This document shows, piece after piece, positions 1 through 64,000 of a DNA stretch of 64,000 nt; the first letter of the stretch is position 1, and the number at the start of each line of letters is the position of its first letter. The stretch covers positions 39,523,006 through 39,587,005 of the forward strand of contig CM068839.1 of the NCBI GenBank assembly GCA_028554795.2, in the 5' to 3' direction. A model generated the notes under the pieces. That model had not been told where the DNA came from. It did not search any database and worked only from the letters and a program-made list of their open reading frames with translations. The DNA is from Sinohyriopsis cumingii. Lineage: Eukaryota > Mollusca > Bivalvia > Unionida > Unionidae. The position numbers and the translations under genes are program-made.

Positions 1-3000
1 ATAAATTATGTGCATCTTTTATTTCATTTGTGAGGGGAGGTATATTCAGACTATAGTGCTTTTCAATTTTTTGAAGCATTTCTTTATCTACAAAGTTAAC
101 TTTTTACAGCTCATAACTATGTTTTAAGAGTCTTCATTATAAAATCAAGTGACATTTTTCTGAACTAAGGAAACTAGAGAAATGGTAAGCAATTTGATCA
201 AATAAATACAAATATACCCCAACATGTCACCCTACCCCCATTATGGAGATGAGTCTATAGAAAATGCACAACTCTTCCAAAACATAACAATGGCTGGCCA
301 GCCTGCATATCTTCTGATGATTTCTAAAGTCCACAGAAATTCACTTAAAATTGAGAGAACAGTTGTATTCACAAAATGTTCCATATATTGCATCCAGCTG
401 CAAGTCCAAAATAGCAACATCACTTACAAAAACATGGAGCTAAAAGATTAGTCAATATGACAATGACCATAATACATCCAAAGTTTCACAGAAATCCATG
501 CATAGAATGATTGAGATTTCAACAAAAACAGGTTTCACTATTATGATTCAGCAATATTAACCTTAAAAAATGTTTACAGAAAGAAATGCACAAACAAATG
601 CTTCATATCATGCTAAAGCAAATGTTGCAATTCAACCCTTCACATTTTTTGGGAAATGGGAAAAAACTATGCTTCTGGGTAGCTTTCCAACACTGATGGT
701 AAGTGCAACTAATTTGAAATATTTTCAGTACTGACAAATCATTTGGTCAGTAGCTGTGAAGACTGTGGGTTTGGACACATGAAAAAAAACATGCTTTGTA
801 GTTCTGCAACAACAATTTATTCATTATTAATTATTTTGCTCCCAGCCCAGGTATAGATCTATGTTTGGAAAAGAGACACAAGAAATCATTCAGATTATGT
901 TTTGGCACTAGTCCCAACATTATGGCAAGTTTGAAAGCTAAATTTCCAGGCTTCTTCTCTTCTGCCATTTCTATGTCAGGCATTACCTGCAAAAACAAAA
1001 AAAATTTTTTTTTTAACTTACAGTGGTTCTGATGCTAAGAATTAAGCTGTCCCTGTGATCCATATTATTATTTCCAATTGTTTTACACTTTTCTTCTAGA
1101 GCTTTTCTGCATGCTGTAAGTGGAAAGTAATGTAGGAAACATGGTAGTTATTGGAGGTATCCCATCATGATTTTCTACATAAGTTTTTGCACTTTTTAAA
1201 TGAGTGCAGTTCACACTGAACATTTTTCAATATTTATTTTAAGGATCTGACCTGTTTTACCAATATTTTGTAGGCTTTAGTTTTTTCATGGAATTGTATG
1301 TAATACCATTACCTTCTGTTTGTTGTTTCAATGTGCATATACTGTGAATTCCTTTATTTTTGTGGGAGTAATTTTTCATGGCTTGGCAGTGACTTTTGCA
1401 TCAGTACTTTTATTCACTGATTAAAAAAGAATGTGTGTGCACAAAAAGATCACTGTTTTCTTTGAGTTTGTGGTTTGCAGGAACCACACGATTTGATGCC
1501 ATATTAAAAACAGCAAATTCACAGTATTTACTTTTGATCAGAACTTTGAATGTACACATCAGATGTTTCAAGGTTTCTCTAATTTTAGCATTTTTGTCCA
1601 TATCTGGAAGCACATCACCATCATTTGTTCAATACTGAAAGTTCTTTTATACAGGGATGATTTCTGACAAAGTTGGTCAATATCTATAGGTGTTTCTTAA
1701 AGATGTTTAAATGTTTTTCTTTTTTGGAACAGTGTCCATATCTGAAGGCTGGCTGATCAGCTTATTTGTACAGTCACATGTGAATGCTTTTTGTCTGATT
1801 TGATCCAATTCAGTAAAGCATTTATTTTTATATAAAAAATTAATATAAATGTTTTTATACCCTTAGTAGTGATGGCCATATTTGACAGCAGTTTAACAAC
1901 ACTGAAACAAATTTTAAAGCCCTCAATGCCAGGATGCTTTCTGTCAAATTTGGTCAAATTCTACTAAATAGTTTTTGTCAATAAGATGTTTAAATGCTGC
2001 TCTGTTTTTATTAATGGCAGCTGTATTCTTAGTAATTGTTGATATATCTGACAGCAAATCAGTCTGCTGTACAAACCTTATGTTCCCTTATGCCAGGATG
2101 CACATTAACAAATTAGCAAATTAGCTCTTACGCTATTCTTACACAGGAGTCTTTCCTTTTAATATATTCTCAAAGTTTTATGATGAGAGGAATTGAAGAG
2201 ATTATAATATAAATGACAGCTACAACTTTTCATTGCTTAATTTTATTTTATAATGTATCGCAAGAGCATAATCCATAAATAGGTGAGAGTAAGATGTAAT
2301 TCAGTGAAAAAAGTGTAATGATTATGCCATAAGCGTAATGGTTTGCATGTATGACAATGGCTCTTTTCTGTCTCAGTCTCAGAAATGACCAATCAGTCAT
2401 GATCATTCCAACTGTCAAACTCTAATGAAATGGAAATTTAATACCAATTCTGAAGAAGAGGGAAATAATTTTCCTAAAGCTGTAAGAAATCTTAAGCATC
2501 TGTTTGTTCCACAACCCCCCACAAAAAAAAACAAAACAATTCCAGTTATGAGCTCACAACTAAAAATAAATGACTTGAGATTTCAGTTTTGACTGTTGAG
2601 ATTTTTCATTCTGACTTCGGAGAAGCTGGTGTCAAGGGTCAAATGACTTCGGTTGTTAAATCTATTGAGAACCCTGTATATACACACACATACACTGTCA
2701 CAGGGACATATTTAATAATTTTAAGTGTTGCTTCAGAAACAAAATTCAAATAATAGATGGCTGGACAAACAAAAAAATAAAAAAAATATATACTGCAAAC
2801 TTGTACAGCTCTAACAGCACAAGTCTTAAGTGGATCAAGAGTATAAAAAGTATACTAAAGTTGAGAGGTATCTTACATGGTTTTGGACTTTTTACCCATT
2901 AACTAAAGTGTGTATCATGTGTACAAATTCTCTCTGTAACAAGCATCAACTGTAGATACTGAGAAACATTTTTTTTTTGCTGAAACATCTCATGATAATA

Positions 3001-3063
3001 AATGCTTATGAATTAATACTGAGATGGGAACATTTAATTCTTGTAAGATTTCTGGTATAATAA
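1..3063. other. Non-coding DNA downstream of the host gene
   Basis: AT-rich sequence with no supported gene. Its right part should be the 3' untranslated region of the host minus-strand gene that stops at 3064. A candidate minus-strand AATAAA lies at 2242-2247, but several other AATAAA/ATTAAA matches exist, so the cleavage site cannot be fixed. Weakly repeated phrases such as tctgtcaaatttggtcaa recur between about 1490 and 2110 and again near 29420-29690, which suggests an old dispersed repeat. Short ORFs here look like chance. Confidence 0.5.
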
Positions 3064-3139
3064 TCATACCCTATCCACTGACAGCTTGTGAACTACTCCA
3101 TCTGGACCAAGGAGAAATGTGTTGATGCCTTCAAAAACC
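3064..3139 (-). CDS. Host gene, exon 5 (terminal coding exon)
   Basis: Last coding exon of the minus-strand host gene. The acceptor reads TTTATAG just above 3139. The exon starts with one base that completes the split GAG codon of exon 4, then encodes 24 residues beginning VFEGINTF and ending LSVDRV before TGA at 3066-3064. The pattern of an aromatic/hydrophobic strand, a short loop with DG and a final Asp-Arg matches the end of the C6orf136/DUF2358 family as I know it. The phase match with exon 4 is direct sequence evidence. Exact family membership is inference. Confidence 0.75.
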
Positions 3140-3506
3140 CTATAAACAGAAAACAAAAAAGTACTAAGTAAACGAGTTCCTCAAAAGAACTGATGCTCTA
3201 CTGGCCTAAAAATGGTCATTAATATTCTTTTACATGTTATAAAATACCTTATGTACAATCTTAAGTAAAATATCTTTTAAAAAGAGTCCATTGAAGGGAC
3301 AGATGCTCTATGGGCCAAACAAAAATTTACAGGAATTCAAGATAAGACCATTTCTTACCACTAATAGTCAAGTGTTGAAACTATCTGATATTCTTCAATG
3401 ATAAAAGGATTCTCAAGATGGTTGCTGTGGTGGCCATACAGGACCTCAGATTGGCACCATTTTCGTTTAGGACCAACTAGATATCATCATATGAAGAATT
3501 TTAGTT

Positions 3507-4662
3507 AAAACCCCATGCTGATATAACCATCCATTCAGTGAAAACCCCATGCTGATATGACCATCCATTCAGTGAAAACTCCATGCTGATATGACCATCC
3601 ATTCAATGAAAACCCCACGTTGATATGACTTTCCATTCATTGAAAACCCCATGCTGATATGACCATCCATTCAATGAAAACCTCATGTTGATATGACTTT
3701 CCATTCAATGAAAACCCCATGCTGATATGAACATCCATTCAGTGAAAACCCCATGCTGATATGAACATCCATTCAATGAAAACCCCATGCTGATATGACC
3801 ATCCATTCAGTGAAAACGCCATGCTGATATGACCATCCATTCAATGAAAACCCCATGTTGATATGACTTTCCATTCAGTGAAAACCCCATGCTGATATGA
3901 CCATCCATTCAATGAAAACCCTATGCTGATATGACCATCCATTCAGTGAAAACCCCATGTTGATATGACCATCCATTCAATGAAAACCCCATGTTGATAT
4001 GACTTTCCATTCAATGAAAACCCCATGCTGATATGACCATCCATTCAGTGAAAACTCCATGCTGATATGACCATCCATTCAGTGAAAACCCCATGCTGAT
4101 ATGACCATCCATTCAGTGAAAACCCCATGATGATACGACCATCCATTCAATGAAAACTCCATGCTGATATGACCATCCATTCAGTGAAAATCCCATGCTG
4201 ATATGACCATCCATTCAGTGAAAACCCCATGCTGATATGACCATTCATCCAGTGAAAAACCCATGCTGATATGACCATCCATCCATTCAGTGAAAACCCC
4301 ATGCTGATATGACCATCCGTTCAATGAAAACCCCATGTTGATATGACTTTCCATTCAGTGAAAACCCCATGCTGATATGACCATCCGTCTAGTGAAAACC
4401 CTATGCTGATATGACTTTCCATTCAGTGAAAACCCCATGCTGATATGACCATCCATTCAGTGAAAACCCCATGCTGATATGACCATCCATTCAGTGAAAC
4501 CCCTATGCTGATATGACCATCCATTCAGTGAAAACCCCATGCTGATATGACCATCCATTCAGTGAAAACCCCATGTTGATATGACCATCCATTCAGTAAA
4601 AACCCCATTCTGATATGACCATCCATTCAGTGAAACCCGATGCTGATATGACCATCCATTCA
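3507..4662. repeat. 34-bp minisatellite, about 34 copies
   Basis: Tandem array of a 34-bp unit containing gaaaaccccatgctgatatg followed by accatccattcagt. Most units differ by one to three substitutions (cagt/caat, gctgat/gttgat, accatc/acttts-like variants), and a few carry small insertions. It lies in the last intron of the host gene. The unit resembles phrases in the neighbouring dispersed repeat (4663-5400), so the array probably arose by local amplification. Confidence 0.95.
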
Positions 4663-5400
4663 AGAGGAATAGTGATAACAAGATGACTTAGCTGACCACT
4701 GTATTGGATATCTGAGTGGCACCATTTTCATTTAGAACCAACAAAATATGTGACGAATGCATGAGTAAAGTTTCATCGCATTACTCCAAGTAGTCCTTGA
4801 GGAGTAGTGATAACAATGACAAAGAGACAGTCAGAGCAAGACAGAAAGAGAGAGTGAGAAAGATTGATACCAATTTCATTTATAACCAACTAGGCATCAT
4901 AAGAAGTCTTGGTGAAAACGTCTTCTAGTAATAACCATGTACTGATACAAGCATTTATTCAGAAGTAGCAATAACAACATTGTTAAGCCAGCAGCCATGA
5001 CTGTGATTGCCATATTGGATGACTGTATGGTACCATTTTCAATTAGTTGTAGCTAGACATCGTAAGACATTTGCACTGAAAAACCAGTCAATATGACTTT
5101 CCATTCAGGAGTAACAATAACAAAATTTTTAAGATGGATTCTTAAGTGGAACTATTTTTATTTCAGACCACTAGACAGCAGAAGAAGGCTGACAGTGAAA
5201 ACCTCATGTCAATATGATTGACCCTTCAGAAGGAGTAGCGGTGTGGCAACCATGCTAGATGTCAAAGTGGCACAATTTTGAATAAGGACCAACTAGTCCA
5301 TCAGATGAATGTGTATGAAAAGTTTCAAGTCAATCCTTTAAGTTGTTTAGGAGTAGCAATAATAAACTTGAGCTGGATGGATGGGCAATGGACAACAGAT
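4663..5400. repeat. Degenerate dispersed repeat flanking the minisatellite
   Basis: Three or more diverged units share phrases such as gaccaactag, gtgaaaac, tgatatga and ggagtagcaataacaa, each spaced roughly 150-250 bp apart. There is no open frame of note. I infer an old interspersed repeat from which the 34-bp minisatellite expanded. Confidence 0.5.
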
Positions 5401-6360
5401 TATCCCATAAGCTCTTCTTGTTTATAACTGTAGATATAAGTTAATAACACAAGTAATTACCTTTTACAAGCATTTTCTATTTAAATGATTCAACAAAAAT
5501 GTTAAATATACCAAGTAAATTAACTACTCTGAGTATCATCAATGCTTTTAGGATTACGATTTGAAGTTATTTTCCTTTAAAAAACTTGATTCACTTTTTA
5601 TTAAAGAAACAATTGATCAGTAGAGTTAAATATATAAAGTAACTATTATTAGAAATTCAAACTATTCTTAGTTAATGAGCAGTGAGAATGCCAAAGGCTT
5701 GAGATAAATAAATCCACCCAAGCAAAAACAAAAGACCTTCACAATTTAACTGGATGAACAATAATAATAATAATAATAATAATAATCATAATAATAAATA
5801 ACTACTGAAAGAGGGTGACATAATTAGCTTAAGAACTAATCTACCTTGAGGAAAATATTTCTAAATAAACAAGTATAAAATCATATATATATGGCTGGCG
5901 TAAGGCAATATGGCATACAGTGCAAAACAGACATTTGCCCCCCCCCCCATTAAAATATTTGCTAATGAGAAAGCTCATAAGAAATTTATATAATTTATGA
6001 TCAAATAAAATGATTTTTATATGAAGAAAAACAAAGGTTTTGTTTCATTATAGCTCCGTGTCTGATTTTTGTACTCTTTTTTTCCACAGATTTGTGTCCC
6101 TATGAAAACAGTTTCCTGTGCAAGTGAACTGCTCTCACATAGCTTGCAATAGCCCTGATATATATGTGTGTGTGTGTGTGTGTGTAGCTAAATCTTTGAT
6201 GTCACTGGATACACTGATTATGAAAGAAAAAAGTAGAGTGTGCATTTCTAATCTCTACTTGTATACTGTTCCAGAGCACTAGAGACTTCTTTTGAATAAT
6301 ACCTTATTTGATTTTATGGTGGACATGGATCTCTGTTGGAAAGTGTCAACTGGCTGTTTT
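5401..6360. other. Intronic DNA with simple repeats, no gene seen
   Basis: AT-rich intron sequence. It contains an AAT microsatellite at about 5760-5799 and a GT run at about 6158-6185. I see no coding exon, RNA gene or transposon termini. Confidence 0.6.
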
Positions 6361-6729
6361 GTGTGTGTGTGTGTGTGTGATTTGGATTTTTAATGTAGCT
6401 TTAACAATTTTCCAGTCATACTGCTATGATGTCTGCAGTGTGACAGTTTATAGTGATGTCTAGCACTGGGGCATCATGCCACAGACATGTAGCATGATGT
6501 CCCTCCCAGTAACATTATCATGACACCTGGCTGACCAGTCCTAACACTAAACTCTTAATGCTGAGCATCAAGCGAGGCAGCTGTTAGTACCATTTTTATA
6601 AGTCTTTGGTATGACTTGGCCTGGGATTGAACCCATGACATCCTGCATCCCAGGCAGATGCTCTAACCACTAGGCCACCAGAGCGGTCTAACAGACTCTC
6701 TAACCACTAGGCCACCTGAGCAGTCTAAC
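6361..6729 (-). repeat. tRNA-derived SINE, family A, copy 1
   Basis: Read on the minus strand, the head has an A-box-like TGGCCTAGTGG and a B box GGGTTCAATCCC, followed by a conserved body (aagtcataccaaagactta ... gatgtctgcagtgtgacag) and a tail ending in a CA/GT run at 6361-6380. Part of the tRNA head is duplicated (two A-box phrases about 35 bp apart near 6670-6720). Three other copies lie at about 18670-18985, 31254-31543 and 38135-38402, with the same body. Confidence 0.8.
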
Positions 6730-7202
6730 AAGATATGTGTGATAGTATTATAGCAATCATAAATAGAGTACAGTTACTGGATATCTTGTACATTAACTTA
6801 GCTTTTCCTATATAAAGTCCTTATTAGTAATATTTTTAACTTGTCAGATAGCTATCACCATTTTCTAATTGGTCTGACATTAGTCTGAATGCCCTTTTTC
6901 CAAGACATACCAGCTTTGCTACATTTTTAGCACTGAATTTTTTTGCACAAGGTAATAAAGTAATTTAAATATGGTTGTATGCAGCTATAATAAAATAGTT
7001 TCCTGTACCTTTCTGGGAAAAAGTCTCTTTTATCTTACTGAACAGCCATAAACCTGAATTAAAATTTTAATGATAAATGTTACATGTTCAGTCCATGTTA
7101 TACTATTATCTACAAAATGATCAAGTACTCTATTAACAAGCCATATGCCATGCTGAGATAAGTAATACTTCAGTTTTACCAGTATTAAGTATCATATGAT
7201 CA

Positions 7203-7268
7203 CTTGTGTATGTATGTATGTATGTATGTATGTATATATGTGTGTGTGTGTGTGTGTGCATGTGTGTG
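7203..7268. repeat. GTAT/GT microsatellite
   Basis: Runs of tatg followed by tg repeats. The short ORF over it is a by-product of the repeat. Confidence 0.9.
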
Positions 7269-7389
7269 TATATTTAAATTTCTTGACCATGATTAAAGAT
7301 TGTAATGTTAATTTTGTAAACAAAATATTACACATTTTTGTCAATAACTGTAGATTATATTTTAAGATAATTATTATTTGTAGGTAAAC

Positions 7390-8994
7390 ATGTTACTGGA
7401 TTGGATTTCAGAACTTTGGTTTTCCCCTTGGAAAACCAGGTCAACCTGATACTTTATCGTATCTTTATTAAAATTAAATTAAAGACCTGATCTTTTTTTG
7501 CAACTTGGAATGTTCTGGAAATGAACTTTTGAACCTCATATTGTGTCTGATTTTTTATATTGAACAGAATTACTCATTCCTATCTTAACATTAGTAATGG
7601 AATCAGTCTTTTAGTTGTGTTCATTTATAATATGAGAGAATTTATTTAAATTATTCATTCGAATTACTAAGTGCTCATTGCTTTTAGGACTAAATCACTA
7701 TTTTTGGAATTATTGTGAATTCATTCAAGGATATCCTGGATTATATCATTGTGATACATCAAGATTGTTGGCATATCAACAAATTTAAGACCATTTGCAC
7801 ATAGCATATTCAAGACTAGAATTTATTCAGAACACCAATGAAATTCATTCAGAACATTCTTTACTTCTGGACTTGTGATAGAACTTTAAGGACTATTTGG
7901 GATTTAATTCACAACACTGTAAGTTCCTTTCAAATTTTCACTTTGCATTCATGGGAAATTATTTGTTGACTTTTACTAAATTTGTTGCTTTTCACTCTTT
8001 TCTATTATTTAAGTCCATAGAGTTGTAATAATCAGATGTTCAATTTGTTAGGACAGCCTGTAAAGAAATATCCAAGTCATGCTTTGTTTTTCTGGACATC
8101 TGACAATGCTGTTTCACCTGAAGAGAGATCTACAGATAAAACTGAATTAAGCCTTGTGGTACTCTTTAATTGTTCCAATTAAGATATAATGTATTTTATG
8201 TAAACATGTTATATTCTTTCATTTAAGTATGAAGTAAACCATATAAATGTTCTGTCATCACATTGGTAAATGTTCAAAAACTTTTTTAAAAAATCCTGAT
8301 CAACCAATGTAAAGAAAAAGCATTCCTGAAATATATAAGCACAGATTCCATTATTCTGCCTTGATCAAGTACCTGAAGCGATTTATCATGACAAAGATCA
8401 AGTCAGTTTTACCTTAACAATTCTGTCCAAAACTGTTGGTTTGGGTGTAAAATTGAGTGTTTGGTTAAATGTGACATGAATGACTTGAGGCCATGTTTTT
8501 CAATCAATTTTAACAAGTTTGGTAGTTCTGATTTGACTGTTAGTTATCTACATCTTCCATAAAACCTGATTTGTGAAGTGGGCAAATGAAGTTGCAATAC
8601 TTAAACTATGAATGGTATGCTTTCTGAATTAACTTAGGCAGATGTTTTCATGAGTTATGTACCAATCTGATCAACTCCTGTATTAGGTGACATATTGAGA
8701 TTTTTGGAACGAAGTTCTTTGATACTAGTGGGACAGAAAACATGTTATTTTGCTGGTGCAGAACATGTTTTATTTCATCAAAGTTGTTCACTGTTACAGG
8801 TTCATTTAATTTTGAAAATTATGTTGGTGAATTTTTTAAAATTAAAAACATTTTCAATATCAATGTTACCTGTGAAATGGCATTATTTTTCAGAAGCAAA
8901 TGATTTTTTTGTGTGACTAACTTCAAATTTTGCTCCCATAATTTCAATGAAAACTCTCTTAAAAGACTCTTTATGCTTTCAAGCTTTGATTGAT
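7390..8994. other. Intronic DNA, no gene seen
   Basis: AT-rich sequence of the last host intron. Short ORFs at 8695-8916 and on the opposite strand have no recognisable protein character. No splice-bounded exon is evident. Confidence 0.5.
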
Positions 8995-9380
8995 AACAAG
9001 TTTTCAAACTTGATATTTTTTCATCCATACTTTATACTGTGCATGGTTTCCATTAGCATTGAGTTCACATACATGTACCACTGAATATTCATTGAGTAAA
9101 CTATAATAACCAACCTAACTGGCCTACCACTGAAATCAGAGATGCCATGAAACAAGTTTTCAAACTTGATATTTTTTCATCCATACTTTATACTGTGCAT
9201 GGTTTCCATTAGCCTTGAGTTCACATACATGTACCACTGAATATTCATTGAGTAAAGTATAATGTCCAACCTAACTGGCCTACCAGTTGGTCTCATGTTT
9301 TCATGGCATCTCTGATTTCACTGGTAGGCCAATTAGGTTGGATACTATACTTTACTCAATGAATATTCAGTGGTACATGT
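8995..9380. repeat. 156-bp tandem duplication joined to an inverted copy
   Basis: The segment 8995-9150 (starting aacaagttttcaaacttgat) is repeated directly from 9151 with a few changes. A partial third copy in inverted orientation follows at about 9301-9380, so 9073-9150 and 9301-9380 can pair as a long hairpin. The phrases tgaatattcattgagtaaa and cctaactggcctacca appear in both orientations. It could be a MITE with a rearranged end or a foldback repeat. Confidence 0.8.
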
Positions 9381-9519
9381 TTGGAGATTTCATCCATAAA
9401 TTATTCAATCCACACTACAAAGATTCATCAAAATCTCCACAAATTTGTATTCCATGCACCATAATGAGGGTCATCAAGAAATTACTCTTAAGTTTTATAA
9501 TAATCTCTAAGTGATAATT

Positions 9520-11633
9520 ATGTGAGTATTGTTTCTACATTGTTTTGCCTTAGTTGTTAAAAATAGGGTCAACGTCTATTAAGAGTTCATTTTATACTGA
9601 CTGCAAATTACTGTAAATAAGCCCCCTTCTAATAAACATCCCCCTTTTCCCCCACAAAAAAACATATTCTTACCTTACCAACCCTTATAGATCCATTATG
9701 TTATGTCCAAATAACTAAAACAGTACACGAGTAATCCAATGACTGTTAGCAAAATAAATAAAACAACTTAATTTACAAATGTTTTCAGTCAAACAGTGAT
9801 GTACAGTATTTAATGCCCACCACCTAACTGCAACACCCATAAGGCTCATTTTAATGCACATAAAAATTACTGCAGTTTAAGTGTAAAATTTCCATCTAAA
9901 TCATCTTCATTAAGCAATAATGTATTAACAGAGCTATGGGTTGGTACACAGAGTATAAAAACCAAAATGTTACTTCTTAAATAAAGCAATCAAAATAACA
10001 TTAGTACATAACAATAACAACAAAATGAAGTCAACAAGGTTTCCCTTCATTAATATAAATTTTATTTAACATTTCCTGCACAAGTTGTTGCATCTAAGCA
10101 AGGGTAGTGGAGAAAGGGACACCATGTTCTGGAAAACTGGGTGGGTCAGGATGCACACAATTTCAAAGGGCCAAGGAAAGTATTGAACCAGAAGATACCT
10201 GAGGCATTTGTAGCAGTAAAAATATAATCAGATAATCACATTTGCCTTGATGGGTTTACCATCTCAAATCAGTTTGCACCACACAACCAACTTTTCCATG
10301 GATGTTTACATCATTGTTATTAGAGTCATATTAATCAATCAATAACTACAGAATATTCATGAAATTTTATATATTCCTTTAGGCTAGCATTTCCAGTCTT
10401 TACTGTTATGCAAATCTGATATTTTCCATAACAGTTTTTGTGTACCAGTATATGAAGAATTATTCCAACCAGGCATACAATTACATAGGGCAACCATTAG
10501 TGATATTTTGTTTAACAGAAACTAGTAAAATATTAGTTCCATAATATATGATACTTCCTATTATGGCTAACATACTACTCAACAAACCACTTCTGTATGA
10601 TTCATATTCTTTGACACTGATGTGAAAATGTTTTCTGTTTTTGTTAATTTCAATGGTACTTTTAACAAATTATTGACTAAATCATGGAAGGAATTTGGGA
10701 GCCAAGGGCCTTTTCCATGGACACACTAAGGGAAAGGCAAAGCTTCCATTTCTTTGACATGATATAACCAACAATGTGTTAAAAACTCTGTTAAAACCAA
10801 TGGACACATTATGCATGACAATGCAGCTGATATATACAAGTTCTTAACTACATGAATTCACCTAATGGTCTGGGATTAAGGACAAATTTAAAGCAGATTT
10901 TGCCATTTTCCTCTTGAAGCATATAAAAGCACGTCATGATGATGAAAAAGCATGCATCAGGAGAAACCGGGGGCAAAAATTTTGGGAACATAGGCCTAAA
11001 ATTGTGGGAACAAACAATCCTGCACTCGATTTGCAACGATGCATATCATCTTTATCACTTAGATGTTTGAGGAAACAGACAAAGAGGACTGAATTTAACT
11101 AAAGGAACTTAAGTCTTTATTCCAATGGTGTTAATGGTGTCACATAATACTGACCAATCAAATACCCAAGTATAGACTCAGCTTTAAGACACATAAGGTC
11201 AAATTAGTTCCAGCTACTATAAACCAGCACATGTCCAAACCTGGAATCTAACACAGGACATCAGAGGATCAAAGAAAACACGTGATTGCTATATAATCAA
11301 GAGGATTTTAATATACAGCCCCATCTCTCTTATAATATCACACCTAAGAGAGGTCATTTTGTGATAAGGCTATTCAAACACACACAGGACTCCAACAGGC
11401 AACTTAAGACATTTTTTAAACATAAATATTAATTAAACTATAAAGCTGAATTCCCTCAGGACTATGTATTTAAAGGTCAACAGATCCTGCACCAAGACAT
11501 TTGCTATTTGGTCACCATGAACAGCAGCAACCCATCTCAAAAGTCTGTTTTTTCATCAAACAAGGTGTCCACAAAAGTGTGATTACTGTACTTTTATTTG
11601 GATGGTTTAAACTGACAGCTCCTTTCTACTTAC
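9520..11633. other. Intronic DNA, no gene seen
   Basis: AT-rich intron sequence up to exon 4 of the host gene. Nothing beyond chance ORFs and scattered repeat fragments is visible. Confidence 0.5.
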
Positions 11634-11822
11634 TCTGTTGCTGCCTCCTCTTTTAATGACATGAGGTATTTTAATGCAGAGACCCCTGTCACCTGCCAAT
11701 GCATGCGGATTACCCCTTCATCTGGATGTGATGTAATTCTTTTGATGATCAGTCTGACTTTGCTGTATTTAAAGGTACCAAGTCTCAGCTTTGCTATCTC
11801 CATCGCAAACATATTTTTCCCT
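11634..11822 (-). CDS. Host gene, exon 4 (DUF2358-like core)
   Basis: Internal exon of 189 bp with acceptor CTTTTTAG and donor GTAAGT on the minus strand. It begins with one base that completes an Arg codon from exon 3 and ends with two bases completed in exon 5. It encodes GKNMFAMEIAKLRLG, then a strand-rich KVRLIIKRITSHPDEG segment and MHWQVTGVSALKYL. The series basic strand, HPDEG turn, MHWQVTG strand resembles the C6orf136/DUF2358 fold as I know it. Both splice junctions agree in phase, which strongly supports the exon. Confidence 0.85.
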
Positions 11823-13050
11823 CTAAAAAGAATGATAACAGAATGACAAGTTATATTGATGGTGTTAGTACTGTACAGAGAAAAACATTATGGAAATGAA
11901 TTTTATGATAGGGTGGGTTAACTTTTTTATATTTTACTGCTTTCCTGTAATATTTCTGACATGATCAATCCACCAAACAGATCAGAATTTGACAAGATAT
12001 GGTATAATTACAATGCAATTCAGATGTCTTGGAATTTTTTGTCCCTTTGTGCTATGTTCATAATCTAGTCTTAATTGTGTTACTTTGCTGAAACAATTCG
12101 TTCTGAGATCCCGTAACCTGCTTATGAAAGTATCTTGTGGTGCATCACTCTCAACTGATATACTGCAATACGCAGGGCTTGAATTTAAAAATTTGTTCCC
12201 ACTAATTCACAAGATCAAGCAAAAATTATTTTACTGATTCTGCCTAAATTTCACTGATCATACTAACATAAAACAACCATATCAGTTTCAAATTCAAGTG
12301 TTTAAAAAAAAATCAATAACATCAACTCAAAACAGTAATTCCTGCATTTCACCAATAGGACTCACACTTATCCTGCACACTTTCCCATTTCTCCAAATAC
12401 TCAGTGAAGAAAGTGCACAACATCGGGGTCATACTTGAGACATTTGTGCTAATTTTCCCAGCACTTCAAGTACTTTCTTAGTCTCTTCTCTTAATTATAC
12501 TTGTGATTGAACTTACTCTCGCCATTGTGTAATGTATGCTGGTTTGGTTGCAGATGTTCACTGTGCTGTGAAAATTTTAGAAAAATTCTATCAGGTACCC
12601 ATCGATTTTATTGACTGGTTATCTGGGTACCCAATCATAGGGAAATTGTATTAAATGTGTACAAATCTGAAAAGCTTTGTTGTAGGTAGACACTGGCATG
12701 AATGGCATGCAAAAGAGTATTTTTTCAGTGGTCAAAGTGTACAAGTCAGAGTGTAATTTGCAAGTCAGATCCTATGAAGGGGTCACTTGTCATCAATGAG
12801 TCAGAGTTGCACTTTGAAAAATAAATAAGTCCAACGGGATCAGCAGATAGATAGGAAGAAAGGAAAATTAACAACAAAACTGTAAAATATACTTGTATTA
12901 TTGAGTGTAAAATGTCACACAAAAATTAAAAACATTCAATCTGTTCTAATTAAATCCACTAAAATCCACAATGCTTGACATTTTAAATCTATTAATATGA
13001 TAAATCCATGATTTCAATTACAGGTCATATAGCGATACACAAATAGTTAA
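11823..13050. other. Intronic DNA, no gene seen
   Basis: Start of the 17-kb third intron. It is AT-rich with no exon or transposon end that I can support. Confidence 0.5.
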
Positions 13051-13052
13051 GT

Positions 13053-13172
13053 GTGGGTCGGTGGTTCTTTCTGGGGGTTTTCCCCGGGTTCTTCCTCCAC
13101 CATTAATACTGGCCGCCATGTATAGCCTATTGTGTGCTGAAAAATGGCGTTAAACCCTACAACAACAACAAA
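13053..13172 (+). repeat. SINE family B, 5'-truncated copy
   Basis: The sequence gtcggtggttctttctgggg ... caccattaatactggccgcc ... ttaaaccctacaacaacaacaa is shared, in inverse orientation, with 37938-38138. The tail is (CAA)n. Only the 3' part is present here; the copy at 38 kb also has a tRNA-like B box. Confidence 0.7.
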
Positions 13173-13584
13173 TAGTTCAGAATGATCCAATTTACAATAT
13201 CTTATAATAACCTCTCCCTAAAAAACTCACACACAATGGGATCCAGAAACAAAGGCTGAACCATAAATGAGGGCACAAGTTATTGAGGGATCTCCATAAC
13301 AATATGAAATGTTAATATCCTCATTGGACATAGAAAAAACTGAGTGGGGCTGTGGGGAGCGAACTAGTCTATTTAATGGCTGAATACTCTTAAAATTGTG
13401 TTGGGAATAATTGTAACGAAGCGCTTTTCTAACAAAGTTATTTGTTTTTATAAAAAAATGACTTTTATTTTCAAGATATCCAACCACTGAGAGAATGTTA
13501 TTATTGCTGTTCCAACTGGTCTCAACAACTTTCACATATGTGAAAACATTGTGTATTACATAACTGCTTTATGTTATTGTTGAG

Positions 13585-13671
13585 TAGTCTGGTTCCCTGA
13601 TTATTACTTGCTTTTCTCTCTACTCTTGTGGCATGCAACTCAAGCAGCATTCTAAAAAGGGAACCAGACTA
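13585..13671. repeat. Short inverted-repeat element
   Basis: A 13-bp perfect terminal inverted repeat, TAGTCTGGTTCCC and its complement, bounds 87 bp. It is probably a very small MITE or foldback. No clear target duplication is seen. Confidence 0.55.
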
Positions 13672-13699
13672 GTTAATGGTTCAAATTCACAATCAAACA

Positions 13700-16600
13700 A
13701 GATTTCCTTGTCTTTAATAAACAGAACATTGAGTTCATGAAAGAGCAGTCATTGTCGAAAGTAAACTTTTTGTATTGTTCTATAATAATATATTGATGCT
13801 ATGATTTCATTGCAAATAATAGTAAAATTTCTTCTCATCTGTGAGAAAAAACTCTGAGTGTCAATTAAGGAATTGCAAATTAACTATAAACTTTAAAATG
13901 AACTTTGCAGTAATAAAGTGTATTTGTAAAACAACATTTTACGTCATCAAGTATTCATTTTGCTTGGTTGCCTTTCCATCATTGATCACATTTGTGAATC
14001 AGTATGCTAATTTAAGGTAGTTTAATATTACATTCTCAAATTTTTTTAAACAGGGTTTGATTGATCACTAGAAATGAGGTAACCGGACACTAGACCAGGG
14101 CTGCTAGCTCTTTCGCAGGTTGGATTTGCATGCTTTTTAACATTTATTTTGTCCACCCCTTTTTCTGATACAAAAGACATAATTAACGTGGTAATTCAAG
14201 GACAGTTTTAAATTCAGTGCAACAATAACAAGAAATATTACTCAAATTAGGTATAAAAACATCCTTGGCACTTAATTAGGTTCTCAAAGAAACACTTGTG
14301 GACATAGCTGTTATGGTAGATTAACATATTCCATGTTTGAATACAACAGGGAACATTGTATTTATGATCATTACACTTATGCTGAACACATTTCATCTGC
14401 TAAAAAACATATTTAATTGGTATTTATTTATTAAAGTGCTGCCTCAAGTAGGCAATAGTGACAATTTCATTGATTGAAAGTTTATTGCACAATGTTATAT
14501 ACAATGTACCAAGAATGTTGTTTGGGAAGAAATTTTAAGAAAATACATGATTTCTTATTAAAAGTTGATAATTTCATAATATTGATTCAAATTTCGTCAT
14601 ATCAACCATTTTTAATGATAAAATGAGCGATATATCAAGGTTTTAGTCACTAATTTTGATCACAATTTTCTTCATATTCAACAACTAGGGGCCAAATGCT
14701 TGGTACTTTCTAGTATTAAAAAAAAAGAGGATGGACAACTGACCCCATGTTATAAGTGGGTTTGTTGAGTTGTCGAGGGAGTGGAGTATGTTGACTGCAT
14801 GTGTCTCACTGAATAATCAATGAAAGTTAAGTCCACATATTTAAATATTCTCAGTATGCTATTAATGTCATTACCTAATGTCATTTGATACAATGTCCAA
14901 TAGGTTTTGTAATTGTCTGCTAAAGTTCTGAAATATTCTATCATCATTTAGTAAATCATCATGGTCTAGTCATCGTGAACATCATCTGACTCCGTTTCCT
15001 TTGCCTCACTGTCACATGTAGGTGCTTATGAAGAGACTGAGCTTGGGCTCTGTAAATATTACTTTGATTATACAGTTTGTGAAATCTATAAAGGCTGCAA
15101 CTGAACATGTGTCAGTTGTATGGCAAGATCAAATAACCACTCTCTGTTACTTGCAAATGAACAAGTATCACTCACAGCTCAATCAAAGGGTTGTCACATG
15201 GGAAAAGAAGCAAAGAGTTTAAGGTCAAACATTTACTGGAAGAGGCAGACCTCAGCTTGGCAATGAATATATATTAAAGTCACAACTAGATCAAAAGAAC
15301 TGCTAACTTGAAAACAAAGTTAGTGCTGTCTCTACAAACCAAGGGCTTATGGGGCTAGGTGCACTGGTAGAAAACTTGTATATAGTAAATGGTTACTGGA
15401 TGGATAATTTTATTACCTGGGTTATTATCAAAGGGTGGGTACCTGTTCACAGCTCTAGATGTGCACCTGGCAAGTACTTCCAGGTGTTTACATTTGTCAT
15501 GGCTTAATGAACTGAACAACATAATAACACACTGTCTGGCATAATTCCAGATCATTAATTTAGTTGGCGAACTCAACCTTTTCCACTTGGTCAAAAGTAG
15601 CCTGAAACCTTTTGTTACCATCACTAATGAAATCAGTGAAGTGCAAGTAAACTGTTTTGACAATAATCACTTTAATTTCAATCATTAATGGATGAGTGTT
15701 TAAACACCTGTTCATTTGTGCTATGAGCATTTATCGTTGCTTGTCTTGTGCATGATACTGGCAGGTACAGAATTAATATCATAATAAAATAATTAATTAC
15801 CCATTAAAGAGGTTTGCCAACTCATGAACACATCTTAACTGCTATAATAGCTACCAGTGTTAATTTTCACTGCTCTAGTGGATTAGTGATGGACGGGTTA
15901 TAAAACCCATAGGCAAAATTCCTATGGCAGGATAGTCGATTACTGTTAATTTCAAGCCCTGCTTTATTTCCATAACAACATAAAAAGTATTGAAAATGCA
16001 AAATTCTATTAAACAAAAGGCAACCTCCACACAACTTGCCTGACATGTGTATGGCTGAAGTACACTGTACAGTTTGAGAATTACTGTAAGTTCCTGAACA
16101 AAAATGTTTACAGCAAATTACAGCAGGTAGACAGAGATTATTACATAAAAGGGACATTAAACTAATGTGTTACAAATTTCACATAGAGGAATGAAGTTAG
16201 TAGTTTGTATTTATAAAGTATACAGGTACATGTTGGGCATCACAATTTTAACTCCTGAAAAGTGTACTAAGATTCAAAGATATAGTGTAGGCATTGTGCT
16301 CTGGAAATGACGGTGCAAATTATGGATGGATGAACAGGCAAATGGATAACAATTTAAAATACTGAAACTAAATAAATGCAAATAGAAAATCAAGACAACT
16401 TGTCTAGCAAGTGTACTCAATTTCAAAGAGATATCTTAAATACTTTTGGAGTTTTGCCATGGAAACAAAAGTGTTAATTTGGGTAAATGAACATACAAAT
16501 GAATAAAAACATAAAGTATATTGAAACTAAAAGATATAGAACATGGTTTCAGAGTTTTCCCTGGAAACTACAGTGTGGATAATGTATGGACATACAAGTG

Positions 16601-16944
16601 GATAAACTTTTAATATACCTTATGTTCTACTGATGTAACAACTGCAATCTACATCATCCTTTTCCTTTCATACTTAACCAGGGAACAAAATCTTCGACTA
16701 TTTCTTCATTAACTGTACAAGCATTACGTTAATTCCGAAAACTAGACTGATTCAGCTAAAGTTTAATAATATATCCTGACCAAACAATGTTTTGTCTTTA
16801 AATCATACCACCAGGTAATGGACCAACCATTTTTCCAAATTTTTTTTGGAGTAAACTTTTTTGTTATTAAGTAATTCATACTTCTCAAACATTAAGGTAA
16901 AATAAAACTATGCAATCATCTTTACATGTGCATATGTATGTATG
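13700..16944. other. Intronic DNA, no gene seen
   Basis: AT-rich third-intron DNA. ORFs up to about 100 codons occur at 15355-15663 and 15867-16157, but they lack domain character and splice support. Confidence 0.5.
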
Positions 16945-16946
16945 TA

Positions 16947-18548
16947 CAGTGTGAACCCGCCATTACGCGCCCGCGTTAATGAGAATTCGGATATAACATG
17001 GTTGTGGCATGGCTCCCGAAATTTAGTATATTCATTCGCACATGAAGAAAATATGTTATGGGCCAAGTATGGGAAATAGTGTTTATTATCATTTTGGGGA
17101 AGAATTCGCATATGAATTAGTATATAATATGATTGTGGCATGGTTCCTGAAATTTTAAATACATGTATGTTTATTTTTCTCATACTGGGATTACTTTTTT
17201 TAAGTATGAGAAACAGTGTGTAAAAAATGTATTATCATTTTGAGGAAGAGTTCGCATATGAATTTTAATATAATATGATCATGTTGTAGCTTATGAAATT
17301 TAAGAATTTCGGCAGGTTCTTGAAGTGTTATGCCAAAATAAACATTATCGGAAATGTTACTTATTACTGATACATTAGTAAAAGCCATTAAGTCGTCTTT
17401 GTGATTGTCTTCAATTAATTTTGTATACAATCATTGCTCAAAACAATAGCCAACATGTGTTTCTTCTTTAACTGCATACACAACTAAGAAGCAGACAATG
17501 CAGTGGTTGATAAAAGATTCTCACAATTTAAAAAACATCACAAAACGAAACCCACCAACATGCTTGCTGGGCTTGGCAGTGTTATTTGACGCAATCAGCT
17601 GACCAGTTAATAATGTCTGCTTTATTAGCTGGAAATCGAAAGGGCATGAAATTGTACATTCATTCAGCTTACAAAAATTTATGAAAGTGACTCATGACCG
17701 GTCATTGCAGGCCTACTGCACTTAGCTCTCTGGTTTTACATGAGTATGGTGTTTGTTTATGAAATCGTTATAAATTTCCTATTTTTATAAAAATATTTTA
17801 CCATTATGGAAAAGCAAGTTCACAAGTGTAAGTTGTTCTCTGCACTTCGTGCAATGATTAGTATAGTTGTTTTCACACATTTCTTTCGATATTCACAAAA
17901 TCTGAAGTAAAAGTTTTATGCATGCTGAAAATGTGTTGATTGTTTATTACTCTTGCTGTAGTCGTTCAAATGAATAGGTACACGTGTTAATTATTGGAAA
18001 TGTGCAATGGATAAATGTACATGACAGTGTAATTTTAGCAGTATGAAATTTGTACAGTCACTGTTCATAGACCCTGGAATGTAGGGAACTCTACATGTGC
18101 TTTGTCTTTCTTAACCTAATTTTGCTGTTAATTTTTCCCAATGAATTCAGACACATAATGATGTGGGACAAAATTATTGAATAGTTTAAATAAGTATGCA
18201 ATTTTTGCAATGGAATTACATGTATTATGGATTAATTACAGGCCTTGACAATACGATATCAGACGGCAAGTAAATGGTGTTGATACTCTGTTCATGCTGT
18301 ATATTAGATGTTGAATTCAGACACAATGATCTGGAACAAAATTATTGATTATTCAATGGAATTATATGCATTATAGATGAACCACATGTGTTGATATCCT
18401 ATTCATCATATACATTAGACATGAATACACATATACATGTATGTGCCAATGAGTTGTTCTCTGAAAAGAGTAAAATACTGTAAAACCCTGCATTAACGTG
18501 ATCCGATTTTCTGGACCCCAATTATTGCGCTATAGCAGGGTTCCACTG
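16947..18548. mobile_element. Tigger-like non-autonomous DNA element with TA target site
   Basis: The left end reads CAGTGTGAACCCGCCATTAC and the inverted right end CAGTGGAACCCTGCTATAGC. Both are flanked by TA (16945-16946 and 18549-18550). CAGTG termini and a TA duplication are usual for pogo/Tigger elements. The 1.6-kb interior holds degenerate tandem units around 16980-17300 (cattttggggaagaattcgc and relatives) and no transposase frame. The ends differ at several bases, so the copy is old. Confidence 0.65.
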
Positions 18549-18574
18549 TATGTATGTATATATGTATGTATTGA

Positions 18575-18609
<35 letters not shown>

Positions 18610-18616
18610 ATGTATG
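18549..18616. repeat. TATG/TG microsatellite
   Basis: Repeated tatg with a central tg run, directly next to the Tigger-like right end. Confidence 0.9.
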
Positions 18617-18669
18617 TTAGTAATGTTAGTAGTGTTTTGGTGCCTCAGCACAAAAGTACATGATAAACT

Positions 18670-18985
18670 GTGTGTGTGATTTGGATTTTTAATGTAGCTT
18701 TACAAAAAATTCAGTCATATCACTATGATATCTGCAGTGTGACAGGTTATAGTGATGTCTAGCACTGGGGCATTATGCCATAGACATGTATCATGATGTC
18801 CCACCCAGTCACATTATCCTGACACCAGGCCGACCAGTCCTAAAACCAACCTCTTAATGCGGAGTGCCAAGTGAGGCAGTTGTTAGTACCATTTTTATAA
18901 GTCTTTATAAGTCTTTGGTATGACTCATCCAGTGTTCAAACCCATGACTTCCCACACCCAAGGTGGAGTCTCTAACTACTAGGCC
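18670..18985 (-). repeat. tRNA-derived SINE, family A, copy 2
   Basis: Same body as the copy at 6361-6729 (gatgtctgcagtgtgacagg, catcatgatgtcc-type phrases, taccatttttataagtcttt, with the last phrase duplicated near 18900). The tRNA head near 18985 is more diverged, with B box GGGTTTGAAC. Confidence 0.75.
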
Positions 18986-19802
18986 TTGTTCTATATGATG
19001 ATGCCCTTCTCCAATATTGGGTTTCATATTTTTAAGTGTGATGGCTGATCTATCTACCGTATTTACCATATATGTTGGGACACCATAAATTAATTCTAAA
19101 AGTAACTTTTTTGTGCACTGTATGTTCTGGGACACAGGTTTTAAGTCGTAAGTTGTGAGACACCTTTTAATTCATTTGAAAATTACATGTTGGAAAATGC
19201 ACTCAAACATAAATTTTATTAAAGAAAACTTTAAAAAAGAAAATGCTGTGAGTATTGTTTATTTACACTTTTCTTCCTAGATGTAAATTTGCTAAGAATG
19301 AGAATGAGTTCAACTTTTTCTGTTCTAATTTATGCTTCAACAATTTTTTTATATAAATTAAATGCCAAAGTTTATTTGCTGTTCGTGCTCATTACATGAC
19401 TTATTTTGGCAAAATAAGTATTAATGAGAACAGTATAAACTATTCACTATAATTAGGTAAAAATATATTCATAGAGAGACAGAGAAAGAGTTAATACCAG
19501 TAAATAGTGACGGTACAGATTGACTGATGAGTATACAAATTCCGAAACTGAACATCCTTTATTTACACAGCAGTGATATCTGACATAATTCAAGTACTGC
19601 TGAACAAACCTGAATGCAGCTAATATATTTAATTTAAATCCTTCAATCTGTCCACATTGTTAATTGCCTACTCAACCTCCTCAGGCTCAAATCCATCAAA
19701 TTTGTCCTCTTCACTGTCGCTGCCATCACATTCAGTATCTCTTTTGATATTGTCCTCACATCCATTCAAGTAACTGCTAATTCCACAAACTTTAAATGAT
19801 TT

Positions 19803-20900
19803 TCAGTTCAGATCTGGCTTGTCCCAAAGCGATTTGACTGCTTTCACAATCCAGTCCACAACTGTGTGTTTATCTGCTTCTGCTGCTTTATAAAATTTGT
19901 CAAGCAACTTGACCAGTTTATTTACACCGACATCTAGTGGCTGTAACTTGGAGGTGCATCCACACGGAATAACTGCAGGCACCGTGTTACCACTTCTCAA
20001 AGCCTGTTTTACAGCATCTGTAATATGAACCAGGAATGAATCCATCACTAAAAGAGATCATTCCCTTCCTGTATATTTGAGATATATCTCCTTAATCCAC
20101 TGCAGCATCACCTCCTCATCAACCCAACCCTTCTCCTGCACACATACGATCCAACCTTTTGGTGCCTGAATATCTTTTAGCTCCCTCACACCACGAAAAT
20201 TTATCATGGGTTGCAGCACATTACCTGCTGAGGAAACTGCAAGTACTAAGGTCAGATGCTTTTTATCTGCACCAGTCATGTAAATTCTCACACTTTTAAT
20301 ACCTTTCTTTCTGACAGTCTGGGAATGAGATCAAAGTACATAGGAGTTTCATCCATGATAATTATCATCTTGTCTTCAAATCATCTTCTTTTCTTGCCTT
20401 TACAAATTCGTTGAATAATTTTATTTTCTCCTCCAAATCTTCTGGGAGACGCCTGGCCATCATTGTCCATGAACAAAGAACGAGGTTGTGTCGCTTTAAA
20501 AAACCAGTTACCCAGTTTCTACTGGCTTGAAACTCAATTTCTGGATGTTCACTTGACACATATTCCTTGGCATAAGAACGTATAGTGTCCACACTAAAAG
20601 GTATCTGCAGATCGCGTTCGGCGAGAACCCACTTTGCAATTTTTCCTTCTAACTCACTGCCATATGATACTGGTCTCCCACTCTGTGCTAAATGTCCCCA
20701 TTCATTCTGCTGCTGAGAAAAATCTATTTTTGACCAATTTGCAATGGTTGATTTGGGGATTTTGAAATGTCCTGCTGTTACTTGAATTCCGTGCAATTTT
20801 GAGAAATTTACAAACTCCTCTTTTTGCTTTAATGTAAAATGCTTGTAATGCCCTTGCCTGACATTAGGAATACACGATAATATCAAATACCAGTATATTG
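19803..20900 (-). pseudogene. pogo/CENP-B-type transposase, main part, broken
   Basis: Three successive minus-strand frames (about 20900-20365, 20291-20058, 20048-19803) read like one transposase of the pogo/Tigger/Jerky group. The first has a Tc5-type helix-turn-helix region (FTLKQKEEFVNFSKLHG, IPKSTIANW, then GRPVSYGSELEGKIAKWV and NWVTGFLKRH). The second carries the start of the DDE_1 catalytic domain (YMTGADKKHLTLVLAVS, GWVDEEVMLQWI). The third holds the C-terminal catalytic part with KLQPLDVGVNK. Stops and frameshifts between them make it non-functional. The N-terminal part lies beyond the hAT insertion. Confidence 0.85.
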
Positions 20901-23655
20901 TGGTATTAAACATACAATACAATAATCGCGATATAACTTTCTTATATCGATACAGTGCGATATTGATGTAAAATTTGAAAAACAAGTAGCAGACGAACTC
21001 TATTATTATTATTATTATAAATTTATATTAGCCATTCTTCACTACTTTCTGATTGACAATGTCCTATTGAATTCCAAACCTTTACCTCTGGTAATCAGCT
21101 TCAGTAACATTTTTATTTCGCTTCCTGAGAAGTTGCAACATGGGTAATTGGAAGTTACACATCTGTGAAGCTTCATCCTTATGAAGCTTTAACTTCTCTT
21201 TGTCAACAAATAAGCACCTTGCTGACATTGATGACTAACTGACATTAACCATGAGCTACAACTATTTCAAGCATGGTTAAGTACAAAATTAAAAAGTGCA
21301 ATCTGCCATATGGACTCATTTTACATTAAGAAAGAGTAAAAGGGATGGGAAAATTGATGAGGCAATTGCTGTGTGCCGACTACTTGACACTCTTGTTAAG
21401 TTTTCTGGTGGAACCACTAATCTAGCATACCACATGAACAAAAACCGTCCTGAGAATTGTGGTAATTACAAGCTGTGTGCCGACTACTTGACACTCTTGT
21501 TAAGTTTTCTGGTGGAACCACTAATCTAGCATACCACATGAACAAAAACCGTCCTGAGAATTGTCGTAATTACAAGATGACAGACAACAGATCATTGATC
21601 CCTGCCAATCTGATTTCATCATGTGAAGATACTTCCGATCTTTCTAAAACTAAAACGTCACAGCTCATCCAGAGAACCTTACCAGGGCTCACTGGTGTGA
21701 AATACCCCTTGCATTTTTCTTGTGCTTTACACATAACTGACAAAGTGTGCAGACTTATGATAAAGGACGTGTCCATACTGAATAGTGAATTCGCCAGAGT
21801 TTAGAGACCTTATACATACCCTTGACCCCCGATATAATGTTCCAGGTTGAAAGCAGTTTGCAGAGCTGATCATTTCTCAGAAATATGCTCAAGTCAAGGC
21901 AGTGGTAACAGAAGACCTAAGAAATGCTGAGAAGGTTGCATTGACAACAAATGGTTGGATGTCCAGGTCAACGTAATCATATCTGACAGTCACATCAACT
22001 CAAACTGATAAAAATTGGAAGCTGATAAACTATGTTCTTCAAACTCGGCCCATGTATGAAGGGCACAGGTGAGAATATAGCTGCTGTGATTCACGAGGCC
22101 CTCAAAAAATGGGAAATACAGTCTATCTCCATACCACCTATTGTATCAGACAATGCATCAAACATGGAAAAGGCAGGACTCTTTTAGGATGCAACTTTCA
22201 CATCAAGTGTTATGCACATACAATTGATTAAGCTGCACAAAAGCGTCTCAAGATCAAATGCATTGAAATTCTGCTCAGCAGCTTTCGTTGAATAGTTGGG
22301 TTCTTCCACCGAAGTACATAGGCAGCAGCTAAACTGAGAAGCCAGGCTGAATTGCTGGGTCTAACGGATCATAAGCTTATAGCTGATGTGCCCACTACAT
22401 GGAACAGTACTTATGACATGATTTCAAGGTTTCTTGAAATGCATTGTGCAGTAATTGCCGTTTTGAGATCCAAAGATCTTGCTAAAATAAAAGAGAAAGA
22501 TTTGAACACAATGTCAGATGATGACATTTGCCTGGCAGACGAGGTAATGGTTTGTCTAAAACCTCTTAAAGTGGTGACAACCACTCTTTGTGCATAGTCA
22601 GTTCCAACCATTTTTTTTGTACCATGCCTCTTCATCACAAACGTACTGACAGCATTTTCCAACACAGCGATGTTGACTCCTAGTAATAGCTCAGATGAAA
22701 AGGGCTATGGCTGATGATCTTTGGGATAGATACACTCATCAAGAAGAAACTCTCACCATTGCTGCTGCCTTGGATCCATGTTTTAAAGCCTTACCTTTCC
22801 TCAGCGATGCATGAAGGAATGAAATCTTTACCAAAATTTTGCAGAATGCACTTGGGTGATAGTGGGCAGTCAGAACTGCCACCTTTACCACAGCTAACTG
22901 AACAGTTATGTGTGTTTGCCAATTTGGCTGCAAAGGATGCTCAACCAGTTTGCAAGAAGCTCAAGTCAGACATTGGTCAGAGTGACATGATAGATAATGG
23001 TACCTGTTGTTCTGGCCTGCAAGAATTTCTTGGTGATGTCTACATAACTGGTGTTGAGACTTGAAAAACACAAATGGATGAACTAGAAGAGCTCAAGAAC
23101 TATAGTGTTTCTGTCGATTCCCTTGGATTTAAATCCTCTTCAATAGTGGAAAAATCCCTAGCAGAGATTTCCTAGATTAGCAAAGCTTGCTAAATCATTA
23201 TTGTGCATCCCAGCAACAAGTGTCCCTTCTGAGAGGGTGTTCTCCACTGCTGGAGATAAAGTAAACGCACAATGTTCAGCCGTAAAACCAAATCATGTTG
23301 ATGCTCTTATCTTATTAAAAAAAATATGAAGTTCCATCATGTGATTTTCAAGGCAGTTCAATTTGAACTACACAGGGTAAAGTGACAATGAAGAGACCAA
23401 TCTGAAGTTTCATGCACTTTATGTTTATCAAAAAGTAAACTACAAACTGTGAACTGTTCAGATAAAAGAATTAAATTGTAACTCTTTATTGCTATGTTAG
23501 ATTGCAACTATTGTAATGCATTTATTCATTTTCTCTACTGTATGTTAATTATGTAATTAAATAATTTTAAGTATTTTATGCAGTTTGCATTCATTTTATT
23601 TCAATAAATTAATAGCAATTTGTAATTCTTTCTTAGATCAATATACTGCAATACT
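20875..23655 (+). mobile_element. hAT (ZBED-like) element nested in the pogo element
   Basis: Approximate limits. The left subterminal region is rich in tatcgatac/cgcgata phrases as in several hAT elements. The plus-strand interior encodes a broken hAT transposase. The pogo transposase reading frame stops at one border and resumes at the other, which fixes the nesting. Exact inverted repeats and the expected 8-bp target duplication are too worn to define. Confidence 0.65.
21296..23330 (+). pseudogene. hAT transposase, BED finger to dimerisation domain, broken
   Basis: Recognisable parts in order are a BED-type zinc finger (SAIWTHFTLRKSK, a VCRLL remnant, TTNLAYHMNKNRPENC) at about 21300-21460, a central region with TTWNSTYDMISRFLE and DEVMVCLKPLK at 22352-22597, a segment with AAKDAQPVCKKLKSD to 23064, and near 23210-23330 the C-terminal hAT dimerisation motif [13 protein letters not shown] 104-bp tandem duplication (21368-21471 = 21472-21575) repeats half of the BED finger and breaks the frame. 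Many stops make this a relic. Confidence 0.8.
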
Positions 23656-23689
23656 TCCCTTAGTATTAATTACACTCTTCCTCTCTAGC

Positions 23690-23770
23690 ACGCTTTTTTG
23701 GTCGACCTATGGGCCTGTTAGGTGAAGCTTTTGGCAACGCAATTTCTTTCCATGTACAAGGCAAGGCCTC
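23690..23770 (-). pseudogene. pogo transposase N-terminal fragment with AT hook
   Basis: On the minus strand, an open stretch reads TWKEIALPKASPNRPIGRPK and then KRAREEECN, with an AT-hook-like GRPKKR, as often found at the N-terminus of Tigger/Jerky-type transposases. It stops at the border of the hAT insertion. The remaining transposase resumes near 20880. Confidence 0.6.
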
Positions 23771-24941
23771 TTCACTACTTGAGTATCACACTACAAAACT
23801 TAACCATAATGGAAGAAATATATATAATTTTGGTTATTTTGTTTTATTCCCCTTTATATATGCTATGTACGTGATAACAATAACAATAGCAAGGAATCAC
23901 GTTTTGTATAAATGTGTGAGAAGTTATCCTTTCAAAGTGTTCAATTGTTTCTATTTATTTTCAAAATCCCAGTGAAAACTGGTAGAAAGAAATCAAAGAT
24001 GTCTTCCTTATGTCGGCCGACTTTGTATACATATGTATATTTTTTTTAAAAAATCTCCACGCTAAAAGGAATCTTAAGTCTGCTTCTGGGGCCAGCTTGC
24101 TTTGTAATAAATTAACTTTGTATTTGATATCCTACCGGTAAGTTCAAACGAGTTTATGGCTGTTACATGGTATGTTTATTCAACACCTGGACTTTCATTT
24201 ATATGCCATCTATAGTCATAATTGACACAAACAGGTTTCGAGTTCTTCAGTGTAAATAGTATACACAGCATTAACTTGCTTTAATAATACTTTTTGTAAC
24301 TCATGGAATCAAAAAGATTGTCATCTGTACTCACAGTGAATGTATTTCTAATAATGATTTTTGTTTGCGATATATTATCATATTGTTACCCTGGATATAA
24401 TACTCTTGGTTATTTTTTTTACCTAACACTGTGTCACGCATAAATGGCAGGTGATTTTGAGCAAAGGGATTGATAATTAACACTCTCTCTCATTTGTATG
24501 TGATTTCGCTGCATCCAGTTTTCATTCTCATGCCATTCAAACTTTTGAGGAGCATGATTCATTTCTCAATATTCACGTCAATGACCAATGTGTTGTGTTG
24601 TCTGACAAAAGTGATAACACTATGGATGCATGCACTACTTATAAGGAGTTTGTGGATATATTTTTCCTTTAATAAAATGCTAATGTCGACCAAAAAAGTG
24701 AATACATGATAACAGTATGGTTAGTTTCTTTCATTTTATTATCGAAAAAGCATTTTATTTATCTATTTTATTGTAACATGCGATGTGGCTGGTTGCGGCA
24801 GGGGGCGGGGGGCAAATCAAACACAATTTATTTCTTTTCCTAAGTTTTTGGACACATGATATAAGTTTAAAAAAATTCACCATAAGTTCTGGGATATGAA
24901 AACAAATTTATTGTGTCCCAACATATGCGGTAAATATGGTA

Positions 24942-27200
24942 ATCTTTCTCTAACATTTATGCCAATAGTACAGAATAATTTTCCCAGATTATATGACATC
25001 ATATTTCTGTCATGTCTGGAATACAAACAGGTCATCAGATTTAAGATTCACAATGTTTTTAATGTGATGCGTGAATCTGAAATGATGACGTAATTTGTTT
25101 TGAGAGGTTTCAATGTTGAGGAACCGGAATTTGTTTGCCAGAGAAGATGCTTGGACTGTCAAAAATAAAATAGCTGAAGTCTTCTGTCAACATGAGACTT
25201 TTCTGGCAAATTAAATGTATTGTAGTACTTTTCACTGATGTAATCATAATAATTTAAACCTGATATCTACTGAATCATTGCTCATCTTACCTCTTGATAC
25301 TATTATCAGATGTCTAATGTTAGTGGAGATTTGACATTAACACATGGAATAGATGGAAATGTCATGATCATTACTTTCATTGTATCCATGAACAGAGAGA
25401 TAGGTTCCATTTCAACATAATGATACAATATCCGCATTGACCCTGATCTTTGGTCTTTTCATCCCGAATCAATTCTTCCGTACTCCAAGTGCAAGCAATC
25501 CACAAACTGTACATAGTGGACTAGAGTTAATGTTTGGAAACCAAACTGGTAATGGATGGATGATACTGTAATGCAGTATGGTCCACCTTATGGCATGCAT
25601 ATAAAAACATGGAAATAGTGGTATTAATTAGTTGTAAATAGCAAAAGTAACATCTTCCTATTTGCCCAATATGATTACCTTGAACAGTATAAGAAATATG
25701 TTCTGAACATAAAAAGGCTTACTAAAAGACATAAACTTAGCAATATTTATATCCTACTTACCATGTATGTGATACAAATATTTAATGCAGAAACTAAGTA
25801 AGGTACTTCTACACAACTTCCTTATCATGTGTACCAAGAATGACTGAAACACCTTGAGTAGTCTGAGAACTATGAACATGCATACTGACAGACTGTGATA
25901 TATATATATATATATATATATTCCCCACCCTCATCACATAATACATATGAAGGCAATAATGACCTTAAATTATTACAGGTATCTCCAGAATGGGGATAAG
26001 GTATGGTTTGTCAAAGCTGTTCATATAACGATAAAAATAGATGTTCTTATCATCAGACAAAATTATACACCCTCATTTGGAGTAATTAACAGAATGAAGA
26101 AAGAAACAAGCAACTATAACAAATTAATCACTTTTAGGATTTCAGTTTATAGTCTGATACAGCAAATTTCTTGCATCACTGTCTTTTGTAAAAGATGGTA
26201 GCCTTCATAGGTTACTATTGAAAGCAATTAACAAATATTGAGGTACAGGTCCTTACTTCCTACTTTTACAGGAAGAAATATGAAGTAAACTTGTTAACAT
26301 TTACAAGATGTCAGCCGTCAAGTTTCAAATGTAAATTTTTGGTGAGAATCTCATAGACTGATACCTTATAAGAAAGGAAAAAAATTAATTAAATTACTGT
26401 AGGATCATCAATTTTCGTGGGTGACAAATTTTCATAGTTTTAGTTGTTTGCCCCGAACCACAAATTTAAATCCCCAGTGATAAATAAACCACACTGAATG
26501 ATGCCCCCCCCCCCTTTTCTTACAGTGTTTCATTCTCAGAGATTAACACAGCTACCAGTATTTGATAAATAAAGGTCAATACTGTAATCTGGTAATTAAA
26601 TATTAGCTTTTACATGTGTGTATTTTTTTTTAACCTTCTGAAACAAGAATTATAAATTATGTTATATTGTTTCAATGCACAAGTTCGATAAGGTATCCAA
26701 CAGCTGTAATTTTACACTCACTGACTTAAACCACTATGTGAGGTAAGTAAGGATAAAAAGAAAATAGAGAAAAAGCTTAAGGTATTCAAACAACAATAGT
26801 AATAATGAAAATGAAAAAATATAATACAAAATAACAGTATATGAAAATTAAATTTAATACTTATTGAAATTGATCCTTCGAGTACAACTGTTGTAGAAAT
26901 GTTTAAATCCTTCTAAAAGCATATTTCATTGTATCCAAGCATTTTTAATCCAATAGAACAACTATTTCTTGAAACACTATTATTAATGAAACACTACTTA
27001 TAAACACTAATTACAGCATTGTATTAAAGCTCACACTTCACAGATCTTTGGACAATGCCAATGTATCAACATTGTGTCAATCAAGTCACATGGTACTCAC
27101 AAATGCTTCCCAAGTAAATAATCCCCAAATTGCCAAATTAAACAAGTCCAGCTTGCTCAAAACCACTGATAATTAGGTACTATCGTTCACTCATTGTCGC
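24942..27200. other. Intronic DNA, no gene seen
   Basis: AT-rich sequence with a TA microsatellite at about 25898-25920 and a C run near 26501-26513. No exon can be supported. Confidence 0.5.
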
Positions 27201-27209
27201 ATGAGCTGC

Positions 27210-27430
27210 AATTATTCATCCAGCATGAACTGGCTTGATTAATGAGGTTGCAAGGTTTACTAATAATATGCACTGGTTGTCACCAGTAACATCTTTTTCC
27301 ATAATGGTGTCCATCACCTGTTTAGCATACCATTCGTGTAAGTGTGACTTTAATTCTTTCTACTCTTTATTTACTGTCAAGTCTAGTGGTTGAAGTCAGT
27401 CTGTACAAGAGGCAGACACAAACATTAGCT
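27210..27430 (-). pseudogene. Second pogo-type transposase fragment
   Basis: A minus-strand frame broken by one or two stops reads LQPLDLTVNKE, then KSHLHEWYAKQVMDTIMEKD and KPVHAG. This is the C-terminal catalytic part of another pogo/Tigger-type transposase, distinct from the copy at 20 kb. No ends were found. Confidence 0.65.
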
Positions 27431-27499
27431 GCATGGTAAGCATGTGCCTGCGACGTGTTCGCAGCTTCTGACAGGTTAGAAAGCCCAGGAGCTGAAGGG

Positions 27500-29098
27500 G
27501 GGGCATCTAAGTTAAAGTTTACCACTCTTAAGCCAATGAGTTAATGCCATGATCAGCAGAAAGTACTAATGGTTCAACAAGATGGACAGTGGTTTAAGTA
27601 AGAGATCATTCATATGGACTTTAATAACCAACTGGCCTAGTCTTGATGTCTGCATCGGCTTCCTTTGATGTTGAGCACTCAAACGAAAACATGGCGAAAG
27701 TGATTAACCTTGACTGGCGTTTTATTCATGTTCACAGAGATGGAAGTATTGTTTTAGTGTTGTTAGCTGCTTCTTCTTCGATTGATGTCATTCACTTGGT
27801 CGAAAACATGGTGTAAGTATTGAACTTGTCGGGTCTTTGATTTGTGCTCATACAGGTGGTAGTATTGCTTTAAAACATTAAAGTGACCGCTGTTTGTGTC
27901 GGCAAAATTTTATTCTTTTATATTCTTTATTTTGGGTATTTGTAGAGGTTAAACCATGAAATGAAATACCTACTATTATGCAAACTTTGACAGGCAAAAC
28001 CACGAATCTAAGTACCTAAAAAATGTCTTTTTTAAAATACAAAACCACAAAAATTGAGCCCAACAAAAATAAATGATACTACGGTATTATACAAATGGAT
28101 AAGAAGTACGAAAATTATTGTACATACTGCTTTACATTGCTCTTTGAACAGAAAATAGACAAGAATTGATAATGTACTCAGAATAGTGAAGCACCCAATG
28201 GCAAGAAAAGGGTGGCGGTGGGGGGTGTCAGTGAAAGCGGAGAAAAGCAAAGTCACTGTCAATGAGGCAGTTATTTTGCCTCAATTACCCCCTAGTGTGA
28301 TAGTGTGCACTTAAGAGAAATGGCTGGCCTGCTTCAAATATTTAAGATGATGAATGGAACAACTTGAAGAAGAATCTATCTATAATAGACTAACACAAAT
28401 TAGGCAAAAGAAGTGAGACAACCCTAAAAAGCAAGGTCATTCTCATGCTGTATGGTGACAACCTGGAATAAATTGCTAAACAGTGTTTTTAATCTGAGTA
28501 CAAATGATGGATATGAGTATACTAAACACCTATAGTCTTGTGAGGGAAAGCCCTGGCAAGAATGACTTAGATGAAATATATTATAGCGCAACAGACATAT
28601 ATTAGAGCTTCAGGTCCTTTTATGCCTGAGGTAACTTATTTAACCCTATCAGTTATTTTGTTACTGAAAATGCTTTAGACTGGTCCTTTTTAAGTCAAGA
28701 CAGCTTCTTTTATTTCTAAAAAGACAAATTATAAAGGTGAAACTTAGTCATTTCAACCTTACTCTATCAAATGCATGCAAGAAAAGTGATACAGATGATT
28801 CAAAATATGGCAGCCACTAAAACCATCTGACATTTTACAAAAATGTTTTGCCTGCTCTTCATTTCCATTGCAGAATTAGCCAACAGTTTAATAACAGAGG
28901 TGAAGATCAAGGATCTATTATATTAATCCCTATTCATATCTTTTGTGATCTTTACATAAAACTACCGAAAAACTGAAACTATATAACTGTATCGTTATAG
29001 AAAGACCTGTGACACAACTATATCTGAGATAAATTGATTGTTTCTAGTTATCTATCAGGAAATGGTTCTGAAGAAGGCTGAAAACACTTTGCACTTAC
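27500..29098. other. Intronic DNA, no gene seen
   Basis: A short duplicated theme (gatgtc...cgaaaacatgg, gctgcttcttcttcgattga) lies near 27650-27860. Otherwise nothing is recognisable. Confidence 0.45.
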
Positions 29099-29193
29099 CT
29101 TCTCACAATACTCTTGCCCCAGTAATTGTTCTCAAACAACATGTTGTCATGATACAGGTCATAAGGATGAGCAGTCTTAAATATTTCTGGGTA
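29099..29193 (-). CDS. Host gene, exon 3
   Basis: 95-bp internal exon with acceptor CCCTTTTCAG and donor GTAAGT on the minus strand. It encodes YPEIFKTAHPYDLYHDNMLF followed by ENNYWGKSIVR. A Pro, aromatic, His/Tyr-rich start that leads to a D/N-x-x-F-E-N stretch is the usual opening of the DUF2358 domain. It enters in phase 0 from exon 2 and leaves two bases that complete an Arg codon with exon 4. Confidence 0.85.
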
Positions 29194-30004
29194 CTGAAAA
29201 GGGAGTTTAAAATATGAGAACCATCACAGGTAATTGTTTCCAGTTAACCACTTCTCCAAAATATAGGTTGATAAAGCAAGCAAAAACAAGAGACCCAAAT
29301 GGGACCCAGAATGCTTAGCTATCTGACATTACCTAATAGCCAAAGCAAGAGAAGATGGCAATGAAATCTGGGTCAGTAAGGTGTTTCAGATATAATTTTC
29401 TTCCAATGTTGTTGACAGCCTATGTGATGAGAATGAGTTTTCAGGTTGACATATCTTTGGCATCTGCATCCATATTTAATGGCACATCAGCATAATTTGT
29501 CAAGTACTGAAAGGCCTTGTAACAGGATGCTATCTGTGAAAATTGGTCCAACGTATCAGTATTCCTTCGATAAAGCTGTTGGTTTTGATATGTTCTTCAA
29601 GTTTTTGTAATGTAGCCATATTTTACAGTAGATCAACATTAGCTTTATAAAAGACTAGGTTCTGTTTACCCTATATATGATGCAAACATGTCCTTTTTGG
29701 GAAAGAGTATGCATGCATCACCCAAGATACTTTCTGTAAGCTGGTAGCTGTGGCTAATAATTAAATGGTGTATAAACACCAAGCTGGTTCACCAATATTC
29801 AGAGAAAACAATACCAGCTGCATTATACAAGAAGTACATTTACCAGAGATAGATAATTCAGTTCTTAATCATCTATGCATAAACTGTCTTTATGAGAAAT
29901 TGTGAGAGGAAAACTATGAGAAATGAACTCTACAATCAAACATATTTTTCAAAAAAACTTGTCAATCATAAATCCTCTGTAGGAAACTATGCCAATTGCC
30001 TTAA

Positions 30005-30482
30005 CTCATTAACCACTGGCACATCGTTTACGCATCAAGATGTAGTAGCCTACTTCCGAGCTTTGTAACGTCAAGGACATTTAAGATACACTAAAGTGGG
30101 TGGTATTATAGAAGGTAGACAGATGTAGCCCTACAATGATACCAAAAAATCTAGACTTTCTAGTTGCACTACAACACAGAGAGGGACAAACATCATTTTT
30201 TTTGGACCTGATTTGCCATAGTTGGAATTGGATTTTGTGTCCAGACTTTTTGGCCTCAGCTCTAAGGCAAACCACCCTGAACTGCACACAGACAGGCAAA
30301 TCTTCGTAAACAGTAGGATAAGATAGGCATTTGGAATAAACTCCAACTTTTAACCTTCTGCTCATGCACAAGCAAAATTGCTTGTGAGTCGATATATTAG
30401 GATGAATTCAGAAATAGTACCCAAAATGCGTTTCCTACTCGCATTTCAGACGGAAATAACAAAAACCTCAGAGGTTAATGAG
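30005..30482. mobile_element. piggyBac-type MITE with TTAA target sites
   Basis: TTAA lies on both sides (30001-30004 and 30483-30486). The ends are inverted: left CTCATTAACCACTGGC, right (complement) CTCATTAACCTCTGAGG. The 478-bp interior has only chance ORFs. The TTAA duplication and C-starting short inverted repeats suggest a non-autonomous piggyBac derivative. Confidence 0.7.
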
Positions 30483-31253
30483 TTAATGGGTGCAATGTGA
30501 TGATGTCAATGAATTTGAATATTCCTTGTGCATTTAATCATGTGTGCATCGGCATTGCAAATAAATTACAAAATTAGCCATTCCTTGACAATTTGTAAAT
30601 AATTTCCAAAACCCTTATTTATACATATAATGGTAGTGTGTATGTGCCTATTAGGACAGTGTACTTATTAGATTTAATATAGTAAGAACTCCTTGGAAAC
30701 TGTATTATACACAGCAAAATTCCTTCAGAGAATTTAAAGATACTTAACTAATGAGAGAGAGAGATTAATGTACTGACACAATGACTTGGGCCATGACTGC
30801 AGATATTGGTGGAATATGTGTATGTAAAATATGACAAGTGGATAAAAGGTTGTCAGGATACTGTTTTATACCCCCAACTCCATTTAAGCATAAAATATTA
30901 TACAGTTTAATACACCATCATATATGGAAATACTGTCAACCATTTACCTCTCTTTTGTTAACATTCTATAACTTTAAGATTTTGTCTACAAAGTTTCAAT
31001 CTTGCATATGAACAATGAATTTGAGCCATGTCAGGCAAGTAATATCAAGCTTCATCCAAAGCATGGTTTTATGCACAAAAAAACACTTGAATGACTGGAA
31101 TGTACATTTACTTTCATATGCACATTTTAATGGGACACAATGGCTGTCTTATCCTATAACTGACAAATCACAGAGCCGCATGCATGCACACACACATCTG
31201 AACATAATGAACAATATTTGCCCCTATTTTTAATGAATCCTGACAACCAAAAT

Positions 31254-31543
31254 TTAGCCTCGGATTTGGGAGGTCGTGGGTTCGATCCCCAGCCGAGTCA
31301 TACCAAAGACTTACAAAAATGGTCATAACATCTGCTTCACTTGGCGCTCAGCAGTAAGAGGTTAGTGTTAGGACTGGTCGGCCTGGTGTCAAGATAACAT
31401 GACTGGGTGAGACATCATGCTACATGTCTGCGGCATGATGCTCCTGTACTAGACATCACGTAAACTGCCACACTACAGACATCATAGCAATATGACTGGA
31501 AAATTGTTAAAGCTACATTAAAAATCCAAATCACACACACACA
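31254..31543 (+). repeat. tRNA-derived SINE, family A, copy 3
   Basis: Plus-strand copy with B box GGGTTCGATCCCC, then gagtcataccaaagacttac and the conserved body down to a (CA)n tail. The head is shortened. Confidence 0.8.
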
Positions 31544-31705
31544 CCAAAATTTATAACAATAATGAAAATAATGTAAAGTGTTTGATTTTCTTAAAGACCA
31601 GTCATGTCAACCAAAGCCCATCAGTCACTGGAAAGAGATAGGTACATGCTACATATGAATTATTATTATGGGTGTTAACATAGCCACTGATCTGTATCAA
31701 GTGAA

Positions 31706-31900
31706 ACCATGATGACTCGGTAGTCAAAGCTTTAGCCTCATGATTGGAAGTGCACGGGTTCAATTCCCACCAGTGGATCAGCCTGGTTCTGCAAGAGCCC
31801 TTAGGTAGGGTTCCTTACTCCGCTTTCTTCATCATGATCTAATCTTTAGTGCTGCTTTAAGTAATTTACAAACATATTATCAAATGAGGTGTAATAAGAA
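31706..31900 (+). repeat. tRNA-derived SINE of a third type
   Basis: The tRNA-like head has an A-box-like phrase ctcggtagtcaaagctttag and a B box GGGTTCAATTCCC. The following body (gcctggttctgcaagagccc ... tccgctttcttc) differs from the other SINEs here. It is not a functional tRNA gene: no acceptor stem or anticodon arm can be folded convincingly. Confidence 0.6.
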
Positions 31901-34340
31901 AACACCTAGTGGTAACTCGGGTCATGTACAATATAGTACATATGCGTAGAACTAAAGCATTGTCGAACTCCACCTATCTACCAACAATTGTCAGTCATTG
32001 CATACTTATTTGAAATTCCAATCAGTTGCTAGATGGTCATACATCCTGGTAACTTGCACTGTGTAACAAGCAGAACTTCAATGTCCCATTATAATATACA
32101 TTTTTCATCCAAACTTTGCAAGACATTATTACTATTAACCAAATCTGTCTCTCATTAAATGACAACAATAAAAAAAGAAATATCAAAAAGAAAAAAACCT
32201 AGCTAAAGGGACTTATAGAAAATTGGTTCAGATAATTTGTCAATTAGCCTACCTCTACAATCAATTAACAGACATGTGGTTAATTAAGTTCAAATATTTA
32301 TCTACTGACCATGCTGAGGTAGTCTTAGTACCAATCAGATCACAATAAGGAGAATGTTTGCTTGACAACACTCAAATCCAAATGGGATTAAAGGAGCAAC
32401 CTACACCCTCTGATAGTGGGCCTCAGCCTTCAAATAATGTGAATATACAATATTTGTTATTTTTGGGGTTTGTCTCTTTTTTTTAATCTTTATAGAAAAA
32501 AAATTAGACATTGCAGAGCTGATGTTGGTGGCAATTGCAGTTCAACAATGTGTTTAGGTTTCATTTCGAAACCCACAGTTCCAAAAATGGTGAAACATAG
32601 TTCAGTGGGACCCTTGCTATACAACAGCTACTTCTGTTATCTTGAACTGAGCTACAGCCCTTCTCATTATGGTCTTTAAATAAGAACTAAGAAATACAAT
32701 TCAACAATATAATACACATTTTTTTACAGTGAAAGAAGTACGCAGTAATTTTGAATGGGGCCAGTCGATAATGAGAAGGCTGAATCTAATAGCAATGTAC
32801 TTCATAAAACTTAGTACATTATATTACTTAAATAATATCTTTGAAACAAATTGAACACTTTCATCAAGAAAATTATTCACAATGACACAGCTAAAAAGTG
32901 CTGGCATCTGATGGTAAAAGCCTCACAATGAATACATGAATCTTCATTATAACAAGAACTTTTGAATATACCTAATAGCACATTTTTGGTAAATATATAT
33001 CAGTTCTTAAAGATATATGGAATACAAATTTTTCTTCCATGTATATGTATACATGGGTAGTACAACAACAAAACATGCCACTTATTTATGGAATGCTGCT
33101 GCAGACCATTTGATATGTTTTGCTATGTATGACATCGTCATCATTTCCCATTTAAAATACAGTAAATGCCCATGTTGCAATCAAAACTGTTCTACTAAGT
33201 ACCAAGTAGATACATTTGTAAACTTATAAAAACATGAAGTGGAGCTGATTTTAGTCAAAAGTGAACCTGGACTTTTTAAAGGACCTGAAGCAAGAATGTT
33301 TTTTGTCAAACTTGGGAATATGTCAAGCCCAGCGACCAGTAACTGCCTAATGCCTGGACTGACAACAAAGATTTGACAGATAAACCCGCCTCAGATTTAT
33401 CTAGACATGATTGATGCTCTTTCCTGTCAGGAAGGTGAAACATACTTATATTAATTACTAGAACTCTACTTACCTTGAGCGGGTACTGCTTAACCCTGCT
33501 GTGAAGGTGTTACTTACTCTCAATAAGCAGGTGAAGCTCATATGTGCCAGGAAAGTGCACTTGCTCTCCTTAAGGGTAAAGAGTATCCCCCTCTGTTGGG
33601 TGTGGCTATGGAACCAGACTGGGATTATGTTCTTTTCAAGTTGGGATCTCCAACTGAATGGAGGTGGGAACATTACCTTGGGCATGAGACTTAGCATCCC
33701 AGAAAAAGAAAGTAATGCAAGCGTAGCAGGTTCTGTATTACTGTTATTAAATTGCCTATTAAAAATACATTTTGTAAATTTCTAAGGGTTAAATTTTCTA
33801 TAATATTTGGAGGCAAGAGAATATTAAATGGTTCTAAATGCAACATCAGTAATTTTATCCATTACATACAAGCCATGTCAATGCTGATTTTTTAAAATAT
33901 TTTCTGTATACAAGTACCAATTTATGTACTAACTGAATGTATACAAAGAGCTTGCTACCAAGAAATGAAACACATTCTAGGCCAAATCAAGGGAAATAAA
34001 TCCCTAAAGGAAGCAACAATACTTATTGAAATGGTTGATCCTTACCATTAGAAACCAATCCAGGAGGCAAAATCTTTACATCAGTGGTCAAAATGGGGAA
34101 GCACAGGTAAGGTGTTATCAAACACAGACTTCTACTTGAAATTTTACCTTAATAATTGTTATTTTCACTCCCAATTAGCTTCGTAACTCAATTAAGATTA
34201 AGAACCCGATTTTATTTATCTATAATAAAAATCCTGAGAGAAATCATTAGAGCAAGAAAAGGTGACAGAAGGAGAAAGTGAGAATTGGGGGGGGTCACTA
34301 CATTGGGGTCAATTACACCATAAGTATTGATGAATATTAC
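31901..34340. other. Second intron of the host gene, no further gene seen
   Basis: AT-rich intron DNA. The opposed ORFs at 33470-33785 look like a repeat fragment or chance. The donor of exon 2 lies at 34335-34340. Confidence 0.5.
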
Positions 34341-34937
34341 CACTTCAATCAGAGCTGCTTTCATTTTTTCCAGCTGCTCTACTGAAGGTTTTCCATCATG
34401 GTTTTGCAAGGGTACACTTCCAACTGATTTACAACTCATAGTCTTGGTGCAAAAATTAGAATGTCTTGAACATAAAACAGCTGGCAACATGGACTCAGTT
34501 TGTCTCACTGTAGCTGTATGAACATCACAATGTTTCAAAATGGTGACAGGGTGTTGTTCTCTCTTTATTATATCCAAATTCTCCTGCAACTTTTTGTGAT
34601 GGAGTAAGCTATAAGAACAATCTTCCCTAATATGTATGTCATCTGTTACATATCCAGCTGGATGTAAAAAGTCTGTTAGACAACTTCGAGGTTGCATCGG
34701 TTCTTTTACTGGTCCAATAGAATTCTTTGTGTCCTTGAATGTACTTAGTGAATTTAAAAAGCTGGAATTGTCAGTAAACTTTAAAAGTGCCAATTCTGGT
34801 TCTTCCCACTTCAATAAATTCTTTGTTCTATGTCTTGATTGTGTAAACTCTGCCCAAGATAAAGACTCCTCAGCAAAGATCTTATTGTGGCCATCTGCAC
34901 ATAATATAACAGCCTGGAGTCTTTCTGGTATACCAAA
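34341..34937 (-). CDS. Host gene, exon 2 (low-complexity linker)
   Basis: 597-bp exon, 199 codons, phase 0 on both sides. The acceptor is TTTTTCTACTTTTCAG at 34938 and up, and the donor GTAATA sits at 34340-34335. It starts FGIPERLQAVILCADG and ends SVEQLEKMKAALIEV, a helix that leads into the DUF2358-like part in exon 3. The middle is polar and without known domains. Continuing past the donor the frame stays open for some 40 codons, but the phase-correct join to exon 3 and the family pattern favour splicing here. Confidence 0.75.
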
Positions 34938-37200
34938 CTGAAAAGTAGAAAAACAACAACCATTAGAATCCGTAAACAAACAACAACATATATTCATGTT
35001 AATATGATAAATAACTGCTTGACATACATGGTATTTGATATTTGCTAATCATTCTTTCTGGTAGTATTATAAATGTACAAGAAATTAAAAAAAAACTTAC
35101 ATAGATCAAAGAACTGTAACACCTCTTATCATGTGGTTTTAATGATGACGTGGCATCTAGCTGTGCTTGCTCATAAAGTTTCAACAATACCTAAGGCAAA
35201 TCATCTTGAATTCACAAAGTTACTTAGCTGAACATAGCTAAAACCACTGCTAACAAAATCTTTAATTCTGAATTTAAATTTTAGCTTTCTGATAGTACAC
35301 TTCCCAGTAATAAGGACTGATATGCTTCAGCTACATTCTTGACAGAAAATACAAACAAATTAGACTCTTGGATTCAAATTCTGACAAGCAAACTATGTAT
35401 ACTCCAATGCTGTAATATTGCGGGCCCCATATTATTGCGAAACACAGTATCTCCTGAGGAATTTTGAATATGCTATTCCTAGCGGCTGTTCACCTATGTA
35501 ACATTGCTGCCAAGAGGTACACAAATCTGTCTGTTTCATCAAACATATCAACATTTTTGGTAAGTCTGCATTGAAAAACCCAGAACCTCACGTTTTGGTA
35601 CAGTGCAAGCAATTTTATTGATCATCATGTACAAAAGTACTATCAAACTTATTATTTCTACATTAGTCTTGATTACGAAATATACTCAGTGTGCCATCTG
35701 CAGTTTGATGCTTATAGGATTTATATGGGTGGTGACGTACAGGCCCCAAGAAGCCTGTTCATGTAATTTCATTCTATTGTAGTCAATAAGAAACAAAACT
35801 GACAAAACATAGCCAATGATCCCATGCATCATTCATTTATTTTTCAATAACAATAATAATATATTTTTTAGTATTCATCTATATATATATACACATACAT
35901 ATATATATACAGAGATCTCGGAAACGCTTAATTACAAGTATTTGGATGCCAATTTTTGATCTGGGACACAGAAAATCACTGAGGCGGGAGTTCTCCGTAC
36001 GCATGTAATAGGCGTGCTGCAAAATTCAAAGACTTGCCAGTCCTGCTTCAGCCACCCGTTTTGTGGGAAAATGTGTTGATCAATTAGCTGTGCTGATATT
36101 TACAATTACAGAATTCAGTGACTGAAAGACCCCTTGATGTACATACATGTTGCCATTATAAGAGTACATCAAAATGAACATTATGCAATAGCTGGGCGGC
36201 CAGTTCAAAGGCTTTAACTGGCGGCCGGGTGGGAAAATGTACTGATATTTATAATGATTGAATTCAGAGTCAGAAAGACACAGAGATGTACATGTGGTCA
36301 TCTATAAAAGTACATCAAATAAACAACTTTAGCTTTCGTTACTGTGTTCATTTCCGAATGTATCGGAATAAGTAGTGCACGAGAATCAAGACATGTTGAG
36401 ACTTAGACAAAATGACATTCGCAAATTTGGATAAGTATTTTGGGGTTAAACGGCAAACTTACAAAGATTGTAACAAGATTCAGAAGAGAGCTAAAGCTGT
36501 TAGAATTGATAGTTCGATTAGGACAGGAGCTAAGTGTATGAAAGTGTGTGATGCCTAGTTTAGTGTTTGGAATAAATCCTTACTTGGATTGACAAAATTC
36601 AGTATCACTCTGATTGATGAACATGAGCTATTTAATTAGTTTGAAACTGTAAGTGAACCGGTAGGCCTAACGGGAAATAATTTACTTCACTAAGTCTGGG
36701 ATGTACAAGTTTATTAGATTGTTTTCGAAAATCATCAGGCAAATATTTTCAGAAAAATATACAAATCATTGAAAACAAAGCCAAGGTATTATTTTATTAA
36801 AGATTTAACTTTAAACTGCAAATTATGTAGGTCATAAACGTAGAGGACAATGTTGTGTTGTGGAATTCACGAGATGAGCTTTAGAGTCTAAGCTGTTTTC
36901 TGACTTGACACGTATTTGTGAAAATACGGGGAAAAAAAAGCAAATCAGATACTATTTAACCATTGCCTAAAATTACTACAAGGATGAAGACAAATAAATA
37001 AACCATAAATTTGCAATCCTGTCAATGGACTATTGTAATGAAGCTATATTAAAGTGAGTGATTACATTAAGGAAACTTCTCCATTTAAAAATAGTTACAC
37101 TCACGTCTGTGTTGATTCTGTAGGAAAGAAGGGACTGCAACTTTTGATGGTGAGACTCCTATTTTTACCAAAATGGGAGTCCTGTACTCCTTGTTTTAAA
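34938..37200. other. First intron of the host gene, left part
   Basis: No exon seen. A TA/CA-rich simple repeat lies at about 35880-35910. Confidence 0.5.
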
Positions 37201-37207
37201 ATCCTAG

Positions 37208-37208
<1 letters not shown>

Positions 37209-37275
<67 letters not shown>
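37209..37275. repeat. TA microsatellite
   Basis: About 33 uninterrupted TA units. It is directly upstream of a transposase fragment. Confidence 0.95.
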
Positions 37276-37278
<3 letters not shown>

Positions 37279-37351
37279 CGAAGTTATATTCTTGATGTCT
37301 TTTAGAATCAACAATTAAAGGCAACAGTATAATTCTACAGATTTACAGAGT

Positions 37352-37540
37352 GCTTTAATGCATCTCTTGAAGGCATGTCTGTATATCATGCAGCTAGGCA
37401 ATTTTGTGTGCCAGAGTCAATCCATAGAGATAGGACAAGAGGAAATGCATCCCTTGATGCCAACCCAGGTCTGGAGAGAATTTTCAGTGAAAAGCGTCAA
37501 CTGGTAAATCATCTCAAGTTTATAGTGAGATCAGATATGG
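37352..37540 (+). pseudogene. Transposase fragment with a pipsqueak-type HTH
   Basis: The frame reads SLEGMSVYHAARQFCVPES and then HRDRTRGNASLD, the N-terminal Psq-type helix-turn-helix found in many invertebrate pogo-like transposases, followed by RQLVNHLKF of the next helical region. It ends without a catalytic domain. It is a third, different pogo-related relic in the window. Confidence 0.7.
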
Positions 37541-37937
37541 AAACACCAAATAAAATGTCCAGCACAAGATCCATCGCTGGGTGTGGCAACGCAATTTGAA
37601 ACCACATCCTGCCATACTTTATCTTCCCTGGGAAGAAGTGGAATGGTCAATTTCTAGAAGGTGCTCCATGTTCAGTTGGTGATGCCAAATAATGGTTGGT
37701 CCAATTCTGTCATATTTCACAATTACATTACCACACACTTTACAAACATGGTTTAATAGGTGATGGAAATAACTCACAGCCAACCTTCATTGTAAGATCA
37801 TAAGTTTCACATATCTTTAAGTCTGCTTGACTGGGCATAGAAAAATAAGGTGATTCTTTTTGTTCTGCCCCCTCATACAAGCCATATCACTCAGCCTCTA
37901 GACATTGGTATATTTGGACCCTTCAAATCAATGTACA

Positions 37938-38138
37938 ATAGTTGTTGTTGTTGTTGTTGTTGTTGTTGTAGGGCTTAACGCCATTTTTCAGCACAAGATA
38001 GGCTATACATGGCAGCCAGTATTAATGGTGGAGGAAGAACCCGGAAAACCCCCGGAAAGAACCACCGACCCACGAGAAGCTACTGGCAAGCTTTCTCACA
38101 TAACCACATTAGCCGAATCCGAGACTCGAACCGACGCA
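37938..38138 (-). repeat. SINE family B with (CAA)n tail
   Basis: On the minus strand it starts with a tRNA-like B box GGTTCGAGTCTC, continues with the ggtcggtggttctttccggg body shared with 13053-13172, and ends in a (CAA)n tail (plus-strand GTT run at 37940-37969). It abuts a family A SINE. Confidence 0.7.
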
Positions 38139-38402
38139 GTCATATCACTATGATGTCTGCAGTGTGGCAGTTTATATTGATGTCTAGCACTTGGGCATCA
38201 TGCTGCAGACATGTAGCATGATGTCCCACCCAGTCACATTATCCTGACACCAGGCCAACCAGTCCTAATACTAACCTCTTAATGATGAGTGCAGATGTTA
38301 GTACCATTTTTGTAATTCTTTGGTATAACTCGGCCTGGGTTCGAAACCAATGACATCCCACTTCCGAGTGGAAGCTCTAACCACTAGGCCACCGGAGCGG
38401 TG
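38139..38402 (-). repeat. tRNA-derived SINE, family A, copy 4
   Basis: Minus-strand copy with A box TGGCCTAGTGG and a B-box variant GGTTTCGAACCC. The body is as in the other three copies. The 3' end touches the family B SINE, so one inserted next to or into the other. Confidence 0.8.
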
Positions 38403-39155
38403 AAAACTGCATTGAAATAATTAAATGACCTAGAACTATATTACAATTAGGTTACTGATGTATCATTTACTTATGACTGATTAGCTTTTTACCCATCACA
38501 TTTTGTTTTTATATTTTCCTAACAAGAATGACCAAATAAAAGGACAAGTGGATACAACCATGCTGAATGCCTTAAATTTGTTGAACATTTAAGATTTGAC
38601 AATTTTCCACACTATCATTCATTTCAACAATACCTTGAGGACAGATTAATTAAAAACAATTACCAAACTTCCACTGTTAATGGCGGAATCATTATTAGAA
38701 CTGTAAACTACAATGCATGGAGAGATGGTTATGGTTTTTTGTTCTTAATCCTCTGCACTTACTCTCCACCATCACCACGTTGCGTGGGGTTACGAAAATA
38801 CACGTGAGTTGTACTGTTTGTGATTTTATTTACATTTGCGTGCTTCGATTGACAGAGGATTTTACTGGAATAAATAGAGAGAATAGAAGCTTCACAAACT
38901 GTAACCATGCAGCAACAACAAAACGGTTGTAATATGTACCGATAACAATATTAAGTGTCGCAATAATACAGTGTTCCGGGCTAGGTTGTACCCAATGTCA
39001 GTGAACAAAGGATCGCAGGTTGCAATGAATGCAGGGAGATGATTATACCAAAACGGGATGCAATCTGACCTCCCACCCCAACATAACTGTTCAATCTCAG
39101 ACAATTAATCGGAAAGGTCAGATGAAACCCGGATTTACCGATTGCCCCTACTTAC

Positions 39156-39302
39156 ACTGTTGACAATATTGCTGTCTTGGAAATCGAAAAGGGTGCCTTT
39201 TCCACTGCTAACATTGCCGGCTGTATTTGGTGAATGCGGCAAAAGCCTTAGCTGGTGCAACTTTGTTAGGTGTATTTGAACAAATCGCCCGTGTACTGTC
39301 AT
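39156..39302 (-). CDS. Host gene, exon 1; C6orf136/DUF2358-like protein
   Basis: First coding exon of a five-exon minus-strand gene. ATG at 39302 sits in a good context (AGCAAAATGAC), 49 codons follow, and the donor GTAAGT is at 39155-39150. The five exons join without a frame break to 367 residues. The N-terminus (MTVHGRFVQIHLTKLHQLRL) is basic, free of acidic residues and rich in Leu and His, which suits a mitochondrial presequence. The second half (exons 3-5) matches my recollection of the C6orf136 family with DUF2358, whose biochemical role is unknown. Family naming is moderately sure; the exon structure is well supported by phase. Introns of about 4.2, 5.1, 17.3 and 8.5 kb are filled with repeats. 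Confidence 0.8.
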
Positions 39303-39400
39303 TTTGCTACTTGATTCTGGAACATTGCCACAAGCAGACGAAAAGCGGAAGTGTGTAACGCGAAGGTCACGTGAGATAGGTTGAACTTAAACCAAGAACT
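39303..39400 (-). promoter_or_regulatory. Putative host gene promoter
   Basis: Within 75 bp upstream of the start codon lie an ETS-like core GCGGAAGTG (39345-39353, as read on plus) and a palindromic E-box TCACGTGA (39367-39374). Both are common in promoters of housekeeping and nuclear-encoded mitochondrial genes. No TATA box is seen. The role is inferred. Confidence 0.5.
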
Positions 39401-41307
39401 AAAATCAGGGCTCGAGGTTGTAAGGACACTACTGTTGGCTATAATTCAATGTTGTATCAAGTTACGATATTGTCCCGCACTGTTAACAATTAATGCTTTG
39501 ACTTTACTTTATGGACAGTTCTCTCGTGGGAAATAGCATCAAAATGCCCTCATCATTATGGTATGGGATTTAATTTTATGATTCATAAATGTTGGTTCCC
39601 ATTGTTTACAAATTAAAGATAACTTATCCGTAGAAAGGATGTATAGAAGCCATATCGTCCAGTAAATGGAACTAAATTCACGTCAGGCATTCGAAATTCA
39701 AGGGAAATAAATGTAGTATCCAGATTCTGCAAGCATTAGTTTACTTGTCTCAGCTGGCACGCTCTTCTGTGACTAGAAACAAACTACGTATGCATAGTAA
39801 CATATCGAGCAATATTTATTGGGTATTTTTGTTAACCTAGGGATAGTCTAAGGTCACCAAACATTAGACTTAATAACACAGATCTATTATAGAGTTCGTG
39901 AAAAATTTAAGTCATTAACATGCATTATTATTTGGCAACCCGATGTTAACTGCAGAAAACAACACATATATTTCTAGCTGTGCAAAATTATATTAGGATG
40001 ACTTATAGATTTAATTAATTGACTGAACTCACAACAATTTTAATCGCAATTAATTAGTTTTTATTCATTGTTATGAGATGTATGTAAGTGTATGCATATT
40101 TTCTGTAAAACCATTGGTACCAGTATCGAGATCTTTGATGTTATATTTTCTTTATTGTTGGGGAGACAGTACCATTAAACGTGTACTTTCTACTGAATCG
40201 CCCCAAATCATATTTTTGTAATTGCTTTTGACAAAGTTTCTCAAATAAATATGGTTTAAACTATAACTGACAATTTACTGAAAAGTTTGGGGCAAAAGGA
40301 ATGCTTCTGATGCGGACCATGTAGCTGATTCAGACCCAATGTCAGGTTAATAGGAAAAAAAAAAAAGAAATGGAAGAACATTCCTGTTTTAGTTTTGTTG
40401 TTATTCTAGGTTTTGCAAATATAGTAAGAGAGTGTAATATGCTGAATTTCAGCTTGCCAATTTGAAGAAAATGGTTCCTACGTGAGGGTAACAGACTGAT
40501 TCGGACCGGGCTTATTCGGACTAGATTACGGACTGATTCGAACCAAATGCCAGGCTGATTCGGACCATGTGAAATATTTTTTTAGTTTCGTCCGGGATTT
40601 AAATGTGACATTTACATTTGCTTAAAATAAAATATTTATCGTTATTTTCCTGTTACGTTGATCAGTTAAAATACACATTTAAGGAAATAAAACTCTGCAT
40701 GCGTGATACTGGTATTTTTACCAAAAAATTACATTTAATGAAAATCAGTAATGGTCTCAGAATGCTAGTTTCTTGGTTCATTCTTTCGTTGATATATACT
40801 GGTCTGCGAATTTTAATTCCTTTTTAAAAATAGCTTATGTGGAATATTTGTTTTACTTAATTAATCTATATAAAAATGTATTATCGAACTGTATGCAAAT
40901 TGAAATTCATACTGTACAAGAACAAAGATAAAAAGCATGTTATTATTTAAAATATTTTTTAATATAATATAGCAATGGTCCATAAATGCTGGCATGTAAC
41001 TTCACTTGCTGACTGGTCCGATTTTCAGCAGAGGACTTCCTCACTGCCATCAATCATATGTGGCACTTCCTTGTCTGTTTACGTTGGCATTTCTTGAGTT
41101 TATTCTAGGATACCATCTTAACTTAAATTATTTCCGTTCGTTTATTACTTTGTTTAATCACTGCGTCCTTAACTGCAAACACTAATTGCGGGATCATCTG
41201 ACCATGAATTGGCAAAACCCGTTTGACAACGCCGCTATTACTAAAGCACTTTCAATGTTATATGATAATTTTAATGAATTTGATACCATTGTGGAACACA
41301 ACACATA
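39401..41307. other. DNA between host gene and Polinton element
   Basis: No gene seen. Around 40305-40570 the phrase gactgattcggacc recurs five or so times with variants, a small degenerate repeat. The Polinton target duplication follows at 41308. Confidence 0.5.
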
Positions 41308-41313
41308 ATGCTG
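41308..41313. repeat. Target site duplication, left (ATGCTG)
   Basis: Identical to 63566-63571. Six base pairs is the usual duplication length for Polinton integration. Confidence 0.9.
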
Positions 41314-41630
41314 AGTAGTGAAGGGGGGCACTTTAGCCTCAATGGGAATTAGCATTAAAAACACCCTTGGGTCAGATTAGCCTCAATGGAAATTTAACAT
41401 GGAGAAAAATCGTGGGTCAGATTAGCCTCATTGGAAATTTAACATGGAGAAAAAATCGTGGGTCAGATTAGCCTCAATGGAAATTTAACATGGGAATAAA
41501 TTGTGGGTTAATATACGTACAAGGGGAATGGAACATGGGATTTTTAAAAAATTTTTTTTTAAAAAAGGGGTAGGCAATTCAAAGGCTATCTCTTTTCGAG
41601 AAATATGGGGGCCCTGAAAAGGGCCTTTGG
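41314..41630. repeat. Left terminal inverted repeat
   Basis: Matches the complement of 63248-63565 almost base for base, from AGTAGTGAAGGGGGG to GGGCCTTTGG. It contains three to four tandem 45-47 bp units (gtgggtcagattagcctcaa, tggaaatttaacatgg) and, at its inner end, a histone-type stem-loop with its downstream element. Confidence 0.95.
41610..41625 (-). terminator. Histone-type 3' stem-loop, site 1 (left TIR)
   Basis: Minus strand GGCCCTTTTCAGGGCC gives a 6-bp stem and TTTC loop, preceded by CCAAA and followed by CCCAT. The purine-rich CGAAAAGAGATA (41587-41598) lies about 12 nt further on. It lies 29 bp past the stop of the 122-codon gene. Confidence 0.8.
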
Positions 41631-41653
41631 GTTTTCTTCTTCTTCTTCTGCTT

Positions 41654-42022
41654 CTAATTTCTTCTTTTCCTCCACCAACTTCTTATTTTATCTCCAACAC
41701 TCTTTCTCTTCTTTTCTTTCTTTTTTTTCTCCTCCTCTTCTTCTTTCTTCCTCTTCTCATTTTCTTCTTCTTTTTCAATTTTTTCGTTCCATGTTCTTAT
41801 TCTTATCTTTTCCTCTTCATCCTCCTTCTCCTCCTTTATTTCCTTCATCACACCACTGATCATGTCCTTTGCTTTTCTTAAGTTGTTAATTTCCATTTTT
41901 ACTCTATGCGGACTATAAGAATAGTGGTCTTCAACGAGTCGTACGAGCATTTGTTCTATCATGCCCAAATTGTCAAGGACGTCTTGCAAGGATTGAAATT
42001 TATCCATGTGGTTTGAAGCCAT
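41654..42022 (-). CDS. Acidic/basic coiled-coil protein A
   Basis: 122 residues. The N-terminal third (MDKFQSLQDVLDNLGMIEQM) is helical, and residues 60-110 are almost only E and K, a long charged helix or coiled coil. The end is very basic (SWWRKRRN). I know no homologue. It is the first of three similar modules (promoter motif, charged coiled-coil gene, histone-type stem-loop) at this end of the element. A TATA-like TATAAG lies near 42063-42068. A regulatory or DNA/RNA-binding role is possible but unproven. Confidence 0.7.
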   Translation of the reverse strand: MASNHMDKFQSLQDVLDNLGMIEQMLVRLVEDHYSYSPHRVKMEINNLRKAKDMISGVMKEIKEEKEDEEEKIRIRTWNEKIEKEEENEKRKKEEEEEKKKKEKKRKSVGDKIRSWWRKRRN

Positions 42023-42074
42023 CTTCTATGTAGAATGGTTTGAACGACGAATACTGTGGGTTCTTATACTTAAA

Positions 42075-42099
42075 GCGCGTACGTGAAGGAAAACATCCC
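42075..42099 (-). promoter_or_regulatory. Shared upstream motif, copy 1
   Basis: Minus-strand GGGATGTTTTCCTTCACGTA then CGCGC. It lies just upstream of a TATA-like sequence for coiled-coil gene A. Other copies are at 42146, 45014 and 45873. Confidence 0.7.
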
Positions 42100-42145
42100 A
42101 CCTAAAAACATACAATGGATCTTACCTAGATCATGACCAAACAAC

Positions 42146-42170
42146 GCGCGGACGTGAAGGAAAACATCCC
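42146..42170 (-). promoter_or_regulatory. Shared upstream motif, copy 2
   Basis: Same motif (GGGATGTTTTCCTTCACGTC then CGCGC), 71 bp upstream of copy 1. The spacer ttacctagatcatgaccaaa also recurs near 45060, so a larger promoter block has been duplicated. Confidence 0.7.
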
Positions 42171-42403
42171 CTACTTTTTCATTTCATATAATATAACCCA
42201 AACTATAGTCTTCACATTTGCTAAGAAACAATAAAGAAACCCATAATCTACTATTCGCACAAACATACATTTACTCTGACAAACACAAACACACAAACAC
42301 ATACCCTCACACTATCTTAAAAAAGAGTTAGTGTTTATATACACACTACTCTACCTACACACATTGGCAAATTGATCGTTATTTCTTTTCTAGAGTATTG
42401 GGT

Positions 42404-42419
42404 AGCCCTGAAAAGGGCT
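42404..42419 (-). terminator. Histone-type 3' stem-loop, site 2
   Basis: Minus strand AGCCCTTTTCAGGGCT followed directly by ACCCA, then AGAAAAGAAAT (42381-42393) about 12 nt later. It lies 31 bp past the stop of gene B, the same spacing as site 1. Confidence 0.85.
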
Positions 42420-42450
42420 GTTGGTTTTTTTGAACTCCTGATGCACCTAT

Positions 42451-42759
42451 CTAATGGTTGCACCTTCCTGACCTGGCGCCACACACGCATCTTCTTCCCC
42501 AGTCTTCTTTCACCTTTCTTCTGGGGAGCGCAGAGGGAGGATGATTCGCTTCAATACCCCAATCCTCTGTCTCGGGAATATTGAACGACATCCTCTCTTC
42601 TCTTTTCTTTTCCTCTTCTTCCCTCTCTCTTCTCTCCTCCTCTTCTTTCTTCATTCTTGCTTCTTCTACGATAGCCTCCGCTGATAGTTCGTTTACTATG
42701 CGCCTGGCATATTCCAGGTGCATCTGGAGTTCTAGCAGCTTCACAATCCTTGTATTCAT
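42451..42759 (-). CDS. Charged coiled-coil protein B
   Basis: 102 residues. An N-terminal helix (MNTRIVKLLELQMHLEYARR) leads into an E/R/K-rich stretch (residues 33-58). The last 15 residues (RRCVCGARSGRCNH) look unlike the rest, so a frame break near the end is possible. It is similar in plan to proteins A and C but not clearly alignable. The native promoter (motif copy 3 and TATAAAT near 45001-45007) is now 2.2 kb upstream because a LINE was inserted in the leader. Confidence 0.6.
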   Translation of the reverse strand: MNTRIVKLLELQMHLEYARRIVNELSAEAIVEEARMKKEEEERREREEEEKKREERMSFNIPETEDWGIEANHPPSALPRRKVKEDWGRRCVCGARSGRCNH

Positions 42760-42788
42760 TGTCTTGCTGTTAACAGGTCGACGATGGG

Positions 42789-42796
42789 TCCAACTG
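42789..42796. repeat. LINE target duplication, 3' side (TCCAACTG)
   Basis: Identical to 44979-44986. The flanking sequence continues the leader of gene B, as judged by similarity to the leader of gene C (GTCGAC and CCAT phrases in both). Confidence 0.7.
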
Positions 42797-43120
42797 TTAG
42801 TTAGTTAGTTGGATTATAGTGGTTTTCGTTCTTTTGAACATGTACCACTTTTTTATTCACGCACTGCGTGATTTTTAATTACTCCTGGGGGAAGGAAAAG
42901 GAGCCTCATCCCCCAGGCTTTTATGTACTCAAAGAGTACTTTTTAATTTAGCCACTCAGGTGTAGGACTAACTAGTCCTTAACAACCTGACTGAAAGGCT
43001 AATAGACATGAGTGGGAATAGTCACACCACACACTCGTGTTTCTTAGTTGGATTGAAATGCCCCAGGTGTCAAACCAAGCAGTATGTGACTCCCGCCACG
43101 ATTGGTCGGCAGCGATGAGG

Positions 43121-43443
43121 TCACATTAGGACACCCGGTCTTGTGGCATTGACGAAGTGGCCCGCTTTTTTGATATCATCAATTGCCTTTCCCAGTCCGA
43201 TATTCCGGTAGACAGAGCCTTCCTTTTTTCCACTCTGTTTAGGTGGTGCAGGTTCATCAGCTTCATCGCCGCTGGATGATGATACTTCCAGGGCCGCTGC
43301 CAGCGTGGAAGTTTCAAATTCTTCAGTGTCGTCTGCCAACATTGCCTGGATTTGGCTGAGTATGTTAGTAGAAATAGCTGTGGAAGCTTGATTTAAAAGT
43401 TCAGCTAGATGTTGTTTAAGAGACAAGGAGACGGTTAGGAGTA
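43121..43443 (-). pseudogene. Unknown open segment in the 3' part of the LINE insertion
   Basis: About 107 codons open to a TGA. The first residues of the longer frame are only the A run. It reads KQHLAELLNQASTAISTN, then an acidic serine-rich part (SSSSGDEADEPAPP) and SVYRNIGLGKAIDDIKKAGHF. It is protein-like in composition but unrecognised. It may be the 3' end of a different transcript carried into this retrocopy. Confidence 0.4.
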
Positions 43444-43593
43444 TTTTTTTTTTTTTATTCATCAATTCCTTATTTATTTTAATTCCATATCTTATTGGTT
43501 TGGAATGAAAACTTGTTTTTATGGTTGTTTGTATGTTATTATGGAGTCCTGTTTTAATTAATTCCTATTTTCCTATTTTAATTTTTTGTGGCC

Positions 43594-43807
43594 TTAATTG
43601 GTTTTTATTATTCGGGGTATGAACGGCTGTGTCAGTTTGTGAACCTACGAGACCTAGCAGGCCGTCATAATTCCCAAACAGTGATTTTGTAATATTCGTC
43701 CTTAACTGGTTTTTATTATTCGGGCTATGAACGGCTGTGTCAGTCTGTGAACCCACGAGACGGAGCCGGCCGTCATAATTCCCAAACAGTGATTTGTTAT
43801 ATTTTTA
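43594..43807. repeat. 108-bp tandem repeat in LINE 3' region
   Basis: Two copies starting at 43594 and 43702, with tatgaacggctgtgtcagt and ccgtcataattcccaaacag in each, and the start of a third. Confidence 0.85.
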
Positions 43808-43828
43808 ACTGGTCTTTGATTTACTTTC

Positions 43829-44978
43829 TTAGATTTTTTTGAGTAGATTGGATTCGTGTATAAAACTTATGATATTTTTGAATGTTAGATTAATATTGGG
43901 GTTTGTGTTCATCAAGAATTCTGGGTATGTTGTAGGGGATCCAATTTTATGCTGTTTAACTTTAAACTTAGCCCTTTCTTTTTCAAGTGTATGGCAGTTG
44001 TTAAAAATATGCTCTATGTCTTCTGGGACCCTGCAGTGGTAGCAGTTAGGGTTATGTGGTTGTGGTCCTATGTACTGTCCGAAGCTGTTAGCCAGCTTGG
44101 TTTTGCCCGTGAGTATTCTATTTATGAATTTTTGTTCACTGCCTTTTGTTTTGGGTGGTTTCCTATTTCTACATACTTCTTTAATGATGGTTTTTAGTTT
44201 CCTGCCTTGAGTGCTTGTGTTCCATAATTCCTGCCATTTATTATCAATGAGGGTTTTAGATATGCTATTGAGTTCGCATATGCTATAATCTAGGTTGATG
44301 TGAGTGGTTTCGTTTAGTTTTTGTTTAGCTGTTATATCTGCCATATCGTTACCTGGTATGTTAATATGGGATGGTATCCACATAAATTCTACTTGTAAGT
44401 TATTATTGTTCAGTATTTTTAACAATAAATTGGTTTGCCTAAGATAGTTTTCTCTTGATTTGGTGTTGTTATTAAGTATTGAGTTTGTGACGCTTAGCGA
44501 GTCACTTATTATTACCGCTTGGGGTATTTTGTTCTCTTTGATCCATTTGAGTGCTTCAAGTATGGCCCAGAATTCAGCTGTGTATATAGAGCAGAGGTTA
44601 GGTAGTCTTCGTCCTACTTTAATGTTAAGTTCGGGGATTACGTAAGCTGCTGCTGTTCTGGGTGGTTCTGTAATTTTGGATCCATCAGTGTAAATCTTAA
44701 TGTAGTTGCAATATTTTGAGTTGATTTCTTCTGTACAGATTGTGTTTAGTTTGAGTTCCTGTTCGTTTTTATTGCCATATTTCATAATGAGGGTGTTAAC
44801 TGTGGGGTTGATATTTATCCATGGTTCTTTGTCATAGTGATTTGCAATTTCTGCTTGGAGTTTGTCTATAGGAAGTTGTTCAACTAATTGATGGACTAAT
44901 TTCCCTGCTGGTATGTTTTGTGATAATTTAGTTCTAAAAGGTATGTTGCATTTATTTATAGCTAGCCGGGTGGGGTGT
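43829..44978 (-). pseudogene. LINE ORF2 C-terminus: RNase H and cysteine/histidine motif
   Basis: The reading frame is open from 45115, but only the part from 44978 is LINE. The first 46 codons are read through Polinton promoter sequence by chance. The LINE part has an RNase H domain with the expected acidic residues (IYTDGSKI, YTAEFWAILEA, VIISDSLSV) and the HINIPGNDMAD motif, then a C-terminal CYHCRVPEDIEHIFNNC motif. RNase H in a LINE suggests the I/Nimb-like group. The endonuclease and reverse transcriptase domains are lost. Confidence 0.85.
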
Positions 44979-44986
44979 TCCAACTG
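44979..44986. repeat. LINE target duplication, 5' side (TCCAACTG)
   Basis: Pairs with 42789-42796. Confidence 0.7.
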
Positions 44987-45013
44987 ACGATTAGTTTTTA
45001 ATTTATACTGAAA

Positions 45014-45038
45014 GCGCGGACGTGAAGGAAAACATCCC
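45014..45038 (-). promoter_or_regulatory. Shared upstream motif, copy 3, with TATA
   Basis: Minus-strand GGGATGTTTTCCTTCACGTC then CGCGC, with TATAAAT just downstream (45001-45007). This should be the original promoter of gene B, now cut off by the LINE. Confidence 0.7.
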
Positions 45039-45119
45039 CCTAAAAACATAAAATTCATCTTACCTAGATCATGACCAAAAACAACAACAACAACGAACGG
45101 ACCTAAAAGAAACACTCAC

Positions 45120-45400
45120 TCACTTTTTATGCTACCCATCACTATTTTAAAATTTTTTCATAAATCACTTCAATAGACTATCCACATACGCAAAGCAATC
45201 CAATCCAACCCAAATATACACCTCAGACACCTCAAACACCAAAAAAGACATCATTTTAATCTACTATCCACACCAACTTACATGAGCTCTTACAAACACA
45301 AACACACAAACTCACAAACACATACCCTCACATTTTATAAAAAAGAGTTAGTGTTTATTTTCACACTACTCTACCTACACACATTGGCAAATTGATGGTT
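45120..45400. other. Spacer between modules, duplicated
   Basis: AC-rich spacer. 45290-45440 closely matches 42270-42420 (cacaaacacataccctcaca, cactactctacctacacaca, attggcaaattgat), so the modules arose by duplication. No gene seen. Confidence 0.7.
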
Positions 45401-45423
45401 ATTTCTTTTCTAGAGTATTGGGT

Positions 45424-45439
45424 AGCCCTGAAAAGGGCT
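45424..45439 (-). terminator. Histone-type 3' stem-loop, site 3
   Basis: Minus strand AGCCCTTTTCAGGGCT, then ACCCA, then AGAAAAGAAAT (45401-45413). It lies 29 bp past the stop of gene C. Confidence 0.85.
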
Positions 45440-45468
45440 GTTTTTTGTTTGCTATGGCATTCTTTTTT

Positions 45469-45831
45469 TTAGTTTCTAAGAATGCGATGTCCTCTGAGGA
45501 TAGACTTTCTGGCGATAGGTCTGCTTCTTCGGAAAGAGAAGAAGAACTCTTTGGTGTCGATACGGCAATCGACAAAGCCTCTGTTAGCTTCAGGTTGCTG
45601 CTGTTGCTGCTGTTTTTGAAGTCTATACTTCTCTGTCCATTCTTCTTTTTCCCTGTTCATTTTTTCTCTGAAGAGTTCTTCCATCAGGTCTTCAGTGATT
45701 TTTAACATTCTCACATTCTCTATTTCTTCTGGCTTTGGTATCAGACTGTGTCTGACCCTATGCAAATTCACGTAGGCTTCGTTGAGCTTAGCTAGTTTGG
45801 AGCACATCTTCTTAGGAGGATGAGTCGACAA
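45469..45831 (-). CDS. Coiled-coil protein C with a glutamine run
   Basis: 120 residues: MSTHPPKKMCSKLAKLNEAY start, then a helical E/K/R-rich middle (KITEDLMEELFREKMNREKE), a run of seven Gln, and a basic C-terminus (RRSRPIARKSILRGHR). No known homologue. Its leader shares GTCGAC/CCAT phrases with gene B, and its promoter carries motif copy 4. Confidence 0.7.
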   Translation of the reverse strand: MSTHPPKKMCSKLAKLNEAYVNLHRVRHSLIPKPEEIENVRMLKITEDLMEELFREKMNREKEEWTEKYRLQKQQQQQQPEANRGFVDCRIDTKEFFFSFRRSRPIARKSILRGHRILRN

Positions 45832-45872
45832 TGGATGGTTAGACTGGAAACAACCCGGTTCTTAAAGTCAAA

Positions 45873-45897
45873 GCGCGGACGTGAAGGAAAACATCCC
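45873..45897 (-). promoter_or_regulatory. Shared upstream motif, copy 4
   Basis: Same minus-strand motif (GGGATGTTTTCCTTCACGTC then CGCGC), about 42 bp upstream of the start codon of gene C. TTTAAG stands where other copies have TATAA. Confidence 0.7.
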
Positions 45898-46026
45898 CCA
45901 CACGGTTTTCGAGTCGCAACGTTCAGTGAGTGTCATGAGAGGGATAGTAAGAAATGAAAGAGCATCAATCCAACATTCTTATAGCTAAACAAAAGACAAA
46001 GGCATTTTTTTCAAAACACAACATTT

Positions 46027-46032
46027 TTTATT
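46027..46032 (-). terminator. AATAAA polyadenylation signal of the capsid gene block
   Basis: Minus-strand AATAAA about 115 bp past the protease stop, in a T/A-rich spacer. It is the first such signal after the right-to-left capsid/protease genes and contrasts with the histone-type ends of genes A-C. Confidence 0.6.
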
Positions 46033-46146
46033 CAAAAATCACTTAACACTAACCAACAACAACTCCAACATTTTTAACAATAATCCAACACTATAACATC
46101 AAACAATTTTTTTCAAATCACAAACATTTTTTTCTCAATGGACAAT

Positions 46147-46707
46147 CTACTTTAAACAGGGCTGACAACGTTGTGAATGAAATTGTGATTTCCACTTTTG
46201 GAAATCATTAGGCCATTGATGGACACTACGTTTCCTAGCTTGAGACAAAAGATAAGCATAATGGTCACAAAACCATCGATCTACTTTCACATCATTTCTA
46301 GCAGAAGAACGAGGATCGAAATGAGTCACTAAATGTTCTAAGGAATAGCCCAGGCTGCGATGATGCAGAAAATACACACAGTACTGTCCACACACCAAGG
46401 AATCTGTGCCTTGTAATTTCACGTTATTGAATCGGGTAGTCTGAGCATTTCTTCTCATAAAGTCAATGATATCGTCTTCCAAAGGGGGCAATCCGTACGA
46501 TTTGAAATATTCCACACATCCTTCTTGAGGAAAGTAGACGGCTACCCAGTGGGTTGCTGGGAGATGACTGTCGTCCGTGTTGATCACGTAAGCTTGATGG
46601 TCTTTAGGTTTGCGATGAGGGAGTTCATCTTTAGCACAGACGACAGGATTCCAAGAAGCCGTATACGAACTGTGGTTCAAAAGATAATACAGTTCCCAGG
46701 TATCCAT
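46147..46707 (-). CDS. PRO: Adenain-like maturation cysteine protease
   Basis: 186 residues. The protease of Polintons and adintoviruses is related to adenovirus proteinase and is expected to cleave capsid precursors. The catalytic set is visible: His53 in ATHWVAVYF, Glu66 in CVEYFKS, Gln99 seven residues before Cys106 in SLVCGQYC, which is the adenain Gln-Cys spacing. Length is close to the adenovirus enzyme (about 200). It lies directly downstream of the capsid genes, 25 bp after the preceding frame, so it is probably a late gene. No frame damage. Confidence 0.92.
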   Translation of the reverse strand: MDTWELYYLLNHSSYTASWNPVVCAKDELPHRKPKDHQAYVINTDDSHLPATHWVAVYFPQEGCVEYFKSYGLPPLEDDIIDFMRRNAQTTRFNNVKLQGTDSLVCGQYCVYFLHHRSLGYSLEHLVTHFDPRSSARNDVKVDRWFCDHYAYLLSQARKRSVHQWPNDFQKWKSQFHSQRCQPCLK

Positions 46708-46732
46708 TGTTTTGTGTTTTTTTTCTTCTTCT

Positions 46733-47218
46733 TCACAGGTAATAATAAGTCGTCAATTCGATCCTGACTTTTTGCTTGAAAATGTCTGACGAATAAACGG
46801 TTATTTGTTCTGTTTCCTCACTCTGATTCAGGACAGCTTCGATACGATGGATCTCTTGAGTGGTTAATGGTGGACAAGAATGTTCACGCAAGTCTTTATA
46901 CCACTGGTGCAACACGTCTTTGTTCGAGATGAGACTCCAAGCTTCGTCCAGATACTCGTCCAATTTTTCTTCTTGACTCAACATCAGGCATTTATCGTGT
47001 TGAATTTGACTGGGATGATCGTTTTGACATCCATAACAATTTTTCTTGATCAATTCCGTCATTTTTTCCACCAAGTGTTTGGCAAAACAGGAGACTAAAT
47101 GGGCTTCTTGTTCTGGCCATATTGACTTCATTATGATCACTTCTTCTTCTTCCACAGTCTCCTCACATTCCATCTCCAAAGTTTCTCCACTAGGTAAAGA
47201 GGGAGAACAGTCTTCCAT
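46733..47218 (-). CDS. Conserved Polinton protein with a Cys/His cluster
   Basis: 161 residues. The acidic N-terminus (EETVEEEEV) is followed by a helix and a CYGCQNDHPSQIQHDKC cluster (Cys61, Cys64, His68, His74, Cys77) that could bind zinc. Proteins with a similar HPSQ cluster are, to my knowledge, frequent between capsid and protease genes of aquatic Polintons, but their function is unknown. It starts 6 bp after the MCP stop codon, so it is likely co-regulated with the capsid genes. Confidence 0.75.
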   Translation of the reverse strand: MEDCSPSLPSGETLEMECEETVEEEEVIIMKSIWPEQEAHLVSCFAKHLVEKMTELIKKNCYGCQNDHPSQIQHDKCLMLSQEEKLDEYLDEAWSLISNKDVLHQWYKDLREHSCPPLTTQEIHRIEAVLNQSEETEQITVYSSDIFKQKVRIELTTYYYL

Positions 47219-47223
47219 GGCTT

Positions 47224-48537
47224 CTAATAGTCTAGAATGACTTCTCTCAAACTGTTGATTTCTATGGTATTATCAAATTCTGCATACAGGATGACGTTCA
47301 CTGTCTCTGGCAGAGGATTTGCAAACTGAAGTTCCACACGAATCTGGCCGGATTTTATAGGGTGGAAATGTCCCTCGTCGCTGCCTTGGTCTGGAGTGAA
47401 ATCGAAAGCCCACAAAGCATAGCCTCCTGCATAATCTTCGTACGTAATGCCGTGACTGGTGTTGGTTCCTAACTGACCCGTGGCTTCGTACAGGGACAAG
47501 TACGATCTCAAGTAATTGTTCTTGGTAAAGTCAGGTTCGAAAGGTCGGGTACACAAGGTCTTGCCATCGCGACTGACTTCGATTTTCTTCACGTTGAAGT
47601 GTTGAAAGTGGAAAGGATTTTCAGCGAAGGCTCCGTTGAAGGCTGCATTCGAGACCATACCAAGGATCAAACGTTTGGGTAACTGTCCTTGGAACAGATG
47701 ATCTTCGATCATGGAATGATGTCCAACGGGAATGGTGAACGTTTTCACTTCCACACGTCGTATGGGATACTTGGCGGTCGTTCTGCTCAACGTCTGACTG
47801 ATGTCGTTTCCCACTTTAGGTAACACTTCCACGCGTCGTACGTAAAGTTTGGCCTCCTCGATTTGGCTTTTAGGATTGCCAGTCTTAGTAGCAGTTTCAT
47901 CAGCCAACAAATGGAAAGTGGCACTGCTGCGATTCAGTCTCAGGCGCACATTGACCCCGTTCAGCAAATATTTCTCTTGCAACCACATGTCCAAATGCAA
48001 ACGATCCATCAGTTCTAAACTCTTTTTACCTATGATTCTGCTTCGTCTTTCCCCAAAGCCGTCATTGTCACCTGCGTCAGCTATCTTAAACTTGCCCGCT
48101 TCGTCAGCTTCCCATACCACACAAGCATTGAGATGGGTGTTCTTGGCATCTATTCCGTACGTCAAGAGATTTTCCAGGTAGGCACGGTAAGGGTAAGTAT
48201 CCATGCTGCTGCTGACCAGTTTGTTATTCAAGTACAAGTCCACTCCACTAAACAAGGAATGCATGAAATTGTTGACGGGAGCTATATTCTCAGTGTCATC
48301 TACTGCACCATCATCCTTATCTAGAACTTTGACTTTCAAGTACAAGTAACTGCTATTCAGATCGATGTAATCTTCGGGCTGTCCTTTGATTTCAAACTCG
48401 ATGGGAGCTGAGGCTGTCAATGAGGAGACGGGATGAAATTCCACCCATTGAGATTCTTGCATCGTCATCATGGTGGGGGGCATGGCAAACAGATCCAGTT
48501 CCGTCTTGGAACAAGCGCAAGACTCTCGGTGCATCAT
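47224..48537 (-). CDS. MCP: Major capsid protein, double jelly roll
   Basis: 437 residues. The N-terminal part (QWVEFHPVSSLTASAPIEFE, DYIDLNSSYLYLKVKVLD, VNNFMHSLFSGVDLYLNNK, TYPYRAYLENLLTYG) carries the strand and loop pattern typical of Polinton/adintovirus hexon-like capsid proteins. The second jelly roll starts near residue 215 (AKYPIRRVEVKTFTIPVG). It should form the trimeric capsomer. It is intact, of normal length, and followed by the Cys/His protein and the protease. The start could be M1 or M2. Confidence 0.93.
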   Translation of the reverse strand: MMHRESCACSKTELDLFAMPPTMMTMQESQWVEFHPVSSLTASAPIEFEIKGQPEDYIDLNSSYLYLKVKVLDKDDGAVDDTENIAPVNNFMHSLFSGVDLYLNNKLVSSSMDTYPYRAYLENLLTYGIDAKNTHLNACVVWEADEAGKFKIADAGDNDGFGERRSRIIGKKSLELMDRLHLDMWLQEKYLLNGVNVRLRLNRSSATFHLLADETATKTGNPKSQIEEAKLYVRRVEVLPKVGNDISQTLSRTTAKYPIRRVEVKTFTIPVGHHSMIEDHLFQGQLPKRLILGMVSNAAFNGAFAENPFHFQHFNVKKIEVSRDGKTLCTRPFEPDFTKNNYLRSYLSLYEATGQLGTNTSHGITYEDYAGGYALWAFDFTPDQGSDEGHFHPIKSGQIRVELQFANPLPETVNVILYAEFDNTIEINSLREVILDY

Positions 48538-48550
48538 TTTTCTCTGTGTC

Positions 48551-48967
48551 TCAATAATCGAAAACGTCTAAGTCTCGAACGGTTCTTCTTTTCTTTGCCT
48601 TTCTCGCTTGAAGTCTGGTGAAAGGGTGTTTTCTTCGTCGTCTCTTTCTGCCTTGTCCTTGCTGAATGCCTGACTCGGTAGCGTGCAGAGCATTTATAGG
48701 TGTGACTCGGCGACCCAAAATGTCTTTGCCCGTTTGCAGCAAGACATTTTTGCCTGCCCTCATGAAGGCTTCTTTAGGGTTTTGTTTGTCGATGATGACA
48801 TTTTGGAGAAATTCTTTGCCTTGCGTCAGTGCCGCATCTTTCAAGGCGTGCAATCCGCGTGTCACCATCGGTTTCAACACCGGGGCCACCGAACGAAAGG
48901 CTGATTTTAACATGTCTCCTAAACCGTGTCCTCGCTGTCGAGCAACCCCTCGGTACACTGGATACAT
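48551..48967 (-). CDS. Small basic virion protein (pX/pVI-like)
   Basis: 138 residues between MCP and penton genes. Residues 15-60 form amphipathic helices (DMLKSAFRSVAPVLKPMVTR), and the C-terminal third is strongly basic (GRKRRRRKH, KAKKRRTVRD). Position, size and composition fit the small core or pVI-like protein that Polintons and adintoviruses encode here. A basic nuclear targeting signal is likely. Assignment is by context and character, not by a diagnostic motif. Confidence 0.7.
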   Translation of the reverse strand: MYPVYRGVARQRGHGLGDMLKSAFRSVAPVLKPMVTRGLHALKDAALTQGKEFLQNVIIDKQNPKEAFMRAGKNVLLQTGKDILGRRVTPINALHATESGIQQGQGRKRRRRKHPFTRLQARKAKKRRTVRDLDVFDY

Positions 48968-48974
48968 GACTTAC

Positions 48975-49910
48975 TTACGAGTCGTGAGAGAACCGTTTTC
49001 GAAAATGGAGTTTCACCGTGACTTTTCCTTTGGTGAATGGAATATTTTGTCCCAAATCTCCTTTTATAGTAATGTTGACCGTGTCCAAATACGACTTGCT
49101 GACCGGTAAATAGTGAGGATGGACAAATTCGCGGTGAACGTGGTAAGTGTTTCCACCTTCCTCGTCAGCGTTTGCGGCAGAATCCACTTTGAAAGGAATG
49201 ACACGCAGTAACGGTACGGAGGTGTGTCCCACCACGTTATACTCCACCACATCGGAGTACACGAACATCAAATTCAGTCCTTGGTTCAGTTCTACCGGGG
49301 TACGAAAATACTTGGCAAAAGTATCGTTGTCAGAAATGACTGGTAATTCGCCTTTTTGTTGTTCTACTTTCTTCCTCATCTCCATGTCACCGCCCAACAT
49401 GTCAAACAATTCAGGACAAAATAAGAAAGACATGATTTTAGACCCCTCAGGAAATTTCATCAGGAAGCGACGAGCTGTTTTGTGGTACTCTAGGGTGACA
49501 CTTTTTTTGGCATGCTCCAAAGCTTTCCCAAACACGCCATTAAACCTGGTGGCTATGGTGTTGACCAAATGTTGACCACTAAAATAATAACCTGGGGAAA
49601 TGAACAAGTGATAGTCGGTCCAGTTTGGATTTTCTTTGTTACGGGTTTTCTTGTCATATTTGCTATGGGTATCCATCCACTGTTGCAATTGCTCTTCATG
49701 AACTTGCACCGTAAAAAAATGTTGATTGGGAAGGACATTGAGGACTTGGGTCGGGTGAATCATTTCTACTAAAGCCACTTCCCAATGGGCTTCGTGATCT
49801 AAGGGGATGGCTTGAGGTAATTTAGCCGTGTAACAGCACGTGTTGTGGGGAAACACCTCCATGGAACTGTCACTGGGTAAGGTTAAGTAAAATTGGTTTT
49901 GGTGACTCAT
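48975..49910 (-). CDS. Penton-like minor capsid protein, single jelly roll
   Basis: 311 residues. It starts MSHQNQFYLTLPSDSSMEVF and continues with HWEVALVEMIHPTQVLNVLP, the conserved opening of the Polinton minor capsid protein that occupies capsid vertices. It ends with KGKVTVKLHFRKRF, a typical last strand. It lies upstream of the basic protein and MCP, the usual Polinton order. Intact. Confidence 0.88.
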   Translation of the reverse strand: MSHQNQFYLTLPSDSSMEVFPHNTCCYTAKLPQAIPLDHEAHWEVALVEMIHPTQVLNVLPNQHFFTVQVHEEQLQQWMDTHSKYDKKTRNKENPNWTDYHLFISPGYYFSGQHLVNTIATRFNGVFGKALEHAKKSVTLEYHKTARRFLMKFPEGSKIMSFLFCPELFDMLGGDMEMRKKVEQQKGELPVISDNDTFAKYFRTPVELNQGLNLMFVYSDVVEYNVVGHTSVPLLRVIPFKVDSAANADEEGGNTYHVHREFVHPHYLPVSKSYLDTVNITIKGDLGQNIPFTKGKVTVKLHFRKRFSHDS

Positions 49911-50323
49911 AATTCCAGAGTTCTGTGGCTGTCCGAGGGGTTAGTGGACGTCAGAGGCGTGTCTCCGCCCAAAATGGGGTTCTGGTTGTGGTTGGAGTGG
50001 TGACTGGCACTGGCACTGGACGCAAGGTTCCCGTTCGAGGAGAATTTCAGGGAGGGATTGGGAAGCAGGTAACCGATGCAACTGCTCAATAAAATGGTCC
50101 ACAATTGTTTGTCTCCTTGTTGCAAGCTTAGATTGGCGATGGCTGCCCCGATGACGCAATACACCACGAAGATTTGGCAGAAAAAGACGATTTGCGTTTT
50201 AGGCACACGTTCTCCACACCACACCCACAAGGGTTGTTTTTGTAAATCTTGCACAGAAGAACTGGGTGAAGAAGGAGTGGTCGACGTAGCTGCGTCTGCT
50301 GTGTGAAATGGCATGATGGTCAC
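49907..50323 (-). CDS. Membrane protein with two transmembrane segments
   Basis: 138 residues. Hydrophobic segments lie at about 44-64 (QIVFFCQIFVVYCVIGAA) and 74-88 (LWTILLSSCIGYLLP), separated by a short polar loop with ANLSLQQGDK. The tail is rich in Ser and Asn. Such two-helix proteins are common in Polinton genomes and may act in virion membranes or exit; the role is unknown. It overlaps the penton start by 4 bp and the integrase stop by 4 bp. A TATA box (50331-50337) is embedded in the last integrase codons; Met4 (50314) would fit it better than Met1. Confidence 0.75.
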   Translation of the reverse strand: MTIMPFHTADAATSTTPSSPSSSVQDLQKQPLWVWCGERVPKTQIVFFCQIFVVYCVIGAAIANLSLQQGDKQLWTILLSSCIGYLLPNPSLKFSSNGNLASSASASHHSNHNQNPILGGDTPLTSTNPSDSHRTLEL

Positions 50324-51432
50324 TTCTTCCTTTTATAGTCGATGACTTGCGAAGCGTCGATCCAAGAATCGAAATTGGGTTGATATCCTTTCCAACGTAC
50401 TTTGACTTCTTTGACACGTCGTTTGCCCACTTTACGGGTTCTGCGTTCGAGAATGCTTTCGATGTCGTACACGTCGTCTTCTTTTTTGGTGACACGTTGT
50501 AACTCGGGTAAATAAAACGTTCCTTTGAGTACTTCTCCGTTCATGTCTTCCAATTTATAGACGGCGGGATGACGGCCATGCACTCGTCCAGTGACACGAA
50601 ACAATTCGGTCGTCCAGTTAGGTAAGTAACCTTTGTCGAAAGTGCGTTTGGTTTTGCCAATGCGCACCCAATCTCCTACGGTCAACTCTCCACTTTTCTT
50701 GGGGACAGCCCTCGTCGGGGACGTACCAAACAGACGCTCAAACACTAGCACTTCGTTGTCGAGAGTCACGTCTTGCGGGGCACGTCCGATGCTTCGATGG
50801 TAAGATTGGTTGTACGCTTGCACCAGGTGCGGTAAGATGTCGATGTACTTCAGAGTGTGGTGATGCGTAAAATATTTCCACATGCGTTCTTTCAAAGTGC
50901 GTTGAAAACGTTCCACGATGCTGGCTTTGGTTTCGGGATTCTCGGTGGTAAAAAAATGAATGTCACGTTTCTTTAATTCTTTTTGGAAAGCTTGGTTCAG
51001 AAATTCGGTGCCTTTGTCCGTTTGCCATCGAAGAGGCTGACGACCGCTTTGTTTCAACACCCGTTGTAGGGCTCGCACTAACTCGCTGCTGGATTTGGAA
51101 GTCAAGGGCACGACCCAGGCAAATTTGGAAAAGACGTCGATGACACAAAACAAATATTTGTAGCCACGATTGTAGCTGGCCAAATGAGAGACATCGGCTA
51201 AATCGGCTTGCCATTGATGATCGATGCCTTCCACTCGGGTGCGACTTCTGGCAAACTTGCGTCGAATGGGTTTGTGTAAAGTGTAGGTAGCTTGTTCTTG
51301 TAACCATCGTTGAACTTGAGGTAAACGGAGACTTTTCAGTCGAGTTTTGGCAGCACGATACAATTTTTGAACTCCTGCGTAACCTGCAGGATGCGAGGGA
51401 TCGTAGTAAATGCTGGCTAAGACTTTTTCCAT
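50320..51432 (-). CDS. INT: Retroviral-type integrase with C-terminal chromodomain
   Basis: 370 residues from the ATG at 51432 (AAAAAATGG context). The frame stays open 35 codons further upstream but there overlaps the next gene and loses similarity. The N-terminal region contains IYYDPSHPAGYAGVQKLY. The catalytic core has Asp77 (QADLADV), Asp139 (QTDKGTEF) and Glu174 (KASIVERF), a D,D-34-E arrangement. A chromodomain follows at about 317-370 (DVYDIESILERRTRKVGK, VRWKGYQPNFDSWIDA). The enzyme should insert the element with a 6-bp duplication, as seen at its borders. The chromodomain may steer it to marked chromatin. Confidence 0.95.
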   Translation of the reverse strand: MEKVLASIYYDPSHPAGYAGVQKLYRAAKTRLKSLRLPQVQRWLQEQATYTLHKPIRRKFARSRTRVEGIDHQWQADLADVSHLASYNRGYKYLFCVIDVFSKFAWVVPLTSKSSSELVRALQRVLKQSGRQPLRWQTDKGTEFLNQAFQKELKKRDIHFFTTENPETKASIVERFQRTLKERMWKYFTHHHTLKYIDILPHLVQAYNQSYHRSIGRAPQDVTLDNEVLVFERLFGTSPTRAVPKKSGELTVGDWVRIGKTKRTFDKGYLPNWTTELFRVTGRVHGRHPAVYKLEDMNGEVLKGTFYLPELQRVTKKEDDVYDIESILERRTRKVGKRRVKEVKVRWKGYQPNFDSWIDASQVIDYKRKK

Positions 51433-51448
51433 TTTTTGTGTTTGTGTG

Positions 51449-52069
51449 TTAATAAGGCACCCACTCTTGGAAGAGGCTACTCTTTTTCTCTTGGGGTATT
51501 TGCTTGGATTGCAAGGCTTTGCGTGTGCGACCGGCAATAGGTGTCGAAGAGGAGGAGGATGTCTGAGCAGGGGATATCGGTTCTTGTTTCACTTCTGTCT
51601 TCACTTTCTTTTTCTCTTGTGATGAAGAAGGGGTGGCCATCATCTTTTTAATCCATCCAATTCTGGAGGTAGGTGGTGTTGTTAACTTGTGTACTTTTTC
51701 TGGTGGAGTTAGAAACCCTTCCTCTTCTTCTTCTCCTTTTTCTGTCTTGACCACTGGTACTGGTACTGGTACTGGTGATGGTGCTGGACTTTTCATCAAG
51801 GTCTTAAAATCTTTCAAAGTGGGTAGAGCTGTTTCGTCTAAAGCTTTCTGGTGAAAGAGTTGCAGTCGTTGCAAGAGTTGACCGTACTTTTGCGATTTTT
51901 CTGTTTCGGACAAATCTTGTCGATCCATCAAAGACTGTAATTCGTGTTGTAACTGGGACATCTCGCTCAAATTGGGATTGGGAGGTAAATGCGGGGTGCG
52001 TTGTTCTTGCCAACGATGGTATTCCATCCATCGTTTGTAAGGCACTAAAGCTAGTTTTCGTCCTTCCAT
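51449..52069 (-). CDS. Polinton protein with conserved N-terminus and disordered tail
   Basis: 206 residues. The opening MEGRKLALVPYKRWMEYHRW resembles a short N-terminal motif (M-x-K-L-x-L-V-P-Y-x-x-W) that I associate with a Polinton protein of unknown role. A helical part follows (SQLQHELQSLMDRQDLSETE), then a Pro/Val run, an acidic patch and a Lys/Ser-rich tail. A TATA-like GATAAAAAGG (52114-52123) lies 46-54 bp upstream. It sits between integrase and core-like genes. Confidence 0.7.
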   Translation of the reverse strand: MEGRKLALVPYKRWMEYHRWQEQRTPHLPPNPNLSEMSQLQHELQSLMDRQDLSETEKSQKYGQLLQRLQLFHQKALDETALPTLKDFKTLMKSPAPSPVPVPVPVVKTEKGEEEEEGFLTPPEKVHKLTTPPTSRIGWIKKMMATPSSSQEKKKVKTEVKQEPISPAQTSSSSSTPIAGRTRKALQSKQIPQEKKSSLFQEWVPY

Positions 52070-52118
52070 GGGGTTGTCAGGGGTCGATTCTGAGATCTTG
52101 GGACTTCCGAGGGCCTTT

Positions 52119-52506
52119 TTATCTTGCTCCCACCAGTCCTCCCAACATGGTTCCCAAGACTCCTTTCAGTATGGGGCCTAACAAGAGAGGCAAAATGCCT
52201 CCACGTTGGACCAACATCTTCTTTTTTTGACGAATGGGAATTTTTTTTTCGAACCATTTGGCGAAGAACGTGACGATGCTTGCTTAAGCATTGTTTCTGG
52301 TGTTTGGACAAAGGGATCGTGCCTTTCAAGACGTTCAAACAACATTCGCACACGGTATCGATGACCTCTTTGGAAGCCGTTTGAATGAGTTTTTTTCGTA
52401 GGGGTGGAGAAGCTTTGGACAGGACAGATAACAGGTCCCCATGTTTGGCTAAACGTGGTGGCAGTCCTTTCCTTTTCTTTCCTTGGGGTTTTCTGGAGGG
52501 TGACAT
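52119..52506 (-). CDS. Core-like basic protein, frame broken in an A run
   Basis: The start at 52506 (MSPSRKPQGKKRK) fits the TATAAAAA at 52563-52570; the longer frame from 52587 begins upstream of that TATA box. It contains LPPRLAKHGDLLSVLSKASP, VCECCLNVLKGTIPLSKHQK and a basic region, a pattern found in many Polintons. At a run of nine A (near 52245-52253) the observed frame leaves the expected one and runs to 52051 into the next gene. Read one base out of phase, the sequence continues as a basic segment and a hydrophobic Leu/Gly-rich tail and stops at 52121-52119, inside the next TATA box. So either a one-base insertion or slippage is present. Confidence 0.7.
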
Positions 52507-52562
52507 CTTTGAGTCTTTAGGAGCACCAAAAAAACACTGATACCCTACTTGGTCACAGGCCT

Positions 52563-52570
52563 TTTTTATA
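52563..52570 (-). promoter_or_regulatory. TATA box of the core-like gene, containing the upstream stop codon
   Basis: Minus-strand TATAAAAA. The TAA of the 320-codon gene lies within it. It sets the downstream start at 52506. Confidence 0.7.
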
Positions 52571-53528
52571 CTGGAACGCGTCGCCACTGATTGTCTTTAC
52601 GTCGTATCAGTTTGAGGACAGGCATGACACGTCGTGCAGGGGTGCGCAGCGGACTAAATCGAGCCAGTTCTTGCTTGGACAAATCCAGTAAACTTTGTAA
52701 CATGCCCGATCTTTCATGGACTTTGATTTTGGGAGAACGTACTTTGTGAGCAGCAGCCACTGCCGCTAAATTGGAAGGTCCTGCCACTGGGGAAGTTCTT
52801 TTGGGGGTCATCAACGGAGAAGTTCTTGGTGTGATCAACGTCTCCAAGTACTCTTCAGTTCCTGGTGACATCAACGGAGAAGTGGACAAACGTGAGGCTG
52901 CCGGAGAAGCAGTCACTGCCGTGGCAGGTCGTGGTTTGCGAGTGTAAGGTTGCGTCCTGGCCGAGGTGCCTCTCTTGCGACTAGTTTTCTTCTGTGGACT
53001 TTTCTTTTTCTGGGGACTTTTTTTCTGTTTCTTTTTCTGGGGGCTTCTTTTCTTTTTCCGGGGTGGTGGTGTCTGGTAAGAGGAGGGTCCCGCCACTGGA
53101 GAAGTTATTCTTCTTGGGGACTTGGTCTTTTTCTTTTTCTTCTTGGGGCTTCGTTGGACTTTTGTCTTGGGGATAACTTTGGGGGCATTAGGATCCCATC
53201 TTAAGAGTGAGCGAATGATGACCCCTCCTAGAGTACCGCTCCCTCCAGGTTTCAAAATGATTTGTTTTTTGGTTTGAGTGTCGATGCGGGGATCGGCCAG
53301 TTGGACCAAAGCGACTTTGTTTCGATCGAAAAAGCGTTTGTTTTGATGAGGAATCTGAATGATTCCTTGGAGTAATTGACGTGCCGTCACCGTGAACCAT
53401 CGTAAGACTTCTTTGAGGCTAGCTTCTAAGACACGAGCTCGTGTTTGTGGATCTTTTTCTCGACTGATGCCATACAAGGCACGAATCAATTTGACGGGAA
53501 GATGCGACTGAAGGGACGTCATGTTCAC
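52566..53528 (-). CDS. Lys/Ser/Pro-rich putative DNA-condensing core protein
   Basis: 320 residues. The N-terminal 115 residues (RALYGISREKDPQTRARVLE, ARQLLQGIIQIPHQNKRFF, LKPGGSGTLGGVIIRSLL) follow the same plan as the neighbouring core-like protein, so the two look like paralogues. The rest is low-complexity and basic, with many SPKK-type repeats (SPKKKKKK, SPQKKKQKK, SPQKKKS) like the DNA-binding tails of histone H1 and sperm basic proteins. It is a good candidate for packaging DNA in the virion. TATAAAAA at 53561-53568 lies about 35 bp upstream. Function is inferred from composition. Confidence 0.75.
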   Translation of the reverse strand: MNMTSLQSHLPVKLIRALYGISREKDPQTRARVLEASLKEVLRWFTVTARQLLQGIIQIPHQNKRFFDRNKVALVQLADPRIDTQTKKQIILKPGGSGTLGGVIIRSLLRWDPNAPKVIPKTKVQRSPKKKKKKTKSPRRITSPVAGPSSYQTPPPRKKKRSPQKKKQKKSPQKKKSPQKKTSRKRGTSARTQPYTRKPRPATAVTASPAASRLSTSPLMSPGTEEYLETLITPRTSPLMTPKRTSPVAGPSNLAAVAAAHKVRSPKIKVHERSGMLQSLLDLSKQELARFSPLRTPARRVMPVLKLIRRKDNQWRRVPV

Positions 53529-53579
53529 ACTGTGTGAGGCAGACGAGAAAGGGTCTGAGGTTTTTATAGATTTTTTTTT

Positions 53580-54323
53580 TCATGGGGAGTGAAATGAAGT
53601 CGAGGACGGAGACGTGTACAGGACAGGCCCTCCGTCTTGGCACCAGTGGTGAAACAAGTGGGTACGAAATCGCAAATCCTCGGGAGTCGTAGGTTTCAAA
53701 TCGACGAGTAAATAGGCGTGTGGAGTTTGAGTGGCATCGTCGTACGCCTGAGTCAGCCAAGGCGTTCCTAACTGTTTGGCTAAGACTTGCACTTGCGATT
53801 TATCTCGAGGGCTTTTAAACAAGACCACGTAATGCGCATTGAGACTGATGGTGCGATGGGCTTTACTTTGTTGAAACAAATTTTGGGTGATGTAAACGAC
53901 ACTGGCATTACGGTGATGCCCTTTGCGCGTGAACCACAGTTTAATTTCTTCTTCATCTTCTCCTAACATGTCGTCGAAAATGACCAAATGGGTTAGACGG
54001 GAGTCAGAGACGATGCCATCGTCTTCTTTAGGAATGCCTTCCACAAACACGATGGAATCGCCTTGACTTTCTCGCAAGAGGCTGTACGCCGATTGCCACT
54101 CTTTGTAACACCACACGATTCGTTGAGGGGGCCGATCGATCAAATGATGTTTATGTTCGATCAAACGTTTGACGAATTCGGTTTTGCCTGAACCGCTAGG
54201 CCCAGCAATGAGCATGTTAAAGGGATGGCGAAGATACAAAGCCTCCCAACTGGCACGATCTAAGTGTTCGTCGATGACTTTGACAGTAGAGGAAGAGGGA
54301 GCAGAGACAGCAGAGGTAGCCAT
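53580..54323 (-). CDS. ATP: FtsK/HerA-type genome packaging ATPase
   Basis: 247 residues when started at Met 54323. The longer frame (from 54362) would begin only a few bases from the TATA box at 54371-54378, so the second Met is preferred. Walker A GPSGSGKT is at residues 41-48, Walker B HLVIFDD ends at 117-118, and a sensor-like VVYITQNLF follows. This is the A32/FtsK-type ATPase of Polintons, adintoviruses and related double-jelly-roll viruses, which pumps DNA into capsids. Intact. Confidence 0.93.
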   Translation of the reverse strand: MATSAVSAPSSSTVKVIDEHLDRASWEALYLRHPFNMLIAGPSGSGKTEFVKRLIEHKHHLIDRPPQRIVWCYKEWQSAYSLLRESQGDSIVFVEGIPKEDDGIVSDSRLTHLVIFDDMLGEDEEEIKLWFTRKGHHRNASVVYITQNLFQQSKAHRTISLNAHYVVLFKSPRDKSQVQVLAKQLGTPWLTQAYDDATQTPHAYLLVDLKPTTPEDLRFRTHLFHHWCQDGGPVLYTSPSSTSFHSP

Positions 54324-54370
54324 GGTGTGAGAAATGTCACTTGTGACACGAAAGACAAACAAGACAAGAG

Positions 54371-54378
54371 TTTATATA
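54371..54378 (-). promoter_or_regulatory. TATA box of the packaging ATPase gene
   Basis: Minus-strand TATATAAA, about 50 bp upstream of the chosen start. Confidence 0.7.
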
Positions 54379-54393
54379 CTTTTTCAGAACACC

Positions 54394-54399
54394 TTTATT
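54394..54399 (-). terminator. AATAAA signal ending the right-hand gene block
   Basis: Minus-strand AATAAA 16 bp past the stop of the membrane-tail frame and just upstream of the ATPase TATA box. Confidence 0.6.
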
Positions 54400-54414
54400 G
54401 AATGTTTTTTTTTT

Positions 54415-54690
54415 TCAAACATGAATACGAAAGACAAAAATACATAAAAGCCAAAGGCTTAAGTACAAGGATAAAAGGCACATGATAACTATGAACGTGG
54501 AATAAACACGAGTGTCTGTACAACATGTTTTGGGTAATGTTCTAACCAGTTCTATAGTAGGGGGTAAGGGCACACAAGTGTCCTCCCGAAAGGGTCTTTC
54601 AGGCCTGTCCACGACAGTCCTGTCCTGGGTGACGGGTTCTTCTGGCACGGGTTGAAAAGTAACTTTTTTCCTTGAACAACTCTCGTGCAT
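54415..54690 (-). CDS. Tail-anchored small membrane protein, overlapping frame
   Basis: 91 residues from the ATG at 54690 (A at -3). A polar, acidic/basic N-terminal part (KKVTFQPVPEEPVTQDRTVV) is followed by a single hydrophobic C-terminal segment (STFIVIMCLLSLYLSLWLLC). It overlaps the C-terminus of the frame at 54599-54910 by about 90 bp. Either both are real, or a one-base change in a run of six A (near 54663) has split one protein. Function unknown. Confidence 0.5.
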   Translation of the reverse strand: MHESCSRKKVTFQPVPEEPVTQDRTVVDRPERPFREDTCVPLPPTIELVRTLPKTCCTDTRVYSTFIVIMCLLSLYLSLWLLCIFVFRIHV

Positions 54691-54910
54691 ACTGGGCCAC
54701 TTCTTGGGTCCAAGCCTCAAAACCCCATTCTTTCCAGGCACGGACATCTGTCCAATGGGGATGTAAGTCACAAGCTGCACACACATCGTCATACACGTCT
54801 TGGGTAGCTAAAAGTTGACGAATCTTTTTTTCCTGTTGAGGTCGAGAAGTATCCAGATGAAAACGCAAGGCTTTGAGCAAAAGGAGTTTTTCGTGACCAT
54901 TTAAGGCCAT
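54599..54910 (-). CDS. Unknown helical protein
   Basis: About 103 residues from MALNGHEKLLLLKALRFHLD (ATG at 54910). The start overlaps the stop of the preceding frame (54901). It has a Cys/His/Trp-rich middle (VYDDVCAACDLHPHWTDVRA). The last 20 residues are basic and may be out of frame relative to the membrane protein that overlaps it. Not recognised. Confidence 0.5.
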   Translation of the reverse strand: MALNGHEKLLLLKALRFHLDTSRPQQEKKIRQLLATQDVYDDVCAACDLHPHWTDVRAWKEWGFEAWTQEVAQYARELFKEKSYFSTRARRTRHPGQDCRGQA

Positions 54911-55125
54911 TGAGGTGGTAAGTACTGATCGTAAAGAGTCCACAAAGAATCGGCTGGTAAACGAAATCCCAGAAAACAAGTCACTAAGACACACACCACT
55001 TGTCGTCCCAAATTGAATGGATACAGTTCTTGTAATAATCGATGGTAATGATCCACAGTTTGAATATGGTCATTGAGTTCCTTCCACGGAATCTGTTGGA
55101 TTACATACGACATAAGTCGTGGCAT
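54901..55125 (-). CDS. Unknown small protein
   Basis: 74 residues, MPRLMSYVIQQIPWKELNDH start, with a mixed hydrophobic middle (VVCVLVTCFLGF). Its 3' end overlaps the next start, and its 5' end overlaps the 172-codon gene. A TATAAAAA at 55135-55142 is very close, so the second Met (55113) may be used. Not recognised. Confidence 0.5.
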   Translation of the reverse strand: MPRLMSYVIQQIPWKELNDHIQTVDHYHRLLQELYPFNLGRQVVCVLVTCFLGFRLPADSLWTLYDQYLPPQWP

Positions 55126-55588
55126 AGCAGCCTGTTTTTATAGTCTCTTTGTTTCGAAAAGAATACACGTACTTTCTAGCCAGAGATCTTCGTTCTCCAG
55201 TTGGGAATGTAAATCTTGCATACTGTAACCGAAACGTCAGAGTTCGATTAGAAGTTTCATCTTCCGCTAAATAGATTCCACGTAACAAATGTTGGTAATC
55301 CTTTACCTTGTCTTCCTCAATGGGTTGCTCTAGGTGAATCTCGAAGTAACCAAAATGATCAACACGTGAATCATCGGGGGCCTGGAAGTATTGAACAAGG
55401 TCTGACCACTGAAACAATTTCTGACGAATCAGTTCTCTTATACAATTCAGGTACCAGTGGTTAAAGATCTGGTGACGTAACGGATGCAGTTGTTCTTTAC
55501 GTTTCACTTGTATTTTCACCAGCTCTCGGTAAATGCGTTCTCTCAACTCCACAGGCAAAGCACGAATGTTCTCTAGCAAAGAATCCAT
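55070..55588 (-). CDS. F-box-like protein 1 (paralogue pair)
   Basis: 172 residues. The N-terminus ENIRALPVELRERIYRELVK resembles an F-box (LP-x-E-L-x-x-x-I-x-x-x-L), followed by a basic LHPLRHQIFNHWYL segment. Its first 38 residues are nearly identical to those of the adjacent gene; the remainder has diverged. If it is an F-box it could recruit host Skp1-Cullin ubiquitin ligases, a common theme in viruses, but this is inference. The C-terminal quarter overlaps the following small gene. Confidence 0.6.
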   Translation of the reverse strand: MDSLLENIRALPVELRERIYRELVKIQVKRKEQLHPLRHQIFNHWYLNCIRELIRQKLFQWSDLVQYFQAPDDSRVDHFGYFEIHLEQPIEEDKVKDYQHLLRGIYLAEDETSNRTLTFRLQYARFTFPTGERRSLARKYVYSFRNKETIKTGCYATTYVVCNPTDSVEGTQ

Positions 55589-55600
55589 GAATAGGTCATA

Positions 55601-56056
55601 CTAAATCCTCTTTGGTCTGACACAAGAAATGTACTCTTTGCACAAACATGGTTTTACTTCAGTGTCGAATTTAAATCGTTGAGTCACTAATCTACACATT
55701 ACAATTCGTTCAGAAGTTTCCTCTTTCACCAAGTTGACATTGTGTTCAAGATGTTGGTAATTCGTTAACTCTTCCTCTGGAATTCGATGCAGTACGTTTA
55801 CAATGATGTAACTACAATCGTCCATACCAAACCAATCCTTTTTAAAACTAGACGATCGTTCATCAATGTCTGTCCGATGAAACACTTTCAATTGAATCAA
55901 TCCTTGTATAGCCTTCAGATACCAGTGGTTCAAACACCGGTGACGTAACGGATGCAATTGTTCTTTACGTTTCACTTGTATTTTGACCAGCTCTCGGTAA
56001 ATGCGTTCTCTCAACTCCACAGGCAAAGCACGAATGTTCTCTTGTAAAGTATCCAT
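55601..56056 (-). CDS. F-box-like protein 2 (paralogue pair)
   Basis: 151 residues, same N-terminal ENIRALPVELRERIYRELVK and LHPLRHRCLNHWYLKAIQGL region, then a diverged body (NYQHLEHNVNLVKEETSERI aligns with YQHLLRGIYLAEDETSNRT of the neighbour). It arose by tandem duplication, and the two are separated by only 12 bp. Same tentative F-box reading. Confidence 0.6.
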   Translation of the reverse strand: MDTLQENIRALPVELRERIYRELVKIQVKRKEQLHPLRHRCLNHWYLKAIQGLIQLKVFHRTDIDERSSSFKKDWFGMDDCSYIIVNVLHRIPEEELTNYQHLEHNVNLVKEETSERIVMCRLVTQRFKFDTEVKPCLCKEYISCVRPKRI

Positions 56057-56084
56057 GAACAGATTATTATGGTAAGAAGTTACT

Positions 56085-56726
56085 TCAATGTCTCGGTCCC
56101 ACTAAGGGTAAGTAATGACAATTCGGTGACCATCGAGCATGTTCAACGTAGGCCGAATCTTGCGGTTCCCAGTGGTGAAGTGACACACCGCAACTGAAGC
56201 ACTTGACTTTATCTCCTTCGCCCAAGTAGAAAAATCCGGCTCTGGCTAATTCTTCGGGGGTCGGTCCTCCCAGATACTTAGGCCATTTTCCTTTGAACGA
56301 TTGAAGACGATTTTCAATGTCGCAGTATTCCGACAAACGCACAGGGAACGAATATTCGTCTTTCACAGGTTCGTTTCGATGAGGGTTGAGTGACATGGGT
56401 AGGAGTTTGCTCAGGGCTGGATGACATCCGTAGGGGGGGGGTAGACGTGAAGGTGAACATTCCCCTTTAAAACGAAACCCAGTAAAATGTCCAAGAGGAC
56501 GAGCGGCATCACTTTCGCATCCCACAGGTTTGACACGCACAGCATCACTTTCCATGATAGGGGTAGGGACACTAAAGTTCCCATGATGCTTTACGGCATC
56601 GCTCAGGTCACAAGGTACAGCATCGTACCCATCGCAAGGCTCACAATCGCATTCCACTTCCGAAGCCTCACACTTGAATTGTGCCCTTCTAAACAACTTG
56701 TTCTGTGTTTCTCTGAAAGTATTCAT
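56085..56726 (-). CDS. BIR-domain protein with Cys-rich N-terminus
   Basis: 213 residues. The BIR domain at about 125-210 has zinc ligands Cys176, Cys179, His196 and Cys203 (KCFSCGVSLHHW, EHARWSPNCHYL). The N-terminal 90 residues contain a Cys/Asp/Ala-rich set of short repeats (SDAV, ESDAVRVKPVGC, ESDAARPLGH) with no known domain. BIR proteins of the IAP/survivin type are known accessory genes of adintoviruses and block apoptosis or act in division. No RING finger is present. TATAAAAA at 56783-56790 is embedded in the stop of the neighbouring BIR gene. Confidence 0.85.
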   Translation of the reverse strand: MNTFRETQNKLFRRAQFKCEASEVECDCEPCDGYDAVPCDLSDAVKHHGNFSVPTPIMESDAVRVKPVGCESDAARPLGHFTGFRFKGECSPSRLPPPYGCHPALSKLLPMSLNPHRNEPVKDEYSFPVRLSEYCDIENRLQSFKGKWPKYLGGPTPEELARAGFFYLGEGDKVKCFSCGVSLHHWEPQDSAYVEHARWSPNCHYLPLVGPRH

Positions 56727-56785
56727 CTTGTTCGCTCGGTCTTGGTAGTCACAATGAACTATCGATCTTGACCATAGCCCCCTTT

Positions 56786-57244
56786 TTATACTAGTCGCAA
56801 TGCAGTCTCCAGCTTGTACATCTTTCCTTTTTTACGTTTTTTATGTCCTGTTCTGGAAGGCACCATCTCTAAGGTACCGTCAACATTGTACCGTAGTGTG
56901 ATGGGTGGAAAGGCCATAGAAAGGTAAGGACAGTTCGGAGACCATCGAGTATGTTCCAGAATAGCTGAATCTTTATAGATACATAGATCCATTCGTAACT
57001 TCAGTCCGCAAGCGAAACACTGTACCTCGTATCCCAATCCTGACTCAGGTCCCAAGTAGACAAATCCTGTTCTAGCTAAAACATGCGAAGAAGGTAATCC
57101 TTCCCTATCCGTAGGCCATTTCTGAAACGTGTCCAATCGACGGGCACAATCACAATAGTCAGGTAAGAAGACTGGAAAATGGTAGGGTTTGAACTTAAAG
57201 TTCTCATCGGGTTTCTCACTCGATTCTTGCTGTGGCGAAGTCAT
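56786..57244 (-). CDS. BIR-domain (IAP/survivin-like) protein
   Basis: 152 residues. A single BIR domain at about 21-112 has Cys76, Cys79, His98 and Cys105 (QCFACGLKL, EHTRWSPNCPYL). The Trp that normally follows the CxxC by a few residues is not seen, and MDLCIYKDSA stands there. The C-terminus is basic (SRTGHKKRKKGK). It is a second, diverged copy next to the larger BIR gene, directly downstream of the DNA polymerase. Confidence 0.85.
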   Translation of the reverse strand: MTSPQQESSEKPDENFKFKPYHFPVFLPDYCDCARRLDTFQKWPTDREGLPSSHVLARTGFVYLGPESGLGYEVQCFACGLKLRMDLCIYKDSAILEHTRWSPNCPYLSMAFPPITLRYNVDGTLEMVPSRTGHKKRKKGKMYKLETALRLV

Positions 57245-57268
57245 CTTTCTGGTGGGGTAACTATCCTC

Positions 57269-60200
57269 TTACAACCAATGTTTTATACCAACGTGTCCAT
57301 ACGGTAAGGTGAAATGATTGGGAAGTCGAACTCGCTTCTGGTACACGATTTGATCAACTTTTTCCAAAGGTCGACTGACGATGTGGTGAGTGGGTAAACG
57401 TACAATCTTGTTCGGTTGGTAAGTGGTCACTTTAAAGTTTCCATCCTCTCCCGATTGCAAGGCTTCTTTCAATACCCCAAAGTTGACCACTCGACTGGTA
57501 CGATAATTCAGAGTCAGTCCTTTCACTTTGCACGTCGTGTGCACTTCTCCTTGTTTGTCCCGGTATTCGTAGCCGTAATTTTTAGGACCGCCACTGACGA
57601 AACTTAGAATCTTGTCGTCGGGATGCTCGTCTGTCCAGGCTCCTAAACGGTCTCCTTCGATGTCAGGGTGATGTTGAATCGGGTGATGGATGTAAATGCA
57701 ACTGTCCGTGTCAAAGTACAGGACGCGTTCCCCTAACAGTTCTAAAGCTTCGTACAATTTTAAGCGAGCATGAGCTGTCACGTAAGCCGCAATGATGACA
57801 TTTCCAAAAGGGTCGTCTTGTACAAAGTCCAGATCTTCTTCGTAATTGACCAAGATTAAATTCTCTCGAACGACGTCCACGTGTTTCATGTATTTGGTTT
57901 TGTCGTGAATCATCTGGAAGTAGCGGGAAGGTTCTGTCAAATATTCCGTCTTGGGTAAACACGGTCGTTGTGCCATTGTACCCCACAAGCAATTTAACAT
58001 CACTTTGGCAAACGATCGCCTGCCTTCGTTTTTCTCGATGTGGTCTAAAGTGATGCCTTCTTGTTCGTAGTATTTCTCTTTGAATTTTATTTGGTCTTCG
58101 GGAGTGTGACACCAGGAAGGATAGCCGCTGGCTTCTTGCTTCAGTTTCAAAAAGGCATATACGTAGTCGGCGAAAATGCCTTTCTGAGTAGGGTCACCCT
58201 TGCGGTATTGTTGTGTCTTGGGAAAGTGGCAAATTTCGTACACTTCTAACAGTTGGTATCCCATGTCCAGAGCTTTGAACAATTCTACGCTGACCCAGGT
58301 TCCCGTCAAGGCCCGTTCTTCCTGGCTGTGCTGACAAGGTTGGTCTTGGTTGCACGTTTCGGCACAAGTACGGCACAAGGGAAACATCAGTTTGCCTTGA
58401 CAATGGTGAGGTAAGACGGGATGGTATATGTTCGTGGGAGGCAAAACTTTGCACTTGATCAAGCCTTCGTATTGTCGAATGTTGACCAGGTCGATGTGTT
58501 CCGTCAGCAATTGCGGGTGCCCTACAGGAAAGCGACAATATTTGCACACGTAGGGATACAGCGAACACACGTCCAAGTATTTGATTTCTTCTCCTTTCTC
58601 TTCGTCGGCTTGGTACAGCAAACAGGTGGCATTGGTCCTTCCTCCGTACAAACTATCCCTCGGGTTCAGCGGGTCCATGAACTGGTAACTTTCCACGAGG
58701 CGTTTAAACTCGGGATCGGTTTTCATACGGTGATCGTACTCGTGTTCCCACATTTCCACCACTTGGTATCCTTGCTGTTCTAACTTTAGGCGTCGCTGAC
58801 AAGTGTCCTGGTACAAGTCTTCCATGGTTCGTTGCAAAAACTGATTTTTAGTGCCACGGTCAGGGTAACAGACGGGACATCCGTGAAATAAGCAACCGTT
58901 AAACTCGTACACGATCTTGGGGTTTTCTAAGTCCCAGCCATCTACCGAATACGTTCCGATAGTCTTTTCGCCCCCTCCGTTGCGGGCATGCTGAATCCAC
59001 TTGTCTTCCTTGTCGCACAAGTAATGTAACCAACGTAGGGCTTTGACCGAGTATTGACGTTTGACATAGTGGGTCGTTTGAGGGCTGATGACAGCCACGG
59101 TGTTTTCAGGCATGAATCGTTGTCGATACACTAAGGAACACGCTTTGGCAATGGTGCAAGCTTCTTTCAAAGGATCGACCCCTCCGTGTTCCATGAACAG
59201 TTCTCGAAATTTTCCACAGCAACGTCGTAAAATGTCCACGTCGGAACGACAATACTTTAGCATTTCTTCCTGAAAGTCGAAAGGGTCCGAGGCGTGAATC
59301 TGGTACCAAGCGTAGAAAGCTTCTCGTTGTTCGGTACGCATGTTGTCGGGGTCGTAATAGTGAGCCTCAGGTAAATGGGGTAGAACGGCATGTTGATTGG
59401 CTTCCGTATTGAAAAAGTGTGGAAAGTACCCTTTAGCCATTTCTGTCATTCCAAACGTTTTAGGCATTCGACTCAAAGGCATGGCCAAATAGCTCATCGA
59501 ATCTTTAAACTGCACTTGTCCCACTCGCATGAAAATGATTTTGGCTCCGTTCAAAGTCACTTTAGGACGCTCGGTGCCTTGTTCCGTATAGTATCTGAGA
59601 AGAAACTGTCCATCGTATCCGGAGAAATTGTGAGCCATCACCGTGGCATGACGATGACAATCTCCGTAACGTTCGATGTCCTCTTGGCTCCACGTCTTGT
59701 CGACGGGGTCTAAGACCCATTGGGCAAAATCGGCTAACGTGTTGGGTCCCCGAAAGATTTTTTCACGCCCTCCGGGAATCTTGCTGCAGTGAGGGCAATG
59801 ACTGAAGATAGGTTCTTGAATGCACTTCTCGCACGCTGGATGAGCCACGCAGAAATTAGGAATGTGAATGCCGGTTTCTTGCATGCATTCGAAATCGAAA
59901 AAGATGAAATTGCCTTTCTTCTTGTGACCGTCCTCTTTCTCTGGTGGGGGTTGGTATTTTTGCACGTAACATTGGTGTTCCAAGTCCACGATGTGGTGAC
60001 AAATGTGACATTTTTTCTTTCCTAAACATACGTGTGCCTTGGTATTATTGGTACGTATGACTTGTTCACACGTAGAGCACAATCTCAGCAGTTGACAAGC
60101 GCATTTCTTCTGTGAACCTTGCGTTTTCAGATGTTGTTGGTAACAGGTAGGGCTGACAAACGTGCGCAGACAAGTTGAACAAGGCACTGGTTCTTCGCTC

Positions 60201-61309
60201 AGACAGGGTGAAGAGGCCAAACATCCTGTGCATTTCGATCCACAATGCTTGTGTTGCTCTCGATTGTTATAACCATGGTCACATTTCTCACAGTAATAAC
60301 TGTATCCCAGGAATCCGGTGATGCTGGTAATGGTATCGAAATGTTCATCGTGATAATAGACATGAATGTATTTTCCGTCCTTAAAGTCTTGGCCTCGAAA
60401 CAACAGAGGTCCGCGCACTTCTTGAGGGTGCACTTTCAAGGTGTAGCGTGGAGCTAGGGCATCTTGCAATTTTTGCATTTCAGGAATGCCACAGGGTGTG
60501 TCTTTGGACAGGCCAGCTTGTTGCAACAGGAGTTCTGCTTCGTTTCGTTGTTTGGCTCGGTCCGATTGTCGAATAGTTTTCCAGGCTCTTTTCCATTCTG
60601 CCGTGTCGTTCTTGTTGGCATAGGTTCGTCCCACCACGATGGCTCGGGCTAAGCACATCTGGTCTTGAGGGTTGTTAATTTGGACGAGACTCTTTTTGGT
60701 GCTGCGAAGGTCGTTCACCAATAACATCTTTTTTCGTCCTGTCCCTTGAGGAGGAGAGACGTGGGTCATGTCTAGTGTGGCTTTTCCATCGGTGATGTCA
60801 AACTGGTCATTAGATTGTTGTACGTGTTGAATCTTGTCCATGACTTTGGAAGCAGTCAATTCTGCAGGGGTGCTAAACTCGATCCAAACAGGGGATTTCA
60901 AACCGTCGTGTTGTATGGAAAGTCTCAAGCGATCGTCTTCTTTGGGTTGACATTGTCGCTTGAGTGCAGTGAGCAAAGAATCCCACACCCCAGTGATGAA
61001 CACTTCTGCTTTCTCTAACGGCACTTCAGCCTTGAAATCTTTAAACTTCACCGTGTATTTGTAAGCCGTAGTTCTAAATTTTCTAGAGGAGCGCTTTTCC
61101 GTCTCTCGAATAGAATAGTACTTTTCAGGGTTGACTAAGGGTGGTGAACTTGGTTTAGAGGGTTGGGATTCTGGTTCACTCATGTCCTCTTCAAAATCAC
61201 TGGCATGAATTTGTGCCAAGATTTCAGCCCTGGTACGAGGCGATAGATCACGTTTCTGCCTCTTACTTTCTTCTTCTTCTTTCTTCTCGAATGAATGGGA
61301 TCGTTTCAT
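57269..61309 (-). CDS. POLB: Protein-primed family B DNA polymerase
   Basis: 1346 residues, intact. A basic N-terminal extension is followed by a very Cys/His-rich region (about 338-447, several CxxC pairs) likely to bind zinc. The 3'-5' exonuclease has Asp472/Glu474 (FFDFECM), Asp566 (NFSGYDGQF) and Tyr686/Asp690 (YCRSD). A Polinton-type insert with YEFNGCLFHGCPVC (801-814) and MWEHEYDH follows. Polymerase motifs are DVCSLYP (913-919), KVMLNCLWG (1102-1110) and YFDTDS (1198-1203). The enzyme should replicate the linear element from its terminal repeats. It is divergently oriented to the zinc-knuckle gene with a shared 135-bp promoter region. Confidence 0.96.
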   Translation of the reverse strand: MKRSHSFEKKEEEESKRQKRDLSPRTRAEILAQIHASDFEEDMSEPESQPSKPSSPPLVNPEKYYSIRETEKRSSRKFRTTAYKYTVKFKDFKAEVPLEKAEVFITGVWDSLLTALKRQCQPKEDDRLRLSIQHDGLKSPVWIEFSTPAELTASKVMDKIQHVQQSNDQFDITDGKATLDMTHVSPPQGTGRKKMLLVNDLRSTKKSLVQINNPQDQMCLARAIVVGRTYANKNDTAEWKRAWKTIRQSDRAKQRNEAELLLQQAGLSKDTPCGIPEMQKLQDALAPRYTLKVHPQEVRGPLLFRGQDFKDGKYIHVYYHDEHFDTITSITGFLGYSYYCEKCDHGYNNREQHKHCGSKCTGCLASSPCLSEEPVPCSTCLRTFVSPTCYQQHLKTQGSQKKCACQLLRLCSTCEQVIRTNNTKAHVCLGKKKCHICHHIVDLEHQCYVQKYQPPPEKEDGHKKKGNFIFFDFECMQETGIHIPNFCVAHPACEKCIQEPIFSHCPHCSKIPGGREKIFRGPNTLADFAQWVLDPVDKTWSQEDIERYGDCHRHATVMAHNFSGYDGQFLLRYYTEQGTERPKVTLNGAKIIFMRVGQVQFKDSMSYLAMPLSRMPKTFGMTEMAKGYFPHFFNTEANQHAVLPHLPEAHYYDPDNMRTEQREAFYAWYQIHASDPFDFQEEMLKYCRSDVDILRRCCGKFRELFMEHGGVDPLKEACTIAKACSLVYRQRFMPENTVAVISPQTTHYVKRQYSVKALRWLHYLCDKEDKWIQHARNGGGEKTIGTYSVDGWDLENPKIVYEFNGCLFHGCPVCYPDRGTKNQFLQRTMEDLYQDTCQRRLKLEQQGYQVVEMWEHEYDHRMKTDPEFKRLVESYQFMDPLNPRDSLYGGRTNATCLLYQADEEKGEEIKYLDVCSLYPYVCKYCRFPVGHPQLLTEHIDLVNIRQYEGLIKCKVLPPTNIYHPVLPHHCQGKLMFPLCRTCAETCNQDQPCQHSQEERALTGTWVSVELFKALDMGYQLLEVYEICHFPKTQQYRKGDPTQKGIFADYVYAFLKLKQEASGYPSWCHTPEDQIKFKEKYYEQEGITLDHIEKNEGRRSFAKVMLNCLWGTMAQRPCLPKTEYLTEPSRYFQMIHDKTKYMKHVDVVRENLILVNYEEDLDFVQDDPFGNVIIAAYVTAHARLKLYEALELLGERVLYFDTDSCIYIHHPIQHHPDIEGDRLGAWTDEHPDDKILSFVSGGPKNYGYEYRDKQGEVHTTCKVKGLTLNYRTSRVVNFGVLKEALQSGEDGNFKVTTYQPNKIVRLPTHHIVSRPLEKVDQIVYQKRVRLPNHFTLPYGHVGIKHWL

Positions 61310-61356
61310 CTTGAAAGCAAAAAGTCAAATGACTCAAGTTCAAACACCATGAGCTA

Positions 61357-61390
61357 CTTTATAGTCATAGCAGACCAGCGTATATAAAAG
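61357..61390. promoter_or_regulatory. Divergent promoters for POLB and the zinc-knuckle gene
   Basis: Minus-strand CTATAAAG at 61357-61364 points to POLB (start 61309). Plus-strand TATATAAAAG at 61381-61390 points to the zinc-knuckle gene (start 61444). Both are about 50 bp from their start codons. Confidence 0.75.
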
Positions 61391-61443
61391 GGTGTGTGTC
61401 TTGTCCTTTCACTATTCATTTCACTCTCAAGCCGAGCACAACG

Positions 61444-61917
61444 ATGGAAGAGACTAACCAGATGGAACGTTTCGTCAGAGCTTTGCGAGGGGTCATTAGA
61501 AAATTCTCTTCAGACCAGCCTACGGACTACTCTCCCTCCTTTAGAGATAAAAGTCAAGATACTTGCTATATCTGTCAGAAGAAAGGGCATTGGTCTTCAG
61601 AGTGTCCAGACCGTCAAAAAAGAACAAAAACAGGGACTAAAAAAGACAAAAGTCAAGATACCTGTTATTATTGTCAAGAAAAAGGACATTGGTCTCCAGA
61701 TTGCCCAAAAAAGAAACAAGAGGAATCAGAAGAAAAGAGGGATTCTTCAGAAGAAGAGAGGGATTCTTCGGAAGAAGAGAGGGATTCTTCAGAGCAAGAA
61801 GAGGAAGAAAAAAGACAATTCTATTTACAAGAGGCAAAGAAACAGGAGAAGAAGAAAAGTAGAAGGGAAGAAAATGAGGAAAAGACGGTGAAGAAATTCA
61901 AAAAACAAAGAGACTAA
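61444..61917 (+). CDS. Double CCHC zinc-knuckle protein with charged tail
   Basis: 157 residues from the first ATG in this frame (context ACAACGATGG). Two zinc knuckles lie at Cys41-Cys44-His49-Cys54 (CYICQKKGHWSSEC) and Cys74-Cys77-His82-Cys87 (CYYCQEKGHWSPDC), nearly copies of each other. An acidic repeat SSEEERD (three times) and a long E/K coiled coil follow. It probably binds single-stranded nucleic acid. It is one of only two plus-strand genes, opposite POLB. An AATAAA lies at 62003-62008. Confidence 0.85.
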   Translation: MEETNQMERFVRALRGVIRKFSSDQPTDYSPSFRDKSQDTCYICQKKGHWSSECPDRQKRTKTGTKKDKSQDTCYYCQEKGHWSPDCPKKKQEESEEKRDSSEEERDSSEEERDSSEQEEEEKRQFYLQEAKKQEKKKSRREENEEKTVKKFKKQRD

Positions 61918-62002
61918 AAAAGGAGAAAAGAAGAAATCAATGAACTTTTAATTAAAGTGTTATGTTGTGAATTGTGAATTGGATTGAAACAATGGATAAA
62001 AG

Positions 62003-62008
62003 AATAAA
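62003..62008 (+). terminator. AATAAA signal of the zinc-knuckle gene
   Basis: 86 bp past the stop codon, in an AT-rich spacer between two convergent genes. Confidence 0.6.
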
Positions 62009-62167
62009 TTAATGATAAAAGGTAAGTGTCTTTGAGTTTTGATTTTAAAATAAGAACGTACACTCACGCACTCATACACAGACACGTACTATAAGGGTAA
62101 AATGGGTGGGTTTTTTTATTGAGTTATTGGCAAATTGAAATTGCATTTCTTTTCGAGAAATGTGGGT

Positions 62168-62183
62168 GGCCCTGAAAAGGGCC
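62168..62183 (-). terminator. Histone-type 3' stem-loop, site 4
   Basis: Minus strand GGCCCTTTTCAGGGCC followed at once by ACCCA, then CGAAAAGAAAT (62145-62155) about 12 nt on. This is the closest match to the animal histone consensus of the five. It lies 27 bp past the stop of the coiled-coil gene. Confidence 0.88.
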
Positions 62184-62210
62184 TTTTTTCTTTATGGTGT
62201 AGGGGTGAGT

Positions 62211-62780
62211 TTAAGCAATCAACTTTAACTGCCTTATGCCTTTGCCACGGCCAAGGCCTACTTCTGAACTGCGTAATGTTGATGATGATTGGGTTGAAAT
62301 CACTAAGGGTGGTACGGTAGGCTTAGTCACAGGGTTGACGTGTTTAGCTCGGGAAGGTCGTATTCTCTTCGGTCGTAATAAAGAAGTCTGATACATTTGT
62401 TTCAGACTTCTTAACTCCGCTAAAATGTCCAACAGTACCGTGACCGTTTGATTTTCACCCTCTTGTTTCTTTGCTGCTACTTCTTCTTGCTGTTGTTGCT
62501 GTTGTTTTTTTCTTACCTCTTCTTCTTCTTGCTGTAGGAGAAAAGCTTGTTCCGCTTCCTTTTGTCGTTGTATAAATTTCTCCAATTCTTCTTTCTGTCT
62601 CTGTCTAAAATTCTCCACTTGCGGTAATGAAGAAGGTAACGAAGGTTCCGGAACAAATTCTTGCGAGGAGAGAAAATCCACAAAATCCCAATTCACCTCT
62701 TCTGAAAGTAAGTCCGGGTTCCCTTGGGCGGTCTCCCCTGTTGGTGCACCCCATTGGATCGTTTTCTGAGTTTCCGTCAT
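62211..62780 (-). CDS. Coiled-coil, glutamine-rich accessory protein D
   Basis: 189 residues. The N-terminal part is acidic and polar (SEEVNWDFVDFLSSQEFVPE), then a coiled coil (RQRQKEELEKFIQRQKEAEQ) with a Gln run, a short helix with VTVLLDILAELRSLKQM, and a basic tail (RPKRIRPSRAKH). The acidic-aromatic stretch could be an activation domain. Unrecognised. It shares with genes A-C the coiled-coil plan and the histone-type 3' end. TATATAG lies at 62829-62835, about 50 bp upstream. Confidence 0.7.
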   Translation of the reverse strand: MTETQKTIQWGAPTGETAQGNPDLLSEEVNWDFVDFLSSQEFVPEPSLPSSLPQVENFRQRQKEELEKFIQRQKEAEQAFLLQQEEEEVRKKQQQQQQEEVAAKKQEGENQTVTVLLDILAELRSLKQMYQTSLLRPKRIRPSRAKHVNPVTKPTVPPLVISTQSSSTLRSSEVGLGRGKGIRQLKLIA

Positions 62781-62828
62781 GTTGAATCACTGTCGCATAG
62801 ATTGACTGCACACAAGCGCTAGCGAATC

Positions 62829-62955
62829 TATATAGACTACGTGACGTCACAGACTGCTCTCTTCGGATTGGATGCGGGCTGACTGAATTTTGTAACGCGT
62901 GTTCGGATTGGTGAATGAACTCAATCCGTTTCAATCCTACCTCTGCCTATAAATA
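62829..62955. promoter_or_regulatory. Bidirectional promoter with CRE and CCAAT boxes
   Basis: It contains, in order, a minus-strand TATA (62829-62835), a perfect CRE palindrome TGACGTCA (62842-62849), two direct repeats TTCGGATTGG, which are inverted CCAAT boxes (about 62863-62872 and 62902-62911), and a plus-strand TATAAATA (62948-62955). It should drive gene D to the left and the small terminal gene to the right. CRE and CCAAT sites suggest response to host signalling or cell cycle; this is inference. Confidence 0.7.
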
Positions 62956-62999
62956 AGCGCAGTTCAGTGCATTGATTCACCTATTCTCGGAGCCTCGAC

Positions 63000-63241
63000 A
63001 TGTGGACCGACGTTGAATCTTCAACCCTTGTGTCAACAATGATGTTCAGGACGGACATGCTCATGTATGTCCGATCCAAGTGGACCGTTGTCCACAGGAC
63101 CAGCAGCAGCCTGTGGATAAGAAGAGTCTATATAGAGAGACAAGGTTGCCTCAAGAGGACTCTGATGTATGGCCCTGCTGTAAGACGAAGTTTGAGGACA
63201 AGAAGATGTCGCAAATGCCCTTTATGTTAAGGGCATATTAA
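63000..63241 (+). CDS. Small right-end gene, reading frame uncertain
   Basis: A transcript is suggested by TATAAATA about 50 bp upstream and a histone-type end at 63253. The first ATG (63000) opens 76 codons to 63230, starting MWTDVESSTLVSTMM and ending with a basic RSLRTRRCRKCPLC. The frame two bases later is open from 63017 to 63241 without an ATG and looks more protein-like (CPIQVDRCPQDQQQP, PCCKTKFEDKKM). A one-base frame change early in the gene, or an unseen exon, could explain this. No homologue recognised. Confidence 0.45.
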
Positions 63242-63247
63242 CATAAA

Positions 63248-63565
63248 CCAAAGGCCCTTTTCAGGGCCAGCCATATTTCTCGAAAAGAGATAGCCTTTGA
63301 ATTGCCTACCCCTTTTTTAAAATTTTTTTTTTTAAAAATCCCATGTTCCATTCCCCTTGTACGTATATTAACCCACAATTTATTCCCATGTTAAATTTCC
63401 ATTGAGGCTAATCTGACCCACGAATATTTCTCCATGTTAAATTTCCATTGAGGCTAATCTGACCCACGATTTTTCTCCATGTTAAATTTCCATTGAGGCT
63501 AATCTGACCCAAGGGTGTTTTTAATGCTAATTCCCATTGAGGCTAAAGTGCCCCCCTTCACTACT
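63248..63565. repeat. Right terminal inverted repeat
   Basis: Complement of 41314-41630 with only a few differences, mostly in an A/T run near 63316-63330 and in one tandem unit. The element ends ...CACTACT. Confidence 0.95.
63253..63268 (+). terminator. Histone-type 3' stem-loop, site 5 (right TIR)
   Basis: Plus strand GGCCCTTTTCAGGGCC preceded by CCAAA and followed by AGCCAT, then CGAAAAGAGATA (63281-63292). It is the mirror of site 1, since both are in the inverted repeats, and it follows the small plus-strand gene. Confidence 0.8.
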
Positions 63566-63571
63566 ATGCTG
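63566..63571. repeat. Target site duplication, right (ATGCTG)
   Basis: Identical to 41308-41313. Confidence 0.9.
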
Positions 63572-63611
63572 ACTTGAAATAACTTTTGCGATCTTTGGTT
63601 ACCTGGTAGTG

Positions 63612-64000
63612 AGTAGTGAAAGGGGTCACCCTAGGGACAATGGGAATTAGCATTAGCGAATATCCTGGATCGGAAAAACCCTGCTAACCTGTGGCAAGAC
63701 AACTCCGCCCGAGCCCGACCACTTTCACCCCTGACCACGGACAGACATCAAAACCCATACGTGCAGTGCACGCATCATAAATTAAAACGCGAACTAGATC
63801 GGGTCCAATCCCACTGGTCGCTCATCAATGCAAATGAATGACAGAGTGCGTGCTGGGTCCAATCCCACTCATACAAACACAAATATAGGTCTTACAATCA
63901 GATCGATATGTACACAAAAGTACTTCGACCTGACGGCCCAATCAATAAGTGTTCTGTGAACACATAAATGCCTGGAGGAAGTGGCACCATTCCTTCCCCC
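63612..64000. mobile_element. Terminus of a second, diverged Polinton-type element
   Basis: AGTAGTGAAAGGGGTCACCC and then ACAATGGGAATTAGCATTAG parallel the terminal repeat of the main element (AGTAGTGAAGGGGGGCAC, TCAATGGGAATTAGCATT). Further in, the sequence differs. It holds its own repeated phrase gggtccaatcccact (two copies, at about 63800-63860) and no gene before the window ends. Only 40 bp separate it from the target duplication of the main element. Confidence 0.7.

Follow-up and report, generated by a model that had tools for sequence, protein, structure and literature searches.

Five small non-histone genes of a virus-like mobile element end, as read from the DNA, in the stem-loop signal of animal histone messages. 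This suggests that the element, a Polinton, borrows the histone-message machinery of its host, and its gene ends would make it an inhabitant of an animal. The histone-type nature of these 3' ends is supported by a covariance model, by their architecture, spacing and orientation, and by the pattern of their conservation. We put at roughly 80% the probability that these accessory genes (acc1 to acc5) yield SLBP- and U7-dependent, poly(A)-less, S-phase-coupled mRNAs by way of a histone 3' end that the Polinton acquired and that duplication then spread.

The window, i.e., the whole 64-kb stretch of DNA analyzed, contains the element in full:

41314..63565, no strand: complete Polinton, 22,252 bp, with TIRs, ATGCTG duplication, PolB, rve+Chromo integrase, A32/FtsK-like ATPase and S273R-like protease
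41308..41313, plus strand: target-site duplication ATGCTG (6 bp), left copy
63566..63571, plus strand: target-site duplication ATGCTG, right copy
41314..41634, plus strand: left TIR, identity to the right TIR 94% ungapped, 96.6% gapped
63245..63565, minus strand: right TIR, ending at S5 as the left TIR does at S1
57269..61309, minus strand: PolB, 1346 aa (PF03175, E 1.9e-39)
50320..51432, minus strand: integrase with chromodomain, 370 aa (PF00665, E 1.5e-14; PF00385, E 1.6e-6)
53580..54323, minus strand: packaging-type ATPase, 247 aa (PF04665 Pox_A32, E 1.3e-7)
46147..46707, minus strand: cysteine protease, 186 aa (weak match to the solved protease S273R, E 0.0023)
47224..48537, minus strand: probable major capsid protein, 437 aa, by position and size only

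Its assignment draws on long TIRs flanked by a 6-bp target-site duplication, on a protein-primed PolB and a retroviral-type integrase (both above the Pfam cut-off), and on an A32-like ATPase (PF04665, above cut-off) with an adenain-type protease, the last via the weak PDB match. Pfam gave no match to the protease (46147..46707) or to the frame at 48975-49910, considered for the single jelly-roll minor capsid protein of Polintons. Neither Pfam nor a PDB sequence search matched the probable capsid protein (47224..48537), considered for the double jelly-roll major one, and its AlphaFold2 model was unusable (pLDDT 36). The left end also carries foreign insertions, namely an RNase H frame (43829-45058) and repeats D6.

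The candidate 3' ends, S1 to S5, are the following:

41610..41625, minus strand: S1 stem-loop GGCCCTTTTCAGGGCC; RF00032 32.2 bits, E 7.7e-6, under gathering score
41591..41597, minus strand: S1 purine element GAAAAGA (U7-type), 12 nt past the stem
42404..42419, minus strand: S2 stem-loop AGCCCTTTTCAGGGCT, then ACCCA; RF00032 31.7 bits, E 1.2e-5, under gathering score
42384..42390, minus strand: S2 purine element GAAAAGA, 13 nt past the stem
45424..45439, minus strand: S3 stem-loop AGCCCTTTTCAGGGCT, then ACCCA; RF00032 31.0 bits, E 2.3e-5, under gathering score
45404..45410, minus strand: S3 purine element GAAAAGA, 13 nt past the stem
62168..62183, minus strand: S4 stem-loop GGCCCTTTTCAGGGCC, then ACCCACA; RF00032 41.3 bits, E 3.3e-9
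62148..62154, minus strand: S4 purine element GAAAAGA, 13 nt past the stem
63253..63268, plus strand: S5 stem-loop GGCCCTTTTCAGGGCC, then AGCCA; RF00032 35.6 bits, E 4.2e-7
63282..63288, plus strand: S5 purine element GAAAAGA, 13 nt past the stem

Rfam model RF00032 (Histone3; model length 46 nt, gathering score 34 bits) matched every site in cmscan, with E values from 3.3e-9 to 2.3e-5 and alignments spanning the whole model; S4 and S5 passed the gathering score and the other three fell 2-3 bits short. Beyond these five, no Histone3 match at E<=1 was found in 41000-64000, and the remainder of the window gave none that reached the gathering score. On folding, all five formed the 6-bp stem, closed by a 4-nt loop that reads UUUC in each case (z -2.2 to -4.2). 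The GAAAAGA block could pair with CUCUUUU of vertebrate U7 and may likewise be complementary to the U7 of the host. By sequence, a CA cleavage site lies 4-7 nt past the stem at all five sites (ACCCA in three, AGCCA in one and CCCA in one). ACCCA and ACCCACA are given in a section of PMC6303110 as the major and minor histone cleavage contexts, and a section of PMC7026596 places histone pre-mRNA cleavage 4-5 nt past the stem.

A preliminary description of this DNA had located the five 16-mers at precisely these positions. It was also right that ACCCA directly follows the stem in three of five (S5 having AGCCA and S1 the one base shorter CCCA), that GAAAAGA starts some 12 or 13 nt downstream, and that each stem-loop stands in sense with a short preceding frame. 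The 22-31 nt that it gave between frame and stem (11-22 for the right-end gene, depending on frame) correspond to gaps of 28, 31, 29, 27 and 22 nt for S1 to S5 (11 nt for S5 when its gene is read in the alternative frame). Its wider claim of an exact histone-type architecture stood for the RF00032 match and for stem and loop at all five sites; under the rule applied here for an A-rich 5' flank, four sites qualified and the one at 42404 did not.

The genes that end at these sites, and their upstream regions, are:

41654..42022, minus strand: acc1, ORF of 122 aa, Lys/Glu-rich, followed by S1
42451..42759, minus strand: acc2, ORF of 102 aa, charged, followed by S2
45469..45807, minus strand: acc3, ORF of 112 aa, charged with a basic C-terminus, followed by S3
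62211..62780, minus strand: acc4, ORF of 189 aa with a Gln/Glu-rich middle, followed by S4
63000..63230, plus strand: acc5, ORF of 76 aa counted from the first ATG downstream of the TATA box, followed by S5
45862..45905, minus strand: promoter motif GGGATGTTTTCCTTCACGTCCGCGCTTT of acc3, in direct repeat D5 (blastn, 90-94% over 33-41 nt)
45003..45046, minus strand: promoter motif GGGATGTTTTCCTTCACGTCCGCGCTTT, by position that of acc2, then TATAAA (direct repeat, blastn); an insertion now separates it from acc2
42064..42107, minus strand: promoter motif GGGATGTTTTCCTTCACGTCCGCGCTTT of acc1 (direct repeat), TATAAG downstream; second copy at 42135-42178
62781..62999, no strand: shared acc4/acc5 region, with two CCAAT boxes, one TGACGTCA and a TATA box in either direction, some 50 nt ahead of the respective ATG

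At the left end, acc1, acc2 and acc3 form tandem cassettes with a common promoter motif, one of which (acc2) has been cut off from its promoter by a retroelement insertion; acc4 and acc5 are a divergent pair at the right end. The frame of acc5 is uncertain: an alternative at 63017-63238, 74 codons long and not opened by an ATG, has the more protein-like composition, so acc5 may be spliced or broken here. With this unclear frame of acc5 and with acc2 severed from its promoter, this copy of the element is partly decayed. The TATA boxes, short 5' leaders and intronless layout of the accessory genes resemble those of histone genes. Their products were also considered as histones, which Pfam and one structure model, the extent of the evidence here, speak against: no family scored above cut-off for acc1-acc4 or either acc5 frame, acc1 gave a sub-threshold TAF4 match in charge-rich sequence (19.6 bits against a cut-off of 33), and an AlphaFold2 model of acc1 on three rows (pLDDT 87.5, pTM 0.52) had two helices (2-32 and 38-121) and no histone fold.

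A chance origin of the five sites is ruled out by shuffled sequences and by the prokaryotic background. The stem-loop with GAAAAGA at 9-16 nt occurred five times in the window and in none of 100 shuffles. When the 16-mers were searched with up to three mismatches, shuffles had a mean of 0.24 matches and never reached five (0/100). A regular expression for histone-type hairpins that combine a perfect 6-bp stem with any of five allowed loops, run on both strands of the 64 kb, returned exactly the five sites; with an A-rich 5' flank and the purine element added, it retained four of them, against none in 500 dinucleotide shuffles of the element and none in the window outside it. A collection of prokaryote genomes totalling 257 billion bases contained the stem-loop plus GAAAAGA in four stretches, all in bacterial MAGs and three with perfect stems.

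The five sites are not independent but amount to three lineages: S1 and S5 are the two TIR copies, and S2 and S3 belong to a direct repeat of 113 nt whose copies are 95% identical. The inner edge of the left TIR is the A-rich 5' flank of S1, which places the S1 stem-loop and purine element inside the TIR. On the left side, direct repeats and blastn matches indicate that duplication moved promoter motif and 3' end together. This small number of lineages favors the strongest rival, an improbable one in our judgment, by which the sites are a relic of one histone 3' end that entered by chance and was copied with the TIR and the duplication, has no processing role, and is followed by polyadenylation at a later AATAAA. 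Common descent does account for part of the conservation, since similarity continues past the purine block as far as about +45 nt. Against a relic, conservation is focused on the functional core: across the stem-loop and the purine block the three lineages agree in 26 of 30 columns, versus 16 of 57 elsewhere, the flanks and linker having diverged. Sense orientation and the 22-31 nt distance have been kept at all five sites. The pair at the base of the stem also switches from G-C to A-U between lineages, with pairing kept through change on both sides, although covariation controls are weak (the score was reached in 51 of 500 shuffles and the number of pairs changed on both sides in 336 of 500).

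Poly(A) signals bear on the same rival. AATAAA lies 64 nt (acc3) and 47 nt (acc4) past the stem, where it could serve instead of the stem-loop, as a relic would have it, but neither AATAAA nor ATTAAA occurs within 250 nt after acc1, acc2 or acc5. According to a section of PMC1924863, poly(A) signals are present at fly, worm and human histone genes as well. The preliminary description had held that capsid-side genes carry AATAAA instead of the stem-loop, and this failed: AATAAA or ATTAAA follows the stop within 250 nt in three of 18 core frames and two of five stem-loop genes, compared with 285 of 1762 stretches of 250 nt drawn at random from the element. We therefore dropped poly(A) signals as a divider of gene classes. 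Of its proposed two classes of transcript, the poly(A) contrast is gone, and the stem-loops are the sole remaining basis.

Much less probable is a DNA-level palindrome for replication, recombination or integrase binding that only resembles a histone end. Two of the five copies do lie within TIRs, at the inner edge, but three lie outside them, the whole 46-nt RF00032 model is matched, and a palindrome would need neither the TTTC loop, the CA site and the purine block at fixed spacing nor a sense position after frames. Least credible is that the small frames are inserted host DNA or other transposons rather than element genes. Foreign insertions do occur in the left end, but S1 and S5 belong to the TIRs and have sequence in common with the remaining copies, and the whole set is enclosed by the TIRs and the target-site duplications.

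Directly established are the sequence, orientation, spacing and selective conservation of the sites, the complete element and its accessory genes without a recognizable histone domain. From these we infer that the accessory mRNAs depend on SLBP and U7, lack poly(A), are coupled to S phase and are timed "early", and that their 3' ends originated by capture from a host histone gene. In the preferred reading, the Polinton would have gained a replication-dependent histone mRNA 3' end, comprising stem-loop, CA cleavage site and U7-type downstream element, which duplication would have spread to five small intronless accessory genes at both ends of the element. In the nascent transcript, host SLBP would bind the stem-loop while U7 snRNP would pair with the GAAAAGA block; CPSF73 would then cut 4-7 nt past the stem, and the mRNA would leave with no poly(A) tail. 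S phase would be the main time at which such mRNAs are produced, translated and stable, and it is then that a protein-primed DNA element would need a replicating nucleus. We hold it somewhat better than an even chance that a Polinton/adintovirus-like lineage sends a whole class of non-histone genes through the host histone-mRNA pathway (poly(A)-less, SLBP- and U7-dependent, perhaps at histone locus bodies), with accessory proteins timed exactly to nuclear DNA replication.

Searches of IMG/VR with single proteins (capsid, PolB, ATPase) gave no confirmed relative, and those with degenerate integrase and PolB motifs or with AAAGGCYCTTTTCAGRGCCACCMA gave no matches. TCTTTN{5,25} plus the stem-loop matched three IMG/VR sequences, one with a perfect stem and two with imperfect Watson-Crick stems, none with Histone3 at E<=0.1. 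An any-loop pattern matched 37, with seven perfect stems and one common loop in 27; none had a TTTC loop, a purine element or Histone3 at the gathering score, and where a contig had an Rfam hit, Mu-gpT-DE RNA was present in nearly every case. We take these matches for chance or phage sequence, and, because no Polinton was found there, the IMG/VR result says little about Polintons. In open-licence PMC papers, we found no report of a Polinton together with a histone stem-loop, SLBP or U7 snRNA, in agreement with the preliminary description, and a broader search of that literature on Polintons and histone stem-loops gave none joining both topics among the matches listed.

We know of no earlier natural non-histone use of the histone-mRNA pathway, and to our knowledge Polinton gene regulation is otherwise almost unknown. 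If the preferred reading is true, it would be the first such use known to us and would break the histone-only rule; the element would show how a protein-primed DNA element can time genes to S phase, would escape poly(A)-based control and would offer a natural test of SLBP and U7 needs. Many such signals, being short, could be looked for in existing genomes and non-poly(A)-selected RNA libraries; poly(A)-selected RNA data would miss such genes.

Among known systems, the animal replication-dependent histone 3' end (SLBP/U7, RF00032) is like these sites in its 6-bp stem, UUUC loop, A-rich 5' flank and ACCCA/CA, as well as in GAAAAGA 12-13 nt past the stem, a short 3' UTR and no visible introns. 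Sections of PMC6303110, PMC7026596 and PMC1924863 call histone mRNAs the sole metazoan or eukaryotic mRNAs of this kind. The ends in the Polinton, in contrast, sit on five non-histone genes, with two copies inside TIRs, and these genes show no histone domain in Pfam (the acc1 model has two long helices). With Polinton/Maverick elements and adintoviruses the element shares TIRs, a 6-bp target-site duplication, PolB, an rve integrase, an A32-like ATPase, a cysteine protease and a size of 22 kb, but its accessory genes with histone-type ends set it apart. Virus-encoded histones and histone-like proteins, e.g., the "Histoid" of adomaviruses, are described in a section of PMC11071296. They too are cases of a DNA virus drawing on the histone system of its host. 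What is borrowed there is a protein; here it would be the end of an mRNA, and the searches showed no histone domain in the accessory products.

The preliminary description claimed five histone-type mRNA 3' ends on accessory genes of a Polinton (22,252 bp, 41314-63565), and all five 16-mers were found exactly at the positions below, each matched by the Rfam covariance model Histone3 (RF00032):

62168-62183, minus strand: stem-loop S4, at the end of accessory gene acc4 (62211-62780); model match 62144-62188, 41.3 bits, E 3.3e-9
63253-63268, plus strand: S5, at the end of acc5 (63000-63230); match 63248-63293, 35.6 bits, E 4.2e-7
41610-41625, minus strand: S1, at the end of acc1 (41654-42022); match 41586-41630, 32.2 bits, E 7.7e-6
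42404-42419, minus strand: S2, at the end of acc2 (42451-42759); match 42379-42424, 31.7 bits, E 1.2e-5
45424-45439, minus strand: S3, at the end of acc3 (45469-45807); match 45399-45444, 31.0 bits, E 2.3e-5

The gathering score of the model (34 bits) is reached by two of the five sites, S4 and S5, and the other three lie 1.8-3.0 bits below it. The combination of stem-loop and GAAAAGA, a U7-type purine block, at a gap of 9-16 nt was matched 5 times in the 64 kb and not once in 100 dinucleotide shuffles; the entire prokaryote collection (257 billion bases) contains four such stretches.

Each end has, in sense-strand order, an A-rich flank, a 6-bp stem with a TTTC loop, a putative cleavage-site context and GAAAAGA, the last located 12-13 nt from the stem in all five. 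The bases right after the stem are ACCCA in three ends, AGCCA in one and CCCA in one, and the S4 context reads ACCCACA. According to the available text of two papers, histone mRNAs are cut 4-5 nt past the stem (PMC7026596), in ACCCA as the major and ACCCACA as the minor context (PMC6303110). The gaps from stop codon to stem, for acc1 to acc5, are 28, 31, 29, 27 and 22 nt.

The five ends represent three lineages: S1 with S5, S2 with S3, and S4 alone. S2 and S3 lie within a 113-nt repeat (95% identity), and S1 and S5 are copies in the left and right terminal inverted repeats (TIRs), whose similarity reaches as far as the stem-loop's A-rich flank. Among S3, S4 and S5, 26 of 30 columns are kept in the stem-loop and purine block versus 16 of 57 elsewhere (26/30 versus 14/57 with all five rows). 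Since the similarity does not stop at the purine block and continues to about +45 nt, part of the conservation is due to shared descent. The base pair at the stem foot is G-C in three copies and A-U in two, both sides having changed; since the rows are so few, this change is only suggestive of covariation, its score being equalled in 51 of 500 shuffles and the number of pairs changed on both sides in 336 of 500.

Because no part of the signal is missing, all five copies are correctly placed and the conserved parts are those that SLBP and U7 need, processing by the host machinery is the most likely reading, at a probability of roughly four in five. Host SLBP and U7 snRNP would then process the accessory transcripts into short poly(A)-less mRNAs, made and stable chiefly in S phase, and the 5' end of the host U7 would be complementary to TCTCGAAAAGA. 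With two ends located within TIRs, each outward-facing gene would terminate inside a terminal repeat, and copying between the TIRs may keep the S1 and S5 ends alike.

The further claim that poly(A) signals mark two transcript classes did not hold: the 250 nt following the stop contain AATAAA or ATTAAA in 3 of 18 core frames versus 2 of 5 stem-loop genes, as do 285 of 1762 arbitrary 250-nt stretches of the Polinton. AATAAA lies 64 nt past the stem in acc3 and 47 nt past it in acc4. These signals are neutral on histone-type processing, as poly(A) signals likewise lie 3' of the hairpin in histone genes of fly, worm and human (PMC1924863, available text).

The element carrying the sites is a complete Polinton, with ATGCTG immediately outside each end and the following termini:

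41314-41634: left TIR
63245-63565: right TIR; the two are 94% (ungapped) or 96.6% (gapped) identical

Tandem repeats of about 45 bp occur at 41359-41538 and in the right TIR (GGGTCAGATTAGCCTCAATGGAAATTTAACATGG). Core products include PolB (PF03175, E 1.9e-39), an rve integrase with chromodomain, an A32-like ATPase and a protease weakly matching the solved S273R protease (E 0.0023); the candidate capsid proteins had no family or PDB match, and an AlphaFold2 model reached a pLDDT of only 36. The core also encodes two BIR-domain (inhibitor-of-apoptosis) proteins (56085-56726 and 56786-57244, minus strand; E 9.6e-24 and 2.4e-14). Adjacent genes at 55070-55588 and 55601-56056 (minus strand) form one duplicated family, with 86% DNA identity over 199 nt and near-identical N-termini of the products; the first had no Pfam match. 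A zinc-knuckle protein (61444-61917, plus strand; two CCHC motifs, PF00098, E 5.9e-14) is convergent with acc4, and the end of its gene has ATTAAA and AATAAA and lacks a stem-loop. A 44-nt piece at 63612-63655, 46 nt beyond the right end, is 84% like the Polinton terminus and faces the opposite way; it may be a terminus of another, related element that extends beyond the window. Elsewhere in the window, self-comparison revealed a tandem array at 3500-4663, in which units of roughly 34-68 bp share about 90% identity. A dispersed repeat of about 290 bp (6370-6687, 18669-18985, 31257-31544 and 38137-38401; 80-87% identical), with an Rfam tRNA match in its first copy (6612-6684, minus strand), is a tRNA-derived SINE of the host.

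At the left end, acc1, acc2 and acc3 encode small charged proteins and are arranged as tandem cassettes. Identity to acc1 is 35% for acc2 and 33% for acc3 in a gappy alignment, weak evidence of kinship because the sequence is of low complexity. Repeat comparison identified a promoter motif around GGGATGTTTTCCTTCACGTCCGCGCTTT:

45905-45862, minus strand: motif ahead of acc3
42107-42064, minus strand: motif ahead of acc1; a second copy is also present
45046-45003, minus strand: motif where, by order, the acc2 promoter is expected

Between the last motif and acc2, a retroelement RNase H frame and other repeats are inserted, so acc2 has probably been severed from its own promoter in the present copy. 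The RNase H fragment (PF00075) was seen at 43829-45058 and 42800-45000 (minus strand), with tandem repeats at 43592-43795, and CAGTTGGA near both sides of the insertion.

No family scored above its Pfam cut-off for acc1-acc4 or either acc5 frame. The acc1 model (three rows) predicts two long helices (pLDDT 87.5, pTM 0.52), a predicted structure other than a histone fold. The acc5 reading frame is uncertain: a 76-aa ATG frame, judged by eye less protein-like in composition, competes with one of 74 codons that lacks an ATG. The 219-bp stretch between the divergent right-end genes acc4 (minus strand) and acc5 (plus strand) contains a TATA box per direction, two CCAAT boxes and one TGACGTCA, a layout reminiscent of divergent histone gene pairs.

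Searches of IMG/VR found neither a relative of the Polinton nor a further histone-type end, and in the open-licence literature no paper joined Polintons with the histone stem-loop, SLBP or U7 snRNA. In their available text, three papers describe histone mRNAs as the sole mRNAs of this kind (PMC6303110, PMC7026596, PMC1924863); here a known RNA signal stands in a place, and in a probable use, for which these searches gave no precedent.
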